Shown here piece by piece: positions 1 through 64,000 of a stretch of DNA of 64,000 nt. The stretch lies in NCBI RefSeq assembly GCF_015711475.1, contig NZ_CP065027.1, positions 1,922,001 through 1,986,000 of the forward strand, in the 5' to 3' direction. How positions within the stretch are numbered: the stretch's first letter is position 1; each line of letters opens with the position of its first letter. Both the position numbers and the translations under genes were made by a program. The notes under the pieces were generated by a model, which did not search any database, was not told the DNA's origin, and worked only from the letters and a program-made list of their open reading frames with translations. Source of the DNA: Actinomyces trachealis. Its GTDB lineage: Bacteria > Actinomycetota > Actinomycetes > Actinomycetales > Actinomycetaceae.

Positions 1-10
1 GGAAGGGCAT

Positions 11-856
11 GTGTTGGAAACACTCTCGCTTGAAGAGATCAAAGAGGTGGAACTCGGCATCCTGCGCGAGCTGGACCGCGTGTGCAAGCGCGAGGGCCTG
101 GCCTACTTCCTGGCCTATGGCACCCTCATTGGCGCTCTGCGCCATAAGGGGTTCATCCCCTGGGACGACGACGTGGACGTCTACATGCCCCGGCCTGACT
201 ATGAACGTCTCTACCAGTTAGCTCAAGCTGGGGCCTTGGGCCCGCAGTTCCGGATCGTGAGCTACCGCGACCGCTCCTCGATCTACAGCTTCTTCAAGCT
301 GGTAGACACCCGCACCCGCGCGGAGGAGTCTTTCATCACCGACAAGAACCCCCTGGGACTGTGGGTGGACATCTTCCCGCTGGAGCGTGTGGATATCTCC
401 ACCCCCAGCATCACCAAGGCGAAGCGGCGGGCCTCCAGGCTGGTCTGGTGGCGCTTCCTGGCCTCCACGGACCCGCGCTACGCGACCTCCACCACCGCTA
501 AAGCGGCCAAGTGGTTTATCTACCCCTTCACCAGGCTGATTGACCCGTACCGGGTAGCCCGCAAGACCGATGAGCTCGCCCGCTCGACCAACCTTGCCGA
601 CGGCGTCGCCACTGCGAGCACACGCTATGTTCTGCTGGTCGACGACCACATGGACAAGAACACCATCCGTCCCGATCAGCTCCTGCCAGCACGCCAGGCG
701 TATTTTGAGGGCTACCAGTTCGATGTGCCTACCAAGGCTGAAAGCATTCTGGCCGACTACTACGGCGACTGGCAGCAGGTCCCACCGAAGGAGGACCGTC
801 CACCCTCGCACCTACGCGCAGTCACCTGGGTGCAAGGAGACGCCGATGCCCAGTAG
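11..856 (+). CDS. licD: LicD-family phosphocholine transferase (first copy)
   Basis: LicD enzymes move phosphocholine from CDP-choline (or a related phosphodiester group) onto a sugar of a surface glycopolymer on the cytoplasmic side. The 281-residue product carries the family core near residues 37-58: a YGTLIGALRH segment followed by the metal-binding WDDDVDV acidic motif. The start is GTG at 11 with a GGAAGG ribosome site just upstream; the gene may lie within an operon that begins outside the window. It overlaps the next gene (a GT2 enzyme) by 11 bases, and the flippase follows with another overlap, so the three are probably co-translated. The exact transferred group cannot be read from sequence, but licA, licB and licC homologues lie 4-6 kb away, which favours phosphocholine. 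Confidence 0.85.
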   Translation: MLETLSLEEIKEVELGILRELDRVCKREGLAYFLAYGTLIGALRHKGFIPWDDDVDVYMPRPDYERLYQLAQAGALGPQFRIVSYRDRSSIYSFFKLVDTRTRAEESFITDKNPLGLWVDIFPLERVDISTPSITKAKRRASRLVWWRFLASTDPRYATSTTAKAAKWFIYPFTRLIDPYRVARKTDELARSTNLADGVATASTRYVLLVDDHMDKNTIRPDQLLPARQAYFEGYQFDVPTKAESILADYYGDWQQVPPKEDRPPSHLRAVTWVQGDADAQ

Positions 857-1739
857 CCAAAGGGGGGCCGCCCCTACCGTATGTGTCTTCACCCCCACCT
901 ACGAGCGCGCCTACATCCTGCCCAAGCTTTATGAGAGCCTGCGTTCCCAGACCAGCCAGGACTTCTTCTGGATGGTGGTGGATGACGGATCCACTGACGG
1001 CACAGAAGACCTGGTGCGCTCTTGGATCGATCAGGGCGACCTGCGCATCGACTATGTGCGCACCGCCAACGGCGGCAAGCCTCGTGCCATCAACCTGGGT
1101 GTGGCACGCTGTGAGAGCCCGTTGTTCTTCGTCGTCGATTCAGACGACTGGCTGGTCCCCACCGCGATTGAGCACGTGCTCAAGGTGTGGAGCACCATCG
1201 CAGGCGACGACCGCTACGCAGGCATAGTCGCGCTGCGAGGCACCGACGAAAACACACCAATGGTCACCTGGATGCCTGACGGCGCGAAGGACGTCAAATA
1301 CTGGGACCTCTTTGAGACCATGGGGTTCGCCGGGGACACTTCGCTGATCCACCGCACTGAGGTGTTGCGTAACTATCCTTATGACGTCGCGCCTGGTGAG
1401 TTGTTCATCGCGGAGACCTCCGTCTACTACCGGCTTGATGAGCGCTACGTCATGTTAGCGGACAACACGATCCTGACCATATGCCACTACCTGGACGACG
1501 GATTGACCCATAACTTCGCCGCTAACGCGAAGCGCAGCCCCGTTGGCTACTGGAAGCACAAACGTTACTGTGCCTCGCGTTCCACCACGCTCAGAGGCAA
1601 GTTCCGCGAGACCCTGCTATACTTGGTTGGTTGCAGGCTTGCGGGACAGCGTAGCGCAGTATCAATGGCGCCACACAAGGCGATCGCCGTCCTCTGCTAC
1701 CTGCCCGCGCTGGTCGTGAGGCACACGGTGTTCCGGTGA
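846..1739 (+). CDS. GT2-family glycosyltransferase
   Basis: A 297-residue inverting GT-A glycosyltransferase that probably adds one sugar to the lipid-linked repeat unit later decorated by LicD. The start of the domain reads CVFTPTYERAYILPKLYESL, a typical GT2 nucleotide-binding strand, followed by VVDDGSTDGT and the metal-binding VVDSDD motif near residue 98. ATG at 846 is chosen because it precedes the conserved domain by about 12 residues and overlaps the licD stop; the longer open frame upstream is non-coding. No membrane segments are evident except a weakly hydrophobic C-terminal tail. The sugar donor and acceptor are unknown. Confidence 0.85.
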   Translation: MPSSQRGAAPTVCVFTPTYERAYILPKLYESLRSQTSQDFFWMVVDDGSTDGTEDLVRSWIDQGDLRIDYVRTANGGKPRAINLGVARCESPLFFVVDSDDWLVPTAIEHVLKVWSTIAGDDRYAGIVALRGTDENTPMVTWMPDGAKDVKYWDLFETMGFAGDTSLIHRTEVLRNYPYDVAPGELFIAETSVYYRLDERYVMLADNTILTICHYLDDGLTHNFAANAKRSPVGYWKHKRYCASRSTTLRGKFRETLLYLVGCRLAGQRSAVSMAPHKAIAVLCYLPALVVRHTVFR

Positions 1740-2980
1740 GCGCCCGCGAACAGAGCCCGCAGGCCCTGCCTCTGCGGGTCAACATGGTCTGGAACTCCGT
1801 CGGCTCGATCGGGCGCCTGGTCTGCAACTATCTGGTGACGATCGTCGTGGTCAGGCTCTCTCACGGCTTCGACGCAGCTGGGGCGCTGGCCCTGGCCATG
1901 TCGATCGCCAACCTGGTGACCCCTTTCGCAGACTTCCGCCTGCGAACTCTGCAAGTCACTGACGTCAAGAACGAGCGTAGCTCCGGCAGCTATGTGGGAC
2001 TGCGAGTGCTGACGTCGCTGCTTGCCTTCGTGATCGGCACGGTCTACGCCGTAGCCACTACACGCCTGGACGCGATGCCTGTGATCGTGCTCTACCTCGT
2101 CTACTCCCTGGCCACGAACTTCATCGAGGTCTTCCACGCCATCGACCAGCGCAATCGACGTATGGACTTCATCGGCAAGTCCTACTTGATGCAGGGTGTG
2201 GGGACCCTGGTTGTCTTCTGCCTACTCATCTGGAGTACCAACTCCCTGGAGCTCGCTGTGACGGCGATGGGAGTAGTGACCCTGCTGATCTGCTTTCTTT
2301 ACGACATACCGCGCGCCGCGAGCTTTGAGAGCATCCGGCCGGAGTTCGAACTCGGGCCTGCGGTGGGCGCCCTGGCAAGGCTGTTGCCTTTGGTGATCGC
2401 GCAGGTCTGCTCCAGCGCTGTGCTGGCAATCCCCCGCCAGCACCTGGCCGCAACGTTGGGCACCGCCGCGTTGGGTATCTACTCCTCGGTGGCCTCCCCG
2501 ACGCTGATCGTGCAGATGGGCGCCACCTACGTGTACAGCCCGTTGATGGGTGAGTTCGCAGAGACCTTCTACCAGGACAAGCGCGTAGCCATGCGGCTGC
2601 TACGCAAGACCTTCCTGGCAATCCTTGTGGTGGCGGCCATGACCTCATTACTGCTGCTGGTACTGGGCAAGCCACTGCTGTGGGTCTTGTTTGGCGAGGG
2701 CATCGTGGAGCACGTCTACCTGATCCAACCCGCGATCCTCAGCACGATTATGACGGCACTCGCCTGGTTCATGAACGACCTGCTGCTGACCCTGAGGGAC
2801 TTCAAAGGGAGTTTCATCGGCAACATCACTGCGGCGCTGGTGACGCTCATCGTCTCGCGCATGCTGGTGGACGCTTTTGGCATGAACGGGGTCAGCTGGG
2901 TGGGTGTCGTCTCCTACGGCGTTGCGGTCGCAGTCATGGGAGGTTTCCTGGCCAGGGCGTACCGCCGCCTGGACAGCTAG
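1736..2980 (+). CDS. Polysaccharide flippase (Wzx/MATE-like, TacF-like context)
   Basis: A 414-residue integral membrane protein with about 12 hydrophobic segments, consistent with the oligosaccharide flippase (Wzx/MATE) superfamily that turns lipid-linked repeat units to the outer face. GTG at 1736 overlaps the TGA of the preceding gene by four bases, implying translational coupling. It is the last gene of the licD-GT2-flippase set and converges with the second licD, only 13 bases away. In pneumococcus the teichoic-acid flippase TacF sits beside two licD genes and prefers choline-bearing chains; the arrangement here is similar, but substrate selectivity is only an inference. Confidence 0.8.
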   Translation: MSAREQSPQALPLRVNMVWNSVGSIGRLVCNYLVTIVVVRLSHGFDAAGALALAMSIANLVTPFADFRLRTLQVTDVKNERSSGSYVGLRVLTSLLAFVIGTVYAVATTRLDAMPVIVLYLVYSLATNFIEVFHAIDQRNRRMDFIGKSYLMQGVGTLVVFCLLIWSTNSLELAVTAMGVVTLLICFLYDIPRAASFESIRPEFELGPAVGALARLLPLVIAQVCSSAVLAIPRQHLAATLGTAALGIYSSVASPTLIVQMGATYVYSPLMGEFAETFYQDKRVAMRLLRKTFLAILVVAAMTSLLLLVLGKPLLWVLFGEGIVEHVYLIQPAILSTIMTALAWFMNDLLLTLRDFKGSFIGNITAALVTLIVSRMLVDAFGMNGVSWVGVVSYGVAVAVMGGFLARAYRRLDS

Positions 2981-2993
2981 GCCGCCAGTTGGC

Positions 2994-3857
2994 TCAATCC
3001 TGGCTGAAGTCGTGCTTGCCAAAGTCCACGCGCACAGCAGAGTGGTTTACCCGCTCCTCCTCTGGAGGAAGGCTCATGTAGTCCCCGTACCAGCGCGTGA
3101 GCACCGCGTCGAAGGCTCGGGGGATCTCCACCATGATGCCCTCGAAAGGCACCCTTACCGTGGGAAACAGCTCCGACTCCTTGGCGGACCAATGCCGCGG
3201 GGCCTGGGTGGCGTAATCACCCAGCAGTGGTGAGCCTGAGCCCTCGTACTGGCGTGCGGCATGCTCCCACAACCGGTAGAGCTGCGCGGGCTTCACCCGT
3301 GCCAGGTGCAGGCCACCGTGGACGCCGTGGAATACCGCGGACGCGGCTTGCCCCACCAGTCCGTTCAGGCCAGCCTGCGGGGTGGCACTGCCGTGCAGGA
3401 AGAGCATGCGGCCCCACAGCCAGGTGTGTCGGTTCTGGCGCCGGTAGCTGCGAACGTCAACCGGCATGCGGTCCAGGGGGAAGATGTCCACGCCGATCGG
3501 CACCTTGAACTCCCTGCCCTCGGCGTCACCCGGAGTGAACTCGGTGCCTTCTAGCCCCAGCACCGCGAAGGTCTTTGGGTAGTCGGGGTGAGAGCGTGGG
3601 CTCATCAGCACGAACTCGTCTTTCAGCGCCGCTGGCGCCTCACGCAGGAAGCGTTCGTAGTCCTCGCGCCGCATGCAGACGTCTGCGTCGTCGTCCCAGG
3701 GGATGAATCCGCCGTGACGCACCGCGCCGATGGCGGTGCCACCGTAGGCGGCATAGGGCGTACTCAGCTCCTTGCAGACCCGGTCAAACTCAGCGAGCAC
3801 GCGTGTGGTGGCCCGCTGGACCTGGTGGAGCAAGTCACCGTCTTGGTTGCCATTCAT
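2994..3857 (-). CDS. licD: LicD-family phosphocholine transferase (second copy)
   Basis: A 287-residue LicD-family protein. It has the same core as the first copy: AAYGGTAIGAVRHGGF then the metal-binding WDDDADV motif at about residues 37-60, and a VDIFPLDRM segment typical of LicD. The two copies are clearly divergent, so they may decorate different sugars, as LicD1 and LicD2 do in pneumococcal teichoic acid. ATG at 3857 is preceded by an AAAGG ribosome site. It is the last gene of the minus-strand licCA-licB-licD series, although a hairpin at 3891-3921 lies between it and licB. It converges on the flippase gene. Confidence 0.85.
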   Translation of the reverse strand: MNGNQDGDLLHQVQRATTRVLAEFDRVCKELSTPYAAYGGTAIGAVRHGGFIPWDDDADVCMRREDYERFLREAPAALKDEFVLMSPRSHPDYPKTFAVLGLEGTEFTPGDAEGREFKVPIGVDIFPLDRMPVDVRSYRRQNRHTWLWGRMLFLHGSATPQAGLNGLVGQAASAVFHGVHGGLHLARVKPAQLYRLWEHAARQYEGSGSPLLGDYATQAPRHWSAKESELFPTVRVPFEGIMVEIPRAFDAVLTRWYGDYMSLPPEEERVNHSAVRVDFGKHDFSQD

Positions 3858-3890
3858 CTGCCTTTGCCTCCCTCAAGAACCACCTGGAGA

Positions 3891-3921
3891 CCAGGTTCCG
3901 GGCCGAAACGCCGGGACCTGG
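3891..3921. terminator. Hairpin between licB and licD
   Basis: An 11-bp stem (CCAGGTTCCGG / CCGGGACCTGG, one G-T pair) with a 9-base loop lies in the 139-base gap between licB and the second licD. There is no strong U tract on the minus strand, so it may only attenuate read-through from licB into licD or act as an mRNA structure. Confidence 0.4.
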
Positions 3922-3996
3922 TGTGTCTGGTTGAATACTCGCACGTCGGAGCCAAGGACGCGCCCTGCAGTGCTCCTACCTGCGTGAATCTGACCC

Positions 3997-4935
3997 TCAG
4001 GCGGCGTTTGCGGTGCGGGTGAGCTTGAGTTCGCGCCAGTCCGGGGTGGCGGCCAGGACCGTCCCGACGAGCAGCACCAGGCAGCCGACGACCTGCAGGG
4101 GTGTGGGCACGCTGCCTTGCAGCACAAGCGCGAAGATCACGGCCCAGGCGGAGTAGGAGATGTTCAGCGCCATACCGCGGGAGGCACCGATGGATCCAAG
4201 GGCCTTGTAGTAGAAGAGGTAGGAGGTGGTGCCTGCCAGGGCGGCCAGGACCACGACAGCGGTGGCGGGGCTCATGGCTGACTTTAAGGCGAAGCCGAAC
4301 GAGCCAGCCAGCGGGGCGATGACGAACAGGTAGGCCAGGGCAGAGGTCATTTGGCGGATCTGCAGCGCGGTCTCATTGTCAACGGCGTCGTCTCGCATAC
4401 CCCAGGTCAGGACCACCGCCTCAGAGCCCCAGCCGAGCACGCAGGCCAGGGCACCCGCCACACCCAGCAGGGCATTGCCGCTGACCTGGTCGTTGGTGGA
4501 GGACCAGCCGATCGCGATGATGGCGCCAAGCGCCACGAGCAGGGCCACTACCTGGTGAGGGCGCATGCGCTCCTTGAGGAGCACGAAGGCCAGGAAGGTG
4601 CCTACCGCCGGGTAGAAGGTGGAGATGATGGCGGTGTAGGCCGGGCCGATGTTGTTGATGGCCACCAGGTAGCCACTCATGCCCACGGGGCCACCTAGCA
4701 GGGCTCCCAGAGCCACCACCTTGCCTGAGCGGGTGCGCAGGGCGGCGGCGGTGTCTCCCAGGCGGCCGCGTGTGCCCATGTAGACCGCGAGGATCAGGGT
4801 GCTAGCGACGTCGTGGATCAGCGCGCTGGCGATGGGGGCCTGGGTCGCACCGACGAAGGGCACGAGCGCGACTGCCATGGCCAGGATGACTGTGTCCAGG
4901 CCCCAGGTGGCGCCGCTGAGGATTCCGTACTTCAT
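3997..4935 (-). CDS. licB: LicB-like choline permease (DMT/EamA family)
   Basis: A 312-residue protein with ten predicted membrane segments and two EamA halves, the fold of LicB, the high-affinity choline importer of Haemophilus and pneumococcus. Conserved-looking stretches include NNIGPAYTAIISTFYPAVGT in the first half and the LGSIGASRGMALNISYSAW stretch in the second. ATG at 4935 follows an AAAGGA ribosome site. It lies 24 bases after the LicC-LicA fusion gene, so the two are almost certainly one transcript supplying choline to the kinase. EamA transporters are diverse, and the choline assignment depends on both resemblance to LicB and this context. Confidence 0.82.
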   Translation of the reverse strand: MKYGILSGATWGLDTVILAMAVALVPFVGATQAPIASALIHDVASTLILAVYMGTRGRLGDTAAALRTRSGKVVALGALLGGPVGMSGYLVAINNIGPAYTAIISTFYPAVGTFLAFVLLKERMRPHQVVALLVALGAIIAIGWSSTNDQVSGNALLGVAGALACVLGWGSEAVVLTWGMRDDAVDNETALQIRQMTSALAYLFVIAPLAGSFGFALKSAMSPATAVVVLAALAGTTSYLFYYKALGSIGASRGMALNISYSAWAVIFALVLQGSVPTPLQVVGCLVLLVGTVLAATPDWRELKLTRTANAA

Positions 4936-4959
4936 CTCTGTGTGTCCTTTGTGGGTGGG

Positions 4960-6777
4960 TCAGGAGCGGGGGGTGGGGAGTAAGAGCTCGGCGCCGTCAT
5001 AGGCGGCCAGGACTGCGTCAATGTAGTCGGCGGCGTGGCGGTAGTAGATGAACAGCCACTCGCCGATATCGTCGCCCTCGGCCTCCTTGAGAAGGGACCA
5101 GACGTACCAGCACCAGCCAGCGAAGACGACGTAGGCCCAGAAGTGGCGGCGCTCAGCCTCCGTGGGCGTGCGACCGAAGTAGTAGCTCATCGCACGGTCA
5201 GCGTCTGTGGGGGACATTTGGGCACAGACCACCATGGTGCCGAAGTCACTGCCGATGTCGGACATTCCGGCGTACTCCCAGTCGATGAGGTCCAGGTGCC
5301 CCTGAGTGTCCACCAGGAAGTTGAGGGGGAAGAAGTCGTTGTGGCTGGGGCCGACCGGGAAGCCGTCGGCGTCGGCGAGTTCTTTGAGGCGGAGTACCTT
5401 GGTGTGCAGCTCGTCGTAGCCGGGCACGTCGATGGGGCCGTGCTCCTTGAGCAGGGTCTCGTACTTGAGTCCCTCGTCTACGAAGTCGAAGCTGCGGTCC
5501 AGGGTCTGCCCGGACTCGTGGAGCTTGCGGCCCATGCGCATGGCGCGTTCCATCTCGGCGGGCACGGTTGGGTCCAGGTTGCGGGTCTGGGGGATGAAAC
5601 GGGAGATCTTCCAGCCGGTCTTGGGGTCACCTTTCAGGAAGGTGCGGTCGAGCCCCAGGTCCCCAGCCAGCTTGAGGGCCGCGAATTCGGCTTTGCGGTC
5701 CACGATCTTGTCCGTGCCGATGCCGGGGTGGCGGTAGACGTACTCCTGGTCGCCCACGCTGAAGTGGCAGGAAAGGTTGGTGATGCCCTGCTTGAGGGGG
5801 TAGAACTCGCCAATGTCTGACTTGGAGCAGCCCAGGGCACTGGTGATGTGGTCAAAGACCTCAGAATCGACGTTCTCCATGAAGGCCGGGTCGAAGCTGC
5901 GGATCTCGTCCACGGAGTCGAACTCGTTGATTACGCCCTTGGGGTACTTGCGGATGACCATGCTCAGTTCTTTGGCGTGGTCCAGGTAGATGGACTCCCA
6001 GAGCTTCGGGGCGGTCTCGGGCAGGTGGTAGACGCTCTCCAGGATCTGGCGGAACCGGGTGGAGAAGGCGTGGTCAAAGTAGACGTGGCCGAGCATGGTC
6101 CAGGCGTCTGCGCCGCCGACGGTGGCGCCGGTGATGCGGCCACCGGGGCCGGTCTTGATGCACCACTCCTCGGTGGGGCCCTCCACGTACTGGGCGGAGT
6201 AGTAGGCCTGGTAGACGTGGGACTCGAAGGGGTTCTCCGTGAGGTAGTCGTCGGAGGAGCACACGTAGGTGTTGCCCAGCTGCTCGCGCACTAGCCACAG
6301 GGAGCCGTTGTTATTGCGGTTCAGGTAGTCGTCGTTGACGATGATGCGCACACCGAATCTGTCCGCCAGGTAGAAGAAGTACTCCTTCTTGTAACCGACG
6401 ACGACGGTGATGTCCTTGATCCCGGCCGCCTGGAGCTGGCTGATCTGGCGCTCCACCAGCACCTCCCCACGTACCCGCAGCGTGCCTTTGGGTCGCTCAT
6501 AGGAGATGGGGGCGAAGCGCCGGGACAGGCCTGCCGCCATGATGACGGCGTTCTCCACGCGGTAGGGCTCCAGGGCGGCCTGGCCAGAAGCGGTGAGCTG
6601 GCGCCCGGCGATGTACCCCAGGGCCTCGCATTCGCGCACCGCGGTGTTCACGGCCCCCAGGCTCATGCCGGTGCGCTCTCCGATCTGACGCTGGGTGAGG
6701 TCTGAGGCGTCTCGCAGCAGGGCGTAGAGGACGTCGAACTGGCGCTTGGTAAGGGAGGGGGCCATGATCACCACCAT
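4960..6777 (-). CDS. licCA: Winged-helix/LicC/LicA fusion: phosphocholine cytidylyltransferase and choline kinase
   Basis: A 605-residue three-part protein. Residues about 5-70 form a MarR-type winged helix (TKRQFDVLYALL, TQRQIGERTGMSLGAVNTAV). Residues about 77-310 are a nucleotidyltransferase like LicC, opening AVIMAAGLSRRFAPISYERP with PKG as the substrate lysine motif and an SSDDY metal site. Residues about 330-600 resemble LicA choline kinase, with the catalytic SHNDFFPLNFL near residue 480 and the metal-binding IDWEYAG near 497. Together they would convert choline to phosphocholine and then CDP-choline. ATG at 6777 is used; ATG at 6765, after GGTGGTG, is also possible. The fused winged helix suggests feedback on transcription, and an inverted-repeat region lies just upstream (6779-6842). 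Confidence 0.85.
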   Translation of the reverse strand: MVVIMAPSLTKRQFDVLYALLRDASDLTQRQIGERTGMSLGAVNTAVRECEALGYIAGRQLTASGQAALEPYRVENAVIMAAGLSRRFAPISYERPKGTLRVRGEVLVERQISQLQAAGIKDITVVVGYKKEYFFYLADRFGVRIIVNDDYLNRNNNGSLWLVREQLGNTYVCSSDDYLTENPFESHVYQAYYSAQYVEGPTEEWCIKTGPGGRITGATVGGADAWTMLGHVYFDHAFSTRFRQILESVYHLPETAPKLWESIYLDHAKELSMVIRKYPKGVINEFDSVDEIRSFDPAFMENVDSEVFDHITSALGCSKSDIGEFYPLKQGITNLSCHFSVGDQEYVYRHPGIGTDKIVDRKAEFAALKLAGDLGLDRTFLKGDPKTGWKISRFIPQTRNLDPTVPAEMERAMRMGRKLHESGQTLDRSFDFVDEGLKYETLLKEHGPIDVPGYDELHTKVLRLKELADADGFPVGPSHNDFFPLNFLVDTQGHLDLIDWEYAGMSDIGSDFGTMVVCAQMSPTDADRAMSYYFGRTPTEAERRHFWAYVVFAGWCWYVWSLLKEAEGDDIGEWLFIYYRHAADYIDAVLAAYDGAELLLPTPRS

Positions 6778-6778
6778 C

Positions 6779-6842
6779 TGTTCAGGCTCGGATCACTTCC
6801 GAGCATGTTCGAGATTAGCGCATCCCGAACAATTCATGAACA
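6779..6842. promoter_or_regulatory. Candidate operator of the lic operon
   Basis: Immediately upstream of licCA there are nested inverted repeats. TGTTC half-sites at 6779-6783 and 6806-6810 are mirrored by GAACA at 6827-6831 and 6838-6842. The inner pair extends to TGTTCG-N14-CGAACA. A separate 7-bp perfect stem, GCTCGGA / TCCGAGC with a 5-base spacer, lies at 6786-6804, and TTCATGAA at 6833-6840 is itself palindromic. Such symmetry is typical of a dimeric winged-helix operator; the N-terminal domain of LicCA is the obvious candidate ligand. This is an inference from spacing only. Confidence 0.5.
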
Positions 6843-6928
6843 GCAAGGATTGTGATCCCCGCCTCAGCCCAACACCACGCCTGAGCGACCGCCCCTACCG
6901 GGGCTGCACCCGCGCGCACCAAAACGAC

Positions 6929-8470
6929 TCAGGCGGTGACGGCAGGATCCTCCAATCGGGCTGGCAAACCGGACCCCTCCGAAGCAGACACCCCGCGGCG
7001 GACCAGCCACAGGCCAGCGATGACCGCAATCGGAAAAGCTATCGAACCAACAATCCAAACACCCATGGGCGAGATTGGAATATTTCGCCACCAGGTAACA
7101 TTCAGGTTCAGGTTCTCGATCAGCGCCGCCACAGGATCGTCATAACCGTGCACATACCGGTAGAGAATCGTACGCAGGGTCAGGGAGTGGATCAGCCCGG
7201 CGAAGATGACCACAAGCACCACCTGCGGCCGCGAGACCCTGAATTCGCGCCCATCAGAGAAGAACCAAACCATGTAGACCACAGCAAGCAAAGGAAGCTG
7301 ATAGCGTCCATGGTAGTACTGGAGTCCTTCCCAGTGGTTCTGCAGTGCAACCACAAACGGGATGCCAATTAGCGCACCGACTAGAATCGCGACCGAGACG
7401 ATCTTTCGCAAGGAAACCTCTTGCGCCCCAAAGGCTATCGCCATGCCGACCATCGCGAGGACAGTGACCGTAATCGCATCACCAAACGGCACATCACCCG
7501 AGCCGGCTCCCCACGTGTGCCCATACAACTCCCCCACAAACGTCGGAATGGAGAGGATGCACTTGCCCACGGCGTACGCCACTGAGTGCGCAGGAGTTAT
7601 TTTAAGGATATTGCCGCTTTGATGGGCCTGCCCGGTTCCGAGCATCACGATCACACCTACGACGCTGAGCACACCACCGATACCGAGCGGCCATAAGTCC
7701 CGCTTACCCCAGGGCACGCATCCAAGCACCCCAAGGGTCACCACCAGCACGAAGAACGAGGCGTCCGCACGACTAAGGAAACAAAGCAAGGCCCCCAGAG
7801 CCGCGAAGACCAGCAGAAGCCACCTGCGACGCCCAGTCACTTGGGTTGCACCAAGGAAAGCGGCCGCATAGGTCATCACACCCGTGAGGGCCCATCCACT
7901 TGGATTGACCGAGGCCACGTAATATACCCCCATGGGAACCCAGGCTATGAGGAGCGCCAAAGCGAATCCTTGCCGCAAGCGCGACGGCAGCAGCACACTT
8001 ACGCCACCTAGCAGAGACAGACTGATTAAGAGATTCACCACCCTGATGACCATCACGGACCGGTCTACGTCCTGGCCTATGAGGTGGTGATGGAGCTGGT
8101 AGTAGCCATACGGATAGTTACCGTCATCGTAACGATTGCTGTACACGAGCTCGGAGTCAGACAATGACAGTGTGCACTCTGCCGTCTTACCAGAGTTACG
8201 CGCAAAGCATGGGTCACGCGGAGCTATCTTGGCAGGAACCAGAATCTCCTTCTCGCCATCAACGAACCTCGTTTGACATCCTGATGAGTCAATGGGTCGA
8301 GGACACCAGATGGAGGCAAGGTGATACGTCTCGTCAGCAGTTCCGCCAGTCGGCGAAGCAAGAGCCCAAGCTATTCCGGTGACTAACAAGGCAAGCACTG
8401 CGACAACGCCGAGAGCCCGACGGACCAGGGCGCCACTCATGAGCGTTTCCGCGCGCCCCATCCCGCTCAC
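6929..8470 (-). CDS. DUF2142-family membrane protein
   Basis: A 513-residue multipass membrane protein with an N-terminal membrane anchor followed by an extracytoplasmic segment (residues about 40-130) containing TADETYHLASIWCP, then roughly ten membrane helices. DUF2142 proteins are GT-C-like and occur in polysaccharide loci, where they probably transfer sugars from polyprenyl-phosphate donors outside the membrane; no activity is proven for this one. GTG at 8470 overlaps the stop of the upstream RmlC-RmlD gene by four bases. ATG codons 3 and 10 residues downstream are alternative starts. A short GCCCC-TACC-GGGGC hairpin at 6891-6904 lies after the gene. Confidence 0.8.
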   Translation of the reverse strand: MSGMGRAETLMSGALVRRALGVVAVLALLVTGIAWALASPTGGTADETYHLASIWCPRPIDSSGCQTRFVDGEKEILVPAKIAPRDPCFARNSGKTAECTLSLSDSELVYSNRYDDGNYPYGYYQLHHHLIGQDVDRSVMVIRVVNLLISLSLLGGVSVLLPSRLRQGFALALLIAWVPMGVYYVASVNPSGWALTGVMTYAAAFLGATQVTGRRRWLLLVFAALGALLCFLSRADASFFVLVVTLGVLGCVPWGKRDLWPLGIGGVLSVVGVIVMLGTGQAHQSGNILKITPAHSVAYAVGKCILSIPTFVGELYGHTWGAGSGDVPFGDAITVTVLAMVGMAIAFGAQEVSLRKIVSVAILVGALIGIPFVVALQNHWEGLQYYHGRYQLPLLAVVYMVWFFSDGREFRVSRPQVVLVVIFAGLIHSLTLRTILYRYVHGYDDPVAALIENLNLNVTWWRNIPISPMGVWIVGSIAFPIAVIAGLWLVRRGVSASEGSGLPARLEDPAVTA

Positions 8471-9636
8471 AGTCCTTGCCGCGGGCGGTCGTACCCACCT
8501 GCACGATCGACCATCGAAGCAGTGCTCTCACGAACGCCGTAGACGCCATACTTTGCGCCAGATGTCAGCAGCCTGATAGCTGTCGCAGCGACTGCGGACG
8601 GTTCCGGTCGAGTCAATTCTTGGTCTTCACCGGCTGTCGTAGCCCAGCCATCTACAGCAGCCCGGACCAGGTAGTACCGGGGAGACACGGAGACGGCGAG
8701 CTCTCCTGCAACCTGTGGTGAGCAGGCGGTTCCAGTGGACTCGAGGCAGCACGGCAGATGGACCAGGGTGAGGTCGTTCGCCACAGCGGCACGCGCCAGG
8801 TTGGCCGGACCGGTGGCGTTGGCTCGCCAGGCCAGGGGGCGGCCCTGTTCGGTCTCGGCGCCGTCGACGTTGGTCCAGGCGGCGGCGTTGACTACGACGT
8901 CGTAGGCGGACCAGTCAACCTCGGCCATGGCGGCGTGGTCGGAGATGTCGAAGTCGGGCAGGTCCACCCCGGTGGGCACGAAGCCGACCTCCGGCAGCTG
9001 GCGCATGAGTTCGCGGCCCAGCTGGCCGTTGGCGCCGGTGACCAGCACGCGGCGACCCTTAGGGGCCTCAGTCGGGAACGGGGTGACGTCTGCCATGCGT
9101 GGGTGGGCCTTGTCCTTGTCCGAGAGGATCGCCTCCTCCAGGGGGATGGGCCAGGGCACGGCTGCGGTCTCGTCGGCCAGGTTCAGGAAGGTGTACTGGG
9201 CCTCGGGGGACCAGTGGGCGTTGACCAGGTAGGTGTAGGCGGTGCTGGGCTCCAGGGTCTGGTAAGCGTTTCCCACGCCCTTGGGGACGAATACGGCTAC
9301 TGAGGGGTCGATAACGGTGGTGTAGACGGTCCCGAAGCTGGGGCCTTCACGCAGGTCCACCCAGGCGCCGAAGACCTTCCCAGTGGCTACGGAGACGAAC
9401 TTGTCCCACGGCTCAGCGTGGATGCCGCGGGTGACGCCCACCTCGTCGTTGAAAGAGATGTTGTTCTGCACTGGGCTGAAGTCCGGCAGGCCGAGGGCGA
9501 TCATCTTTTCGCGCTGCCAGTTCTCCTTGAACCAGCCACGGTTGTCGCCGTGGACAGTCAGATCAATACGCAGGAACCCTGGGATAGGGGTCGTTTGAAC
9601 ACCAAGAGGTTTCGGGGAATCAGTCATGGTCTCCAT
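8467..9636 (-). CDS. RmlC-RmlD fusion with eroded RmlD half
   Basis: The N-terminal 190 residues are a dTDP-4-dehydrorhamnose 3,5-epimerase (RmlC), with DNRGWFKENWQREKM, the GVTRGIHAEPWDKF catalytic region and PKGVGNAYQ. Residues from about 195 are an RmlD reductase with an intact Rossmann start (VLVTGANGQLGRELM) and VVNAAAWTNVDGAE. After LTLVHL the expected SSDYVFDG strand and the YxxxK catalytic pair are missing. The remaining roughly 100 residues are a shortened, scrambled version of the domain ending at residue 389; intact fusions of this type run about 460-480 residues. RmlC is probably functional, RmlD probably not. The start is ATG at 9636, or ATG at 9627 after GGAG. Confidence 0.8.
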   Translation of the reverse strand: METMTDSPKPLGVQTTPIPGFLRIDLTVHGDNRGWFKENWQREKMIALGLPDFSPVQNNISFNDEVGVTRGIHAEPWDKFVSVATGKVFGAWVDLREGPSFGTVYTTVIDPSVAVFVPKGVGNAYQTLEPSTAYTYLVNAHWSPEAQYTFLNLADETAAVPWPIPLEEAILSDKDKAHPRMADVTPFPTEAPKGRRVLVTGANGQLGRELMRQLPEVGFVPTGVDLPDFDISDHAAMAEVDWSAYDVVVNAAAWTNVDGAETEQGRPLAWRANATGPANLARAAVANDLTLVHLPCCLESTGTACSPQVAGELAVSVSPRYYLVRAAVDGWATTAGEDQELTRPEPSAVAATAIRLLTSGAKYGVYGVRESTASMVDRAGGYDRPRQGL

Positions 9637-9691
9637 CCGGGAACTGGGTAGCGCCTACTTCGAGGGCCGTCTGCCTGAACACTCTAACTTA

Positions 9692-10816
9692 CTAGGCTGC
9701 AACAGCCTCGAAGGCGGCGAGGTGGGCCTGGGCGGAGGCGCGCCAGGTGAACTGTTCAGAAAAGGCCCGCTTCTGGGCTGCCCGGCCTAGAGCCGCCCGA
9801 CGCTCCGGATGACAGTGCAGCTCCACCAGCGCGCGGGAGATCGCACCAGAGTCCAGGCCGCAGTAGGCGACGGCGTCGCCCCCCACCTCCGGCAGGCTCG
9901 TCTCCCGCGTGGTCAGGACCGCAGCACCACAGGCCATGGCCTCCAGCACCGGCAGACCGAAGCCCTCCGCGATTGAGGGGTAAGCCAGCACCTCACTGCC
10001 GGAGAGGAAACCAGCCAGGTCCTCTAGTGGCAGATAACCGGGCCGTAGCACGGTCATGTGCTTGGGTACCTCCGCGAGCGCAGGCTCAATCTCCTGATCC
10101 CAGCCTTTGCCGCCAGCCAGCACGAGCGCAGGAGCCTGAGGGTCATCGTGGAAGGCCTGAACCCAAGCGCGCACCAGGCTGGGCACGTTCTTGCGCGGCT
10201 CTAGGGTGCCTAGGAAACCGATGTAACTGCGGCCCTGCAACCCCAGTGAGGCCCGCACGCGCTCACGCTCGGCGTCGTCGACCGGATGGAAGACGCTGGT
10301 GTCTACGCCGTGATAGGCCACGTGGAACTTGGCTGGATCACCACCCACGTACGTGATGGTCTCGTCCCTCGTGGCCGCAGAGGGCACCACCAGGGCGTCG
10401 GCACGCTTGACAGCGCGGCGGATCGCGGTAGTGAAGAAACGCTGCTTCAGGCGGGAGTGCGCCTGCGGGTGAGAAAAGAAGGTGGCGTCATGGAGGGTCA
10501 CAACCACCGGCACGTGGTGCACCGACGGGAAGGTGTAGTGGGGGCAGTGCATCACGTCCGGACGCAGACGCCGCACCAGCGCAGGCAGCCCCACCTGCTC
10601 CCAGGCCAGGCGGGCAGCCCGGTGTTCCAGGACCGGCGATACCGGGAACAGGCGCGCACGGGGCACCTTGGCCGCGAAGTGGGCCACGTCCCGTTCTTGC
10701 ACCGCGAGGGCCAGGGTCACTCCCGCCTTGATGAGTTCTGGGACCAAGTCGTCCACGTAGCGGCCCACTCCGCCCAGGTTCGCAGGGATAGCGGTGGCAT
10801 CAAGCAGGACCTTCAT
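9692..10816 (-). CDS. GT4-family glycosyltransferase
   Basis: A 374-residue retaining GT-B enzyme. The N-terminal domain has the glycine-rich acceptor loop NLGGVGRYVDDLVPEL at about residues 14-29. The C-terminal donor domain carries GTLEPRKNVPSL and the EX7E motif in SIAEGFGLPVLEAMACG near residue 290. These enzymes use nucleotide sugars to extend lipid-linked polysaccharide, often as mannosyl- or rhamnosyltransferases. ATG at 10816 is six bases from a TAACCT -10 box (10823-10828), so the message is likely leaderless. It is divergent from a second GT4 gene with similar architecture. Confidence 0.88.
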   Translation of the reverse strand: MKVLLDATAIPANLGGVGRYVDDLVPELIKAGVTLALAVQERDVAHFAAKVPRARLFPVSPVLEHRAARLAWEQVGLPALVRRLRPDVMHCPHYTFPSVHHVPVVVTLHDATFFSHPQAHSRLKQRFFTTAIRRAVKRADALVVPSAATRDETITYVGGDPAKFHVAYHGVDTSVFHPVDDAERERVRASLGLQGRSYIGFLGTLEPRKNVPSLVRAWVQAFHDDPQAPALVLAGGKGWDQEIEPALAEVPKHMTVLRPGYLPLEDLAGFLSGSEVLAYPSIAEGFGLPVLEAMACGAAVLTTRETSLPEVGGDAVAYCGLDSGAISRALVELHCHPERRAALGRAAQKRAFSEQFTWRASAQAHLAAFEAVAA

Positions 10817-10887
10817 GCCCGCAGGTTACCGGCACTCGTGGCTGCGGGGAGGCGCTGACACGAGCCCCGAACCCGTAACCTGGGCAC
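10817..10887. promoter_or_regulatory. Divergent leaderless promoters for two GT4 genes
   Basis: The 71-base gap holds two identical TAACCT -10 hexamers facing outwards: 10823-10828 on the minus strand and 10876-10881 on the plus strand. Each is separated from its start codon by exactly six bases. This places the transcription start at the A or G of the initiation codon, so neither gene should have a Shine-Dalgarno leader. Confidence 0.6.
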
Positions 10888-12033
10888 ATGAGCAGTACGG
10901 GCACGCAATCCCTATCAAGGCCCCGGGTCGCGATGGTGGTGGAGCAGCTTTGGCAGCCAGTGCCTGGTGGTTCCGGGACCTACATCGTTGAGCTGGTGCG
11001 GGCGTTGCGCGAGCAAGGTGTGCCCCTGGCGGGACTGGCTGCACAGCACAGGGGCGCCCCTTCTCCCACAGAACTGGGACTGCCTGCTATGCCGCTGCGG
11101 GAGAGCCGTCTGCCCCGCAAGGCGCTTTACGAATCCTGGAACTGGCTGGGGCGTCCCCTGGCTGAGGACCTGGCGCCGGGCGCCCAGGTGGTGCACGCCA
11201 CCACCTGGGCCGTGCCGGGAACCCGGCTACCCCTAGCCGTGACCGTGCACGACCTGGCCTTCCTGCGTTCCCCAGAGCACTTCACCCGCCGCGGCAACAC
11301 CTACTTCAAGCGTTCCCTGGAACGGACCCGCTGTGGGGCCGACGCCGTTATCGCTCCGTCGCAAGCCACCGCCGACCACTGCGTGCGGGAAGGCATCCCC
11401 GCCAGCCGTATCGAGGTGGTTCCCCACGGTGTGCGAACCCTGCCCGTCGGGGAGGGGGAGGTGTCCCGCTTCCGCTCCGCCCACGGCCTGCAGCGCGAGT
11501 ACGTCCTGTGGACTGGCACCCGGGAACCCCGCAAGAACCTGCCCACGCTGCTGCGAGCCTTCGCTCTCCTGGCGCCCCGGTGCCCAGACCTGGACCTGGT
11601 GCTGGTAGGTCCGGCAGGTTGGGGCGACGACGCCCAAGAACAGGCACTCCTGACTGAGCTATCTGGCCGCGTGCACGTGCTGGGCCGACTGTCCGACGCC
11701 GACCTAGCTGCCGCCTACACGGGCGCACGGGCTTTCGCCTTCCCCTCCATCTGGGAGGGTTTTGGCCTGCCGGTGCTGGAGGCCATGGCCTACGGCACGC
11801 CCGTAGTCACGAGCGCTGGCACCTGTATGGAGGAGGTCTGTGGCCCGGCTGGGCTCCTGGCACCGGCTGAGGATGCCGCCGCCCTGACCGCGCAACTGGC
11901 CCTAGCCATCGGCCCAGAGCATGACGCGCTGGCTCAGGCTGGTTTGAAACAGGCTGCTCGCTTCACCTGGGAGGCCTCGGCAAACGCCCACCTCGACCTC
12001 TACCGACGTCTGGCTGAAACGGGCCACCTATGA
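10888..12033 (+). CDS. GT4-family glycosyltransferase
   Basis: A 381-residue GT-B glycosyltransferase related to the divergent neighbour. The acceptor loop is VPGGSGTYIVELVRAL (residues about 25-40), the linker GTREPRKNLPTLL and the donor-site EX7E segment FPSIWEGFGLPVLEAMAYG. It is likely to act on the rhamnan-type polymer. ATG at 10888 follows TAACCT by six bases, a leaderless layout. It overlaps the following GT2 gene by four bases (ATGA), so both are translated from one message. Confidence 0.88.
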   Translation: MSSTGTQSLSRPRVAMVVEQLWQPVPGGSGTYIVELVRALREQGVPLAGLAAQHRGAPSPTELGLPAMPLRESRLPRKALYESWNWLGRPLAEDLAPGAQVVHATTWAVPGTRLPLAVTVHDLAFLRSPEHFTRRGNTYFKRSLERTRCGADAVIAPSQATADHCVREGIPASRIEVVPHGVRTLPVGEGEVSRFRSAHGLQREYVLWTGTREPRKNLPTLLRAFALLAPRCPDLDLVLVGPAGWGDDAQEQALLTELSGRVHVLGRLSDADLAAAYTGARAFAFPSIWEGFGLPVLEAMAYGTPVVTSAGTCMEEVCGPAGLLAPAEDAAALTAQLALAIGPEHDALAQAGLKQAARFTWEASANAHLDLYRRLAETGHL

Positions 12034-13031
12034 GCACCCGTAAGTCGTTGGAGACACCCACCTGCCGTCCGACGGCTTGCGTCGTCGTCGTGAACTGGCG
12101 CCAGCCGGAGCTGACGATCCGGGCTTGCGAGTCGCTGCGCCCCCAGTTACAGGCGGGAGACCGCCTGTTGGTGGTGGACAACGCCTCGGGCGATGGCTCC
12201 GCCCAGCGCCTACGGGAGGCGGGCCTAGAAGTGGTGGAGACTGCCGAGAACCTGGGTTTCGGGGCAGGAGCCAATGCTGGCGCGCAGGGTCTGAGGGAAC
12301 AGGTCTTGGTGCTACTCAACAACGACGCCGTGACTGAGCCCGGCTTCCTCGACGCCCTGACGGCACCACTCGGACCGGATGGTCCGGCAGACCTGGCGGC
12401 CACCACCGCCCTGATACTGCTGGCTGGCAGGTGGCGACCAGCCCATGCCGGGGAGGCAGCCCTGACGGGGCTGGATGGTCGCCGCTGGCACCGGGTGGGG
12501 CCGCAGGCTGAGGCCCGTGGCGAGGGCTTAGTATTGGTGAACTCCACCGGGAACCAGGTGGACGGCTCCGGCAACGGCTATGACCGCAACTGGCTTACAC
12601 GCGCCGACCAGCTCCACTCCCCCGCTGAGGTCTTTGGGATCTGTGGTGGGGCTTGCGCCCTGCGGGCCTCAGCCTGGCATGAGCTTGGTGGTTTCCGTGA
12701 GGACCTGTTCATGTACTACGAGGACACAGAGCTGTCCTGGCGGATCCGGGAGGCGGGCTGGCGGGTGGAGTTCGTGTCCGGTGCGGTGGTGCACCATGAG
12801 CACGCAGCGTCCTCTGGTACTGACTCACCCATGTTCCTGCGCGTGAACACCCGCAACCGGATCCTGGTGGCCGCGGCCCACGGCCCGCGTAGCCACTTCT
12901 GGCGAGGTCTGGCACGCACCGTGCTGCGGGCGGCTCGCCACGGCTGCCGCGGCCCGGTGGCGCAGGGCCTAGGTCAGGCAGTGCGGGAGCTGCTGCGCCA
13001 GCCTGCCGCAGTTCCCCGGAGCAGCCGCTGA
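12030..13031 (+). CDS. GT2-family glycosyltransferase (rhamnosyltransferase-like)
   Basis: A 333-residue GT-A enzyme with the features of WbbL-type rhamnosyltransferases: VVVVNWRQPELTIRACESL at the start, LLVVDNASGDGS, the metal site LLNNDA near residue 105, GGACALRASAW and the FMYYEDTELSWRIREAGW segment near residue 230. It probably adds rhamnose or a related deoxysugar. It overlaps the preceding GT4 by four bases. The next gene, another GT2, has its own AAAGGAG ribosome site 57 bases further on. Confidence 0.85.
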   Translation: MSTRKSLETPTCRPTACVVVVNWRQPELTIRACESLRPQLQAGDRLLVVDNASGDGSAQRLREAGLEVVETAENLGFGAGANAGAQGLREQVLVLLNNDAVTEPGFLDALTAPLGPDGPADLAATTALILLAGRWRPAHAGEAALTGLDGRRWHRVGPQAEARGEGLVLVNSTGNQVDGSGNGYDRNWLTRADQLHSPAEVFGICGGACALRASAWHELGGFREDLFMYYEDTELSWRIREAGWRVEFVSGAVVHHEHAASSGTDSPMFLRVNTRNRILVAAAHGPRSHFWRGLARTVLRAARHGCRGPVAQGLGQAVRELLRQPAAVPRSSR

Positions 13032-13087
13032 TCGCTGCAAGAATAGGGTCGGTAGACGGCCGCATCGCCGAGCAAAGGAGCCCCAGT

Positions 13088-14152
13088 ATGACCGCGCGAG
13101 TAACCATCGTGACCCGCACCAGAGACCGCGAGGTGCTACTGGCAAGGGCGCTGCGATCAGTGAACGGTCAGACCTTCACTGACTACGAGCTGGTGGTGGT
13201 CAATGATGCCGGTGACCCACAGTGTGTTGAGCGGGCACTGAAGGCCCTGCCCGAGGACTTCCGCGCCCAGGTCAAGGTAGTGAACAACCCCAGTTCAGTG
13301 GGCCGGGAGGCAGCGCTTGAGGCTGGGCTCAACGCTTCGCACGGCGAGTTCTTTGCTATCCATGACGACGACGACTCTTGGGCACCAGGCTTCCTGCATG
13401 CCTGCGTGGAGGAGTTGGACGCGCACCCGGAGTACGGAGCTGTGGCCACGCGTACGGCGCTGGTGCTGGAACGGCTTGAGAATGGAACCATCCAGGAAGT
13501 CCAGACGAAGCCCTTCATGCCCGAGCGCAAGCAGTGGACCCTGGTCGACACGCTCGTAGCCAACTATGTGCCGCCAATCTCCCAGCTGATCCGCCGTCGG
13601 GTGGCCGACGAGATCGGTCACTGGGACCCGACTCTGCAGACTCAGGCCGACTGGGAGTTTAATCTGCGCCTGCTGTGCCATGGACCAGTTGGATTCCTTG
13701 ACGGCACTCCCCTAGCTTTCTGGCACCAAAGGTCTGAGGACGCTAGCCCTCAGGGGAACTCCGTGGTAGCCGACGCCCTGCAACACCAGCGCGATCATGC
13801 AGCGATCCGCGACGGCTTCGCCCGAGCTTCTATGCACGCCAGCTCCTCGAGGGATGTTGACCGCCTAGGTCTGATGCTGGTGTCCGCCGAGTACTTCAGG
13901 CGCACAGAGGACCGCCTAGAACACCTAGAGCGAGTAATCCGCGACACCTACGTGCATGCGGCAGCCAACCAGCAGCTTCTCAACACCATCGGCGCGGGGC
14001 TGCAAGGCATGAATGATCGCATGAACGCCCGGTTCGAGCGCATAGACGCCAGGATCTCCTGGCTGGGCGACCTAGTGACCCAAGTCGGGACCAGCGCCAA
14101 GCCCTTGTTCCGCACCGTCTATCACCGTGGCAAGCAGATTATCGGACGGTAG
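13088..14152 (+). CDS. GT2-family glycosyltransferase with C-terminal helical extension
   Basis: A 354-residue protein. Residues 1-220 are a GT2 domain with VTIVTRTRDREVLLARAL, VVVNDAGDP and the acidic IHDDDDSW metal motif near residue 97. Residues about 245-345 are helical, include heptad-like stretches (RTEDRLEHLERVIRDTYVH) and may bind a partner such as the exporter. ATG at 13088 has the strong ribosome site AAAGGAG nine bases upstream. A 7-bp hairpin overlapping the stop codon (14144-14159) may end transcription from both this gene and the convergent ABC genes. Confidence 0.8.
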   Translation: MTARVTIVTRTRDREVLLARALRSVNGQTFTDYELVVVNDAGDPQCVERALKALPEDFRAQVKVVNNPSSVGREAALEAGLNASHGEFFAIHDDDDSWAPGFLHACVEELDAHPEYGAVATRTALVLERLENGTIQEVQTKPFMPERKQWTLVDTLVANYVPPISQLIRRRVADEIGHWDPTLQTQADWEFNLRLLCHGPVGFLDGTPLAFWHQRSEDASPQGNSVVADALQHQRDHAAIRDGFARASMHASSSRDVDRLGLMLVSAEYFRRTEDRLEHLERVIRDTYVHAAANQQLLNTIGAGLQGMNDRMNARFERIDARISWLGDLVTQVGTSAKPLFRTVYHRGKQIIGR

Positions 14153-14159
14153 ACCGTCC
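14144..14159. terminator. Short hairpin between convergent genes
   Basis: GGACGGT-AG-ACCGTCC forms a 7-bp stem across the stop codon of the GT2 gene, 4 bases before the stop of the ABC ATPase gene on the other strand. There is no U tract, so its terminator role is tentative. Confidence 0.35.
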
Positions 14160-14162
14160 CTG

Positions 14163-15380
14163 TCAGCGGTCTTCGGCTTCCTGGAACAAGCCCGAGAAGC
14201 TGGCGCCAAGCGCAACCACCCCACCCGATTCCATCTTTGGGCCGGGCAAGACGTCAAACGCGAAAGCCTTCTGATACGCGTCAATCATGCCGCTGAGGTG
14301 GCCTGGGGCGATCGACGCTGAGACCAGGTAGCGGTTGGGGCGCAAGATCAGCTTGGGTATGTGCACGTCCACATACCCGTCACCAGGTTCCAGCGCCTTG
14401 GGCTGGAAACCTGCGTCGAGTCCGTGCAAGCCCCAGACCCACAGCCCTTCACGGGTGTCAATTGAGCAGCCGAAGACCGGATCTTCTATCCGCTGGTCGC
14501 AGTGGTAGTGGAGGCGGATTAGCACCTGGTCCGCAGTGTGCGCCTGGTCAACAGGCTGCCCATCTGCATCGAGGAGCTCAATTCGCTTGATCTGCGCCTC
14601 GCCGGTGCCAAAGCGCGTGCCTATACCGTCTTTGACTTTAGTGGCACCGTGAGCCACGTCGGAGTACTTGTCGATAAGTGGTGCTGCCGGTCCGACATCC
14701 TGCAGCACCCCGTGATCCAGCCAAGCGGCATCATCACAGAAGGTACGCATCTGTCCCAGGCTGTGTGACACCACCACTACAGTGCGTCCTTCCTCACGGA
14801 AGTCAGCGAACTTGCTGAGGCAGCGCTCCTGAAACTCCAGGTCACCGACGGCCAGGATCTCGTCCACCAGCAGGATATCCGGTTCCACATGGATGGACAC
14901 GGAGAAACCCAGTCGCACGTACATTCCGGAGGAGTAGTTCTTGACCGGCTGGTCGATGAACTGTCCTACACCTGAGAAGTCCACGATGTCATCGAACTTG
15001 GAGTCGATCTCCTTGTGGGACATACCCAAGATCGCCCCGTTGAGGTAGATGTTCTCGCGGCCTGATAGTTCCGGGTGGAAGCCAGACCCAACCTCCAACA
15101 TGGCGGCCATCCGACCATGAGAGGTGATCGTCCCTTTGTCAGGCGTGAGGATCCTGGCGATGCACTTGAGCAGCGTGGACTTGCCGGAGCCGTTGTGGCC
15201 GAATAGTCCAAAGGTCTTGCCTTCTTTGATCGCAAAGGAGACGTCACGTAGTGCCCAGAAATCCTCATAAGCCGCGCGGCGTCCTTGGAGTACTGTACCC
15301 TTCAGCGACTGGTTCCGATCCTGGTAGACACGAAAGCGCTTTGAGACGTCTGCAACCTCGATAGCGATTGAATCACTCAC
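14163..15380 (-). CDS. Polysaccharide ABC exporter ATPase (Wzt/RgpD-like)
   Basis: A 405-residue ATPase that drives export of a complete polysaccharide with the permease encoded just upstream. Walker A is GHNGSGKSTLLKC near residue 60, the signature YSSGMYVRLGFS near 145 and Walker B ILLVDEILAVGD near 167. Residues about 255-400 form an extra beta-rich domain like the Wzt carbohydrate-binding domain, which reads the chain end or a terminal modification. It lies six bases after the permease gene and ends the five-gene operon that starts with rgpF at 20376. Confidence 0.88.
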   Translation of the reverse strand: MSDSIAIEVADVSKRFRVYQDRNQSLKGTVLQGRRAAYEDFWALRDVSFAIKEGKTFGLFGHNGSGKSTLLKCIARILTPDKGTITSHGRMAAMLEVGSGFHPELSGRENIYLNGAILGMSHKEIDSKFDDIVDFSGVGQFIDQPVKNYSSGMYVRLGFSVSIHVEPDILLVDEILAVGDLEFQERCLSKFADFREEGRTVVVVSHSLGQMRTFCDDAAWLDHGVLQDVGPAAPLIDKYSDVAHGATKVKDGIGTRFGTGEAQIKRIELLDADGQPVDQAHTADQVLIRLHYHCDQRIEDPVFGCSIDTREGLWVWGLHGLDAGFQPKALEPGDGYVDVHIPKLILRPNRYLVSASIAPGHLSGMIDAYQKAFAFDVLPGPKMESGGVVALGASFSGLFQEAEDR

Positions 15381-15386
15381 GCTGAC

Positions 15387-16253
15387 TCAGAGCTCCTCGA
15401 CGATATGTGCCTGGAACCGGCGGAATACTGACGATCCGATAAGCATGACCAGTGCCGCCCAGAAGACGCAGGCACCTAGAACTGGCCAGGAAGGCAAGGT
15501 GAAATCATACAGGCAGGAGCGGAATGCCTCCAGGTAGGTCTCGGCCGGGTTGAAGCGGAAGATGGTGGTCAATGGAATCGGCTCACCGTGCCAGAGCCAG
15601 CCTTTGGAGGCCAAAGTGTTCTGCACGTCTTCAAGCTGTGAGATCGGAAAGATAACGCCAGAGGCGTACATCCAGACTTGATTGAATATCTGCCACAGGT
15701 GCACGACGTCGCGGAAGTACACGACGACAATCGACAGCGCCATTCCCAGCCCCGTGGAGAACAGTGCAGTCAGTATGGTGATCACCAGGAGTGCTGGCAC
15801 CATGGTCAGGACGCCCGGGCCACCCAGGACCATAGCCACGACCACGAGCACGAGCAGCTCGAAGATGAAGTCCACGGCCAGTGAGAGCACTGCCGAGTAG
15901 ATGACCACCTGCCGCGGGAAGTAGACCTTCGTCAGGATCCCAGCGTTTCCAACGATGCTGTTCATCGCTGCCATGATCGCGCCGGACAGGAAGCTCCAAC
16001 AGAGCACGCCGATACCGATCCACAATGCGAAGGAGTTGATTCCAGAGTTCCTGCCGGGAGGAACTTGTGCGCGGAATACGAGCCCGAAGACCACCGTGAA
16101 GACGACGATGGTTGCCAGCGGATTGATGAAGGACCAAACCCTTCCGAGTACTGTGCCCTTGAACTCTGAGGAGACCGACCTCTGGGTTAGTCGGAGCGTC
16201 AGGTCAAGAACACGTTGCCACCCTTCTGCTGCCCGCTCCTGTGGCTCAGCCAT
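15387..16253 (-). CDS. Polysaccharide ABC exporter permease (Wzm/RgpC-like)
   Basis: A 288-residue ABC-2 type permease with six membrane helices. The N-terminal amphipathic stretch LTLRLTQRSVSSEFKGTVLG and WSFINPLATIVVFTVVFG are typical of Wzm/TagG/RgpC. It pairs with the ATPase six bases downstream. ATG at 16253 lies three bases after the stop of the preceding epimerase gene and has a GGAGGTG site within that gene's last codons. The substrate is inferred from RgpF in the same operon to be a rhamnose-rich chain. Confidence 0.88.
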   Translation of the reverse strand: MAEPQERAAEGWQRVLDLTLRLTQRSVSSEFKGTVLGRVWSFINPLATIVVFTVVFGLVFRAQVPPGRNSGINSFALWIGIGVLCWSFLSGAIMAAMNSIVGNAGILTKVYFPRQVVIYSAVLSLAVDFIFELLVLVVVAMVLGGPGVLTMVPALLVITILTALFSTGLGMALSIVVVYFRDVVHLWQIFNQVWMYASGVIFPISQLEDVQNTLASKGWLWHGEPIPLTTIFRFNPAETYLEAFRSCLYDFTLPSWPVLGACVFWAALVMLIGSSVFRRFQAHIVEEL

Positions 16254-16256
16254 GCA

Positions 16257-17360
16257 TTACACCTCCAGGTTCTTGTCAATCCAGTCGCACAGGCGGCTGA
16301 TGCCCTCCACGACACTGACCTGTGGTTCCCATCCCAGCTCGGCGCGGGCGGCGCTGGTGTCAGCCCAGGCAGCGCGCACGTCGCCGTCGCGGAACTGGCC
16401 GGTCACGTGAGGCTCTGGGGCGCCGTAGCGCTGGGCGATCGCCTGGGCGATGTCCATGATGGTGGTGCGCTCCCCCAGGCCGATATCGTAGGGCTCGATC
16501 TGGGCGCCGGAGTGCAGGGCCCCGGCCACGATGGCGGAGGCGACGTCGTCGATGAAGACGAAGTCACGGATGATCTGCCCGTCTTCGTACACGGGGATGG
16601 ACTTGCCCTGCTTGGCCAGGCGCACGAACAGGGAAACGATGCCGGTGTAGGGGTTGATGAGGGACTGGCCAGGGCCATAAACGTTCTGCAGGCGGAAAAG
16701 CACTGGGGTGATTCCGAAGGAGCCACACCAGGAGGCAACGAGGTTCTCCTGGCAGAACTTGGTGGCGGCGTAGACGTTGGCTGGGGTCGCCTTGACGCGG
16801 CTGGACTGTTGGGCCGTGGGGGTAAGGCCGGGGAAGTCCCACTGGCCCGCCTCCAGCATGGCGTGGGTGCGCTGACCGGGATAGTTGGCCAGCCCCTGGG
16901 CGTCCACCCACAGGCCTTCGCCGTAGGTGGCGCGGGAGGAGGCCAGGACGATGCGCTTCGGCATGGCCTCGTGGCGCACCAGGGCATCCAGCATCTGGGT
17001 GGTGCCGACGACGTTGACCTGGGCGTGGCGGGTGGCCTCCGTAAGAGACTGGCCCGTGCCGGTCTCTGCGGCTAGGTGGATGATGATGTCGGGGCGGACG
17101 GTGTTGAGGAGTTGATCCCAGTCCTGGGCACTAGTGATGTCACCGACGTGCAGCTCAACGCGTGGGTCGAGTGCTGCCGGGCGCTCCTGGGTGGCGTGGA
17201 TCTGCGGGTGCAGGTTGTCCAGGGCCACGACCTTGTCGAAGGCGTCGGCCAGGCCGGTGGAGACCGCGCAGCCGATGAAGCCTGCGCCGCCGGTTACCAG
17301 ACAGGTACGCACTTCGGCGGGGTGGCTGTTCATTCCCTGCGGCTTGAGCTGATCGACCAC
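16257..17360 (-). CDS. SDR sugar epimerase, dTDP-L-rhamnose 4-epimerase-like
   Basis: A 367-residue extended short-chain dehydrogenase with [11 protein letters not shown] (NAD binding), IIIHLAAETGTGQS and the catalytic YAATK. The segment ASSRATYGEGLW resembles dTDP-L-rhamnose 4-epimerases (WbiB/Tll type) that make dTDP-6-deoxy-L-talose; UDP-glucose 4-epimerase is the alternative. GTG at 17360 is preferred to an upstream start because AAAGGAGAG lies eight bases before it; ATG at 17333 is a further option. It sits in the operon between the acyltransferase and the ABC permease. 6-Deoxytalose is a reported cell-wall sugar in some Actinomyces, which fits. Confidence 0.72.
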   Translation of the reverse strand: MVDQLKPQGMNSHPAEVRTCLVTGGAGFIGCAVSTGLADAFDKVVALDNLHPQIHATQERPAALDPRVELHVGDITSAQDWDQLLNTVRPDIIIHLAAETGTGQSLTEATRHAQVNVVGTTQMLDALVRHEAMPKRIVLASSRATYGEGLWVDAQGLANYPGQRTHAMLEAGQWDFPGLTPTAQQSSRVKATPANVYAATKFCQENLVASWCGSFGITPVLFRLQNVYGPGQSLINPYTGIVSLFVRLAKQGKSIPVYEDGQIIRDFVFIDDVASAIVAGALHSGAQIEPYDIGLGERTTIMDIAQAIAQRYGAPEPHVTGQFRDGDVRAAWADTSAARAELGWEPQVSVVEGISRLCDWIDKNLEV

Positions 17361-17380
17361 GTTGAAAACTCTCCTTTGGG

Positions 17381-18481
17381 TCACTTGGCACCGCGCTCGA
17401 GCTCGGAGACCTCTGGTCTCCACCACTGACCTGCGAAGGCTGACTTAAACCCGCTGACTATGTTGCCTGTCAGCTTGGGCAAGGCAACGGCTAGCAGCAC
17501 AACGATCACGCAGATGAAGGCGAACATCATGTACTTCTGAACCGGGTAGAACGTTGATGTATCCATCGTTGAGAACACTTGGTAGATCACCACGTGGTGC
17601 ACGAGGAAGATCGGGTAGGAGTACTTCGCAATGAATGAGACTAGCGATCTGACCGGGCCGATTGCCACCCATCTTCCTACGACGACCAGTACCAGGAACG
17701 CAGCTATGCCTACAGCCGTGGTTGCCAGGTCCTCAGGTATTTGGGTGGGAAACTGGGCAGACACCAGCAGCATCGCGATTGCAGGTATCACCACTGCCCA
17801 GTGGACCTGCTTCACGTATTTGACGAACAACATTCCGAAGACCAACTCCGGAAGCCTGGTCGACATGATGATCGCCGCCGGATAGTCTGGGTGCGAGCGG
17901 AAGAACCACAAACTGGCCGCATACAGGGCCATCACGATCGCCACTGTCGGCACCGGATACCGCTCAACTCCCCAGAGCAGGAGCGGGAAAAGCAGATAAA
18001 ACAGGAGGATAAACCCCAGGAACCACTCGCCCAGCAGGTAGGCGGTCCGGACGTGGAAGTTCGCCATGTAACCGTCACAACCGAGCAGAGTCCAGATCAG
18101 GGAACGCGTCGGCGCGGTGTTCGGAGGAAATCCGCGCCGAACCACAAAGAAAAATCCCGTGGCCAAAATCCAGGCGGTCCAGAACATCGGGTAAATGCTC
18201 TGGAAACGCTTCAAGTAGAAGCGCTTGAGATCCAGCTTGCCCTTTCCCCCGTACGTCAAGGTCAGGGCCGCTCCCGAGATGATCAGGAACAGTGACACAC
18301 CCAGGTCGCCCACATAAATGCCGAACGGCGTGTTGGTCAGCAAGTAGCCGCCGCCGGAGAAGTAGGGATTGTTGAAGTGCGTCAGGACAATCAGGACCGT
18401 GGCCAGGGCACGGATCAGGTCTAGATAGAAGACTCTTGCACGCTTGGGAGCGGCAGCGGTTACAGACTGAGAATGGCTCAC
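17381..18481 (-). CDS. Membrane acyltransferase (acyltransferase family 3)
   Basis: A 366-residue protein with about ten membrane helices and the family start motif FYLDLIRALATVLIVLTHF at residues about 19-37, where Arg and His are the conserved OafA/OatA-type residues. These enzymes O-acylate surface sugars, most often with acetyl groups. No extracellular SGNH domain is attached. It overlaps the rgpF stop by four bases and precedes the epimerase gene by 20 bases, so it probably modifies the exported rhamnan-type chain. Confidence 0.85.
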   Translation of the reverse strand: MSHSQSVTAAAPKRARVFYLDLIRALATVLIVLTHFNNPYFSGGGYLLTNTPFGIYVGDLGVSLFLIISGAALTLTYGGKGKLDLKRFYLKRFQSIYPMFWTAWILATGFFFVVRRGFPPNTAPTRSLIWTLLGCDGYMANFHVRTAYLLGEWFLGFILLFYLLFPLLLWGVERYPVPTVAIVMALYAASLWFFRSHPDYPAAIIMSTRLPELVFGMLFVKYVKQVHWAVVIPAIAMLLVSAQFPTQIPEDLATTAVGIAAFLVLVVVGRWVAIGPVRSLVSFIAKYSYPIFLVHHVVIYQVFSTMDTSTFYPVQKYMMFAFICVIVVLLAVALPKLTGNIVSGFKSAFAGQWWRPEVSELERGAK

Positions 18482-20376
18482 CTGACAACCTTACGAGCCG
18501 CGCCGTAAAGGGACTGCAGGGCCGGGTGGAAGCGGGCAGGGACCCTACGCTTGACCACGCGCTTCACGCCGCGAACGAGCTCCCTCTTAGCGCTTACCTC
18601 CCCCAGACGCTCCCCCATGCGCCCAACCATTTCAGGTTGCTTGCCCAACCAGCCCAGGCGGTGATAGATCTCCCAGGTGTACTCACGGGTGTAGTAAGCC
18701 AGGGAAGTCAGCTCGATACGGGCGTAACGGTCGGAGAAAAGCCAACCCATGAAGTAGCCGGAGCCCTGTGCCACATAGCCATACGCGCGCTCAATCGCGT
18801 GGAGGATGGTGCCGTCATTATTGTTGGGCTCGGGCGGAAAGTCGCTCCACTGCCAGTCATAGTCGAAGAGTGGTTTGAGGGCCTTGGGACGGAACCAGAA
18901 CATGGTGCCCAGCGGTGCGATGGGCTCTTTCGAGTAGTGCAGTGGGACGCGGATTCCCAGCTCTGCGAGCAGGTGCTTGGTCTGCTCATAGTTGGGCCCC
19001 CAGGAGACCGTGTAGACCGGGAAGTACTCGGCGTGGTTGGGCGGGGTAGGCATGAGCATGCCCAACCGTGGCTCCTGGTCAAACTGGGCGATAACGTTCT
19101 GCACGAAGGCCGGAGTCGGTAGCAGGTTCTCAAAGCACTTGAGGGCAAAGCCCTCACCGATGGACATCGGATAGAGCTGTGTGACCTTCTTGTCGTGCAC
19201 GAAGCAGACCAGGTCATAGTCCATGATGACGTCCTTGACACCGACGAGCAGGGCGGAGACGTCGCGTCCGCGGTTCTCGATCAGGCGGACATCCACGTTG
19301 TAAGGCAGGTCCTGGCACGCGTTCCAAACAGTCTGCGCCTTCTCCTCCGAACCCACGGTGAGGTAGACGTCGCAGCCCTCTGGCATGGAGCGGATATAGC
19401 CCAGGGTGGAGCTCAGCAGGTCCATGTAGTACAGGTGGGCAACGAGGGCGACCTTCTGCTGCTTGGGCTTCCTGGCAACAGCCTCCGTAGGCAGGACATA
19501 GGTCAAGTTTAGGTTCCTGACGACGTCTGTCATGTTCATGGAGCGAGTGACATTGTCCCAGATCAGGTTGGTATCGAAATCCGTGTGATCGCGCAGATAC
19601 TCGTAAAGGTCCTGGGTGGCGTTGCCGATACTCTGGTACAGGTTGTCACCAAGGTTGTGAAAGAAGGAACGGCGCTTGAAGATCGGGCAGCGCTTCTCCT
19701 CGATCAGCTTCTTGGGGGCGAACAGAACCGGAGAGAACGAGTACCCCTCCAGGTCCTCAGTGTTGACATATACGTCGGAGATAAATCCCAGCCGCTCGAA
19801 GCGCTGGGTGAATGGTGCCTCATGCATTCCCACCGACTCTTCATAGCCTTTGATCATCGGCACGTTGTCCCAGTAGTCCTGGAAAGCCTGGGAGGAGACC
19901 AGGGACTTGCGGTAGGCATGGAAGTGGGACTGCAGGTGGCGAGGTATATACCCCTCGGGAAGAGTCCCGAAGGGGTCGAAGTTGACCTGGTGGAACCAGG
20001 TGATGCCCCAGAAGTCGATGTCCCGCTTGCCCATCTCCGTGTACATCTCCACGAAGGGGTACACCGGCCCCATGATGGTGGCGTTGAACAGGACTACCTC
20101 GTCAAACTCACAGAGCTTGTCCCAGCCGTAGGACTCCATCGCGGTCTTGTAGGCCCACACATCTAGGCCCACGTTCTCCCGCACGATGATCTTGTCCGTG
20201 AAGGCTGTCAGCTTGCGGTAGCTGTTGGCGGTGAGCAGCCCGTTGACCACGACGGTCAGCTCAGTCAGGTTCTTGACCATGTCGGCGAGCATGGTCTCTA
20301 CGTAGGAGTCGACTACCCCGTCGCCGTCGTAGAAGAAGAAGATGCCGAGGCGTCTCGGAGCGTCGCCGAGGATCAT
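18478..20376 (-). CDS. Rhamnan synthesis protein F family (RgpF)
   Basis: A 632-residue RgpF-family protein. The N-terminal half has LGIFFFYDGDGVVDSYV, the ENVGLDVWAYKTAM motif and LFNATIMGPVYP; the second half repeats the theme with NRGRDVSALLVGVKDV, FVHDKKV and FRPKALKPL. In streptococci RgpF participates in rhamnose-glucose polysaccharide assembly as a glycosyltransferase. The two related halves suggest two active sites. ATG at 20376 opens the operon rgpF-acyltransferase-epimerase-permease-ATPase, with GGTCCC upstream rather than a strong ribosome site. The polymer is inferred to be rhamnose-rich. Confidence 0.87.
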   Translation of the reverse strand: MILGDAPRRLGIFFFYDGDGVVDSYVETMLADMVKNLTELTVVVNGLLTANSYRKLTAFTDKIIVRENVGLDVWAYKTAMESYGWDKLCEFDEVVLFNATIMGPVYPFVEMYTEMGKRDIDFWGITWFHQVNFDPFGTLPEGYIPRHLQSHFHAYRKSLVSSQAFQDYWDNVPMIKGYEESVGMHEAPFTQRFERLGFISDVYVNTEDLEGYSFSPVLFAPKKLIEEKRCPIFKRRSFFHNLGDNLYQSIGNATQDLYEYLRDHTDFDTNLIWDNVTRSMNMTDVVRNLNLTYVLPTEAVARKPKQQKVALVAHLYYMDLLSSTLGYIRSMPEGCDVYLTVGSEEKAQTVWNACQDLPYNVDVRLIENRGRDVSALLVGVKDVIMDYDLVCFVHDKKVTQLYPMSIGEGFALKCFENLLPTPAFVQNVIAQFDQEPRLGMLMPTPPNHAEYFPVYTVSWGPNYEQTKHLLAELGIRVPLHYSKEPIAPLGTMFWFRPKALKPLFDYDWQWSDFPPEPNNNDGTILHAIERAYGYVAQGSGYFMGWLFSDRYARIELTSLAYYTREYTWEIYHRLGWLGKQPEMVGRMGERLGEVSAKRELVRGVKRVVKRRVPARFHPALQSLYGAARKVVR

Positions 20377-20427
20377 GGGGGTCCCTTCGTGACTGTGCTA
20401 GTTAGGGAAGCTAAGGTGCAGGGGTGC

Positions 20428-21270
20428 TCAGCGCTGGTCTGCGGCCATGATGGAGCGGATCTTGGTAGCGTCCCCCCACGCTCCAGGCGAGTCGTAGGGA
20501 CGGTCCGGGAAAGCGCCGTACTCCAGGCAAATGTCCAGATCGTGCTCCTTGATGTAGGACTCGACGCGCTGGGCCAGAGTCATAGGCTCACCAGTACAGG
20601 CGTTGATGACGCCGGTAACGGCGTCCTGGTCCACGATGGCAGCGATCTGGGCAGCCAGTCCGTCCACTGAGATGAAGTCGTACTGGTTCTTGCCGGTGGT
20701 GAAGGGGAAGGTTTTCTTGCCTTCCTCTGCGGCGGCCAGCAGCTTGGAGAAGATCGAGTTGCCGAACTTGTCATCACCCACGATGTAGTAGGCGCGAATC
20801 CACTGGAGGATCGCGCCGTTCTGGGAGGCTGCTAGCTCAGCGATGCCACGTAGCGCATTCTTGGAGATGCCGTACAGGGAGGCGGGCTTGCAGGGGCTGT
20901 CCTCAGTGATCGCACCCTCCCAGTAGCCGACCTCGTGCATGGTGCCCATGACAGCCAGGTGCTTAAGGCCACCGGTGTAGAGGTTCTCGATCAGGTGGTA
21001 GTGCTTGGCCAGGTCGTCAACGTGTGCGGGCGAGTTGTGCTTGAAGCCGTCGCGCCACGCCATGTGGACGACGACGTCAGGCCGCCCCATCTGCTCGTAG
21101 ATGTCTGCGTCCCCCGAGAACAAGTTGACGGAAAGCCTTTCAGCACGTGGGTCAACGCCGTCGAGACGCAGGTCCAGGGCCTTGACCGTCAGCCCCCGCT
21201 CTAGCAGAGCCATGACGACGTGACGGCCGATGTAACCACCGGCTCCGGTGACCAGAACACTTTTGCCCAT
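20428..21270 (-). CDS. Extended SDR, NAD-dependent sugar epimerase/reductase
   Basis: A 280-residue extended SDR with KSVLVTGAGGYIGRHVVMAL at the NAD site, DVVVHMAWRDGF and the catalytic YGISK near residue 133. It lacks the signature pieces of GalE or RmlB, so the sugar is not assignable; a 4-keto-reductase acting on a dTDP-deoxysugar is plausible next to rgpF. If so it might substitute for the damaged RmlD half at 8467-9636. ATG at 21270 is preceded by a TAACAT box eight bases upstream and no clear ribosome site. The gene ends 51 bases before rgpF and may lead that operon. Confidence 0.7.
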   Translation of the reverse strand: MGKSVLVTGAGGYIGRHVVMALLERGLTVKALDLRLDGVDPRAERLSVNLFSGDADIYEQMGRPDVVVHMAWRDGFKHNSPAHVDDLAKHYHLIENLYTGGLKHLAVMGTMHEVGYWEGAITEDSPCKPASLYGISKNALRGIAELAASQNGAILQWIRAYYIVGDDKFGNSIFSKLLAAAEEGKKTFPFTTGKNQYDFISVDGLAAQIAAIVDQDAVTGVINACTGEPMTLAQRVESYIKEHDLDICLEYGAFPDRPYDSPGAWGDATKIRSIMAADQR

Positions 21271-21377
21271 GTCAAACGATGTTAGCAGTAAGCCTGGTGC
21301 AAGGGCGGTGTCGTTTTCTCCTCGCTGTAGACACCGTTACGGCAGCACCTCCACACTCAGCTACCAGCCGCCCATGA

Positions 21378-24293
21378 TCAGCCGAAGTACTGCTGGATCA
21401 GCGAGACCAGGTCGCGGCCGTAACCGCGGGCAGCGGCCCAGCCAGTACGGGCCGGGTTCTCCTGGATGCCCAGGTGCTCCACGTACCGCGCCCCACCTTT
21501 GCGCACGTAGGTGAAGCGAGGGTCTACAACTGGGTGCGCGAGACCGGCCACGGTGGCACCGGGGTCGCCATAGGCTCGCAGGTGCTGGGCCTGAGCCCGC
21601 AGGCCGGTACGCACGTCGGGGAAGCTGTTGCCCGACGCCCCTCCTCCTACAGCGCCGATGCCACCGAAGTTGTTCTGCTGGATGCGTACGTCCCCGCCGA
21701 AACGCAGCCACCCGGTTTCCTTTACCACCTGGGCGAAGAGCAGCTCCGGGCTCACCCCTTCAGCCACAGCCTCCTCGTACACGATAGTGAAGAACTCTGC
21801 GGGACTGGACGCTCCGGCAGGCCCCAAGGCATAGGTGGGATAGCTGCCGCCTCGTGCCGCGTAGGCGGCAGTCATCTTGCCCACCAACACCTGCTTGCTG
21901 GCGCTGGGAGCGGCCATCACCTTGTGCAGACCATTGCCGTGAGCCTGCAGCACGGTGCCGCTGTTTGAGGCAGCCGCGTTACCCCCTTGGTTACCGGCAG
22001 GCGCCGAGGTGTAGCCCAGCCAGGCGCCCGTGCTGCTGAACTGGGACCACTGGCCCTCCGCGAGAACGACGCCGGTAGCCATATTCCCCCGGCCAGGGGT
22101 CAGCCAGTACCAGGAGCCTGCATGTTTGAGCCAGCCGGTGCTCATCGCCCCGCTTGCCGGGCTGAGGTAGTACCAGGAGCGACCGTCTTTAAGCCAGCCG
22201 GTAGCCATCTGGCCAGACCCCGGACGCAGGTAGTACCAGGAACCACCATCTTTAAACCACCCCATGCTCATGGCACCGCGCTCAGGACTGAGGTAGTACC
22301 ACGCACCGCCGTCTTTAAACCAGCCCGTGTTCATGGCCCCGCTTGCCGGGCTGAGGTAGTACCACGCACCGTCGTCTTTAAGCCAGCCGGTAGCCATCTG
22401 GCCAGACCCCGGACGCAGGTAGTACCAGGAGCCGCCGTCTTTAAACCACCCCGTGCTCATGGCCCCCGTGCGCGGCTCAAGGTAGAACCAACCGTTGCCG
22501 TCCTTGACCCAGCCGGTCCGCAGGTTCCCGTTGGTCCGGTCCAGGTAGTACCAGTTGCCTCCCTCAGCGAGCCAGCCGGTAGACATCTCACCTAAGGCCG
22601 AGAAGTGGAACCAGCTAGAGCCGATTAACTGCCAACCGGTCAGCTTTGTCCGGCCATCGGAGCCGACGTAGTACCACGTGCTGCCCCTGCGGTTCCAGCC
22701 CGCAGCCAGTCCGCTGCCAGCTGTTCCTGGGTTGGAGCTATTTCGGCTGGCACCGGTTCCGCCTGAGGACATGGACGCCTGCGCGATCTGGCGGATCTGC
22801 CCCAGCTTGGAATAGCCGCGCTCACCAGGGCAGGCGGTGTAACCGACGTCGCGGTGCCCGATGATGACAGGCAGGTCTACTGACTGGCCCGCCCAGTACC
22901 GCTCGGTGGCCCTGATCGCCAGCGGTGCGGTGGCGTTAGCGTCAGAAATGCCTGCTCGGTTCAGGAACCATCCGGCCACCTGGCCGACCTTTTCAAGTTG
23001 GATGGAAGTTGGCTCGACGCTTGAGTAGTCACCCATCATGGAGATACCTATCGAACCGGTGTTGACACCCCGGGCATGCCCACCGACAGCCATCTTGCCA
23101 GGAGCTGCGGCCAGGGTGCCGTGGCGCCCCTCAAAGACCTGCCCATACTTGTCAACCAGGATGTTGTAGCCGATGTCGCCCCAGCCAAGGGTTTGCGAGT
23201 GGTAGTAGTAGATGCCACGCACGATCGAGGCGGACTGGTCGGCCGTGTAGTTGTTGGAACCGGCAGTGTGGTGCACGACCACGTGCTTTGCGGGCGCGTA
23301 CACGGTGTCCCATTCCATAAGGCCCTCATCAGCCCCCCAGTCGGCACGAGTGTTGATGTCCACTGGCAAGCCACTGGCTCCCACGACCGCACGCAGAAGC
23401 GTGCTGGTGCTCAGACCGACGGCGGCGCCGCCACTGGCGCCAGCCAGCAGCCCACCCGAGGCCACGCTCGCGCTGGCTGCGCCTGCGGTACTGCCGTCAG
23501 AAGACGCCGTCGGCTGGTCTTCCTCAGCAGAGGTCTTGGCCTTATCGGAGACCGTCTCCAGGGGTTCTTCCTCCTCTACGGCGGTCTTGCTTGCCGCGAC
23601 TGTGGGCAGGTCCGCGCTCTGCTTGGCCTTCTCACCCTCGGGGCGGGCAGGAACGAGCACTAGGTGCAGGCCCTTGGGCAGGTTTTGCAGCTCCGCGGCA
23701 GAGCGCAGCACCACGCTGACCTGCACGGCGTCGGAACCGGCGGTCACGATCTCCTCAGTCCCGCGTGCTGAGCTGCCATCTGGGCCCGTTGAGGCGTCAA
23801 CCTCATTGCGGAACCACTTGGACCAGGTCCCACGCTCACGCACTCGTAGGAAGACCTGCGCTCCTTCAGGCAGCTGCATACCGTCATTCCAGGCAAAGCC
23901 AGCAACCATGAAGTCCTCCACCATCATGGGCTTGGTGAGCAAGGTGGCGTCTGCCTCCGGGTCGACTGGAGCCCCGTTCGCCGGGCCCGCTAGGGCAAGA
24001 TGTAGACGGGGGCCGAGCCGCGGTGAGACAGCCGTTCCGCCGCTGCTTGAGGCTGGCGCCTGCGCCTCGCTCTCCTGGACCGCCTCCTTCTGCGCGGTCC
24101 CGAGTCCCGCCTTGGCGATCTCCGTCGTCGTGCCGCTGGAGTCTATGAGGGTCAACAGCTGCACCGGCGCCGGTTTGTCTGAGTTCGGCCGTACCGCCGC
24201 CCAGGCCTGCGCGCCCGTGGATGGCTGCGCCAAACCAGCGGCACAGACCAACGACAGTGTTGCAAAGGAGATAACTGCCGTCTTCAGGTTCAT
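21378..24293 (-). CDS. Secreted amidase-glucosaminidase with choline-binding-type repeats
   Basis: A 971-residue cell-wall hydrolase. Residues 1-32 form a signal peptide ending near AQAWA. Residues about 310-495 are a peptidoglycan-recognition type amidase with zinc ligands in VVVHHTAG and GHRDVGYTACPG, predicted to cut the MurNAc-L-Ala bond. Residues about 530-760 are some ten 20-21-residue repeats of the pattern TGW-KDGGSWYYL-GAM, the CW_binding/choline-binding fold of pneumococcal LytA. Residues about 803-971 are a glucosaminidase domain (LLFAQVVKETGW, QNNFGGIG). GAAGGA precedes ATG 24293. With the lic locus nearby, anchoring to phosphocholine polymer is likely, though not proven; the repeats might bind other ligands. 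Confidence 0.85.
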   Translation of the reverse strand: MNLKTAVISFATLSLVCAAGLAQPSTGAQAWAAVRPNSDKPAPVQLLTLIDSSGTTTEIAKAGLGTAQKEAVQESEAQAPASSSGGTAVSPRLGPRLHLALAGPANGAPVDPEADATLLTKPMMVEDFMVAGFAWNDGMQLPEGAQVFLRVRERGTWSKWFRNEVDASTGPDGSSARGTEEIVTAGSDAVQVSVVLRSAAELQNLPKGLHLVLVPARPEGEKAKQSADLPTVAASKTAVEEEEPLETVSDKAKTSAEEDQPTASSDGSTAGAASASVASGGLLAGASGGAAVGLSTSTLLRAVVGASGLPVDINTRADWGADEGLMEWDTVYAPAKHVVVHHTAGSNNYTADQSASIVRGIYYYHSQTLGWGDIGYNILVDKYGQVFEGRHGTLAAAPGKMAVGGHARGVNTGSIGISMMGDYSSVEPTSIQLEKVGQVAGWFLNRAGISDANATAPLAIRATERYWAGQSVDLPVIIGHRDVGYTACPGERGYSKLGQIRQIAQASMSSGGTGASRNSSNPGTAGSGLAAGWNRRGSTWYYVGSDGRTKLTGWQLIGSSWFHFSALGEMSTGWLAEGGNWYYLDRTNGNLRTGWVKDGNGWFYLEPRTGAMSTGWFKDGGSWYYLRPGSGQMATGWLKDDGAWYYLSPASGAMNTGWFKDGGAWYYLSPERGAMSMGWFKDGGSWYYLRPGSGQMATGWLKDGRSWYYLSPASGAMSTGWLKHAGSWYWLTPGRGNMATGVVLAEGQWSQFSSTGAWLGYTSAPAGNQGGNAAASNSGTVLQAHGNGLHKVMAAPSASKQVLVGKMTAAYAARGGSYPTYALGPAGASSPAEFFTIVYEEAVAEGVSPELLFAQVVKETGWLRFGGDVRIQQNNFGGIGAVGGGASGNSFPDVRTGLRAQAQHLRAYGDPGATVAGLAHPVVDPRFTYVRKGGARYVEHLGIQENPARTGWAAARGYGRDLVSLIQQYFG
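22012..22690 (-). repeat. Tandem 60-63-bp repeats encoding choline-binding modules
   Basis: About ten direct repeats of 60-63 bases sit inside the amidase gene. Some units are nearly identical in DNA and two encode the same GGSWYYLRPGSGQMATGW module three units apart, so the array could gain or lose units by recombination. Aromatic W-YY positions that line choline sites in such repeats are kept in most units; the first two and the last are divergent. Confidence 0.8.
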
Positions 24294-25766
<1,473 letters not shown>

Positions 25767-25806
25767 TCCTGGTCTCCAGCAGGCCACGAGCCTGAGCAGC
25801 CGCGAT

Positions 25807-25840
25807 TGAGGGGCGGCCGGTACGTACCGGCTGCCCCTCA
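25807..25840. terminator. Bidirectional terminator after rmlB and the DUF6541 gene
   Basis: A near-perfect stem TGAGGGGC-g-GCCGGTAC / GTACCGGC-t-GCCCCTCA (17 positions, one G-T style mismatch) lies between two convergent genes and is followed by GTGTTGCTTCTT on the plus strand. It can serve both. Confidence 0.75.
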
Positions 25841-25865
25841 GTGTTGCTTCTTGACCCCCGACATC

Positions 25866-28016
25866 TCAACCGCAAGCCGTGATCCGCCACAGGGTGGCGG
25901 TGCCGCCCCCAGAGTCAGCCGAGTCGACCAGCTCCAAGTGCTCGCGGGGCACCTCCTCCAGGTGCTCCCCCCACAGCGGCTTGCGCCCGCCACCGGTGGC
26001 ACCATCAGCGGGGGCGTCATCGGAGTAGTAGTAGGACACGCCCCGCCGTCGCAGCACCTCACAGACCTGAGGATTGCTGCCCAGCTCGTGCAGGTGCTCC
26101 CCCAACCAGGACAGCTCCTCACTCCAAGGCACCAGCCGGGAGGGGTAGACCACCCGCACCCCAGCCACGCTCCACAGGTAAGCGCTGCCATTGGAGGGGT
26201 TGCCCACCACGACGGCGTCGGCCGGTAACTCAGAAGGTGCCCGGCGGATCATAGCTAGCTCCTCATCCGAGAGCATAGTGCCGTAGGAGATCCGCTGCGG
26301 GTCGTGCACGGCGGCCATGATCTCTGTGCGCAGACCCCAGCGCCAGGCGGGTGCCAGCACCAGGGACAGCGCCAGCAGTACCAGGGGCAGGCGCCAAGGC
26401 AGGGTGGTCAGGGCACCACGCCAGCCCCGCTGGTTCTGCCAGCGGCGGCCCAATTCCCGACCACCCAACGGTGCCAGCACCAGCAGGCCAATGCTCACCA
26501 GCACCATGATGCGAGCCCGCTGCGTGTACCACGGCCCAGCGAGCACCCGCAGCGGCCACTGCGGGCCACCGGACAGCAATAAGAGTGTCAGCGCCACCGC
26601 AGTGCCTACAGTCCAGCGCCGAACCGCTGGGCTAAGCCGCCAGGCCCCCAACGCGGCCACCAGCGCCAACAGGAAGACCAAGGCGTTCCCAGGCACGTAG
26701 GGGGTGAAGGTCGCCAGCAACGGGTGGTCTGCCACCACGGCGTAAACAGTCTCCGGGATGTTTCCCGGCGGGCGCTCGTACCCAAAGACGGAGGCCAGCG
26801 AGTCACGCATGAGCCAGGCACCTGCCACGAGCAGCGCCAACGCCACGCCCTCCAAGACAATCAGCGTCAGACGGCCCCGCCCGCCCCGGCGCCACAGGCG
26901 ACCAACCGGGGCAGCCAGAGCCGCCAGCACCAGCGGACCGGCCAAGACCGCCAGGTTGAAAACCCCCGCGCCATGCGCGCCCGCCACCCCCACGCAACCG
27001 ATCCCTGCAGTTGCGACAGCGCGGAATCGTGTGGCCGGACCCAACCGGCCCGGCTCGCAGGCCCGCACCACCAAGGCCAAGCATCCAGGCAGCAGGCAGA
27101 CCGACAGGGCGTAGGGCCACACGCTGGTGAGCAGCAGCAGCACGGAGACCACCGAGAAGGACAGGGCCGCGCCCACCGCGAGCCAGACGCCGTCATCCTC
27201 TGCCTTGCCGTCCGCAGCCAACCCGCGCCGCCCGAGCACCTCACGCAGCAGGGCCACCATGCCCAGGGGCCAGACCACAGCGACCAGCACCAGCGCCAGC
27301 AGGTTCGCGCCCACCACCACGCTGCCCGGCAGCAGAGCCACAATGGCGTGCCACAGGCTCGGGTAGTAGATGCGGTCCCCCTCGTACATGGGGGCCGTGG
27401 CACTAAAGGGACTGGCGTCACCGGTGATCCGTACGAAGGAGGTCACTGACAGGTGGTAGACCGCGTCAGATGCCTGCATAGGAGAGTCCGACGAGCGCAT
27501 GGCAAGCACGACCGGGGCCGTGGTCAAGGCTGCCCCCAGCGCGAGCGCACCACTCACGAGCCACTTGCCGCGCAAGGTCAAGGACGCCACTTGAAATAGG
27601 TCTCCTGCCCGCGGCCCCGGCAAGGACTGTGAAGCGATCCCCAGGAGCACGACTGCGGTCCAGAACCAACCGAACGGCCCGGGCAGCAGCTGGCTGCGGC
27701 TCCAGGACCACCCCAGTGGAGGCGCCACCAAGGTAGCAACCGTCACCAGGGCGCCCGTCAGCGCGGGAGCCACACCAACAGCGGTCAGCCCCCGCAGCCC
27801 CCAGGCCTGGGCCACTGACCAGCCGGGCACTAACAACCCCAACACGGTAGCCAAGATGATCGGCGCAGCGCCCAGCCAGGAGCTCTCAGGGGAGCGTCCC
27901 GGCCCCAGGGCCACCGCAAGCAGCAAGACCCCACCCACCGGTGCCACGACGGCACGCCCGAACAGCGGCCCCAACGCGGATACGGCTTCCGCTGGCCACA
28001 GGCTCTGCCTAGTCAT
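25866..28016 (-). CDS. DUF6541-family membrane protein
   Basis: A 716-residue membrane protein with about 14-16 helices and a C-terminal soluble segment of about 110 residues. It matches the actinobacterial DUF6541 type (GWSVAQAWGLRGLTAVGVAPA near the second helix), which is found in envelope polysaccharide regions and is thought to be GT-C-like. ATG at 28016 is selected over the longer frame because AGGAG lies ten bases upstream. The acidic loop after the first helices is short. Function is unproven; the place among glycosyltransferases supports a role in glycopolymer assembly. Confidence 0.72.
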   Translation of the reverse strand: MTRQSLWPAEAVSALGPLFGRAVVAPVGGVLLLAVALGPGRSPESSWLGAAPIILATVLGLLVPGWSVAQAWGLRGLTAVGVAPALTGALVTVATLVAPPLGWSWSRSQLLPGPFGWFWTAVVLLGIASQSLPGPRAGDLFQVASLTLRGKWLVSGALALGAALTTAPVVLAMRSSDSPMQASDAVYHLSVTSFVRITGDASPFSATAPMYEGDRIYYPSLWHAIVALLPGSVVVGANLLALVLVAVVWPLGMVALLREVLGRRGLAADGKAEDDGVWLAVGAALSFSVVSVLLLLTSVWPYALSVCLLPGCLALVVRACEPGRLGPATRFRAVATAGIGCVGVAGAHGAGVFNLAVLAGPLVLAALAAPVGRLWRRGGRGRLTLIVLEGVALALLVAGAWLMRDSLASVFGYERPPGNIPETVYAVVADHPLLATFTPYVPGNALVFLLALVAALGAWRLSPAVRRWTVGTAVALTLLLLSGGPQWPLRVLAGPWYTQRARIMVLVSIGLLVLAPLGGRELGRRWQNQRGWRGALTTLPWRLPLVLLALSLVLAPAWRWGLRTEIMAAVHDPQRISYGTMLSDEELAMIRRAPSELPADAVVVGNPSNGSAYLWSVAGVRVVYPSRLVPWSEELSWLGEHLHELGSNPQVCEVLRRRGVSYYYSDDAPADGATGGGRKPLWGEHLEEVPREHLELVDSADSGGGTATLWRITACG

Positions 28017-28191
28017 TACAGGACTGCTCCTACTGGAACGAGATGAGTGAGCGCCACGGGTGGCGAGCCTCTCGACGTGGCCCACGTTTCCGCCAGGTCA
28101 TGAGACCGCAGCGCAGCGGCCATACTATGCGGCACCTAGCGGATGCCAACATGCACACGGGCGTCATAGAGCTATGTGAGAGAATCGCAAA

Positions 28192-28917
28192 GTGACACAG
28201 CCGCACCGCGCCCTTCCAGATCATGGCAACTCATCGCCTGCGCCAGCGCAGATCACAGACGCTTGGTTGGTGGTGCCGCTCTACAACGAAGCTCAAGTAG
28301 TGCGCGGGGTGATCGAGGCTGCCAGGCTGTGTTTCCCCAACGTCGTCGCCGTCGATGACGGCTCGCACGACAACTCCGCCGCAGAGGCTCAGGCCGCTGG
28401 CGCCGTCGTCGTCCGGCACCCAATCAACCTAGGCCAAGGCGCCGCGTTGCAGACCGGCTTCTGCTACCTCCTAGAACGCACCAATGCGCGCTACGCCATC
28501 ACCTTTGACTCCGATGGCCAGCACTCGGTGGCCGACGCCGCACGGATGGTGGAGACAGCGAGGGCTGAGGACCTGGCGATCATCCTCGGTTCCCGATTCC
28601 TTGACGGCAGCACCCAAGTGGGCCTCGCCAAACGGCTCGTGCTTCACACCGCAGCCGCCGTCTCCTCGCGTACAACCGGAATGCTGCTGACTGATGCGCA
28701 CAACGGCCTGCGGCTCATCCGCCGTGACGCGCTCGCCAAAATCGACCTACAGCAGAACCGGATGGCCCACGCCTCGGAGATCACCAAACAGCTTGGAGCC
28801 ACAGGGCTGCCCTGGCGCGAGCTCCCGGTACATATCGAGTACACCGACTACTCGAAGGCCAAAGGCCAGTCCCTGTGGAACTCCGTCAACATCCTGGTTG
28901 ACCTGATCTTCTCCTGA
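28192..28917 (+). CDS. GT2 polyprenyl-phosphate glycosyltransferase (DPM1-like)
   Basis: A 241-residue single-domain GT2 with AWLVVPLYNEAQVVRGVIEA, VVAVDDGSHDNS and the metal-binding ITFDSDGQHS near residue 108, the pattern of dolichyl-phosphate mannose/glucose synthases. It would load a sugar onto polyprenyl phosphate for use outside the membrane by GT-C enzymes such as the DUF2142, DUF6541 and PIG-V-like proteins nearby. It lacks C-terminal helices; the DUF2304 protein 21 bases downstream probably acts as its membrane partner. GTG at 28192 is the start; no ribosome site is evident. Confidence 0.85.
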   Translation: MTQPHRALPDHGNSSPAPAQITDAWLVVPLYNEAQVVRGVIEAARLCFPNVVAVDDGSHDNSAAEAQAAGAVVVRHPINLGQGAALQTGFCYLLERTNARYAITFDSDGQHSVADAARMVETARAEDLAIILGSRFLDGSTQVGLAKRLVLHTAAAVSSRTTGMLLTDAHNGLRLIRRDALAKIDLQQNRMAHASEITKQLGATGLPWRELPVHIEYTDYSKAKGQSLWNSVNILVDLIFS

Positions 28918-28938
28918 CAGCGGGTTTAGGAAGACGCT

Positions 28939-29331
28939 ATGCACTCCCAGATGATCATCCAGTCCATCCTCATCGTCGTGATCGCGACGGTGGGGTGGTT
29001 CATGCTCAAGTCTCCCGGCGGCGCCCGCCACCTGGCCTGGCGACGGATCACCACGCTGACCTTCGTGGTATTCGCCGTGATCGCCGTGATCTTCCCTGGT
29101 CTGACTGGCTACATCGCGAATCTCGTCGGCGTGGGACGCGGCACGGACCTGCTGCTGTACGCCCTGGTGGTCGCCTTCCTGGTGCAAATCCTCTCCTCGT
29201 TCCGCCGCAACGCGGCCCTGGAACGGCAACTGACCAGGCTGGCTCGCCGAGTGGCGCTCGACAGCGCACCAGACCCCAGCACCCCCGAGTTCAAGGCTCA
29301 AGGCGGCACCAACACCGGCCCCAAGGCCTGA
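28939..29331 (+). CDS. DUF2304 membrane protein
   Basis: A 130-residue protein with three membrane helices (about residues 4-20, 37-57 and 70-88) and a charged tail with RRNAALERQLTRLARRVAL. DUF2304 proteins regularly follow a soluble DPM1-like GT2 and are thought to hold it at the membrane. AGGAAGACGCT precedes ATG 28939. It is co-transcribed with the GT2. Confidence 0.82.
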   Translation: MHSQMIIQSILIVVIATVGWFMLKSPGGARHLAWRRITTLTFVVFAVIAVIFPGLTGYIANLVGVGRGTDLLLYALVVAFLVQILSSFRRNAALERQLTRLARRVALDSAPDPSTPEFKAQGGTNTGPKA

Positions 29332-29374
29332 GCACCCCCAAGCACTGCTTGACGGGAGCTTCAACGCGAGCCGC

Positions 29375-30274
29375 TCAGGAGCGGCTCGCCCGTTTCACCT
29401 CGGAGCGCTCGCGCATATGTAGTCCTGCACCCACCAACCAGCGGGCCGGGGCCTGCCAGACAGCCGGATGCGACCGGTAGAAGTAGCGGCGTGCTGAGGC
29501 GTGGTGCGCGCGGATCATCCGCTCCGGCCTAGCCTTCCAGCTGGCGCCCTGCTCATGGATGACGACGGCGTCGGGCACCTGCAGGTTCAAACGCCCGGAG
29601 GCGGTGACGCGGGCACCAAGGTCGGTGTCCTCAAAGAACATGAAGTAGCCCTCGTCGAAGCCACCAAGCTCACGCCAGACCTGGGCTGGCAACAGCAAGC
29701 AGGCGCCAGAGAGCCAGCCGACGGCGTGCGTCTGGTCCTGGTTCCCGCCATGGTAGGCCTTGGAGAAGGGATTCGAGGGCCAAACCCGCCCCAGGACCGC
29801 GTGACCCGCGCCTTTGAACAGTGCCGGCAGCTCCCTGCCAGACGGGTAGACAGACCCATCAGTGCTGAGGATCCGGGGGCCAAAGCAGCCGCCCTCCGGG
29901 TGCGCGATCGCAGCGTCGATAAGCACGTCCAGGCTGCCTGGCCGCCACGCTAGGTCAGGGTTGGCGATAACCAGCCAGTCCTCTTCCAGCCCGTAGGCAC
30001 CCCGGTTCGCGCCACCGCCGTAGCCGTGGTTGCCGCCGTCGCGCACCACCTCGGCCCCGTGCAACTCCGCGAGTTTGTCAACGAGAGCGTGCTCCTGGCC
30101 GTTGTCCGCGATCACGATTCGCAGCTTCCGGCGGGTGGCCTTGACCAGGGAGCTGAGGAAATCTGCCAGCTCCCTTCCGGGGTTGTACGCAACCGTGACC
30201 ACGCGGACTGAACCGGTTGTGCCTTTCGTCCCACCGGCCTGCGTGTCGCCCTGCCCTCGCGCTGCTTGACTCAC
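29375..30274 (-). CDS. GT2-family glycosyltransferase (rhamnosyltransferase-like)
   Basis: A 299-residue GT2 enzyme of the WbbL/RfbF type: VRVVTVAYNPGRELADFLSS, IVIADNGQEH, VIANPDLAW as the metal motif, GACLLLPAQVW and FFEDTDLGARV near residue 215. WbbL in mycobacteria starts the arabinogalactan linker with rhamnose; here the acceptor is unknown. GTG at 30274 is preferred because TAGGCT (30282-30287) lies seven bases before it, fitting the leaderless pattern of the window; GTG at 30304 would add ten residues. It is divergent from the first LCP gene. Confidence 0.8.
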   Translation of the reverse strand: MSQAARGQGDTQAGGTKGTTGSVRVVTVAYNPGRELADFLSSLVKATRRKLRIVIADNGQEHALVDKLAELHGAEVVRDGGNHGYGGGANRGAYGLEEDWLVIANPDLAWRPGSLDVLIDAAIAHPEGGCFGPRILSTDGSVYPSGRELPALFKGAGHAVLGRVWPSNPFSKAYHGGNQDQTHAVGWLSGACLLLPAQVWRELGGFDEGYFMFFEDTDLGARVTASGRLNLQVPDAVVIHEQGASWKARPERMIRAHHASARRYFYRSHPAVWQAPARWLVGAGLHMRERSEVKRASRS

Positions 30275-30340
30275 GCCCACGAGCCTAGCCGAGGCGGAGC
30301 ACACAGGCGGCTTTCAACAGTCCTGGCTATCATCAGGCAC
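30275..30340. promoter_or_regulatory. Divergent leaderless promoters of GT2 and LCP genes
   Basis: On the minus strand TAGGCT at 30282-30287 is seven bases from GTG 30274. On the plus strand TATCAT at 30328-30333 is seven bases from GTG 30341. Both suggest transcripts that start at the initiation codon. Confidence 0.5.
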
Positions 30341-31597
30341 GTGGCAGCAAGCAGGAATCGGATCTACCGACACGCAGACCGCGACCCCCGCTCCGCCCTT
30401 CCTCGGCGGGTCGGGCTAGTTGCGCTTGCTATCACCCTGTTCCTGACCTCCGGCGCCGCTTTTGCACTGCGCGACCTGCAGTCCAAGGTTCACTCGGTGG
30501 ACCTGGCCTCCTTACTGGGTTCAGACCGGCCAAAGAACGACGCCTCAGACTCTTACAAGGGCCGCGCCGTCAACATCCTGGTACTGGGGTCTGACACGCG
30601 CGCCGGAGACAACAACGTGGACAACTCCCAGGGCTCCGAGGAGGTCGCCGTAGCCCGCTCGGACACCGCGATGGTGATGCACCTGTCTGCGGACCGCAAC
30701 CGCATCGACGTCGTCTCCATCCCCCGTGACACCCTCGTGTCCATCCCGAGCTGCGTTCTGCCTGACGGCACCTCCTCCGCCCCACAAGACGACACGATGT
30801 TTAACACGGCTTTCGCCACCGGCGCAGGTACTGAGGCTGACACCACTGCCATATCCCGTGGTGCCGCCTGCGCCATCAAGACTGTTGAAGCCATGACCGG
30901 CCTGTTCATCAACGAGTTCGTGGTGGTGGACTTCTCTGGCCTGGAGCGCATGGTTGACGCCCTGGGCGGGGTGGGCGTATATGTGTCCGAGGAGATTGAC
31001 GACCCTGACTACACCGGCGCCAAGTTTGAAGTTGGCTGTCACCACCTGTCCGGCCCTGAGGCCCTGCAGTACGCCCGCGTGCGCCACGGCGTCGGCAACG
31101 GTTCTGACACGGGACGCATTGGCCGCCAGCAGAACCTCATGAGCGCGATGATCCGCACCGCCGTCTCAAAGAACCTGCTCACCAACCTCGACGACCTCTA
31201 CTCCTTCACCTCCGCAGGCCTGAGCACCCTCACGGTCTCCAAGGGCATAGGCTCACTCAGCACCCTGGGTGGTCTGGCCAAGAGCGTCTCTGACGTGGGC
31301 GTAGACAAAATCAACTTCATTTCCCTGCCCACCACTGAGGCCGCCTGGGACAAAAACCGTCTGGTGCCAACGTCTGAGGCCACTCGCGTGTGGAAGGCAC
31401 TCAAGAAGGACGAGCCCGTCCCGGCCTCCACCGTGGCGGTCTCCGGCGACGGCACCGTGAATACACCAGCCGCCTCCGACCCGGAGCCCCCCACCGACCC
31501 CGGGGCCGCAGAAAGCCCCACACCTGAGGCTCCCGCACCGGCACCTGCTGCCGAAGCCACCAAGTCGACCGACAACCCAGCCGCCCAATGCAAGTGA
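30341..31597 (+). CDS. LCP-family glycopolymer ligase
   Basis: LCP (LytR-CpsA-Psr) enzymes attach lipid-linked glycopolymers to peptidoglycan at the outer membrane face. This 418-residue protein has a single N-terminal membrane helix (about residues 24-44, VGLVALAITLFLTSGAAFAL), then the LCP domain with VLGSDTRAGDNN, the arginine-bearing SIPRDTLVSIP and YARVRHGVGNGSDTGRIGRQQ. The C-terminal 60 residues are Pro/Ala/Glu rich and disordered. GTG at 30341 is chosen for the TATCAT box seven bases before it. A second LCP gene follows after 13 bases. Confidence 0.87.
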   Translation: MAASRNRIYRHADRDPRSALPRRVGLVALAITLFLTSGAAFALRDLQSKVHSVDLASLLGSDRPKNDASDSYKGRAVNILVLGSDTRAGDNNVDNSQGSEEVAVARSDTAMVMHLSADRNRIDVVSIPRDTLVSIPSCVLPDGTSSAPQDDTMFNTAFATGAGTEADTTAISRGAACAIKTVEAMTGLFINEFVVVDFSGLERMVDALGGVGVYVSEEIDDPDYTGAKFEVGCHHLSGPEALQYARVRHGVGNGSDTGRIGRQQNLMSAMIRTAVSKNLLTNLDDLYSFTSAGLSTLTVSKGIGSLSTLGGLAKSVSDVGVDKINFISLPTTEAAWDKNRLVPTSEATRVWKALKKDEPVPASTVAVSGDGTVNTPAASDPEPPTDPGAAESPTPEAPAPAPAAEATKSTDNPAAQCK

Positions 31598-31610
31598 GTA
31601 CACCGCATAT

Positions 31611-33053
31611 ATGAGCGGATTTGACGACGCCGAATCCCAGCAGCACGCCGGGCAGCCTCAGACACCCACCCCAGGTCCTAACGGTGCCAGGCCCGTTCGC
31701 CGCCACCTACGCGCGCAGCGACCGGCCGAGCCTCAACCTGGCAGGCAAACGTCAGTAAATCCGCCGGGTCCGTCGACGCAACGCCCAACCACCAGGGCAC
31801 TCCGACGCCCTACACCACCGGCACGCAGCCCGCAAGAACCAGGTACCCGGGTGCTGCCCGCCAGTGCCGCCGCTGGTCCCGCACTACGCCCCGGCTCGGG
31901 AATCAAGCCACTGGGCAGCGTTGACTGGGCGGAGCAGACACCACCCACCACCGAGCCGCAACGCACCTCCGTGATGCCTGCAGGCGCACAACCACGCCTA
32001 GCCCCATCCCAGCCTCGTGCCGCGCAACCAGCCTGGCCGGGGCCCCAGCTACCGGCCGAGCCCCCCGCAATACCACGCCGCAGGCCTGCGCCAGGTCGAC
32101 GCCGCCGCCAGCGACACCCATTCCGTCTCATCGCGCTGCTGTTGGCCCTGCTACTAGTGCTGGTCGGCGTACGCGTGGCCACCTTATGGAGCAAAGTCAA
32201 CAACTCGCTACACCGCGAAGATGTTCTATCCGGCGCCCCCAACACGCCCGGAGACACCTGGTTGATCGTGGGCTCAGACTCACGGGCCGATGGGACCTTG
32301 AACGACAACACCGAGGGTGCCCGCTCCGACTCGATCATGGTGCTGCACAAGGCTGAGAACGGTACTGCGGCACTGGTCTCACTGCCCCGCGACACCTATG
32401 TGGAGATCCCCGGCTACGGCGCAAACAAGATCAACACCGCCTACTCCTACGGTGGCGGTGCCCTACTGGTGCAAACCGTGGAGGGATTGACCGGCCTGAC
32501 CATTGACCACTACACGGAGGTTGGTATGGGCGGCGTGGTGTCCCTGGTGGACGCCGTCGGTGGCGTTAAAGTCTGCCTGGACTACGACGTGGAGGACGCC
32601 GACTCTGGTCTGGTCTGGGACACCTCCCGGGGCACGTGCCAGCAAATTGATGGCACCAAGGCCCTGGCATACTCCCGCATGCGGAAGTCTGACCCTACTG
32701 GGGACATTGGGCGGGCCGGGCGTCAGCGCGCGGTGCTCTCCAAGCTGGTGGGCAAAGCCGCCTCCCCCTCCACCCTGACCTCCTTCAAGCGGCAGAACGC
32801 ACTTACTAAGGCCGGAACTGACGCGCTAACGGTAGACCAGGACGCCGGGGTGGTGTCTCTGACCCAGATGCTGCTGGCCTTCCGCTCCTCCTCCAGCAAG
32901 AACCTCACCGGGGCACCCCCGATCGCGGACCCCGCCTACGAGCCTGGCGGGATCGGCCAGTCGGTGCTGCTGCAGGATGTCACGGCACCGGAGTTTTTCC
33001 AGAAGCTGCGAGCGGGCAAGCTCACCAAAGACGACTTCCAGCAGCAGCCCTGA
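31611..33053 (+). CDS. LCP-family glycopolymer ligase with long cytoplasmic N terminus
   Basis: A 480-residue LCP protein. Residues 1-165 are Pro/Arg/Gln rich and presumably disordered in the cytoplasm. A membrane helix at about 168-188 (LIALLLALLLVLVGVRVATL) is followed by the LCP domain with IVGSDSRADGTL, SLPRDTYVEIPGYG, KINTAYSYGG and YSRMRKSDPTGDIGRAGRQ, keeping the phosphate-binding arginines. The long N-tail might bind cytoplasmic synthesis or division proteins. Two LCPs in one operon may serve the two polymers encoded here, namely the phosphocholine polymer and the rhamnan. Confidence 0.87.
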   Translation: MSGFDDAESQQHAGQPQTPTPGPNGARPVRRHLRAQRPAEPQPGRQTSVNPPGPSTQRPTTRALRRPTPPARSPQEPGTRVLPASAAAGPALRPGSGIKPLGSVDWAEQTPPTTEPQRTSVMPAGAQPRLAPSQPRAAQPAWPGPQLPAEPPAIPRRRPAPGRRRRQRHPFRLIALLLALLLVLVGVRVATLWSKVNNSLHREDVLSGAPNTPGDTWLIVGSDSRADGTLNDNTEGARSDSIMVLHKAENGTAALVSLPRDTYVEIPGYGANKINTAYSYGGGALLVQTVEGLTGLTIDHYTEVGMGGVVSLVDAVGGVKVCLDYDVEDADSGLVWDTSRGTCQQIDGTKALAYSRMRKSDPTGDIGRAGRQRAVLSKLVGKAASPSTLTSFKRQNALTKAGTDALTVDQDAGVVSLTQMLLAFRSSSSKNLTGAPPIADPAYEPGGIGQSVLLQDVTAPEFFQKLRAGKLTKDDFQQQP

Positions 33054-33175
33054 AGCTGCGTGCTCTGCCGCACACGGTCCTGACGCCGTTCAAACAACTC
33101 AAACAACCACGCGCCCCGCGGACAACAACCACACGGTAGCCAGCTGCCCAAACGGCAGAAGGCGAGCCAGACAAC

Positions 33176-33229
33176 ACAACGACGACGTCGGCCGTCACCC
33201 ATGCAGGGTACGACCGACGTCGTCGTTGT
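33176..33229. terminator. Bidirectional terminator between LCP genes and galE
   Basis: A perfect 16-bp inverted repeat, ACAACGACGACGTCGG at 33176-33191 and its complement at 33214-33229, with a 22-base loop lies between the convergent LCP and galE genes. The plus-strand side continues CTTGC after TTGT. Confidence 0.65.
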
Positions 33230-33249
33230 CTTGCAGGGGCAGTGACCGC

Positions 33250-34239
33250 CTAGGCGAAGTGCTGGCGCTCAGGATCAGCCTGCCAGGCAGAGAAGGCCGA
33301 GGAGACGATGTCATCCAGGTCGTACTCAGCTTTCCAACCAAACACCTTACCGATGCGGGTGGGGTCACCGATCAGCTGTGGCGGGTCACCGGCACGGCGG
33401 TCCAGCTCCTCAGGCTGCACGTCCAGCCCCGTTGCAGCGATCACCTTAGAAACCACCTCACGCACCGAAGAGCCCTGACCGGTGCCCACGTTGAACACGT
33501 GCTCAGCCACCTCCTGTCCGCCAGCCAGGTAGTCCAGGGCGCTTACGTGCGCGGCAGCCAGATCCTTGACGTGGATATAGTCGCGGATGCAGGTGCCATC
33601 CGGTGTGGGATAGTCCGTGCCAAATATCTTGGGGGTGTCCCCCTTGGCCAGGCGCTCCATGACCATGGGGATCAGGTTAAGGGTGGCCATGTCCCCCAGA
33701 TCATCCCAGCCAGCGCCAGCCACGTTGAAGTAGCGCAGACCGGCCCAGCGCAGACCCCAGGCCTTCTCACAGTCGGCCATCATCCACTCGCCGATCAGCT
33801 TGGTCTCGCCGTAAGGGTTGATGGGATGACACTCGATGTCCTCCTGGACCACCTCCACCGGCGGCATTCCGTAGACGGCGGCGGAAGACGAGAAGATCAT
33901 CTGTTTGACGTCGGCGGCCCGCATGGCCATCAGCATGTTGGCCAGTCCACCCACATTCTGCTGGTAGTACCAGGCCGGACGCTCCACTGACTCGCCCACC
34001 TGCTTACGTGCCGCGAAATGGATCACCGCAGTGACACCGCGGCGCTCCATCGCATCCGTGAGGACCTGGACGGCGTCACCACCGGCCACGTCCAACTCCA
34101 CAATGGTGGCGCCCTCAACACGGTCTGGCGTGCCATAAGACAGGTCGTCGACGACGATGACCTCCTCACCACGCTCAAGCAGCAGACGGACCACATGTGC
34201 GCCGATATAACCCGCGCCTCCAGCAACAAGAATGCTCAT
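33250..34239 (-). CDS. galE: UDP-glucose 4-epimerase
   Basis: A 329-residue GalE that interconverts UDP-glucose and UDP-galactose (possibly also the N-acetyl forms). It shows ILVAGGAGYIGAHVVRLLL, HFAARKQVGESVE, SSSAAVYGMP, the catalytic YGETK and RYFNVAGA with DYPTPDGTCIRDYIHV, all typical. ATG at 34239 lies six bases after TAGACT (34246-34251), so it is probably leaderless and transcribed alone. It would supply galactose for the surface polymers. Confidence 0.93.
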   Translation of the reverse strand: MSILVAGGAGYIGAHVVRLLLERGEEVIVVDDLSYGTPDRVEGATIVELDVAGGDAVQVLTDAMERRGVTAVIHFAARKQVGESVERPAWYYQQNVGGLANMLMAMRAADVKQMIFSSSAAVYGMPPVEVVQEDIECHPINPYGETKLIGEWMMADCEKAWGLRWAGLRYFNVAGAGWDDLGDMATLNLIPMVMERLAKGDTPKIFGTDYPTPDGTCIRDYIHVKDLAAAHVSALDYLAGGQEVAEHVFNVGTGQGSSVREVVSKVIAATGLDVQPEELDRRAGDPPQLIGDPTRIGKVFGWKAEYDLDDIVSSAFSAWQADPERQHFA

Positions 34240-34318
34240 GCCGCCAGTCTACGCAGAGTCCACCAGTTCCAAACAGGAGCGGACGTCCTGCATGAGGGTG
34301 ACAGCCCCACGGGCTAGC

Positions 34319-34840
34319 TCAAGCCTGAGTTCTGCGTCGCTCCCTCAACGCCGTGCCTTTGGCATGGGCCACCCTCCCCAGCTCCTCCTGGAATGCGCGC
34401 ATAGCCGTACGCAGACGCTCAGCCTCCGCGCCCTCACCAGCGCCGAGGATGCGGGCGGCCAAGAGCCCGGCGTTGCGGGCCCCGCCGATGGAGACTGTAG
34501 CCACAGGCACGCCCGCTGGCATCTGCACGATGGAGAGCAGGGAGTCCATGCCCTCTAGGTGCTTAAGGGGTACAGGCACGCCAATCACGGGCAGCTCAGT
34601 CACGGCAGCGAGCATGCCGGGCAGGTGGGCGGCGCCGCCCGCCCCGGCGATGATGACGCGCAGCCCGCGCCCAGAGGCAGTGCGTCCGTACTCGATCATC
34701 TCAGTGGGCATGCGGTGGGCGGAGACGACGTCGGCCCCATAAGGCACACCCAGCTCATCCAACGCGGTGGCGGCGGCCTCCATGGTGGGCCAGTCAGAGT
34801 CGGAGCCCATCACAATGCCGACGACGGGGTTCTTACTCAT
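34319..34840 (-). CDS. purE: N5-carboxyaminoimidazole ribonucleotide mutase
   Basis: PurE (173 residues) rearranges N5-CAIR to CAIR in purine synthesis. The start [16 protein letters not shown] and [13 protein letters not shown], followed by [17 protein letters not shown], are the class I PurE motifs with the catalytic histidine. ATG at 34840 follows AGAGGA and is preferred to the upstream in-frame start at 34855. It follows purK by 48 bases in the same direction, so PurK delivers N5-CAIR directly upstream. Confidence 0.93.
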
Positions 34841-34888
34841 TGCGGTTCCTCTCACCTTGGGCAGATCTTGATGGCAAAAGCGACAGTC

Positions 34889-36220
34889 TCAGTGGCATTT
34901 CTGAGCAATCGTGGCGGTGTCACCGCGCAAGGTGGCGACGACGGCGCGGGCGCGCTCCAGCGTCTCCTGAACCGCCTGCGGCGTCGGCTCTGATCCTGGT
35001 TCCCCAGGGACCGTCAGGTTTACGTGTCCCAGCTTGCGGCCAGTGCGCCAACCCTTGCCGTACAGGTGTACGTGTGCCTCCGGTTCCAGGGCCAGAGCTT
35101 GCGCGAGTGGCTGTGGGCCGGGCTCATGATCTCCACCAACCAGGTTCACCATGACCGTGGCGGGCGCAACCGGTGCTGTCGACCCCAGGGGCAGGTCCAG
35201 TACCGCACGCAGATGCTGGGCGAACTGGCTGGTGACCGCGCCGTCCTGCGTCCAGTGACCCGAATTGTGGGGGCGCATGGCCAGCTCGTTGATGTACAGC
35301 GCCACCGGCTCGCTCGGCTCCTCCACCACGAACATCTCCACCGCAAGCACCCCGGTTACCCCAAAGCGCTCCGCCACCTGACGGCCCACCTCCTGGGCGC
35401 GGGCAGCCGCTTCCACCTCCAAACCCGGAGCCGGAGCCACGACCTCCACACACATACCGTCCACCTGCGTCGTCTGCGCCACCGGCCAGGCACGCACCTC
35501 ACCAGAAGGGCTGCGAGCCAACAGCACCGCAAGCTCACGGGTGAAGGGCACCACCGCCTCCACCAACAAGCTGGTCACGCTTCCCCCGCCCAGGCTGCCT
35601 CCCCCACCAGCCCCGGTGACAGAGTCACCGGCGCGCGCAGCCGCCGTCGCCGCCAGCCACTGGGCCGCCTCACCGCTGTCCAGCTCAGCAACGTCACGCA
35701 GCAGCAGCACGCCGTGGCCGTCGTAACCGCCACGTGGGGTCTTGAGCACCACCGGCCAGCCGTGCTCCCGTACAAAGTCCAGCACGGCGGCCCGCATCTG
35801 CCCAGCGGTGCCCGCCAGCTCCGCCCACTCGGGTTGAGGCAGTCCCACCGCACTCAAGGCCCGCCGCATCGCAAGCTTGTCCCGCGCCAGCTCTAGGGCC
35901 TGAACTGTGGGCTGCACCGAGACACCCTCATCCTGCAGCTGCTCCAGCAGGGCGGAGTCCTGGTGCTCGTGCTCAAAGGTGAGGACCTGCGCGGCACCTG
36001 CCCACAGCGGGTCGGTGCTGCCGGGGCGGCCAGCCAGGAGCGCTCGCATGGCAGCCTCATCGCCTGCGCCGCCCACGAGAGCGTCTGGGGTGACGGCGGC
36101 GGTAGAACCGTCAGGGGCCTCAACCAGGGCCCGCAGGTGCACCCCCAAGGCACTGGCCTCCTCCTGCATCATGCGGGCCAGCTGCCCACCTCCGACCACT
36201 GCCACGATTGATGCGCTCAC
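34889..36220 (-). CDS. purK: N5-carboxyaminoimidazole ribonucleotide synthase
   Basis: PurK is an ATP-grasp enzyme that carboxylates AIR with bicarbonate. The 443-residue protein begins IVAVVGGGQLARMMQEEA, has the ATP-grasp core LKTPRGGYDGHGV and ends its catalytic part with ELAMRPHNSGHWTQDG. It is longer than many PurK proteins because of a glycine-rich insert (about residues 198-213). GTG at 36220 is six bases after TAGCCT (36227-36232), and no ribosome site is present. Its promoter overlaps that of the divergent gene at 36253. Confidence 0.92.
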   Translation of the reverse strand: MSASIVAVVGGGQLARMMQEEASALGVHLRALVEAPDGSTAAVTPDALVGGAGDEAAMRALLAGRPGSTDPLWAGAAQVLTFEHEHQDSALLEQLQDEGVSVQPTVQALELARDKLAMRRALSAVGLPQPEWAELAGTAGQMRAAVLDFVREHGWPVVLKTPRGGYDGHGVLLLRDVAELDSGEAAQWLAATAAARAGDSVTGAGGGGSLGGGSVTSLLVEAVVPFTRELAVLLARSPSGEVRAWPVAQTTQVDGMCVEVVAPAPGLEVEAAARAQEVGRQVAERFGVTGVLAVEMFVVEEPSEPVALYINELAMRPHNSGHWTQDGAVTSQFAQHLRAVLDLPLGSTAPVAPATVMVNLVGGDHEPGPQPLAQALALEPEAHVHLYGKGWRTGRKLGHVNLTVPGEPGSEPTPQAVQETLERARAVVATLRGDTATIAQKCH

Positions 36221-36252
36221 ACGCTAAGGCTACCGGCCCTTAGGCTGAGCCC
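36221..36252. promoter_or_regulatory. Overlapping divergent promoters of purK and a membrane protein gene
   Basis: Only 32 bases separate two start codons. TAGCCT at 36227-36232 serves purK and TAGGCT at 36241-36246 serves the plus-strand gene, each six bases from its start. The -35 region of each promoter must therefore lie inside the first codons of the other gene. Confidence 0.55.
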
Positions 36253-37560
36253 ATGACGCGCACCGCAGCCCTGAGTGCCCAGGCGCAACCGTCTGGCTAC
36301 CGCCAGCACCTGCTGCAGGTGCTGGCAGTGTGGGCTGGTGCCACCGCGCTGAGCTTCCTGGTGTTGCGCCTGGGGGCGCAGGACACTCCGGCCACACCCT
36401 GGGGTCAGGCCGCACCTAGCTGGTTAGAGCACATGGCTTTCTGGGATGCAGGCTGGTACCAGCGGGTGTTGGAAGAGGGCTACCCCACCACCCTGCCCAC
36501 GGGTGCGGACGGCATGGTGGCCAACAACACCTGGGCCTTCATGCCTTTATTGCCCTACCTATGCCTGCCACTGATGGCACTGGGCTTGAACTTCTACGCG
36601 GCGGGTGTGCTGCTGGCCACGGTGGCCTCGGCGGGGGCGGCAGTGGTGCTGGACCTGTGGCTGGCGCCACGCACCGGGCCGCGTACTTCCCTGTGGGCGG
36701 TGGCGCTACTGTGGGCCTCTCCTTGCGCACCGGTGCTACAGGTACCCTATGCCGAATCCCTGGCCCTGTTGCTGGTCTGCGGCACGCTGCTGCTGGCTGA
36801 GCGGGGGCGCTTCCTGGCAGCCGCGCCCGTAGCGTTGTTAGCCACCTACTCGCGCCCGGTGGGGGTGCCTTTGTCTGCTGCGCTGGGCCTATGGTGGGCC
36901 TGGCGGCTGCTCAGTAGCGACGGCGTCACCTTGCCTGTGTGGTTGGCGCGGTGGCGGGTACAGTTCTCCGGGTGGCTGCCCAGGGTGGCCCCCCGGGGAG
37001 AGAGTGCCACCGGCACCGACGATGACCCCACCAATGCCGCAGCATCAACAGCCTCGTGCCGTTCCCACGGCCTACTGGCCTTGAGCGCCCTGGCAGGCTG
37101 CGGGGCCCTGTCCTGGCCGGTGCTGGCCGCCTGGGCCACTGGCCGTTCCGACGCCTACACCGCCACAGAGACCGCCTGGCGCGGAAAGCACCTGGTGCCG
37201 TTCGAGCCGTGGCTGGACCGCTCAGGGTACTTTGTGGGGGCACACCTAGGACCGCTGCTGCTGGTTACGCTGCTGGGGCTGGTTGCCCTGGCGCTAACCT
37301 CCCGGCCACTGCGGGCCCTGGGCCCAGCGGTCTGGTTCTGGTGCCTGGGTTACACGCTCTACCTGCTGGTCTTCTTTGACCCGACGACGTCGCTGCTGCG
37401 CCTGCTGCTGCCGCTGGCACCCGCAGCCTGGGCAGTCATGACGTCACTGCGCGACCGCCCCGCACGGGTGGCACTGTTACTAGTGGCATTCGCAGGCCAA
37501 TTGTTCTGGGTCAGCTGGGTGTGGGACCTGGGCTCGGTCTCAATCCAGTGGGTGCCGTGA
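36253..37560 (+). CDS. PIG-V-like membrane mannosyltransferase
   Basis: A 435-residue protein with about ten membrane helices. An early luminal motif HMAFWDAGWYQRVLEEGYP followed by FMPLLPYL resembles PIG-V/GT76-type polyprenyl-phosphate-mannose-dependent transferases; the Asp of the WDAGWY motif would be catalytic. It would add a sugar outside the membrane using a donor such as that made by the DPM1-like GT2 at 28192. ATG at 36253 is six bases after TAGGCT. The acceptor (lipoglycan, protein or wall polymer) cannot be told. Confidence 0.72.
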   Translation: MTRTAALSAQAQPSGYRQHLLQVLAVWAGATALSFLVLRLGAQDTPATPWGQAAPSWLEHMAFWDAGWYQRVLEEGYPTTLPTGADGMVANNTWAFMPLLPYLCLPLMALGLNFYAAGVLLATVASAGAAVVLDLWLAPRTGPRTSLWAVALLWASPCAPVLQVPYAESLALLLVCGTLLLAERGRFLAAAPVALLATYSRPVGVPLSAALGLWWAWRLLSSDGVTLPVWLARWRVQFSGWLPRVAPRGESATGTDDDPTNAAASTASCRSHGLLALSALAGCGALSWPVLAAWATGRSDAYTATETAWRGKHLVPFEPWLDRSGYFVGAHLGPLLLVTLLGLVALALTSRPLRALGPAVWFWCLGYTLYLLVFFDPTTSLLRLLLPLAPAAWAVMTSLRDRPARVALLLVAFAGQLFWVSWVWDLGSVSIQWVP

Positions 37561-37629
37561 GGCTGATCGCACAGAACCACATAACTAGGTGTTTGCGAGA
37601 GCCCAGCACTCCCCTCATAGGATGTGAGC

Positions 37630-38190
37630 GTGACCTCCACTAAGACCAAACCCAAGTCCCAGGATATCCTGACGGACCGGCTGTGGGCTTGGGTTAAAGA
37701 GTTCATCCAGTTCGGTATGGTTGGTGGGCTAGCTTTCATCATTGACGCTGGCTTGTTCAACCTGTTGCAGCATGGCCCCACCGGGGTGCTGGCCGGACAT
37801 CCGAATACCGCGAACGTCGTCTCCGCTGCGATTGCCACCGCCTTCTCCTGGACGGCAAACCGCCTGTGGACCTACCGGGGCCACACCCAGGACAACGCCA
37901 CCCGTGAGGCCTTCCTGTTTGTCATGGGCAACTTTGGTGGCCTAGTCATCACCCAGTTCTGCCTGCTGTTCACCCACCATGTCCTAGGGCTGACCAGCCC
38001 GCTGGCGGACAATGTGGCCGCCTACGTGGTCGGCTTCGCGTTGGGGACGGCTTTCCGTTTCCTCTTTTACCACTACGTGGTCTTCACCGGTAAGACTGAG
38101 CAGCCTGCCGCTGAGGGCGCGCCGCTCAACGGCGTCGTCGGCGGCATCCCCGAACCCTGGCATCAGGGTGACGACGGCGCCAGCCACTGA
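37630..38190 (+). CDS. GtrA-family membrane protein
   Basis: A 186-residue protein with four membrane helices and the GtrA pattern (EFIQFGMVGGLAFIIDAGLF near the first helix, TANRLWTYRG before the third). GtrA-like proteins help flip or present polyprenyl-phosphate sugars. GTG at 37630 is taken as the start because TAGGAT (37618-37623) lies six bases before it; the GTG at 37624 would directly abut the box. The gene stands alone. Confidence 0.85.
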   Translation: MTSTKTKPKSQDILTDRLWAWVKEFIQFGMVGGLAFIIDAGLFNLLQHGPTGVLAGHPNTANVVSAAIATAFSWTANRLWTYRGHTQDNATREAFLFVMGNFGGLVITQFCLLFTHHVLGLTSPLADNVAAYVVGFALGTAFRFLFYHYVVFTGKTEQPAAEGAPLNGVVGGIPEPWHQGDDGASH

Positions 38191-38280
38191 ACCGCACCAC
38201 CGCCAGGCCGTGCCCAAAGCCACACGCCCGTTGAGGGACCTGTCATGGCCCAGTTGCACACCCCCGTTTAGCCTTGGGCC

Positions 38281-39060
38281 GTGACCTCACTGACAGCAGC
38301 CGTGACGGCCGGGCTGAGCGCAGCCCTTCCTTACCCAAACCAGATGCTCCCTGCACTCGGGCCAGACTGGCTCGATCCCGCGAACATGATCTCTACCTTT
38401 GTGGGCTGGGTGGGGCCCTGGGCGATCGTCGGCGTAATGCTGGTGATCTTTGCGGAAACCGGCCTGCTGGTGGGCTTCTTCCTGCCCGGTGACTCCCTGC
38501 TGTTCACCCTGGGGATGTTCGTGGCCATTGGTGAAGCTGACCCAAGCCGGGGCGTGCCCGTCAACATCTGGATAGCCGCACCGCTCATGTTCGTTGCGGC
38601 GGTAGCCGGTAACCAGTCCGGCTACCTGATCGGCCACAGGGCTGGTCCCGCAGTCTTCAACAAGCCGGATTCACGCTTCTTCAAACAGGAGTATGTGGAA
38701 CGCACCGCCGCCTTCTTTGAGAAGCACGGCGGCAAGGCCATCACTCTGGCGCAGTTCGTGCCGATCGTGCGCACCTTCACTCCGGTCATGGCGGGCGTAG
38801 GCCGCATGCATTACCTGCACTTCCTGGGCTTCAACGCCCTGGGGGCGACCTTCTGGGCCTTTGGTATCACCTGGCTGGGCTACCTGCTAGGCAATGTGCA
38901 ATGGATCCAGAAGAACATTGACGTGATGATCCTGGTGATCGTGGGAGTCTCCGTGCTACCCATGATCGTTTCTGGGCTGCGCTCCTGGCTGAGCGCCCGC
39001 AAACCTGGCAGCGTGGCCAGCGGCACCGACGCCGTCGCCGCTGAGGTGGACTCCCAGTAG
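38281..39060 (+). CDS. DedA-family membrane protein
   Basis: A 259-residue DedA/SNARE-associated family protein with five to six membrane helices. It contains FAETGLLVGFFLPGDSLL, GYLIGHRAGP and FVPIVRTFTPVMAGVGRMHY, the conserved arginine-rich re-entrant loop. Members of the family act in polyprenyl-phosphate or phospholipid recycling across the membrane. GTG at 38281 is six bases after TAGCCT. The position beside GtrA and glycopolymer genes agrees with lipid-carrier recycling. Confidence 0.88.
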   Translation: MTSLTAAVTAGLSAALPYPNQMLPALGPDWLDPANMISTFVGWVGPWAIVGVMLVIFAETGLLVGFFLPGDSLLFTLGMFVAIGEADPSRGVPVNIWIAAPLMFVAAVAGNQSGYLIGHRAGPAVFNKPDSRFFKQEYVERTAAFFEKHGGKAITLAQFVPIVRTFTPVMAGVGRMHYLHFLGFNALGATFWAFGITWLGYLLGNVQWIQKNIDVMILVIVGVSVLPMIVSGLRSWLSARKPGSVASGTDAVAAEVDSQ

Positions 39061-39137
39061 CGTGCCCCGGTAAATCCCGTGTGAGCACGACGGTGCCCTC
39101 CCTCACCTATGGCGCCGTCACTTGTTCAGACACTTGT

Positions 39138-40217
39138 TCAGAAGCGGCGCCAGCGTCCCACCGAGACCAGCGCCCCCTGCGGCAGCACCTTATGCGGGTC
39201 CAACGAGCGGGGCACAGAGTTCAGGAAGATGGAGAAGACGGCGGGCCTACGGTGGCTGAGTTCGATGCGGCCCCCATCGGCCTCCGTCAGGTCCCGTGCC
39301 AGGGCCAAGCCCACGCCGGTAGAGCCGTGCCCGGAGACGGCACGCTCAAAGATATACGGGGCCAACTCATCGCTGACGCCCTCACCTTTGTCAGCGATAT
39401 CAATGAAGACACCGTGCCCGCCGTTGGCGCTGCGCACGCTCACGCTCGTGCGCCCTGCCCCGTAGCGCAGGGAGTTCTCAATGACGGTTGCCAGCACCTG
39501 GGCTAGGGAGCCGGGGTTGGCGAGCACCGGCATGCCCACCTCGTCACTGAAGGTAAGGTCGCGTCCCGCCGCAGCGAAAGCGCTCTCCCACTCCTCACGC
39601 TGCTGAGCGAACACATCCTCCAAACGTAGCGCCTCGGTGGTGCCGCCCCCGGCCCGCCGGGAGGCTTTGAGCAGGTCCTCCACCACCCCCGTAAGGCGCT
39701 CCACCTGCTCCACGCAGGCGTGGGCCTCAGCCCGGGTGGCCTCATCCGGGCAGGTCAGCTCAATCTCTTCTAGCCGGAGCGTGAGGCTGGTCAGGGGGGT
39801 GCGCAGCTGGTGGGAGGCGTCTGAGGCGAACTGCCGTTCAGCTGCGATCCTTCCGGCCACGCGCTCGGCGGAGCGCACCAGCTCGGCCTGCACCAGGTCG
39901 ATCTCCTCAATACCTGAGGTGCGCAAACGGGGGCGGACCTGCCCAGAGCCAAGCTGCTCAGCCTCAGCAGCCAGGTAGATCAGAGGCGCAGAAATGCGCC
40001 TTGAACCGCGGGCGGCCACAAAGTAGGCGGCGGCGAAAGCCACCAGAGCCAGGCCCAAGATCGTCAGGATGACGCGGGCGAGCACCTGCAGGCGGTCGTC
40101 AGAGTCCTCCACAGCCCGCCAGGCGAGCAGCAGCCAGGTACCACCAAGGGGCAGGCCCAGAACTGCCACGGCGACGGCAACGGAGGTCATCGCCATAACC
40201 ATGCTGCGACGCCGCAC
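39138..40217 (-). CDS. Sensor histidine kinase
   Basis: A 359-residue kinase with two close membrane helices (residues about 10-33 and 46-70), almost no sensor loop, a short linker and a HisKA domain with FASDASHQLRTPLTSL, the phospho-acceptor His near residue 133. The ATPase domain has ENSLRYG, DKGEGV and GVGLALARDL. It follows its regulator gene by 54 bases. The short external loop suggests it senses membrane state or another protein; the signal is unknown. Confidence 0.9.
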   Translation of the reverse strand: MRRRSMVMAMTSVAVAVAVLGLPLGGTWLLLAWRAVEDSDDRLQVLARVILTILGLALVAFAAAYFVAARGSRRISAPLIYLAAEAEQLGSGQVRPRLRTSGIEEIDLVQAELVRSAERVAGRIAAERQFASDASHQLRTPLTSLTLRLEEIELTCPDEATRAEAHACVEQVERLTGVVEDLLKASRRAGGGTTEALRLEDVFAQQREEWESAFAAAGRDLTFSDEVGMPVLANPGSLAQVLATVIENSLRYGAGRTSVSVRSANGGHGVFIDIADKGEGVSDELAPYIFERAVSGHGSTGVGLALARDLTEADGGRIELSHRRPAVFSIFLNSVPRSLDPHKVLPQGALVSVGRWRRF

Positions 40218-40271
40218 GCGCCCTCCTTAGGGTGTCTGTAGCCCAGCAGGTCCCGGGGCTGAGCGGACAGC

Positions 40272-40943
40272 TCAGGCCGCTACCAGGCGGTAGCCACCCT
40301 CCTCGCTCAGGAGGATGGTGGGGGCCTCAGCGTCGTCTCCGAGCTTGCGGCGCAGCCAGGTCACGTGCATGTCTAGCGCCTGCTCGTTGCCGGTCGGGTC
40401 CTCACCCCAGACCTCCTTGAGCACGTCCTCGCTGGGCAGTACCTGGTTGACGCCGCGCACCAGCACACGCAGTAGCTCGAACTCGCGGGTGGTCAACTGC
40501 AACTCACGGCTACCCACGAAGGCGCGGCGGGCGGCGACGTCCACCTTGATCTCACCAGCAGTCAAGGTCTCCTCGATGGCCTCGCCGGAGGCGCGGCGCA
40601 CCTGGGAACGGACGCGCGCCAGCAGCTCGGCCAAGCGAAAAGGCTTGGTGACGTAGTCGTCGGCGCCAGCGTCCAGACCGACGACCTTGTCAGTCTCCTC
40701 ACTGCGGGCGGTGAGCATAAGGATGGGGGTGGTCAGGCCCTGGCCGCGCACCTGGCGGGCCACGTCCAAACCGTCAATATCGGGCAGACCGAGGTCCAGC
40801 ACGATGATGTCAGCTCGGGAGACCTCAGCGAGGGCACCATTGCCGGTTCCATGGGTGAGCACCTCGTAGCCCTCACGCCCGAAGGCACGGGCGAGGGGCT
40901 CCGAGATCGCGGGATCGTCCTCGACGAGAAGCACAGTAGTCAC
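40272..40943 (-). CDS. OmpR/PhoB-family response regulator
   Basis: A 223-residue two-domain regulator. The receiver begins TTVLLVEDDPAISEPLARAF, with phospho-acceptor Asp50 in VLDLGLPDIDGL and K in the VTKPF motif. The C-terminal winged helix (about residues 130-220) ends with the typical DMHVTWLRRKLGDD. GTG at 40943 is preferred over the longer frame because TAATAT at 40951-40956 is seven bases upstream. It pairs with the histidine kinase downstream. Confidence 0.92.
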   Translation of the reverse strand: MTTVLLVEDDPAISEPLARAFGREGYEVLTHGTGNGALAEVSRADIIVLDLGLPDIDGLDVARQVRGQGLTTPILMLTARSEETDKVVGLDAGADDYVTKPFRLAELLARVRSQVRRASGEAIEETLTAGEIKVDVAARRAFVGSRELQLTTREFELLRVLVRGVNQVLPSEDVLKEVWGEDPTGNEQALDMHVTWLRRKLGDDAEAPTILLSEEGGYRLVAA

Positions 40944-41081
40944 GCTTTTGATATTAGGCGACGTTCCCGAGCCAGTCACCCTCTCAGAGGAGGAGATCAC
41001 CACTACCCCATATTTCTCACAGGATTCTCGCCGGATTCTGACCGGCCCAGTCTGGCCCCAGTCCCGGCTCAGGCCCACAGC

Positions 41082-42263
41082 TCAGGCCCGCTCCAGCTCC
41101 CACGGCACGATCTGCCCTAGGCCACGCACCACCACCTCATGGCAGGGCCGCACCCGGTACCGGGCACCAGCAGGACCATTCACCAGCGCCAGCGCCGTCG
41201 GCTCATCCATGCGGATGCCACCAGGAGCAGCAGTGTCCACCAGGCGGGAGGCCAGGTTGACCGTGGGCCCAAAAACATCCCCCGAGCGGGAAACCACGCG
41301 CCCACTGACCAGGCTGGCGCGCACCAGCAGCATATCCGGCCCGGACTGCACCTCATCGACCAGCGCGGTCACGACGTCGGCGGCGGTGGGCAGGTCATCG
41401 GCGATGTACATGACGGCGTCGCCAATGGTCTTAACCACGCGCGCCCCCCGGGAGGTGACCACGTCCCGCGCCGTCGACTCGAAGTCATTGAGCATATTGG
41501 TCAAGTCAGAGACCTTCATCGACTGAGCGCGTTTGGTGAAGGAGACGATGTCCACAAAACCCAGGGAGCGGGTCAACGGGTAGAGATCCTGCCCCACTTC
41601 CTCCTGGCTACGGCGCGTCACCTCTTCCTCGGTGCGGACCACAAGCGCCGCCAGGTGGCGTCTCCACGCGTAGGTGACCTGCTCCAGGAGAGGCTCGATC
41701 ATCTCCTCCACGTGCTCCAGGCAAACCATGCGGGCCTGGGAGTCATCCATCTGACGTTGCCGGGACAGCTCAGAGACGAAAGCCTCCAGCTGCCAGAGCA
41801 CCAGACGGTCCATGGTGTAGGACTGGGCGCGGAGCAGCTCGTTCACCGTGATCCTGGAGAGGCGGTTCTCGTTGATCATCCGCGTGACACCTTTAAGGGC
41901 GCGCACGTCCCGGTCAGTGAAGAGCACCTCACCAGGAGTGGTGTCCGCGAAGCCCATGGCACGCCAAAAGCGCTCAGCTCCGCTGTATTCCACCCCAGCT
42001 TCCCGGGCGAGGGCCTCTAGGTCGTAAACCGGTTTCCCGCCGAGCAAGGCGGCGCAACTGGACTCAACCGTGCTCCGCGCCGGAACAGCACACGCCCCCC
42101 TGGGGGCCGCATGCGGGCTCGGGCCGCCGTCGCGTTTTCCGTCAGCCAATTCAGTCTCGGGGGCTGCGTGAGCACCTGCAGACCCAGGAACAGTGTCAAA
42201 AGTAGTTGTGCTCGCCCCTGTCTGCCCGAGAGCCCCGCTCGGCTCTTTCTGCTCCATGCTCAC
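41082..42263 (-). CDS. Class III adenylate/guanylate cyclase
   Basis: A 393-residue protein. Residues 1-65 are low-complexity, residues about 70-200 are helical with a MerR-like beginning (YDLEALAREAGVEYSGAERFWRA is of this type, shortened here), and residues about 215-390 are a class III cyclase domain: GFVDIVSFT for metal binding, VVKTIGDAVMYIA and FGPTVNLASRLV. It probably makes cAMP. GTG at 42263 lies six bases after TACCCT (42270-42275), a leaderless layout, and overlaps the biotin ligase stop by four bases. Confidence 0.85.
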   Translation of the reverse strand: MSMEQKEPSGALGQTGASTTTFDTVPGSAGAHAAPETELADGKRDGGPSPHAAPRGACAVPARSTVESSCAALLGGKPVYDLEALAREAGVEYSGAERFWRAMGFADTTPGEVLFTDRDVRALKGVTRMINENRLSRITVNELLRAQSYTMDRLVLWQLEAFVSELSRQRQMDDSQARMVCLEHVEEMIEPLLEQVTYAWRRHLAALVVRTEEEVTRRSQEEVGQDLYPLTRSLGFVDIVSFTKRAQSMKVSDLTNMLNDFESTARDVVTSRGARVVKTIGDAVMYIADDLPTAADVVTALVDEVQSGPDMLLVRASLVSGRVVSRSGDVFGPTVNLASRLVDTAAPGGIRMDEPTALALVNGPAGARYRVRPCHEVVVRGLGQIVPWELERA

Positions 42264-43204
42264 CGCGCAAGGGTATCCCAGATCACATCATGGTGTCGCA
42301 CACCGAAGACGTCACCCGCTGAAACGACCTGCCTGCAGCCAGAAGAATCAACTAACACCAACCCTGGCTCCAGGTCCACTGCTTCACCCTCCATCGCCGT
42401 CCGCCAGCCAGGGAGCAGCACCCGGACCTGTTGCCCCAAAGTGACGCAGGCTTCACGCAAGCTTGCGCCCAACTGGCTGTCGGCACGATCTGGGTCTCCC
42501 CCCACCGCCTCCCACTGGCTGAGCCGGACAGCCAGGGCCTCACCGACGTCGTCCAGTAGGGCGTCGGTATCCCAACTGCCAGCAGCAGGCCGGACCCCCA
42601 GTGTCTCCAGAGAGGCTGCCCAAGGCACAGGCAGCTCCGCCGCACTCTGCCCCAGGTTCACCCCTATACCGACGATGACGGCGCCCGCCGTCTGCCGACT
42701 CGCGGGCGTCCCCACGCTCAAGCCACCCGCAGGGGCCACCAGCTCGGTGAGCACGCCCGCCAGCTTGCGGGCCCTCCCCCAGCCCTCCACCTGCCCCACC
42801 AACTGCCCCTGAGCGGGCAGGGCTACCAGATCATTGGGCCACTTGGTGCGCAGGGTCCAACCAGTCCCAGCCACCAAAGGCTCTAGGGCGTCACGCAGGG
42901 CCAGACCCGTCAGCAGCGGCAGCCATGCCAGCTGTGCGGCAGGCACCAGGGGCCGCAGCACCACGGACGCCAACAGGGCGCTGTGAGGTGGCGTCACCCA
43001 CTGGTGGTCGGCGCGCCCGCGCCCAGCGGTTTGCGCCTCAGCACGCAGCACAGACAGGTGCGGCCACAAAGCCTGGCTGGCCGGGTCAAAGGCACCGTCT
43101 GTACGGGTCAGCGCCGCACGCAGGTCGTCGTTGGTGGAGCCGGTTTGCTGCACCACAAGGCGGCGCGACCAGGGTGATGCGGCAGCTGCCGAAACGAGGG
43201 GCAT
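42260..43204 (-). CDS. birA: Biotin-[carboxylase] ligase
   Basis: A 314-residue biotin protein ligase without the DNA-binding domain of bifunctional BirA. It contains QQTGSTNDDLRAAL, the biotinyl-AMP loop as AGRGRADHQWVTP, and LRTKWPNDLVALP, followed by VIVGIGVNLGQS and an SH3-like C-terminal part. It would attach biotin to Lys544 of the carboxylase encoded on the opposite strand at 44012. ATG at 43204 is six bases after TAGGCT (43211-43216). Confidence 0.9.
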   Translation of the reverse strand: MPLVSAAAASPWSRRLVVQQTGSTNDDLRAALTRTDGAFDPASQALWPHLSVLRAEAQTAGRGRADHQWVTPPHSALLASVVLRPLVPAAQLAWLPLLTGLALRDALEPLVAGTGWTLRTKWPNDLVALPAQGQLVGQVEGWGRARKLAGVLTELVAPAGGLSVGTPASRQTAGAVIVGIGVNLGQSAAELPVPWAASLETLGVRPAAGSWDTDALLDDVGEALAVRLSQWEAVGGDPDRADSQLGASLREACVTLGQQVRVLLPGWRTAMEGEAVDLEPGLVLVDSSGCRQVVSAGDVFGVRHHDVIWDTLAR

Positions 43205-43343
43205 GGGCTGAGCCTATCGCTGGGGGTGGGACCTACTACCCAACGGGCACTACTCGGGCACGGCGCCTGCCACCGGTCATGTGCGCGGGCCTGCCACCCA
43301 GCGGCCGCAGGGACCCGGTTGCCCAGGTGGCTAGGCTCGGGGC

Positions 43344-44015
43344 GTGATCGTGCTTGCTTCCCAGTCCCCCGGCCGCCTGTCCACCTTGCGTGCAGCGGGG
43401 GTTGAGCCAATGGTTCGGGTCTCGGATGTGGATGAGTCGGCGCTCCTAGCGGGGCTGACAGCGCGTCACCAGATGGCTGGGTTGCCTGCCCCCACGCCGG
43501 TGGAGCAGGTGCAGGTGCTCGCGGAAGCTAAGGCTCGGGATGTGGCAGCACGCTTGACGCCGCAGGAGGTGGCTGAGGCTGCTGGTGCAGGCGGCTGCGT
43601 CGTCGTCGGTTGTGACTCCATGCTGGAGTTCGATGGGCAGGTGCTCGGCAAGCCTGGCAGCCCGGAGAAGGTGCGCGAGCGCTGGCTGGCCATGCGGGGG
43701 CGCGCCGCAGTGCTGCACTCCGGTCACTTCCTGGTGCGGGTGACCGATGGGGCGACGGCGGCTGGCGTGAGCTCCGGGGTGGTGCACTTTGGGGAGCCGA
43801 CGCTGGCGGAGATTGAGGCCTACGCAGCATCTGGGGAACCACAGTGGTGTGCAGGGGCTTTCACGATCGACGGCTTGGGAGGGGCTTTCATTGAGTCGAT
43901 TGAGGGCGATCCGCATGGGGTGGTGGGCTTATCTTTGCCTTTGCTGCGGCGCCTGCTGGCGGATTTAGGTGTGGTCTGGACGGATCTTTGGCTGCTCCCG
44001 GGTGGGGCCGCATGA
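43344..44015 (+). CDS. maf: Maf-family nucleotide pyrophosphatase
   Basis: A 223-residue Maf protein that hydrolyses non-canonical nucleoside triphosphates. It starts IVLASQSPGRLSTLRAAG, has the catalytic VVGCDSMLEFDGQVLGKP and ends with GAFTIDGLGGAFIESIEGD. GTG at 43344 follows TAGGCT (43332-43337) by six bases. It overlaps the carboxylase start by four bases (ATGA), the same gene order as in many actinobacteria. Confidence 0.92.
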   Translation: MIVLASQSPGRLSTLRAAGVEPMVRVSDVDESALLAGLTARHQMAGLPAPTPVEQVQVLAEAKARDVAARLTPQEVAEAAGAGGCVVVGCDSMLEFDGQVLGKPGSPEKVRERWLAMRGRAAVLHSGHFLVRVTDGATAAGVSSGVVHFGEPTLAEIEAYAASGEPQWCAGAFTIDGLGGAFIESIEGDPHGVVGLSLPLLRRLLADLGVVWTDLWLLPGGAA

Positions 44016-47000
44016 GGCGCCTGCTGATCGCTGGCCGAGGCCTAACGGCGGTACGGGTCGCCGCCTCGGCGCGGCGCTGCGGTTGGGAGCCGGTGGGGGT
44101 GCTCACGGCTGCTGAGCGGGACGCGGGGTGGGTGCGGGTGCTGGCTGATGCCGTCCTAGTGCCTGCCTATGATGACGTCGCCGCGCTGTTGGCTGCCGCG
44201 CAGGAACTGAGCGCCACCGGGCTGCACCCGGGGGTGGGTTTCGTGGCGGAGAGCGCACAGCTGGCCCGGGGCTGTCTGGGGGCGGGGCTGATGTGGGTGG
44301 GGCCTGCGCCGGAAGTGCTGGCGGCGCTGACGGATAAGACAGTGCTGGCTGGGATGGCGCAACGTCTAAAACTGGCGGTGCCGCGCGTGTGGGCGCCAGT
44401 GGACGGCCCAGAGGCGCTGCATGCGGCGCTGGCGGATCTGGGTGGCCCAGGGGTGCTCAAACCTGTGCGCGGTGGGGGCGGGCGCGGTGTGGTGCCCGTG
44501 TCCGGTGTGGCGCAGGCACAGGAGGCTTGGGAACAGGCTGCCGGGCTGGGCCCCCTGCTATTTCAGGGGGCGGTGCAGCAGGCCCGGCACATTGAGGTGC
44601 AGGCGTTGTCCGACGGCGAAGGCAGGGTGCTCACCTTAGGGACGCGTGAGTGCTCCGTGCAGCGCCGCGCCCAGAAGCTTCTCGAAGAGGCACCCGCGCC
44701 AGATCTACCAGCTGGGGTGGAGACGCAGATGCTGCGGGCCACGCGCCGTCTGCTTGGGGCGGCCGGGCTGCGGGGCGTAGCGACCTGTGAGTTCCTGCTA
44801 CCTGCGGCTGGTGGGCCACTGCTGCTGGAGGTCAATGCGCGGCTACAGGTGGAGCATGCGGTGACCGAGGAGGTCACTGGCGTGGACCTGGTGGCGGTGC
44901 AGCTGGCCCTGGCGGAGGGGCACAGCCTGGATGAAGCTGTGGCTTGTGGGCGGCACGCCATGGCACTAGCTGGCTGGCGGGTACCAGTTTCCGGACTGTC
45001 AACCACGACGCCGCAGGCAGGCACGAAGCAGGTTGAGCCAGCAGTGCCAGTGCGCGGACACGCCGTCGAGCTGCGCCTCTACGCGGAAGACCCGGAGAGC
45101 CTGCTGCCACAGGCGGGCGTGCTGCGGCACGCTTCCCTGCCCTTGTCCACTGCTTCCCTGCGTGCCCGGGTAGCCGCAGGGCAGGAGCCTGAGGCACGGC
45201 TGCGCGTACAGTGCGGCACCTTCCCTGGCGACGCCCTGCAACCTGGCTTCTCTGAGCCGCTGGCGCTCTTGGCGGCGGCTGCCTCATCGCGCCAGGCGGC
45301 TTTGGGGATTCTCCGCGAAGCACTGGCAGAGGTTGAGGTCCGCGGCACCCTAACGCTGGCTCCGTTGCTGCAGCAGGTGCTGGAGGCGCCCGCGCTGCAG
45401 GCGGCTGCGGTGAGCACACGCTGGTTGGAGGAGGAGCTGCTGGCCCACCGACCGGGTGCCCCCCAACCCCCTGCAACCCCTACAGCCAAGTGTTCTCAAG
45501 CCGCGCCGTCCACGCCATTCGCGCCCAGTGCGGAACAAACGGTTGAGCTACGCGCCCCGCTGGCAGGCACCTGCGTGGCCGTGCGGCCTACGGGCAGTCT
45601 GGTGGCCGCTGGGGAGCAGGTGGTGGTGCTGGAGGCCATGAAAATGCGCCTGCCGGTGCCCGCGAGTGCTGCTGGACGAGTACAGGAGGCTGCCGTGCAG
45701 GTGGGGCAGGCGGTGCCTGCGGGTGCTCTGCTCGCGGTGCTGCGTGCGCAGGCCCCTACCCAACAGGCCCCGGCGGCGTGGGTCGGCCAGGCGAAGTCGT
45801 CGCGGCGCCCTGTGGGTCAGGACCACAGCGCGCTGGCCCGCGCCCGGGCCTTAGCGGATGTGGGGTCCTTGGAAGACATGGCTGCGGACGACGCCGTGCT
45901 GACGGCGCGAGCCCGCCTGTCGGGCCGGGCCGTGGCCTTGTGGGTGCAGGACCCGACGGTGCACGGCGGCACGATTGGCCTGGCGGGGGCCAAACGGGTG
46001 GCGGCCCTCATTGACGAGGCCGCCTCCGCGGGCCTGCCAGTGGTCTTTGTGCTGGACGGCGGCGGCGCGCGCGTGCAGGAGGGGGTGGACGCTTTAGCTG
46101 GCGTCGGCCTGATCCTGGCCGCACAGCAGCGAGCCCGCGGCCGGGTTATGCAGGTGGGTCTGGTGTTGGGGGCGGCGGCTGGTGGGGCCGCCTACGCCCC
46201 TTCCCTGGCGGACCTGCTGGTGATGGTTGAGGGCACTGGCAGCCTGTTTCTTACCGGTCCGGCGGTGCTGGCGGCCTCCACTGGGGAGCGGATCGACGCC
46301 GAGGCCCTGGGTGGTGCTGCGCTGCACGCCACCCGTTCGGGTAGCGCACACCTGCGGGTACCCGAAGAGGCGGCGGCTTTCGCGGCGGCCCGGCGTCTGT
46401 TGTTTTTCGCGCCTCTGCGGCGTCAGGACCAGCCCGCCCTGCCATTGCGGCGTGGTGGTGCGGGCTTGACGCCTGCCCCAGGTGACCGGCTCGCTGGTCA
46501 ACGGGTGCCTACAGACTGGGCTGAGCCTTATGACGTGCGGGGCCTGCTGGCGGCACTGGTGGACCGTGGCGAGTTGGAGGAGTTGCGCCCAGATTGGGCT
46601 CCCAGCGTGGTTACTGCCCTGGCCCGGGTTGAGGGCGTGCCGGTGGGGGTGGTGGCTACGCAACCGCAGGTGCTGGCTGGGGCTCTGACGCCGGAGGCGG
46701 CCCAGAAGGTCACGGAGCACCTGGGTTTGTGCGCAGACCTGGGCCTGCCGGTGCTCACGGTGGTGGACACTCCTGGATTCCTGCCGGGCCCCGGCCCGGA
46801 GGCCGCTGGGGTGTTGCGGCATGGAGCGGCGCTGGTGCGTGCCTACGCGGGTCTGCGCGCCCGGGGTTGCCGCTTGGTGACGCTGGTGACACGCCGAGCC
46901 TACGGCGGGGCATACGTGGCCCTGGGCTCCAAGAGCCTCAGCGGCGCCTTGACCCTGGCCTGGCCGCAGGCGCGTATCGGTGTGATGGACGCCGGTAGTG

Positions 47001-47866
47001 CCGTGGCGCTGGTGCACCGCCGACAGCTGGCAGTCGCTGCCAAGGCGGGTCCCCAGGAGGAGGAGCTGCTGCGGGCGCGGTTGCTCACGGCTCAAGAGGC
47101 CAGCGAGCTAGCAGCGCGGGCTGTGGAACTCGGTTGGATCGATGAGGTGGTCGAGGCCGCGCAGACCCGGGCGCGGATTGCGCAAGCGCTGACGAGCACT
47201 GTCCAGGTGGAGGCTGCTCAACCGGGCTCCAGCACTCCCCACGCACAGGCACAGGCACAGCCTTGGCATCCAGGCACCGACAACCACCATTCAACCCTCA
47301 GTTCCCCCAGTTCCCTCAGCGCCTGCCTGCCTTTGGCGCCGGTTGATGGTGTCCGCCACCCGGGTGACGGCTGGGTGGAGTGCTCCTGCGGGGGCCGCCA
47401 CTGGGGGCTGAACGGTTCCGCTGGGGTGCTGCTGTGGCGGCGGGCCTGCTCCGGTCTGGAGGTGTTGCTGCAGCGGCGCGCTGGCTGGACTCACCATGGT
47501 GGCACCTGGGGTCTGCCCGGGGGCGCCGTCGCTGATGGTGAGGATGCGGCGCAGGCTGCGTTGCGGGAGCTGGAGGAGGAGGCTGGTGTCCCAGCCACCC
47601 TGGTGCGACTGGGAGAGCGCCAGGTGCAGGAGCACGTCGGCTGGAGCTACACGACCTTCGCCGCGCAGGCGGTCCCAGACCCGGCCCTGGACCGGTTGCT
47701 GCCCTGTGACGGTGAGTCCACTGAGCTGCGGTGGGTGCGGCTGCGCCCCGGCGTCGGCGTCCCTTGGGAGGCGCCCGCGCCAGAGGGCCCCAGCGGCCCG
47801 GAGCCTTTGCTGCATGCCTTCATGGCGGTGTGGCCGCAGCTGGCGGCGCTGCTGCCAGCGCGCTGA
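44012..47866 (+). CDS. Single-chain acyl-CoA carboxylase fused to a C-terminal Nudix domain
   Basis: A 1284-residue polypeptide. Residues 1-450 are biotin carboxylase with the ATP loop GGGGRGV and EVNARLQVEHAVTEEVTG. Residues about 505-580 are a biotin carrier, Lys544 in LEAMKMRL. Residues about 605-1060 are a carboxyltransferase with both crotonase-like halves (DGGGARVQEGV; VDTPGFLPGP, TRRAYGGAY). Residues about 1110-1284 are a Nudix hydrolase with a complete box, G-x5-E-x7-REL-EE-AG near residue 1170. Actinobacteria usually encode alpha and beta chains separately. Acetyl- or propionyl-CoA is the likely substrate. ATG at 44012 overlaps the maf stop. Confidence 0.88.
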   Translation: MRRLLIAGRGLTAVRVAASARRCGWEPVGVLTAAERDAGWVRVLADAVLVPAYDDVAALLAAAQELSATGLHPGVGFVAESAQLARGCLGAGLMWVGPAPEVLAALTDKTVLAGMAQRLKLAVPRVWAPVDGPEALHAALADLGGPGVLKPVRGGGGRGVVPVSGVAQAQEAWEQAAGLGPLLFQGAVQQARHIEVQALSDGEGRVLTLGTRECSVQRRAQKLLEEAPAPDLPAGVETQMLRATRRLLGAAGLRGVATCEFLLPAAGGPLLLEVNARLQVEHAVTEEVTGVDLVAVQLALAEGHSLDEAVACGRHAMALAGWRVPVSGLSTTTPQAGTKQVEPAVPVRGHAVELRLYAEDPESLLPQAGVLRHASLPLSTASLRARVAAGQEPEARLRVQCGTFPGDALQPGFSEPLALLAAAASSRQAALGILREALAEVEVRGTLTLAPLLQQVLEAPALQAAAVSTRWLEEELLAHRPGAPQPPATPTAKCSQAAPSTPFAPSAEQTVELRAPLAGTCVAVRPTGSLVAAGEQVVVLEAMKMRLPVPASAAGRVQEAAVQVGQAVPAGALLAVLRAQAPTQQAPAAWVGQAKSSRRPVGQDHSALARARALADVGSLEDMAADDAVLTARARLSGRAVALWVQDPTVHGGTIGLAGAKRVAALIDEAASAGLPVVFVLDGGGARVQEGVDALAGVGLILAAQQRARGRVMQVGLVLGAAAGGAAYAPSLADLLVMVEGTGSLFLTGPAVLAASTGERIDAEALGGAALHATRSGSAHLRVPEEAAAFAAARRLLFFAPLRRQDQPALPLRRGGAGLTPAPGDRLAGQRVPTDWAEPYDVRGLLAALVDRGELEELRPDWAPSVVTALARVEGVPVGVVATQPQVLAGALTPEAAQKVTEHLGLCADLGLPVLTVVDTPGFLPGPGPEAAGVLRHGAALVRAYAGLRARGCRLVTLVTRRAYGGAYVALGSKSLSGALTLAWPQARIGVMDAGSAVALVHRRQLAVAAKAGPQEEELLRARLLTAQEASELAARAVELGWIDEVVEAAQTRARIAQALTSTVQVEAAQPGSSTPHAQAQAQPWHPGTDNHHSTLSSPSSLSACLPLAPVDGVRHPGDGWVECSCGGRHWGLNGSAGVLLWRRACSGLEVLLQRRAGWTHHGGTWGLPGGAVADGEDAAQAALRELEEEAGVPATLVRLGERQVQEHVGWSYTTFAAQAVPDPALDRLLPCDGESTELRWVRLRPGVGVPWEAPAPEGPSGPEPLLHAFMAVWPQLAALLPAR

Positions 47867-47911
47867 GTGGTGGCGTTCCTGGTGCGAAGGCGTTTCCCAG
47901 CACAGGACTGC

Positions 47912-48442
47912 TCAGTTTGCGAGCGGCTCCAGCAGGGCCGCGAAGGCGGCCAGCTGTCCGGCAGGGATCTGGTCAATAACATGACGGCGTACGCCGTAGA
48001 GGTGCAGGGGAGCGGTCTCCGCCAGGAAGCGCGCGCCCGAGTCCGTGAGGTGGCAGTAGACGCCGCGCCGGTCGGAGAGGCACTCGCTGCGCTCAACGTG
48101 CCCGGCCTTCTCTAGGCGCACGACGGTGTGGGTCAGGCGTGAGCGGGACTGGGCGGTGTCTAGCGCCAGCGCGCTCATGCGGAGCGTGTGGTTCTCTGCC
48201 TCGCAGAGGCGCACGAGGATCTCGTACTCAAGCAGGGAGATTCCGGCCCGGTCCATGAGTTCACGGTTCAGGGCGGTGGTTACGGTGGTGGAGGCCATGA
48301 GGAAGGCGCGCCAGGCGGCCATCTCCTCAGGGGTCAGGGGTAGGTGCTCAGCGTCTTTGAGGCCGCAGCTTGATGACGACGGCGGGGTGGGCGAGTCGGC
48401 AGAGGCGGTTTGGCCACAGCCAGTTGCTGCTTGCTGCGCCAT
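47912..48442 (-). CDS. MarR-family transcriptional regulator
   Basis: A 176-residue MarR regulator with a 35-residue polar N-tail. The winged helix spans about residues 75-140, with LLEYEILVRLCEAENHTLRMS and the wing SECLSDRRGVYCHLTDSG, which has the conserved D-R-R. ATG at 48442 is preferred to the longer frame. A TATACT -10 box at 48480-48485 lies 37 bases upstream and two inverted repeats overlap it, indicating self-repression. It is convergent with the carboxylase gene; its wider targets are unknown. Confidence 0.88.
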   Translation of the reverse strand: MAQQAATGCGQTASADSPTPPSSSSCGLKDAEHLPLTPEEMAAWRAFLMASTTVTTALNRELMDRAGISLLEYEILVRLCEAENHTLRMSALALDTAQSRSRLTHTVVRLEKAGHVERSECLSDRRGVYCHLTDSGARFLAETAPLHLYGVRRHVIDQIPAGQLAAFAALLEPLAN

Positions 48443-48467
48443 GCGGTGCCCCCGAAATCCCCTGAGA

Positions 48468-48502
48468 ACTGAAAGATTCAGTATAACCCGGGGAGTGTCC
48501 CC
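48468..48502 (-). promoter_or_regulatory. Promoter and operator of the MarR gene
   Basis: The inverted repeat ACTGAA-AGA-TTCAGT at 48468-48482 overlaps the -10 box TATACT (minus strand, 48480-48485). A second symmetric element, GGGGA-GTG-TCCCC, at 48490-48502 lies in the spacer. Binding to either would block RNA polymerase, the usual MarR autoregulation. Confidence 0.6.
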
Positions 48503-48545
48503 ATATCTGGGTGGAGTTCCCGGATGCACTGGTGCCGAGCCGTGC

Positions 48546-49505
48546 TCAAAGCTGGCGGCGTTTGAGCAGCACCTGGTCGCCGCTGGCGACGTCACCCGCA
48601 GACTTTAGGTGCACGGGCACGCCGCTGGCACCCACCGCCAGGGGGTGCACGAAGCGCAGGTCCAGGGCGGGTGAGTGCGGGGGCGCGAGCGCCAGGGAGA
48701 GGGCCGCGAGCAGCGTTCCGTGCGCCACCACCTGCCTGTCCCCCACTAGCAGTCCGCAGTCCTGGCCGCGTCCTGGCTCTAGGTGGATGGCGTTGTGGTC
48801 CCCGGTGGCCCGGGCCCAGGCGGCGACGTCGTCGGCGGTCACGCACAGGACGCGTGTGGACGATGCGGGAGTGCTTGCCGTCGTGGTGGTAGCTCCGGCC
48901 GGGCAGCACGTACCGGGGCTGGCAGCGCCCGGCTCAGAGGAGCTGCCATTGGGTTTGGCGATGTGCCGAGGCAGGTCTTGGACCAGGCGGGCGAGTTCAT
49001 GTTCAACGAACACCGGTAGGCTGCCAGGCGCCGCATGACCGGTCTTGGCGCGCAACAGCTCCCAGCCGCCACGCTGCGCCAGCAACTCCACAGTGACGCC
49101 GGTCGAGTCGGTGAGCGACCCGGTAGCAGCTACATCGGCGGGTCGCAGCCGACAGCGGCGGTGCACCAACTCGTCCCAGGCCCCTGTAGGCAGCCACGCT
49201 CGAACCCGCCTCAGGCTCATCACGACTGGGATTAGCACCCACATGGCCGCCTCGATCTGCCCCGAGGTGACCACCACTCCGCTGCGGTCCAGCAGGCCTC
49301 GCACCACCTGAGCCATCGCCTGGGCCAGCTCCTGAGTCCTCGCCTGAGTCCTCGTCTGGGGCATCGCCTGGGCGGTGGCCACGGCGTCGTCCCCAGAGTC
49401 GCGACCTCTCACACGCTCTAGCCGGGCCCCCTCACCGGCACGGCTGGGCGTGCCGGTACCAGAAGACCCCGCTGACCTGGGGTCAACGGGGTCTTGGTTG
49501 CTCAC
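48546..49505 (-). CDS. MaoC-like hotdog protein
   Basis: A 319-residue protein. Residues 1-65 are low complexity with QTRTQARTQELAQAMAQ-type repeats. The middle is a degenerate hotdog fold (PADVAATGSLTDSTGVTVEL), and residues about 220-319 are a MaoC-type domain with AWARATGDHNAIHL and VAHGTLLAALSLAL, the hydratase catalytic Asp-His pair retained. In mycobacteria the neighbouring rpmG-hadABC genes encode fatty-acid dehydratase subunits, and the location here beside rpmG is equivalent. GTG at 49505 is six bases after TACCAT (49512-49517). Substrate unknown. Confidence 0.75.
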   Translation of the reverse strand: MSNQDPVDPRSAGSSGTGTPSRAGEGARLERVRGRDSGDDAVATAQAMPQTRTQARTQELAQAMAQVVRGLLDRSGVVVTSGQIEAAMWVLIPVVMSLRRVRAWLPTGAWDELVHRRCRLRPADVAATGSLTDSTGVTVELLAQRGGWELLRAKTGHAAPGSLPVFVEHELARLVQDLPRHIAKPNGSSSEPGAASPGTCCPAGATTTTASTPASSTRVLCVTADDVAAWARATGDHNAIHLEPGRGQDCGLLVGDRQVVAHGTLLAALSLALAPPHSPALDLRFVHPLAVGASGVPVHLKSAGDVASGDQVLLKRRQL

Positions 49506-49529
49506 ACCCGGATGGTACCGGGCATGCCG

Positions 49530-49700
49530 TCAGCGGGTCTCGCGGTGCTCGGTGTGCTTGCCGCAGCGCGAGCAGAACTTGTTTACCGCCAGGCGGTCAG
49601 GGGTGTTGCGACGGTTCTTCTTGGTGATGTAGTTGCGCTCCTTGCACTCCGCGCAGGCCAGAGTGATCTTGGGGCGAACATCCGCGCTCTTGCTGGCCAC
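49530..49700 (-). CDS. rpmG: 50S ribosomal protein L33
   Basis: A 56-residue L33 of the zinc-binding type, with CAECKERNY and [15 protein letters not shown] giving two CxxC pairs. GTG at 49700 follows GAGGAGCAC; the longer open frame upstream runs through tRNA remnant sequence and is not coding. In actinobacteria rpmG normally directly follows tRNA-Thr and tRNA-Met, so the 13.4 kb between it and those tRNAs marks an insertion. Confidence 0.95.
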
Positions 49701-49754
49701 GTTGTGCTCCTCATGGTTGGTCCCTGGGCTGCGATTAGGCCGTGCCCAAGATTG

Positions 49755-49793
49755 CGTAGCGGGGGAGGGACTCGAATCCTCGACCTCACGATT
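49755..49793. other. Left attachment site: tRNA-Met 3' remnant
   Basis: These 39 bases match 63089-63127 (3' half of the intact tRNA-Met) with one mismatch at 49777. They are the displaced original 3' end of tRNA-Met, now next to rpmG, and mark the left end of the island. The mismatch breaks the T-stem (A53 opposite C61), consistent with loss of selection. Confidence 0.82.
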
Positions 49794-49999
49794 TGAGGTC
49801 ACTGCCACCTGGCTCCGCTTGGCCCTGGAGCGGGCCGAGATGGAACTCTACTGGGGCGCCGCTCGCGTCCGCAAGTTTCTCCTCGTGCAGATCGTCACAG
49901 CCACCTGGTCCCACCTAGCCCGACCGTGGCACCACTCAGGCCGTCTCACCCCTCTTTTACCTCTATTACCAGTAAGAGAACCGTTGGAACCAACACTCT

Positions 50000-51089
50000 C
50001 GGGTTATCGGCGTGAACGTGTTGTTTGAGTTTGGTGTTTTGGTTGGTGTGGTGCGGGAAAGTCGGGGTGATTGTGCTCTGGTGGGATGATCCGGGGCGGG
50101 GCTTGACAACCTTGGGTAGACGTGCGGGCCGTGAGAACACGGTCCCCGCGGGCAAGGCTCTGCCCGATCTGCCAGACCCCCATGAAGAAGTCCGCACGTA
50201 CCGGCGCAGGCGCCCAGCGGTGGAGATGCACCGACTGCAACCTGACCACCACCGCGCCGCGCCCGGCCTCACCGCCCCGCATCGAGCACACGGTGCTGGG
50301 CGAGCCCATCGCGTGGGCCACCAGCAGCCGCTGCCAGGCCGAGGCCGCCGGTGGTAGTGGCAGGGCGTTTCGCCGCCGGACCGCCTGGTGCTGGCACCTG
50401 CCCATACCCCGCCCGCCGGTCACCGGCGAGATGCACCCTCAAGTGTTCATCGACGGCATGTGGCCCGGCTCGTGGGTGCTGCTGGTAGCCCGCAGCCCCA
50501 CACACGTGATCGCCTGGCAGTGGGCCGCCTCCGAGAGCACGGCGGCCTACACGGCGCTGCTGGCCCCCACCACCCCGCCCGACCTGGCAACCACCGACGG
50601 CGCCGACGGCGCCCTCAAAGCGCTACGCAGCCAGTGGCCCGACACCCCCGTCCAACGCTGCCTGGAACGCCTAGCCCGCAAGGGCCAGCTGTTCGCCTAC
50701 CCCACCAACCCCGACGGCCTGCCCCACCCCAACAGCCCTGGAGCGCACCACCAACCCCATAGAGGCCATCAACACCCAGGTCCACGACCACCTGCGCCAC
50801 CACCGCGGCGCCAGCGCCGACCACCAAGCCGCCATCGCCGAGTGGACCCTGCACACCTACACCCACAACCCCTACACACCAGCACAGATCCTCACCGACT
50901 GGAACGCCCAAGGCCACCCCAAACGCACCCGCACACCCAAACCCAAAACCAGCAAGCCCACCACCAACCACCCCGCCGGACCGGGCACCACCCCCGAAAA
51001 AGGCCTCTGGACCCGCAAAGACTAGGCCAGACGCACCCACTAACACCCCGACACGCCACCTAAAGCAACACGTTCACACCGATAACCCG
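50000..51089 (+). mobile_element. IS256-family (IS1249-like) insertion sequence, degenerate
   Basis: Terminal inverted repeats are seen at 50000-50029 and 51060-51089: CGGGTTATCGGCGTGAACG at the left and the complement with T for one C at the right, continuing for about 30 bases with few mismatches. The enclosed transposase is broken. The right end lies inside an amidinotransferase reading frame. No target duplication is seen: the flanking octamers differ. Confidence 0.8.
50122..51025 (+). pseudogene. IS1249-like transposase, frameshifted and internally deleted
   Basis: The N-terminal part (50122 to about 50737, about 205 codons) has a zinc ribbon CPICQTPMKKSARTGAG with C-x2-C and a later pair, then VFIDGMWPGSWVLLV with the first catalytic Asp. 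The C-terminal part resumes in another frame from about 50738 (LERTTNPIEAINTQVHDH, with the catalytic Glu) to the stop at 51025. The total of about 300 codons is roughly 90 short of related transposases, so a stretch is deleted at the junction as well as the frame being shifted. It should be inactive. Confidence 0.75.
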
Positions 51090-51162
51090 CGCTGTCAATG
51101 CGCCCGATCACGACCTCCTCAAGCGGGTCCCACTCGTTGCGGCTTCCGATGTATGCGTTCAT
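51090..51162 (-). pseudogene. Amidinotransferase, N-terminal fragment cut by the IS
   Basis: ATG at 51162, with AAGGAAC seven bases upstream and 14 bases after the ABC gene stop, opens a frame reading MNAYIGSRNEWDPLEEVVIG. The segment NEWDPLEEV-I-G is the hallmark start of glycine/inosamine amidinotransferases such as AGAT and StrB, which move an amidino group from arginine. The frame runs into the IS right end after about 24 codons, so the rest of the gene has been lost. Confidence 0.68.
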
Positions 51163-51175
51163 TTTCTTGTTCCTT

Positions 51176-53002
51176 CTAGGCCCCGTCGCCCATCTCAAGC
51201 GGAAGTTCTTCGGCGGCGTAGCCCGCGGCCTGAAGCTTGAACGTACGGGCATAATACCCCTGGCGAGCCATAAGTTCGGCGTGGTTCCCAGCCTCTGTCA
51301 CACGTCCCTCCGAGAAGACGAGGATCTGATCGGCGTCCGCGACGGTCGAGAACCGGTGGGAGACGATCACGGTGATGGCGCCGGACACCGCGGCCAGAGC
51401 CTGGCTGCGTCGTGTCAGGTGGCTGAAGATCGTGTCCTCGTTCTTGGCGTCGAGCGCGGCAGTCGGCTCGTCCAGCAGGCAGAGGACAGGGGTCTCGCGC
51501 ATGGCGGCGCGCGCCAGGGCGACGCGCTGCCACTGGCCCTCAGAGAGATTCACCCCACCGAGCTCCGTCCCCAGCTGGGTCTGCTCGCCAGAGGGCAGCT
51601 TGTCGGCCACCTCGCGCGCCATCCCTTGGTCGATTGCACGGGCGACGGCGCCAGGGGAATCCAGCTGATCGATGTCGCCGATGCCCACCGCCGTCGCCAG
51701 GGTGACCTCGTAGCGGGCGAAGTCCTGGAAGGTGGCGACCGTGCGGCGCCGAACGTCCGCGGCAGGGTAGGCCGACAGTGGTCGGCCCTCGAGGAGCACC
51801 TCGCCCTCGTCAGCCTGGTACAGGCCCGCCAGGACCTTAATCAGCGTCGACTTGCCGGACCCGTGGTCGCCAACGATGGCCGTGACGGTGCCGGGTCGCA
51901 GGTCGATACTGACGTCGTCCAGGGCAGGACGCTCGGCGTTGGGGTAGGTGAAGCTGACTCCCTTGAGTGACAGGCCGGTCTCGAGGCGGTCGGGCATCAC
52001 GACGGTCTGCTCGTCAGACGGCTCTTGTCGCTGCTCGCTGATGTAGCGGAGCAGCCACTGGTAGGGCCGGAGCACGCGTAGGCTGCTGGTCGCCTCAGTC
52101 GCGTTGGCGATCACGGTTTGGGCGCTCTGCTGCAGCGACAGCGTGACGGTGGTCGCCAGCACGAGGTCGCCCAGGGCGCCGCATCCGTTCTGCACCTGAA
52201 GAATGAGCAGCCCGATGGCCAGCGAGAAGGAGGCCGCGAACGCGGTCCAACCGACCAACTTGAGCGCGGCGGCCGCGAAACGGGATCTGAACCGGGTGCG
52301 GGTCACCTGGCGCCACGTGTCGTCTTGCATCGTACGCACGGTCGGCAGCGCGCCGAAAAGGCGCAGCTCCTTGCGGCCCGCCTCGTTGATCTGCAGGTCG
52401 AACAGGTCTTGCTGGAGCCGGAACCGCTCGGTCGACGCCGCTTCAGCGCTGGCGACCCATCCCTGGCCCCTGCGGTTTGCAAGGATCGGGAGCAGCGCGA
52501 AAAGTAGCAGCAGCGGCATCCACCACGAGACCGTCGCCAGAAGGCTCACGCTCACCACGATCTTGAGCACCGCTAAGAGCGTGCCAACCGCGCCCCAAGT
52601 GCCGCGCAGTAGAGCGCCTGCTCCACCGCGCACGATGACGACGCGGTCGAGGTAATCCGACCGCTCCAGATGCTCGATGCCAGGAAGATCGTTGATCAGC
52701 CGGTGGAGCTCGGGGTTAAGGCCGAGCCGACCCACACGGTCAGTGAGGGTCCCGACCATGTTGAACAGCAGCTCGCGGAAGGTGAGCACCAGCGCGAACG
52801 ACACGGCCACGCCAAGGACCGCGACGGTCAACTGCGCTCCGGGCTGTCCTGCCTCGTTCACCAACCAACGGATGGCGAGCGCGTTGACGGTGAACGCGGC
52901 GAGGTCGAACAGATAGACGGCGAGCACGCCAGACGACAGCCACGGGGCGGTCCGGAAGGACAGCCGGAACAGTTTCCACCAGACCTTGAAGGATTCAAGC
53001 AT
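51176..53002 (-). CDS. ABC exporter, fused membrane and ATPase domains
   Basis: A 608-residue half-exporter: six membrane helices in residues 1-320, then an ATPase with Walker A GDHGSGKSTLIKVLAG, signature NLSEGQWQRVALARA and Walker B PVLCLLDEPTAALD. It is the partner of the next gene and the two probably form a heterodimer that exports a small peptide or metabolite. ATG at 53002 with AGGA upstream is preferred; the longer frame overlaps the preceding gene. It lies 10 bases after the first exporter gene and 13 before the amidinotransferase fragment. Confidence 0.88.
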   Translation of the reverse strand: MLESFKVWWKLFRLSFRTAPWLSSGVLAVYLFDLAAFTVNALAIRWLVNEAGQPGAQLTVAVLGVAVSFALVLTFRELLFNMVGTLTDRVGRLGLNPELHRLINDLPGIEHLERSDYLDRVVIVRGGAGALLRGTWGAVGTLLAVLKIVVSVSLLATVSWWMPLLLLFALLPILANRRGQGWVASAEAASTERFRLQQDLFDLQINEAGRKELRLFGALPTVRTMQDDTWRQVTRTRFRSRFAAAALKLVGWTAFAASFSLAIGLLILQVQNGCGALGDLVLATTVTLSLQQSAQTVIANATEATSSLRVLRPYQWLLRYISEQRQEPSDEQTVVMPDRLETGLSLKGVSFTYPNAERPALDDVSIDLRPGTVTAIVGDHGSGKSTLIKVLAGLYQADEGEVLLEGRPLSAYPAADVRRRTVATFQDFARYEVTLATAVGIGDIDQLDSPGAVARAIDQGMAREVADKLPSGEQTQLGTELGGVNLSEGQWQRVALARAAMRETPVLCLLDEPTAALDAKNEDTIFSHLTRRSQALAAVSGAITVIVSHRFSTVADADQILVFSEGRVTEAGNHAELMARQGYYARTFKLQAAGYAAEELPLEMGDGA

Positions 53003-53012
53003 GAGTGAGTTC

Positions 53013-54818
53013 CTATTCGTTCGAGCCGTCGCGGAACCGCGCCGCCTGCAGGTTGAACATCTCCGCGTAGCGGCCACCAAGCGCCATGAGCTGGGGGTGG
53101 TTGCCCTCCTCGACGATGTGGCCATCGTCTAGGACGAGGATCCGGTCGGCGCCGCGGACGGTGCTGAGCCGGTGCGAGATCAGCAACATGCTGGCCCGTC
53201 CGCGCGTCGCGGCCAGGCTCTCGAGGATTTCCGCCTCGGCCTCGACATCCAGGTGGGCGGTCGGTTCGTCTAAGACGATGAGGCTCGCTCCGCGCTGGAC
53301 AGCGGCCAGCACGCGCCCGATGCCGACGCGCTGCCACTGGCCGCCGGACAGGTCGGTGCCACCCACTCGCCCGGTCGAAAGGTTCGTCTCCAGCCCCTGC
53401 GGCAGACGCTGCACGAGCCGTCGGAGCCCCGCCTCATCCGTGACGGTGTCCAGGGCGGCGTCGGACATCTCCTGCAGAGACGTCACGTTGTCGCGCAGGG
53501 TCAGCGGGTAGTGCACGAAGTCCTGCAGGATGACGGCGGTGCGCGCACGCCAACTCTCAAGGTCCAGGGTCGACAGATCTTCCCCGTCGACGACGATCCG
53601 TCCCGAAGACGGTTGGTAGAAGCCGGAGAGCAGCTTCACCAGGGTCGACTTGCCTGCGCCGTTGATTCCGACCAGAGCGACGCGCTCGCCCGCCCCGATG
53701 CTGAAACTGACAGAATGGAGCACTTCATTCTCCTGCCCCGGGTAGGTGAAGGAGACGTCTTCGAAGGTCAGATTCTCCGCCAGGCGTCCGGTCGACGGCT
53801 TGGCGCCCGTGCGGGCTCCGCTCGACTCGGCGAGGCGCTCCAGGAGTTGTTCAAAGCGCTCGAGCACGCTCGCGCCCTTGATGATCCAGTGCGTCGCGCC
53901 GCCGCTCTCCACCAGACTGAAGACGGCGGGAGCCGCAGTGAGGGTCGCAGAGAGGAGAGCGACGCTGCCCGTCCGGCTGGAGGCGAGCGCGGCGATCCAG
54001 ATCGCCGACGCGACGCCGCACAGAGCGAGCGACCACTGAACCCAGTGCCACTGCGAGATGCGATCGATGAAGTCCCACAGCGGACGGTTGGCGGCGCTGA
54101 TGTGAGCCTGCATGCGGTCTACAGACCAGCGCGACAGACCGAAGATGCGGATCTCTTTGGCGGCCCCGGGAGAAACTGTGGCCCGACGCCACACGTCCGC
54201 GTGAAGCTCCGCTTCCACCGAGCTCTGCCAAAGGTCGGCGACCTTCATGGTCTGGCAGGTACGCCACCTCTGGAGCAGCATCGCGGGGACGAGGACGATG
54301 AGCGGCAGATACCACGCAACGGCGAACAGGATCGCGAGCGCGCCCAGCAGGCCGACCCGGTTCGACAGCAGCCGCAGCTGGGCGATTGCGCCCTGGCCGG
54401 GAGTCCCGTCCAGGCCGAGCCGGGGGTCTGCCTCCACCATGTGGATGCTCGTCTGCACGTCGGGCAGCTCGAGGACCTCAAGCGTCTGGCACGCGGCGAT
54501 GGCGGCACCCAGGCGGGAGCGGTGGGCGCCGTCGATGCGGCTCTGCGCCAGATACTCCAGCGGCGCCACGAGCGAGTCGGCGAGGTAGCCGAGGAGGAGG
54601 AAACAGGTGAACGCCACTAGCGGCATGAGGGTGGCAGGCAGCAGTTGTTTGTCTGGCGCGCCCTCGATGGCGGCCACCACCCCGGCCAAGCCGGCCCCAA
54701 CGGCCGTGGGAATCAGAGCCGACAGCAGCTCGAGGATCACCAAGACGAGCGTGACGGGGATACCGACGTCACCGAAGAGCCGGAGCAGGCTTGCGGCGCG
54801 GCGCATGAACTCAGGCAT
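53013..54818 (-). CDS. ABC exporter, fused membrane and ATPase domains
   Basis: A 601-residue half-exporter related to the following one. Six membrane helices precede an ATPase with GINGAGKSTLVKLLSG, DLSGGQWQRVGIGRV and LIVLDEPTAHLD. ATG at 54818 is chosen for the GGAGCTCGC site and because it overlaps the methyltransferase stop by eight bases. The tight coupling to a methyltransferase suggests that the pair exports the product of the operon. Confidence 0.88.
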   Translation of the reverse strand: MPEFMRRAASLLRLFGDVGIPVTLVLVILELLSALIPTAVGAGLAGVVAAIEGAPDKQLLPATLMPLVAFTCFLLLGYLADSLVAPLEYLAQSRIDGAHRSRLGAAIAACQTLEVLELPDVQTSIHMVEADPRLGLDGTPGQGAIAQLRLLSNRVGLLGALAILFAVAWYLPLIVLVPAMLLQRWRTCQTMKVADLWQSSVEAELHADVWRRATVSPGAAKEIRIFGLSRWSVDRMQAHISAANRPLWDFIDRISQWHWVQWSLALCGVASAIWIAALASSRTGSVALLSATLTAAPAVFSLVESGGATHWIIKGASVLERFEQLLERLAESSGARTGAKPSTGRLAENLTFEDVSFTYPGQENEVLHSVSFSIGAGERVALVGINGAGKSTLVKLLSGFYQPSSGRIVVDGEDLSTLDLESWRARTAVILQDFVHYPLTLRDNVTSLQEMSDAALDTVTDEAGLRRLVQRLPQGLETNLSTGRVGGTDLSGGQWQRVGIGRVLAAVQRGASLIVLDEPTAHLDVEAEAEILESLAATRGRASMLLISHRLSTVRGADRILVLDDGHIVEEGNHPQLMALGGRYAEMFNLQAARFRDGSNE

Positions 54819-55842
54819 GCGAGCTCCGTAGGAGGAAGCCCACCATGAAGCCTGTGGGATCGATCTCGCGCGCGGTGGTGCGCTCATCGAGGATGGTGGC
54901 CCCGGCGTCGGCGAACAGGTCGCGCCATTGCGCTAGGGGCAAGAGGCGCTGCTCGGTCAGCACGTGGATCAGGAAGTAGGGATTGTAGTAGGCCTTGGCG
55001 AAGTCGTCGCTCATGGCTTTCGGGTTGGCCGACTGGTTGTCGACCTCGACGACGCCGAGGTGGGCGCTTGGCCGGGCCAGCGCGAGCGAGACTGCTTGGA
55101 CGACCGCGTCTCGCCCCTGCTGCTCGAGGAGCTCCTGGAGTGTGAAGGCAACGATGAAGAACGGGCGGTCACAGTTCGTGGTCAACAGGCGATCGACGTC
55201 CTCGATCCCGCCGACCTCGAAGTGGACGCGATCTGCGATCCCCTTCTCCACGGCAGCCGCGTTAGCGGCCTCCATACCGGAGGCGTAGGGATCGAAACCG
55301 ATACCAGGCAGGCCGAACTCCTCGCACAGGCTCATCAGGAACGAGCCGTCACCGCAGCCCATGTCGACGAGCACTCCCACGTCGCCGGTCTCGGCGATGA
55401 GTTGGCTGACCACGGGGATGGCGTCGTACTGGCTGATTCCGCAGCTGCCCTTGCCGACCCAGGCGCCGTCGCGGGTCGAGATGGTATTCCGGTCAGCCAT
55501 GAGGGAGAGCAGCGGCTGGAGCGTCTTGTCATAGCCCCCCCCCATCAGTAACTCGTACCAAGGTCGAGCGAACAGGACGTCAGACCCGAACGGGGTGAGG
55601 CTGTAGGTGTCGTCGGCAGCGGGTCCGACAACGACACTCTTTGTTCTCAGAAAGTTCAGCAGGCCCTGGACGCGGCAGGGTACCCAGCCGGTAGCCTCGC
55701 TGATCTGTGCGACGGTCATGCGCTGGCTAGAGTGCAGGGTCTCAAGGAGCGACGACTCCAAGGCGAACCAGAGGGCCTGCGCCAAGAAGTAGTTTCGGAC
55801 GGGCCGTAGCGCAGATACCACACGCCTGCTCACATCAATCAA
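54811..55842 (-). CDS. SAM-dependent methyltransferase (2-ketoarginine methyltransferase-like)
   Basis: A 343-residue class I methyltransferase with an N-terminal helical dimerisation domain (ALRPVRNYFLAQALWFALES) and a SAM site LVDMGCGDGSFLMSL near residue 160, with VEVDNQSANPKAM later. The overall layout resembles small-molecule methyltransferases of the type that methylate 2-ketoarginine; this match is from memory and uncertain. TTG at 55842, seven bases after AAGGAG, is the start; GTG at 55833 is another. It overlaps the remnant coding frame upstream and the exporter downstream. Confidence 0.78.
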   Translation of the reverse strand: MIDVSRRVVSALRPVRNYFLAQALWFALESSLLETLHSSQRMTVAQISEATGWVPCRVQGLLNFLRTKSVVVGPAADDTYSLTPFGSDVLFARPWYELLMGGGYDKTLQPLLSLMADRNTISTRDGAWVGKGSCGISQYDAIPVVSQLIAETGDVGVLVDMGCGDGSFLMSLCEEFGLPGIGFDPYASGMEAANAAAVEKGIADRVHFEVGGIEDVDRLLTTNCDRPFFIVAFTLQELLEQQGRDAVVQAVSLALARPSAHLGVVEVDNQSANPKAMSDDFAKAYYNPYFLIHVLTEQRLLPLAQWRDLFADAGATILDERTTAREIDPTGFMVGFLLRSSHA

Positions 55843-55955
55843 CAGAAATCTCCTTCATCAAGCCGACGGCGGCGTCGGCAGTAACAGTCTCGGTGCGGAT
55901 CTCGGCGTGCGACGAGGTCCGTCCCAATGCGATTCGGTGGTTGTCGACGACCAGC
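55836..55955 (-). pseudogene. C-terminal fragment of an unidentified gene (weakly oxygenase-like)
   Basis: An open frame enters from the IS remnant and ends at 55836, reading VLDNLLVVDNHRIALGRT before a 26-residue tail. Its stop overlaps the methyltransferase start, so it was the preceding operon gene. The DN-R-GRT spacing faintly recalls Fe/2-oxoglutarate oxygenases, but the expected distal His is Leu here, so the identity is open. The 5' part is gone. Confidence 0.4.
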
Positions 55956-56070
55956 AGGTTGTCAAGCACCGCCCCGGATCATCCCACCAGAGCACAATCA
56001 CCCCGACTTTTCCGCACCACACCAACCAAAACACCAAACTTAAACAACACGTTCACGCCGATAACCCGAC
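55956..56070 (-). mobile_element. Left-end remnant of a second IS1249-like copy, inverted
   Basis: About 115 bases match the first 113 bases of the IS at 50000 in reverse orientation with only a few differences, including the terminal repeat and the untranslated leader. Similarity stops at about 55956. The transposase and right end are missing. Together with the IS at 50000 this gives outward-facing identical ends around the exporter operon. Confidence 0.8.
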
Positions 56071-56391
56071 AAGGGCGTGTCGGTCGAGTTCATCGACACG
56101 CCTCAGCTGAACGTGTCCACCAAGGAAGGGCGCGCGATGCTCACCATCTTCGCCGCCTTCGCCCAGCTGGAGCGTGAGACCATCCGCGAACGTCAGGCCG
56201 AGGGCATCGCAGCCGCGAAGGCTGTCGGCCGCTATACCAAGGCCCCCAAGCTCACCGACGAGCAGATCAGCCAGGCTCGGGCGCAGGTTGAGGCGGGCGT
56301 GCCCAAGGCGCGCGTCGCCCGCAGCCTTGGCGTGAGCCGCCAGACCCTGTACCGCGCCCTGAACGGCGTCGGCCCCTACGCGGCCGCATGA
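56070..56391 (+). pseudogene. Serine resolvase/invertase, C-terminal fragment
   Basis: The frame reads VEFIDTPQLNVSTKEGRAML then FAAFAQLERETIRERQAEG, the helix E region of small serine recombinases, and ends with an HTH (ARVARSLGVSRQTLYRAL). The N-terminal catalytic half with the active-site serine is missing, cut where the IS remnant begins, so it cannot catalyse recombination. Confidence 0.8.
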
Positions 56392-56581
56392 GCGAGGGAG
56401 AAGAGCCCAAGACGCTGACGATCCCCCTACCGCCCAGGCCAGCCGCGACCTATAAGGACGTGGGGCTGCCCCCCTGTTCGACGAGATGACCACCGACCTC
56501 GGCGGCATCTATATCGCCGTCATCGAAGGCCTGCCGGTCAGGCCAGGGCGATCAGCTCCCGGTCGATGGCTCGTCGGATGA
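56388..56581 (+). pseudogene. Small ORF with a poly-C frameshift
   Basis: ATG at 56388 overlaps the resolvase stop (ATGA). The frame stops after 33 residues just past a run of six C at 56469-56474. One extra C would restore GLPPLFDEMTTDLGGIYIAV and an end at 56581. No family recognised. Confidence 0.35.
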
Positions 56582-56840
56582 GCGCTGAGCGGCTGATTCC
56601 CTCGCGTGCGGCGATGTTGTCGAGTGCCTTGAGCTCGTGGTCGTAGAGCTTGACCGACGTGGCACGCAGGACGGCGGCGAGCAGCTCGGGGGTGCCTTCG
56701 ATGGGGGCGCCGAACTGCCAGCCGGCGGTGTCGTCGGCTTCATAGCGGGCGGCGTCAGCCTCGACCTTGTCGAGCGTGGTGCCGAGCAGCGCGCAGGCAT
56801 CTTCGTCGCTCATGCCCTTGATCTGGTCAAAGATGTTCAT
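56538..56840 (-). CDS. Ribbon-helix-helix antitoxin-like protein
   Basis: A 100-residue protein whose last 35 residues (LKALDNIAAREGISRSALIRRAIDREL, shortened as read) form a ribbon-helix-helix motif. The acidic N-terminal half would bind a partner. Its ATG at 56840 overlaps the stop of the upstream gene by four bases. Gene order (putative toxin first, RHH protein second) resembles BrnT-BrnA type pairs. It probably represses its own operon. Confidence 0.65.
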   Translation of the reverse strand: MNIFDQIKGMSDEDACALLGTTLDKVEADAARYEADDTAGWQFGAPIEGTPELLAAVLRATSVKLYDHELKALDNIAAREGISRSALIRRAIDRELIALA

Positions 56841-57139
56841 CGTCGGCCTCCTTTTCGATTGTCCAGTCCGAGTTCGCGTCTGATGCTTGTCTGGGGTGGG
56901 TGCTGTGCGTACTTGATGAGCCAGCCGCTGCCGTCGGGTAGAGCAACGGCCACGACTTCAAGCATCCGACCGCTGGGGTCGGGGCCTATTGCGGCATACT
57001 CTGCCGACTCGGTGCCCAGTCGCGGCATCGAGCGGACTGCGTGGAGCCATGCGTACGCCGCGTCCGCGGCGGTCACGTCAGGGTGACGCCGGGAGACACG
57101 ATCCAGGACCAGTACGCGCTCATGCGGGAACTCGATCAC
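56837..57139 (-). CDS. Putative toxin of an RHH-type pair
   Basis: A 100-residue protein with a C-terminal segment (EYAAIGPDPSGRMLEVVAV, later WLIKYAQHPP) of the kind seen in BrnT-like RNase toxins with an alpha/beta fold. GTG at 57139 follows AAGGGGG and the conserved part begins at once; the longer open frame is unlikely. It is coupled to the RHH gene. Toxicity is inferred from the arrangement only. Confidence 0.55.
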   Translation of the reverse strand: MIEFPHERVLVLDRVSRRHPDVTAADAAYAWLHAVRSMPRLGTESAEYAAIGPDPSGRMLEVVAVALPDGSGWLIKYAQHPPQTSIRRELGLDNRKGGRR

Positions 57140-57423
57140 CGGCCACCCCCTTCCCGACAAGGATACCACGCAACGGTAATACCGTCGTGTGTGCTTTAGC
57201 CGCACGCGGGGAGGGCTTGCGCCTCGTCAAGGACGTAACGGTCCGCCTGTGGCGGTCTGCTACTGCGGGCCACAGGCCCGCAGGTGCGGGGTTGGTCCTT
57301 GGGTCACCTTCTACCCCGTCTCGTGGGTCACCCAGCATAGCCCACGCCTGGTTGACCGGGGGCCTGTCCCCCAAGGCGGGGGACGCCGGAACAGATTCCG
57401 GCACGTCCGAAAGGAATCCCGCC

Positions 57424-57846
57424 ATGAGCGCCTACGTCGTTGACATCGAGATGATCCACGCCCTCATCCAGTCCGCTGAGAACTTCGCTTCCTGCTTCAA
57501 CCACTTCACCCTGGGCGGTGAGCGGGGGGACGTGAGCTACTACCTGGACGAGTTCGGCCAGATGCTCCTGGACGCCAACTACGCCTCCGTCAACGCCCGC
57601 TACGGCGAGGACACCGAGGTCCCCACCTACCGGTTCAAGCGCCCCAGGTACGCCTTCTGGCCGCCGGTGGCGGTCCTCAAGGCCCTGGACGGCTACGAGT
57701 ACCAGGCCTGCGAGGCCGAGGGCTGGCTCGACAGCGACGCACGCAGGTTCTGCGACGAGCTGCGCCGCCTGGCGATCCACTACCTGCCCGGCTACGAGGA
57801 GGCCGACTGGGAGATCACCGACTGCTCGGTGCCGCGCCTCGGCTGA
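57424..57846 (+). CDS. Island-borne protein of unknown function
   Basis: A 140-residue acidic, aromatic-rich soluble protein (VVDIEMIHALIQSAENF at the start; YLPGYEEADWEI near the end). I do not recognise a named domain. ATG at 57424 follows AAAGGAATC. A strong hairpin at 57854-57883 ends the unit. The 284 bases upstream hold an 8-bp inverted repeat, GCCTGTGG / CCACAGGC, at 57245-57277 and no gene. Similar proteins probably travel on actinomycete integrative elements, but that is an inference. Confidence 0.65.
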   Translation: MSAYVVDIEMIHALIQSAENFASCFNHFTLGGERGDVSYYLDEFGQMLLDANYASVNARYGEDTEVPTYRFKRPRYAFWPPVAVLKALDGYEYQACEAEGWLDSDARRFCDELRRLAIHYLPGYEEADWEITDCSVPRLG

Positions 57847-57853
57847 GGCTCAC

Positions 57854-57883
57854 AGGGGCCGGAGGGGGAACCCTCCGGCCCCT
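57854..57883 (+). terminator. Strong hairpin terminator
   Basis: A perfect 13-bp stem AGGGGCCGGAGGG / CCCTCCGGCCCCT with a GGAA tetraloop lies seven bases after the stop of the gene at 57424. It is followed by ACTCGTG rather than a U tract. Confidence 0.75.
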
Positions 57884-58319
57884 ACTCGTGCGCTCCCACC
57901 ACACGGTGCGGGCCGGTCCTGACACCTGCCGGCCGGGTGGCCGTCAGGGGGCGGTACCGCGACGGAGCGCGAGCTGGATCCGTGAGAGGACACCGCCAAG
58001 ACGGTGACTGTGCGGTGGCGCGCAGCGCCGCCGGGTTCTTTCCACTTCGTTCCTTTTTGCTCGTTCCCGGCTCTCCATTTTGAGGCGCGTCCCCTCCTGG
58101 CAAGAGCTGCGCTCCGTGCGCCGCCGCCTGCGCGCCTGACCTGCCCCACGCTCGCTGCGCTCCCATGCGACAGGTCACCCACCCAGCCGCCGTCACCCGC
58201 CCTGCGGGTTGCCATCCGGGTCCTGATGCGCCTCTTCATTTCCAGCGCCGGGACGAACAAAAAATGCTCACCCCCACCAGGACACACAGGCCACCTACCA
58301 GCGGGAAGGAACCAGACCC
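57884..58319. other. Gene-free stretch of the island
   Basis: These 436 bases hold only open frames with shadow-like composition. A pyrimidine-rich run (TTCTTTCCACTTCGTTCCTTTT) around 58035-58060 stands out; it is cited here only in part: TTCCACTTCGTTCC. The downstream end carries AAGGAACC as the ribosome site of the next ORF. I see no origin or transfer-site signature that I can name. Confidence 0.4.
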
Positions 58320-58492
58320 ATGGAGAACCTCGTCGTGATCGAGCGTGACGGACAGGCCCCCTCGCCCTGACCTACCCCAACAGCGAGGAGGCTGCCTGGG
58401 CGCTGAACGGTTCCCTGCTCGTGGACGACCTGTGCACCACCAACTGCATCGAGTGCTACACCGCCACCGCCCGCATGGCCCTGAGCCTGTGA
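58320..58492 (+). pseudogene. Small protein gene with a one-base frameshift
   Basis: ATG at 58320, with GGAAGGAACC upstream, opens MENLVVIERDGQA and stops at once after a run of five C (58357-58361). Restoring one C gives a continuous 57-residue product through LTYPNSEEAAWALNGSLLVD and four cysteines or histidine-free TTNCIECYT to the stop at 58492. It lies 27 bases before the next gene. Either the gene is decaying or the base is a sequencing error. Confidence 0.55.
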
Positions 58493-58519
58493 GCCAGAAC
58501 CGAGAGGAGGAGACGCATC

Positions 58520-58915
58520 ATGGGATGGACCGAGCACTACACGGGTGGGGAGATGACCTGGCGTGAGGCCATCGACTTCATGGACGAGGTCTACACCTGG
58601 GCAGGCGAGCACGGGCAAGTGCGCCCGATCAGGTCATGGCTCATGCCCGACCCCGACGGGCACGACGCAAGCGGGCGCCGCTACGTCTACTACGCGGCCG
58701 TCGAGCGCACCAGCGGCGCGGAGCGTGAGGTGTGGGCGGGCGTCGCCCTGGTCACCCTGCGACCGGCGTCGATCATGTTCAAGGACATGGACGAGACCGT
58801 CGGCCCGGAGCACCGCCACTGCCCCGCGTCGATCCTGACCCTCCTGACACCGACCACCAGCCCGAACGCCCTCCAGTGGCGAGCCCGCGTAGTCGGCCAG
58901 CAGCAGGCCGCCTGA
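58520..58915 (+). CDS. DUF6927-like hypothetical protein
   Basis: A 131-residue protein starting MGWTEHYTGGEMTWREAIDF and ending with FKDMDETVGPEHRHCPASIL and LTPTTSPNALQWRARV. The GPE-CP-ILDLLTPT-type ending is shared with small plasmid and phage proteins of the DUF6927 type as I recall them; function unknown. GAGGAGGAG lies 12-20 bases upstream. It is in the same unit as the frameshifted small gene. Confidence 0.6.
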   Translation: MGWTEHYTGGEMTWREAIDFMDEVYTWAGEHGQVRPIRSWLMPDPDGHDASGRRYVYYAAVERTSGAEREVWAGVALVTLRPASIMFKDMDETVGPEHRHCPASILTLLTPTTSPNALQWRARVVGQQQAA

Positions 58916-59120
58916 AGCGCACCGGCGCTCACGCCAGCGAAGCCCCACCCGGCAGCGGCCGGATGGGGCGTTTCGTGTCCCCGCAGTAAGCGGGGACAGG
59001 TTGGAAGGAATGGACCCTGACGGGCAGGCGTTCGGTTTCTCAGGACTCGTGGCCCGCCCGCCAGGGAGACTGTGGTGTCAGACCGCGTCACTCACGGCCC
59101 AACAAGCTGTACAAGCATCC

Positions 59121-60189
59121 TCAGCACGGCACCGGGTCAGAACCCAGAACACCGCACCACTTCGACTCTGGGGTATCGACAGCGCCCCAGCCGCCACCGC
59201 CGGTGGACGAGCCTGAGCTGGAGGATCCGCCACCGGTGCGGGTGGCACCGGAGCCACCAGTACGGGCGGTGCCGGTTGATCCGCCTGTGCGCCCACCGCT
59301 GTAGGAGCGGGCAGTACTGCCACCACTGGAGCGGCCACCGCTGCGGGCCGTGCCGACGCTGGAGCCTCGCGAGGCCTGGGCTGCGGCGGCCTGGACGGCC
59401 TGCTCCTGCTCCCAGGCGCTGCGTGAGCCGGCCAGGGCGTCCAGGGCCGTCTGGAGCGCGGCGGTGGATTCGGCGACCTTCTTCGTCTGGGCGGCCATCT
59501 GGGCACGGTCGGTCTTGCTGGCCTTGGTGGCGGCCTTGACGACCCCCTCCAGGGTGGTGGAGGCGGTGGTGACGGCGGTGCGGGTGGCGTCGTCAGCCAC
59601 CTTTCCCTCAGCCTCGCCGACCGCGCTGGTGGCGGCCTCGATCTTGGTCTTGGCCTCCCCCAGGGCCTTGTCCAGGGCGGCTGCGGCCGCCCTGGTCAGG
59701 GCCTGCTCGACCGGGGTGGTCGTGCCCTTCCAGGGTCTTGGAGGCGGCCCCGGCGGCCTTGAGCAGGGTCTGGAAGCCTGAGGCGGCGGCCTTCAGGTCG
59801 CTGGTAGAGGCGTCCTCCTGGCAGGTGGGCAGGGTGCGGGTTGCCGTCTTGTCCGCGCTCGTGGTGGCGGACGTCAGGCCCTTCAGGGCGCCGGCGCTCA
59901 CGACGTCCTTGGCCTTGGTGGCCTCGTCGGCCAGGGCGCTTGCGGCGTTGACGCTCTTGGCGAGGGCGGCGGTGGCCTTGGCGGCCTGGGTGCGTGCAGC
60001 CACGCACCGGCTCAGGGCCTGGGAGTGCGCGTGCTCACGCCAGGCCAGTCCCCCGGCCGTTGAGGCGGCGACCACCGCGGCGGCAGCGATCAGGCCCTTG
60101 CGGCTGCGCAGCCGGGAGGTCTCGTGGTGGTCGGGGTCGTGCTCCAGGGTGGAGGCGGGTATGAGCTCGGTGGGGCCGTTGGTGGTCAT
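59121..60189 (-). pseudogene. Membrane-anchored coiled-coil protein split by a frameshift
   Basis: The N-terminal part (60189 to about 59725) has a membrane helix at about residues 33-52 and Ala/Lys-rich helical repeats. An extra G in a GGG run at 59724-59726 shifts the frame. Removing it joins smoothly to a second part (TTTPVEQALTRAAAAALDKA onwards) ending in a Gly/Ser/Arg/Thr-rich tail and two cysteines, giving about 355 residues. It resembles actinomycete surface or envelope proteins with coiled coils, but no family is recognised. ATG at 60189 follows AAGGAGAAG. Confidence 0.6.
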
Positions 60190-60337
60190 GGTGTCTTCTC
60201 CTTGCGGGAACTGCTCCGACGCTCAGGGCTGACATCGGGGCGGGGATCAGTTGGGGTAGGAGGGTTCTCTTGTCATCCTAGGACTGGACACTGACACGAA
60301 TTCGCGCACACATCCGTCCCAGGTTCCCGGGGTCAGG

Positions 60338-60823
60338 TCATGCGGCCTCACCCCCAGCAGAGGACTTGAACAGTCGTAGCGCCTCGACGTTGACCTCGAT
60401 CCGGGTCGCGTCCGGCATCGCGGCGCGGGCGGATGCCAGGGCCTGCGCCCAGGCGGCCTGGTCCACGCCGTCGTCCTGCCGGGCGGGGCGCCCCAGCTCC
60501 TCCGAGACGCGGCGGGAGCGCTCCTGGCGGGCGTCCTCGGCCTGTCGGCGTGCTCGGGCGGCCATCGCGTCGGCCGTGTGCGGAAGCCTGGACGGGGCCA
60601 GCTCTGGGGCGCACGAGGCCTGGATCCTGTAGGCGACCAGGCGGGACATGCGGCCGATGTCGGCAGGCGGCGGGGCCGAGATCAGCTCGACCTGTTCCAC
60701 GCCCAGGTCACCGGCCGGCTCACCCGCACCGCCGACCACGCCGGGCGCCGACGCAGCCGCGTCCCGGTGGGCCGCCACCAAACCGTACCGTACCGGGCCG
60801 TGCTCGCGCGGCCCCTCACTCAC
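60338..60823 (-). CDS. Unknown island protein downstream of HTH genes
   Basis: A 161-residue protein with an Ala/Gly-rich N-terminal half and a helical, charged C-terminal half (AARARRQAEDARQERSRRV; then ALASARAAMPDATRIEVNV). GTG at 60823 overlaps the preceding stop by four bases (GTGA), so it is the fourth gene of a tightly overlapping set. It could be a partition or replication accessory protein, but nothing in the sequence shows this. Confidence 0.5.
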   Translation of the reverse strand: MSEGPREHGPVRYGLVAAHRDAAASAPGVVGGAGEPAGDLGVEQVELISAPPPADIGRMSRLVAYRIQASCAPELAPSRLPHTADAMAARARRQAEDARQERSRRVSEELGRPARQDDGVDQAAWAQALASARAAMPDATRIEVNVEALRLFKSSAGGEAA

Positions 60824-61203
60824 CTGGTTAGGTTCGGTTCGGTTTGGTGGTTCTTTCCTCTGTATTGCAACCGGACACTGTGTCCCCTTGCGCAACCGGC
60901 CAGATTGTCCGGTTGCTTTGTTTGCAACGAAAAGTCGGCACCCACGTTGAGCCAGTACAGATTCGACCTACGCCCGCCCTGCGTGGAGCGACGCACGACC
61001 TTGATGAACCCGTGCTCCTCCAGGCGCGCCAGGTTACGGCGCACGCTGCGCTCGGACTGGCGCGAGCGGGCCGCCAGGGTCGCCTGGGAGGGCCAGCAGT
61101 AGCCGTCGTCGTTGGCCTGGTCCACCAGAGACACCAGGATGAACGACTCCGCCATACCCAGGTCCGTCAGGTTCCAGGCCCAGTTCATCGCCCGATAGCT
61201 CAT
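60820..61203 (-). CDS. HTH_36-type helix-turn-helix protein
   Basis: A 127-residue protein with AESFILVSLVDQANDDGYCW then PSQATLAARSRQSERSVRRN, the winged-helix HTH_36 pattern seen in plasmid and phage replication initiators and regulators. The start SYRAMNWAWNLT resembles that of the gene upstream (SFKALSWAWQVE), so the two are paralogues. ATG at 61203 overlaps the previous stop (ATGA). Confidence 0.68.
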   Translation of the reverse strand: MSYRAMNWAWNLTDLGMAESFILVSLVDQANDDGYCWPSQATLAARSRQSERSVRRNLARLEEHGFIKVVRRSTQGGRRSNLYWLNVGADFSLQTKQPDNLAGCARGHSVRLQYRGKNHQTEPNLTR

Positions 61204-61505
61204 CGCAGCCCACCCCGGCTCTCATCGACGCGCGCGGTCTCCCGCTCACGGGTGCGGTCGGTGCGCAGGCGGCAGTACTCCTCCCCCAGTGGGGAAGGCT
61301 CGCACAGCCCTGCCTCGAACAGGGTCGCAAGCAGGTTGTCGGCGTAGCGCGGGCTCACGTGCAGCTTGCCGACCAAAGAGGCGGCGCACGGACGCTTGAG
61401 CGTGCCGTCATGCTGCGCGCCCTCAGCGACCGCGAGCAGGCACAGCCGCTGCATCGGGTCCAGGCCTTCTACCTGCCAGGCCCAGGACAGTGCCTTGAAG
61501 CTCAA
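61200..61505 (-). CDS. HTH-type protein, paralogue of the next gene
   Basis: A 101-residue protein with SFKALSWAWQVEGLDPMQRL then SLVGKLHVSPRYADNLLATL in a winged-helix arrangement. It has the same opening motif as the 127-residue protein downstream. ATG at 61505 overlaps the preceding stop by four bases. Together these genes look like a duplicated DNA-binding family retained for replication or control of the element. Confidence 0.62.
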   Translation of the reverse strand: MSFKALSWAWQVEGLDPMQRLCLLAVAEGAQHDGTLKRPCAASLVGKLHVSPRYADNLLATLFEAGLCEPSPLGEEYCRLRTDRTRERETARVDESRGGLR

Positions 61506-61765
61506 GCTGCCTCTCCAATCTTCAGGGTCACCGACCAGGCTCCTGAGTCGTCCCAGCGGCGCGAGTCGATCAGCCCGTCCCGCGTCAGCGCGGCCAGCTC
61601 ACCGTCCACGCGCCAGGCGCTCATGCCCAGCGCACGACCAGCCTGGGCGGGCTCGATACGGCACCGCCCCCGCTCGTCAGCCAGCGACGCGAGATAGGCC
61701 AGGCACAGGCGCCTGCCCATCGTCAGGCCACCAAGCGCCCACACCGCACGCACGTGCTCGATCAC
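61502..61765 (-). CDS. Small winged-helix protein, first of four overlapping genes
   Basis: An 87-residue reading from GTG 61765 (GAGGCG upstream) with TMGRRLCLAYLASLADERGR and GRALGMSAWRVDGELAALTR, again a winged helix of the HTH_36 kind. The same frame is open upstream to 62704, but the middle of that frame is antisense to a small plus-strand gene and a strong hairpin, so an internal start is favoured. Confidence 0.5.
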   Translation of the reverse strand: MIEHVRAVWALGGLTMGRRLCLAYLASLADERGRCRIEPAQAGRALGMSAWRVDGELAALTRDGLIDSRRWDDSGAWSVTLKIGEAA

Positions 61766-62704
61766 AGCGCCTCGCCTCTCTCGTGAAACGTCTCCAGCAC
61801 GGGGCCGGAGGCGGGCGCCCCCGGCCCCGTGCTGGGCGAGAAGACCAGCCCAGCCACGCGCCAGCAGGGTGCCCTGAAACCCACGGTTGCTGGCGCGGTC
61901 GGCCACGAGCGCGACCGCGCCCCGGCCGGAATCCTCAATCACCCCCACCCCGGGCCCGGCAGGCCCGTAACCGCCTGCCAGGCACCGGGAACCCGCACCG
62001 GCAGCCACGTACTGAGAACCCAGCATGTCGGCCACTCGATACAGGTGGGGCGGACAAGCCGTGGTGGAAACACGGCCCGCCCACGGGCCCCGACCAGATA
62101 CCGGAGCCCACGCCCACCGGGGAGAACCAATCCCAGGAGGGCAGGAGGACACGTACGGTCCCCCAGAAAGGAGCGCGCCATGCACACCTTCAACCTGACC
62201 ATCAACACCCAGTCCTGGGACATCCCGGTCCAGTACTACGAGCGCGTGATGGCCGACATCGACCACGCCCTGAGCCAAGGGCGAGGCCAGGTCTGAATCT
62301 CCGGGCACATCCCGGGCCGGGCTCCCTATAACCCGGCCCGGGATGTACTTTCCCAATCCGGTCACCCGACGGTGTCTGACAGCCCGTCGAGGCCGCGCCA
62401 GGCCCGTGTCGATGCGCAGCCCACCGCGGGCCGCGCTCACATCACGGCCCACCCCTGCGGTCATGCCAGCACCAGACTCATCCGCGGACGGAGCCGACGG
62501 CGAGGACGCGAGCTTGGGCGTCAAGATCTCCTCGATGTCCGAGCGACGCACCATTAGGCGCCCGCCAGGTAGACGAATCGCTGGAATGTGACCTTCTCGA
62601 ATCCAACGTCGGACAGACTCCGCGGCAGTGCGAGGCAGTAGCTGTGCCGCCTCAGCGGGCGTCAAGTACTCCTCCGACTGAACATGCATTTTCCGTACGG
62701 TCAT
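61502..62704 (-). CDS. Excisionase-like MerR-type HTH protein (frame open to 61502)
   Basis: The first 65 residues are an excisionase/MerR-type DNA-binding domain: EEYLTPAEAAQLLPRTAAES, RRWIREGHIPAIRLPGGRLM and RRSDIEEIL. ATG at 62704 is six bases after TACGAT with a TTGACT -35 at 17-base spacing, so the promoter and start are secure. The frame has no stop until 61502 (400 residues), but beyond about residue 120 the composition is that of an antisense frame. The real 3' end is therefore uncertain: either a long tail, a read-through, or a lost stop. Excisionases normally are 60-150 residues. Confidence 0.5.
   Translation of the reverse strand: MTVRKMHVQSEEYLTPAEAAQLLPRTAAESVRRWIREGHIPAIRLPGGRLMVRRSDIEEILTPKLASSPSAPSADESGAGMTAGVGRDVSAARGGLRIDTGLARPRRAVRHRRVTGLGKYIPGRVIGSPARDVPGDSDLASPLAQGVVDVGHHALVVLDRDVPGLGVDGQVEGVHGALLSGGPYVSSCPPGIGSPRWAWAPVSGRGPWAGRVSTTACPPHLYRVADMLGSQYVAAGAGSRCLAGGYGPAGPGVGVIEDSGRGAVALVADRASNRGFQGTLLARGWAGLLAQHGAGGARLRPRAGDVSRERRGAVIEHVRAVWALGGLTMGRRLCLAYLASLADERGRCRIEPAQAGRALGMSAWRVDGELAALTRDGLIDSRRWDDSGAWSVTLKIGEAA
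61794..61835. other. Strong 15-bp hairpin upstream of the HTH operon
   Basis: CCAGCACGGGGCCGG at 61794-61808 pairs perfectly with 61821-61835 around a 12-base loop. It lies 29 bases before the GTG of the first HTH gene. It could be a terminator for upstream transcription, an attenuator, or an origin structure. Confidence 0.5.
61836..62179. other. Stretch without a supported gene
   Basis: These 344 bases hold no gene I can support. The minus frame is open but has shadow-like composition, and no plus-strand start with a ribosome site is seen before AAAGGAG at 62166-62172. Confidence 0.4.
62180..62296 (+). CDS. 38-residue small protein
   Basis: ATG at 62180 with AGAAAGGAG eight bases upstream encodes HTFNLTINTQSWDIPVQYYE and a short acidic tail with MADIDHALSQGRGQV. 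A strong hairpin terminator follows at 62309-62344. The clean ribosome site and terminator support a real small gene; function is unknown. Confidence 0.55.
   Translation: MHTFNLTINTQSWDIPVQYYERVMADIDHALSQGRGQV
62309..62344 (+). terminator. Terminator after the 38-residue gene
   Basis: ATCCCGGGCCGGG at 62309-62321 pairs perfectly with 62332-62344 (13 bp, 10-base loop), 13 bases after the small gene and followed by GTACTTTCCC. Confidence 0.7.
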
Positions 62705-62783
62705 ACATGCATCGTATGTATGCGCGATCTTGCAGTCAAGGACTGTTGTTGCACTTCCTGCACGTTTTGCTACACTTCAGCAC
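62705..62783. promoter_or_regulatory. Divergent promoters and operator between excisionase-like and repressor genes
   Basis: Minus strand: TTGACT-N17-TACGAT, then six bases to ATG 62704. Plus strand: TTGCAC-N16-TACACT, then seven bases to ATG 62784. A 7-bp perfect inverted repeat CATACAT-N7-ATGTATG covers the minus -10 box, a likely operator of the divergent repressor. Confidence 0.65.
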
Positions 62784-63131
62784 ATGGAGACGCCTACAGC
62801 AGGACCCACGTTCAACGAAGCGCTCGGTATGGCGATCAATCAGCAGATGTTCGCCGCGAAGATGACTCGTGTAGACCTGGGGAAGATCCTTGGCCTCAGT
62901 GCCTCGATGGCGAGCCGCAAGCTGCACGGAGTCGTCAAGTGGACAGCAGAAGATCTCGCAATCCTCGCAGATGTGTTCGGCGTCACCATGAACGACCTGT
63001 CACCAGTTCGCACTACTGTCGGCTGGATACCCGCTCCCTACGTGCCCGGGCAGCAGAAAACCCCGGCACTTGCTAGCACCGGGGTGTCCGTAGCGGGGGA
63101 GGGACTCGAACCCTCGACCTCACGATTATGA
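62784..63131 (+). CDS. XRE/Cro-CI-type repressor
   Basis: A 115-residue protein with a helix-turn-helix at about residues 25-75 (TRVDLGKILGLSASMASRKL, then WTAEDLAILADVFGVTMNDL). It is divergent from the excisionase-like gene and probably controls the island's lysogeny-like state. ATG at 62784 lies seven bases after TACACT. The last 14 or so residues (from about VSVAG) are encoded by the antisense strand of the tRNA-Met 3' end and were acquired by integration, so the ancestral C terminus differed. Confidence 0.75.
   Translation: METPTAGPTFNEALGMAINQQMFAAKMTRVDLGKILGLSASMASRKLHGVVKWTAEDLAILADVFGVTMNDLSPVRTTVGWIPAPYVPGQQKTPALASTGVSVAGEGLEPSTSRL
63056..63085 (-). terminator. Terminator of the tRNA operon, supplied by the island
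   Basis: On the minus strand ACCCCGG-N12-CCGGGGT is followed by TTTTC, a classic intrinsic terminator five bases beyond tRNA-Met. It lies inside the repressor coding sequence on the other strand. Confidence 0.6.
63089..63127. other. Right attachment site in tRNA-Met
   Basis: The 39 bases from just past the discriminator to just before the anticodon are repeated at 49755-49793 with one mismatch. This is the element-derived 3' half that rebuilt the tRNA. Confidence 0.82.
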
Positions 63132-63164
63132 GTCGTGCGCTCTAACCAGCTGAGCTACCTCGCC
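63091..63164 (-). tRNA. tRNA-Met (CAT), elongator
   Basis: A 74-nt cloverleaf with the anticodon CAT at 63130-63128, D-arm AGCTCAGCTGGTTAGAGC and T-arm GAGGGTTCGAGTCCCTC. CCA is not encoded. The acceptor arm GGCGAGG / CCCCGCT has a mismatch at A5-C68, and G1-T72 is a wobble; the 3' half is within the island's attachment repeat. Confidence 0.9.
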
Positions 63165-63203
63165 ATATCAACACAATGGGGGCCATTTGGCCCCCTGCGT
63201 CAG

Positions 63204-63276
63204 AGCCCCGAAAGGGAATCGAACCCTTGACCTTCTCCTTACCATGGAGACGCTCTGCCGACTGAGCTATCGGGGC
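63204..63276 (-). tRNA. tRNA-Thr (GGT)
   Basis: A 73-nt cloverleaf: acceptor GCCCCGA/TCGGGGC, D-arm with AGTCGGCAGAGC, anticodon stem TCTCC/GGAGA around loop ATGGTAA (anticodon GGT) and T-arm AAGGGTTCGATTCCCTT. It precedes tRNA-Met on the same strand. Confidence 0.93.
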
Positions 63277-63388
63277 AACGAACGGAACTCTAGGGGGCTC
63301 GGATTCGCTCTCGCAACTCCACTCCCCGTGAGAACATTCACTGCGGGGCTACCCTCCGAGGAGGGCCTGACCACCGAGGTGGTCATGG

Positions 63389-63469
63389 TGGCGGGTGAGG
63401 GATTCGAACCCCCGTAGCTTGCGCGGCTGATTTACAGTCAGCTCCCATTGGCCGCTCGGGCAACCCGCC
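63389..63469 (-). tRNA. tRNA-Tyr (GTA)
   Basis: An 81-nt class II tRNA with a long variable arm: acceptor GGCGGGT/ACCCGCC, anticodon stem CTGAC/ATCAG-type around loop TGTAAA (anticodon GTA) and T-arm GGGGGTTCGAATCCCTC. First of the three tRNAs in transcription order. Confidence 0.9.
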
Positions 63470-63629
63470 TTGCTCCACACCCGGCCATATCGGCCGCGCA
63501 GGTGCCGTGGAAGAATAACAAGCGGACGGAGGCGGGCGCCAATCGCGTCCGTAGGACGCTGCTCACACGGCCCGCCAAGTACGCTAACTAGCCACATCGC
63601 ACCGAGCGGCTGGCACAGAAAGGAAAATC

Positions 63630-64000
63630 ATGGCTGCAGATTCCTCCTTCGATGTCGTCTCCAAGCTGGACCGCCAGGAGGTGGACAACGCCGTCAACCA
63701 GACCGCCAAGGAGATCTCCCAGCGCTACGACTTCCGGGGCGTGGACGCCGCGATCTCTCTTGCCGGGGACACCATCACCATGGAGGCCAACTCCGCTGAA
63801 CGCGTGCTAGCGATCCTGGACGTGCTGCAGTCCAAGCTCTTCCGCCGCGGCGTGTCCCTCAAGACCCTGGACCTGGGTGACAAGGAGCCTAAGCCCTCCG
63901 GCAAGGTCTACAAGCTGGCCTGCCCACTCAAGGAGGGGCTGAACCAGGAGGTTGCCAAGAAGATCACTAAGGCCATCCGGGACGAGGGCCCCAAGGGCGT
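63630..64000 (+). CDS. YajQ-family nucleotide-binding protein (partial)
   Basis: The first 123 residues of a YajQ/UPF0234 protein, cut by the window end; full members are about 160-165 residues. It begins ADSSFDVVSKLDRQEVDNAV, with KEISQRYDFRG and DLGDKEPKPSGKVYKL. YajQ homologues bind nucleic acid or cyclic di-GMP. ATG at 63630 follows AGAAAGGAAAA. Confidence 0.93.
   Translation, partial: MAADSSFDVVSKLDRQEVDNAVNQTAKEISQRYDFRGVDAAISLAGDTITMEANSAERVLAILDVLQSKLFRRGVSLKTLDLGDKEPKPSGKVYKLACPLKEGLNQEVAKKITKAIRDEGPKG

Follow-up and report, generated by a model that had tools for sequence, protein, structure and literature searches.

Choline decoration genes in Actinomyces trachealis and a winged helix–LicC–LicA fusion with a candidate operator at its own promoter

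Does Actinomyces trachealis decorate its own surface with choline and target hydrolases to that decoration, and, if so, what adjusts the supply of choline? The question is raised by a window, the whole 64,000-nucleotide stretch of DNA that was analysed, in which the initial annotation had recognised two LicD proteins, a glycosyltransferase, a flippase, LicB, a LicC–LicA fusion and a repeat-bearing hydrolase. Pfam and structure matches confirm each of these (Table 1). LicD-2 is convergent with the LicD-1, glycosyltransferase and flippase genes, and LicA, LicC, LicB and LicD, the components of the Lic-1 pathway, are all present by sequence. A complete Lic system is no novelty in an actinobacterium, since A. 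gerencseriae and A. viscosus have Lic-1 genes together with TEPC-15 reactivity according to the accessible text of an earlier paper (PMC10434233), and therefore the pathway is not new. As for the fusion, both enzyme domains were correctly assigned, although an N-terminal winged helix and a candidate operator had been overlooked. Neither the winged helix, nor the operator, nor Actinomyces choline-binding repeats are mentioned in the accessible text of PMC10434233. The fusion, licB, licD and the candidate operator found here recur in the A. gerencseriae DSM 6844 genome (locus L017). Computation directly shows the genes, the fusion of three domains, and the site with its conservation and neighbours.

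Table 1. Features of the lic region and its surroundings (positions in the window)
Feature	Position	Strand	Remarks
LicD-1, phosphocholine (LicD-family) transferase	11..856	+	GTG start; Pfam LicD 2.6e-43; W-DDD-D motif; start context
Family-2 glycosyltransferase	850..1739	+	Pfam Glycos_transf_2 9.8e-22; start approximate, ORF open from 570
Wzx-type MOP flippase	1736..2980	+	
LicD-2 transferase	2994..3857	-	Pfam LicD 2.4e-32
LicB choline permease (DMT family)	3997..4935	-	PDB 7b0k LicB, E 5.1e-34, residues 2-293
Winged helix + LicC cytidylyltransferase + LicA choline kinase fusion	4960..6777	-	605 aa; winged helix ~9-72, LicC ~73-300, LicA ~304-595; start codon ATG 6777 or ATG 6765
Third half-site GAAC	6780..6783	-	N23 after right arm, beside first possible start codon
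Candidate operator TGTTCA-N25-CGAACA	6806..6842	-	upstream of fusion gene
Putative -10 TAATCT	6817-6812	-	placed by eye and group consensus, inside candidate operator
Rhamnose-polysaccharide cluster (RmlC-RmlD fusion, GTs, Wzm/Wzt, RgpF)	6929..21270		separates lic part from hydrolase
Secreted amidase-glucosaminidase	21378..24293	-	ten tandem choline-binding-type repeats plus one degenerate; repeat domain about residues 529-770; Pfam Choline_bind_3 1.9e-41

The best solved-structure matches of LicB and of the LicC and LicA domains are a LicB, a LicC and a LicA respectively. The catalytic and choline-pocket residues of LicA named in the accessible text of PMC4364537 are kept in the fusion protein (T29, D176, N181, D194, E196, Y197, W251 and W254), with the exception of Y268, also named there, which is replaced by W; this alignment was made by eye, as was that of the rim residue Glu213 with Cys518 of the fusion, which counts against the choline-kinase reading. 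LicB would import choline, the LicA domain would phosphorylate it and the LicC domain of the same protein would convert the product to CDP-choline. Judged by the PDB titles, PntC-AEPT (6pd1/6pd2) is a phosphonate-specific fusion with a transaminase and has no winged helix. The S. pneumoniae lic1/lic2 genes and LytA share with this locus the LicA, LicB, LicC and LicD functions, a MOP-type flippase and a choline-repeat amidase, as far as the accessible text of PMC4364537 and PMC13385700 describes them. In A. trachealis, by contrast, LicC, LicA and the winged helix are parts of a single fused protein, a glucosaminidase is joined to the amidase (Amidase_2, PGRP-like), and the flippase fold is closest to WzxE among the best 50 matches listed.

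The last of these differences touches on the acceptor of the phosphocholine. The predicted structure of the flippase has the MOP-superfamily fold with about 12 long helices, and TacF is absent from the best 50 fold matches listed; neither a single-sequence nor a profile search against solved structures gave a match at E 1 (the flippase alignment, A1, comprised the query and 20 of 27 flippase matches). Since LicD-1 is grouped with the glycosyltransferase and the Wzx-type flippase, an undecaprenyl-linked oligosaccharide is a likelier acceptor than a teichoic acid of the pneumococcal type. The glycosyltransferase next to LicD-1 would help to make such an oligosaccharide, the two LicD enzymes would transfer phosphocholine to it, and the Wzx-type flippase would flip it. 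The rhamnan encoded next door is another possible acceptor; against it, the rhamnan cluster encodes its own ABC exporter, whilst LicD-1 adjoins the glycosyltransferase and Wzx-type flippase genes.

Surface phosphocholine would in turn provide the docking site for the amidase-glucosaminidase and for three other repeat proteins. The hydrolase, 14.6 kb from the lic genes, has a signal peptide, judged by eye, and is a secreted protein with tandem repeats of the pattern TGW-KD-G-WYYL--GAM, which is the choline type by Pfam. The initial annotation had proposed that licD and the repeats should be compared for co-occurrence across the family. Among 213 genomes of the Actinomycetaceae, 54 of the 59 with choline-binding-type (CW) repeats also have LicC–LicA, and within the genus the figure is 27/27. 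One genome (G007), whose matches fall in two pieces, is counted as LicC–LicA positive. The association is therefore borne out in the family, with five exceptions; one is a genome that is 70% complete and the other four are lic-negative genomes of a single genus with a CW sialidase. It is looser in a sample of Coriobacteriia, where 49 of 67 CW-positive genomes carry LicC–LicA and 18 do not. Decay of the choline repeats in the lic-negative genomes was considered and rejected as too weak, because the evidence comes from a single clade and represents one event. Their sialidases (L099-L102) have three W-[YF]-[YFW] motifs, the nine lic-positive relatives (L103-L111) have four in eight cases and three in one, and the ratio of repeat-domain to catalytic divergence is 4.25 across groups and 3.2 within the lic-positive group.

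Two alternatives bear on these distributions. LicD and CW families are broad, and it is conceivable that LicD moves a different phospho-group and that the ligand of the repeats is a glycan, as it is for other CW repeats. The Coriobacteriia lacking LicC–LicA and the sialidases of the lic-negative family genomes would fit such a ligand, but we think it quite unlikely, given that LicB, LicC and LicA each match their own namesakes best, that the repeats are of the choline type and that the best repeat in CW-only Coriobacteriia is weaker (median log10 E -9.5 versus -13.5), a comparison partly confounded by the better best repeat of genomes with more repeats. Alternatively, the Lic genes and the hydrolase may be unrelated parts, the latter binding choline of a host or of another bacterium. 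The 15 kb of rhamnan genes between them, and the location of the remaining CW genes of the genome away from lic, are in keeping with this. It is nevertheless highly improbable in view of the co-occurrence in family and genus, of CW matches within about 27 kb of LicC–LicA in at least 12 of the 27 genus genomes, that of A. trachealis included (from coordinates, by hand), and of the promoter region that LicC–LicA shares with CW genes at five loci of Collinsella and one of Adlercreutzia. Our preferred account, in which the organism builds its own choline-decorated polymer and targets an autolysin to it, thus retains the support of the co-occurrence in the family, although the polymer may be something other than a teichoic acid like that of pneumococcus.

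The winged helix lies on the same chain as LicC–LicA, as seen from a Pfam match, from helices at residues 11-23, 29-36, 40-52 and 63-72 of the model, and from 39 aligned sequences in which the recognition-helix region SLGxVN is conserved in both classes represented (alignment A2, 39 of 81 sequences; L089, with a stop in the match, was left out of A2 and of the tree). The fusion gene has an inverted repeat upstream. No consensus sigma-70 promoter scored in 6700-6960, and the group consensus of the site reads GTTCA...TA...TcGAACA, with the third half-site found in 24 of 30 loci. Of 81 loci in two classes, 75 have GTTC-N26/27/28-GAAC before LicC–LicA and six lack it; these loci are related, so that the counts are not independent events. 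Shuffling gave a mean of 0.9 and a maximum of 4 of 81 (200 shuffles), other arm spacings occur in 1-6 of 81 loci, and the site is found before 45 of 908 other ORFs and in 24 of 1467 random stretches. By a hand tally, 23 of those 45 are the LicC–LicA promoter region held in common with a divergent gene, the partners including CW genes (L053-L056, L058, L070), licB-like genes (L082, L085, L088, L091) and licD (L023, L024, L048). Some relatives also have the site before a detached licB, a second LicC–LicA or an ABC importer, or between LicC–LicA and choline-repeat genes; in L047 a second site lies upstream of a second gene in which a winged helix is fused to LicC.

Genome-wide motif counts were rejected as evidence for a regulon: a strict match occurs in 144 of 213 family genomes, lic-negative ones included, and the specificity of the motif is therefore positional only. 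In A. trachealis itself, one of two strict matches and one of eight loose ones (five for the backward control) are at lic, and neither scan found a match before licD or CW genes.

The conserved candidate operator at its own promoter suggests that the LicC–LicA protein may be its own repressor, with the winged helix binding GTTC/GAAC half-sites about 31 bp apart which flank the -10. In some relatives it might also act at the promoters of licB, a second licC, an ABC importer and choline-repeat genes. Could a separate regulator read the inverted repeat instead, the fused winged helix doing something else and choline decoration and hydrolase targeting holding as before? Free-standing, choline-responsive repressors of the MarR type do exist (GbsR, in the accessible text of PMC7396694). 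A further set of loci, small, hand-picked and hand-split, has the site at 19 of 29 winged-helix copies, leaving 10 without the core site, and at none of five sole helix-less copies (P 0.011). In the split, G800 (match from residue 68) is taken as lacking the helix. The latter count leaves out five accessory helix-less copies, two with the site (G739, G748), and also G156, whose match starts at residue 43 and which has a degenerate helix and no site; in one of the five, G354, the N-terminal stretch is degenerate and not missing. As G071 appears to be L049 and G739 appears to be L041, 28 of the 29 copies and 18 of the 19 sites lie outside the 81. Whilst the ten copies without a site would suit a separate regulator, the empty helix-less loci, the joint presence of site and helix in two classes, and the second site of L047 before its second winged helix gene speak against it, and we regard it as unlikely.

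For the self-repressing enzyme there are precedents. NadR and BirA each have a helix-turn-helix domain fused to the enzyme or enzymes of the pathway which they regulate, NadR joining an adenylyltransferase and a kinase. The likeness lies in the fusion; here the enzymes are different, the ligand is choline rather than NAD or biotin, and DNA binding is predicted. An enzyme of this kind would take choline, phosphocholine or CDP-choline as the cue for adjusting choline uptake and activation. GbsR and OpcR of Bacillus are MarR-type winged-helix repressors of choline uptake genes, GbsR being induced by choline, but they are free-standing and tied to glycine betaine synthesis (accessible text of PMC7396694), whereas here the winged helix is fused to choline enzymes. 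A literature search that covered few subscription papers found no earlier report of a winged helix–LicC–LicA regulator, nor of choline-repeat systems in these bacteria, and the winged helix with its candidate operator is the most novel part of the locus.

Taken as a whole, a self-regulating enzyme, a phosphocholine-decorated lipid-linked glycan and hydrolases targeted to the decoration form a reading that we consider probable, in which DNA binding, repression and the effector, like the chemistry of choline, the acceptor and the ligand of the repeats, are deduced from sequence. With rather less assurance, we favour the idea that the protein is a trifunctional NadR-like metabolic repressor whose signal is choline or CDP-choline. 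GTTC-N26/27/28-GAAC operators would place licB, licC/licA copies, importers, licD and choline-binding proteins under its control as a phosphocholine regulon, and the self-regulated module would have moved between Coriobacteriia and Actinomycetaceae together with its operator. The locus opens to direct test how choline-scavenging bacteria match uptake to surface decoration, the proposal here being a one-protein switch with a defined candidate operator. The same holds for whether Actinomyces, Schaalia, Olsenella, Collinsella and other actinobacteria of mouth and gut, which lie outside the Firmicutes, have a system of choline-anchored wall proteins.

The LicC-LicA fusion, which joins a winged helix, a LicC cytidylyltransferase and a LicA choline kinase in one gene, is likely, judged from its sequence, to be a self-regulating enzyme with a conserved candidate operator. 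An inverted repeat common to the region upstream of the gene was first recognised by reading the window and 29 named loci, and was then counted in the window and 80 loci, 81 in all. With at most one mismatch, TGTTCA-N-TGAACA is found at a spacing of 25 (41 loci), 24 (15 loci) or 26 (eight loci), and at a spacing of 22 or 23 in none of the 81; composition shuffles (20) gave 0 to 0.1 on average. The core, GTTC-N26/27/28-GAAC, lies within 300 bp upstream in 75/81 loci, a count which, like the others from this set, is not independent because close relatives are present (four near-identical Collinsella and five S. odontolytica-like loci, for example). In 200 shuffles of the 81 loci the mean was 0.9 and the maximum 4, and the arms at other spacings were found in 1 to 6 of 81. 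The core also precedes 45 of 908 other ORFs (at least 250 aa) in the same loci and occurs in 24 of 1467 random stretches. The spacing is still kept although the fusion proteins diverge from the window's by as much as 46%.

In the Actinomycetaceae group, a family label inferred, like the second-class label Coriobacteriia, from the named loci, the core is present in 30/30 loci with the site consensus GTTCA...TA...TcGAACA, and a third GAAC follows 21-25 bases further in 24 of the 30 (0.7 expected). Coriobacteriia have the core in 45/51 loci, where sites are often doubled and, in locus L066, are strung together with GAACGTTC junctions. Roughly 31 bp separate the arms, and a putative -10 element lies between them, the arrangement expected of a repressor; no consensus promoter was scored at the operator region of the window. 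Six LicC-LicA genes lack the core (L041, L059, L072, L077, L083, L084). In L041 and L059 the probable operon has the site at its head instead; none was found there in L072, L077, L083 or L084.

Among the 45 other site-bearing ORFs, 23 are divergent from LicC-LicA, the promoter region being common to both. Six of them are choline-repeat genes, those of four Collinsella (10 repeats), of Adlercreutzia faecimuris (6) and of C. provencensis (8). Four loci contribute licB-like genes and three contribute licD, and the last ten ORFs are varied. The other 22 are free-standing; seven have good arms with a choline-related or transport gene behind. The remaining 15, which include licD genes in three cases and a licB and a LicC gene in one each, have poorer arms or lie within coding sequence and are provisionally taken as chance matches. 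A one-mismatch scan found further sites, which precede licB in L046, a choline kinase in L059 and a second LicC-LicA in L030. The Olsenella-type importer, seen as a complete set of SBP_bac_6, ATPase and permease in L044, possibly takes up a ready-made phospho- or phosphono-compound; the solved structures matching the kinase-less winged helix-LicC gene are LicC, then the PntC-type nucleotidyl transferase 6pd1. In L030 and L041 the first copy is adjoined by second ones of LicC-LicA or LicC, and the second LicC-LicA copies of both loci gave no winged-helix match in Pfam.

Features located in the window and in the fetched loci
Feature	Location	Description
Amidase-glucosaminidase	window 21378-24293	PGRP-like amidase, ten GW..W repeats and a degenerate eleventh, C-terminal glucosaminidase
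Three further choline-repeat proteins, own genome	L093 5842-7188 and 4153-5370; L092 2739-4304	
Second operator, Olsenella-type loci	L042 11930-12991; L044 11946-16311; L047 12059-12964	ABC importer and/or winged helix-LicC without kinase behind
Second LicC-LicA or LicC copies	L030 3240-5015 and 6721-7398; L041 6829-8604	
Free-standing site, good arms	L041	second LicC-LicA behind
Free-standing site, good arms	L078, L080	licB-like gene behind
Free-standing site, good arms	L042, L043, L044	ABC importer behind
Free-standing site, good arms	L047	winged helix-LicC gene without kinase behind

Helix and site were compared further in a small set of 40 more copies, hand-chosen for divergence and split by hand. 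The site accompanies 19/29 winged-helix copies (18/28 without the one locus that the first set also contains) and 0/5 of the genomes whose sole copy has no helix or has lost it (Fisher 0.011). The ten winged-helix copies without the core are G195, G196, G205, G208, G172, G076, G576, G408, G796 and G066b. Left out of the comparison were G156, which is degenerate and has no site, as well as five helix-less accessory copies; two of these five have the site, and both lie ahead of a full copy, the arrangement seen in L041. Within the kinase, the LicA residue that contacts the choline charge, Glu213, corresponds in the alignment to Cys518 of the fusion (window 4963-6777); the alignment may be shifted here, since the consensus of 39 of the 81 fusions has Glu at position 520 and the window has Gln.

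The initial annotation had read positions 11-24293 of the window as a complete phosphocholine-decoration system with a choline-binding wall hydrolase, and both the gene set and the repeat hydrolase proved real. A rhamnose-polysaccharide cluster (6929-21270), holding an RmlC-RmlD fusion, RgpF, an acyltransferase and its own Wzm/Wzt exporter, separates the lic genes from the hydrolase, and its members differ among the relatives compared. Three more repeat genes lie elsewhere in the genome (C1:1.675, 2.060 and 2.061 Mb); the end of one of them, judged by eye, is L,D-transpeptidase-like.

Repeats and LicC-LicA go closely together in the family and less so in Coriobacteriia. Of 213 family genomes, Choline_bind_3 was found in 59, LicC-LicA (E 1e-20) in 74 and LicD in 79. 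Once four matches that are partial or distant have been removed, 54 have both, 5 repeats only, 16 lic only and 138 neither (Fisher 5e-30, a test which, like those below, ignores kinship), and in the window's own genus the counts are 27, 0, 4 and 18 (6e-10). All five repeats-only genomes fall in one genus, and in none of them did LicC or LicA match at 1e-8. One is 70% complete; the other four (L094-L097, L099-L102) have, in the one repeat region examined per genome, a sialidase bearing choline-type repeats, and one of these four carries the repeats a second time, next to a run of N. The co-occurrence held less fully in a draw of 246 Coriobacteriia genomes, with 49 both, 18 repeats only, 28 lic only and 151 neither (3e-17), so that 49 of 67 repeat genomes have LicC-LicA and 18 do not. 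Seventeen of these 18 gave no LicC or LicA match at 1e-8, and one gave a kinase-region match. In the 18 exceptions the best repeats are further from the canonical type (median log10 E -9.5 versus -13.5; Mann-Whitney 2e-4), a difference partly confounded by the number of repeats. Some of the repeats in this class must have another use, or must act on choline supplied by others.

The window forms bases 1922001-1986000 of a single 2.53-Mb contig, and its closest named relatives, by LicC-LicA similarity and tree, are Actinomyces species. When the phylum was sampled evenly, 18/396 genomes had LicC-LicA at E 1e-60, namely this one and 17 from two families of the second class. A quick tree of 80 fusions (L089 omitted; midpoint rooting, for drawing only) places one Actinomycetaceae-group clade of 28 loci and the window (support 100) among Coriobacteriia, and pairs the fusion of Arcanobacterium sp. 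S3PF19 with one from Atopobium (support 99). These placements suggest transfer between the two classes, with helix and operator moving together. The records Xylanimonas cellulosilytica 352_XCEL and Sanguibacter keddieii 250_SKED (L036, L037) carry Schaalia odontolytica-like loci, group within the S. odontolytica-like clade of the tree, and are probably mislabelled or contaminated.

The earlier reading was mostly right, although its pathway part is not new: PMC10434233, in the parts consulted, credits A. gerencseriae and A. viscosus with Lic-1 genes, and there TEPC-15 recognition is the only evidence given for phosphocholine in these two species. A. gerencseriae DSM 6844 is locus L017, where fusion, licB, licD and operator are all present. 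Other sources describe the TacF flippase (PMC13385700), LicA (PMC4364537) and GbsR, a choline-responsive regulator of MarR type (PMC7396694). Our literature search listed no report of a winged helix-LicC-LicA regulator or its site. For an enzyme that regulates itself, NadR and BirA are the comparison systems. The functions that we infer for the lic genes, repeats and operator are read from sequence; what the analysis adds is the family-wide pairing of lic genes with choline-type repeats and, above all, the likely self-regulating enzyme with its conserved candidate operator.
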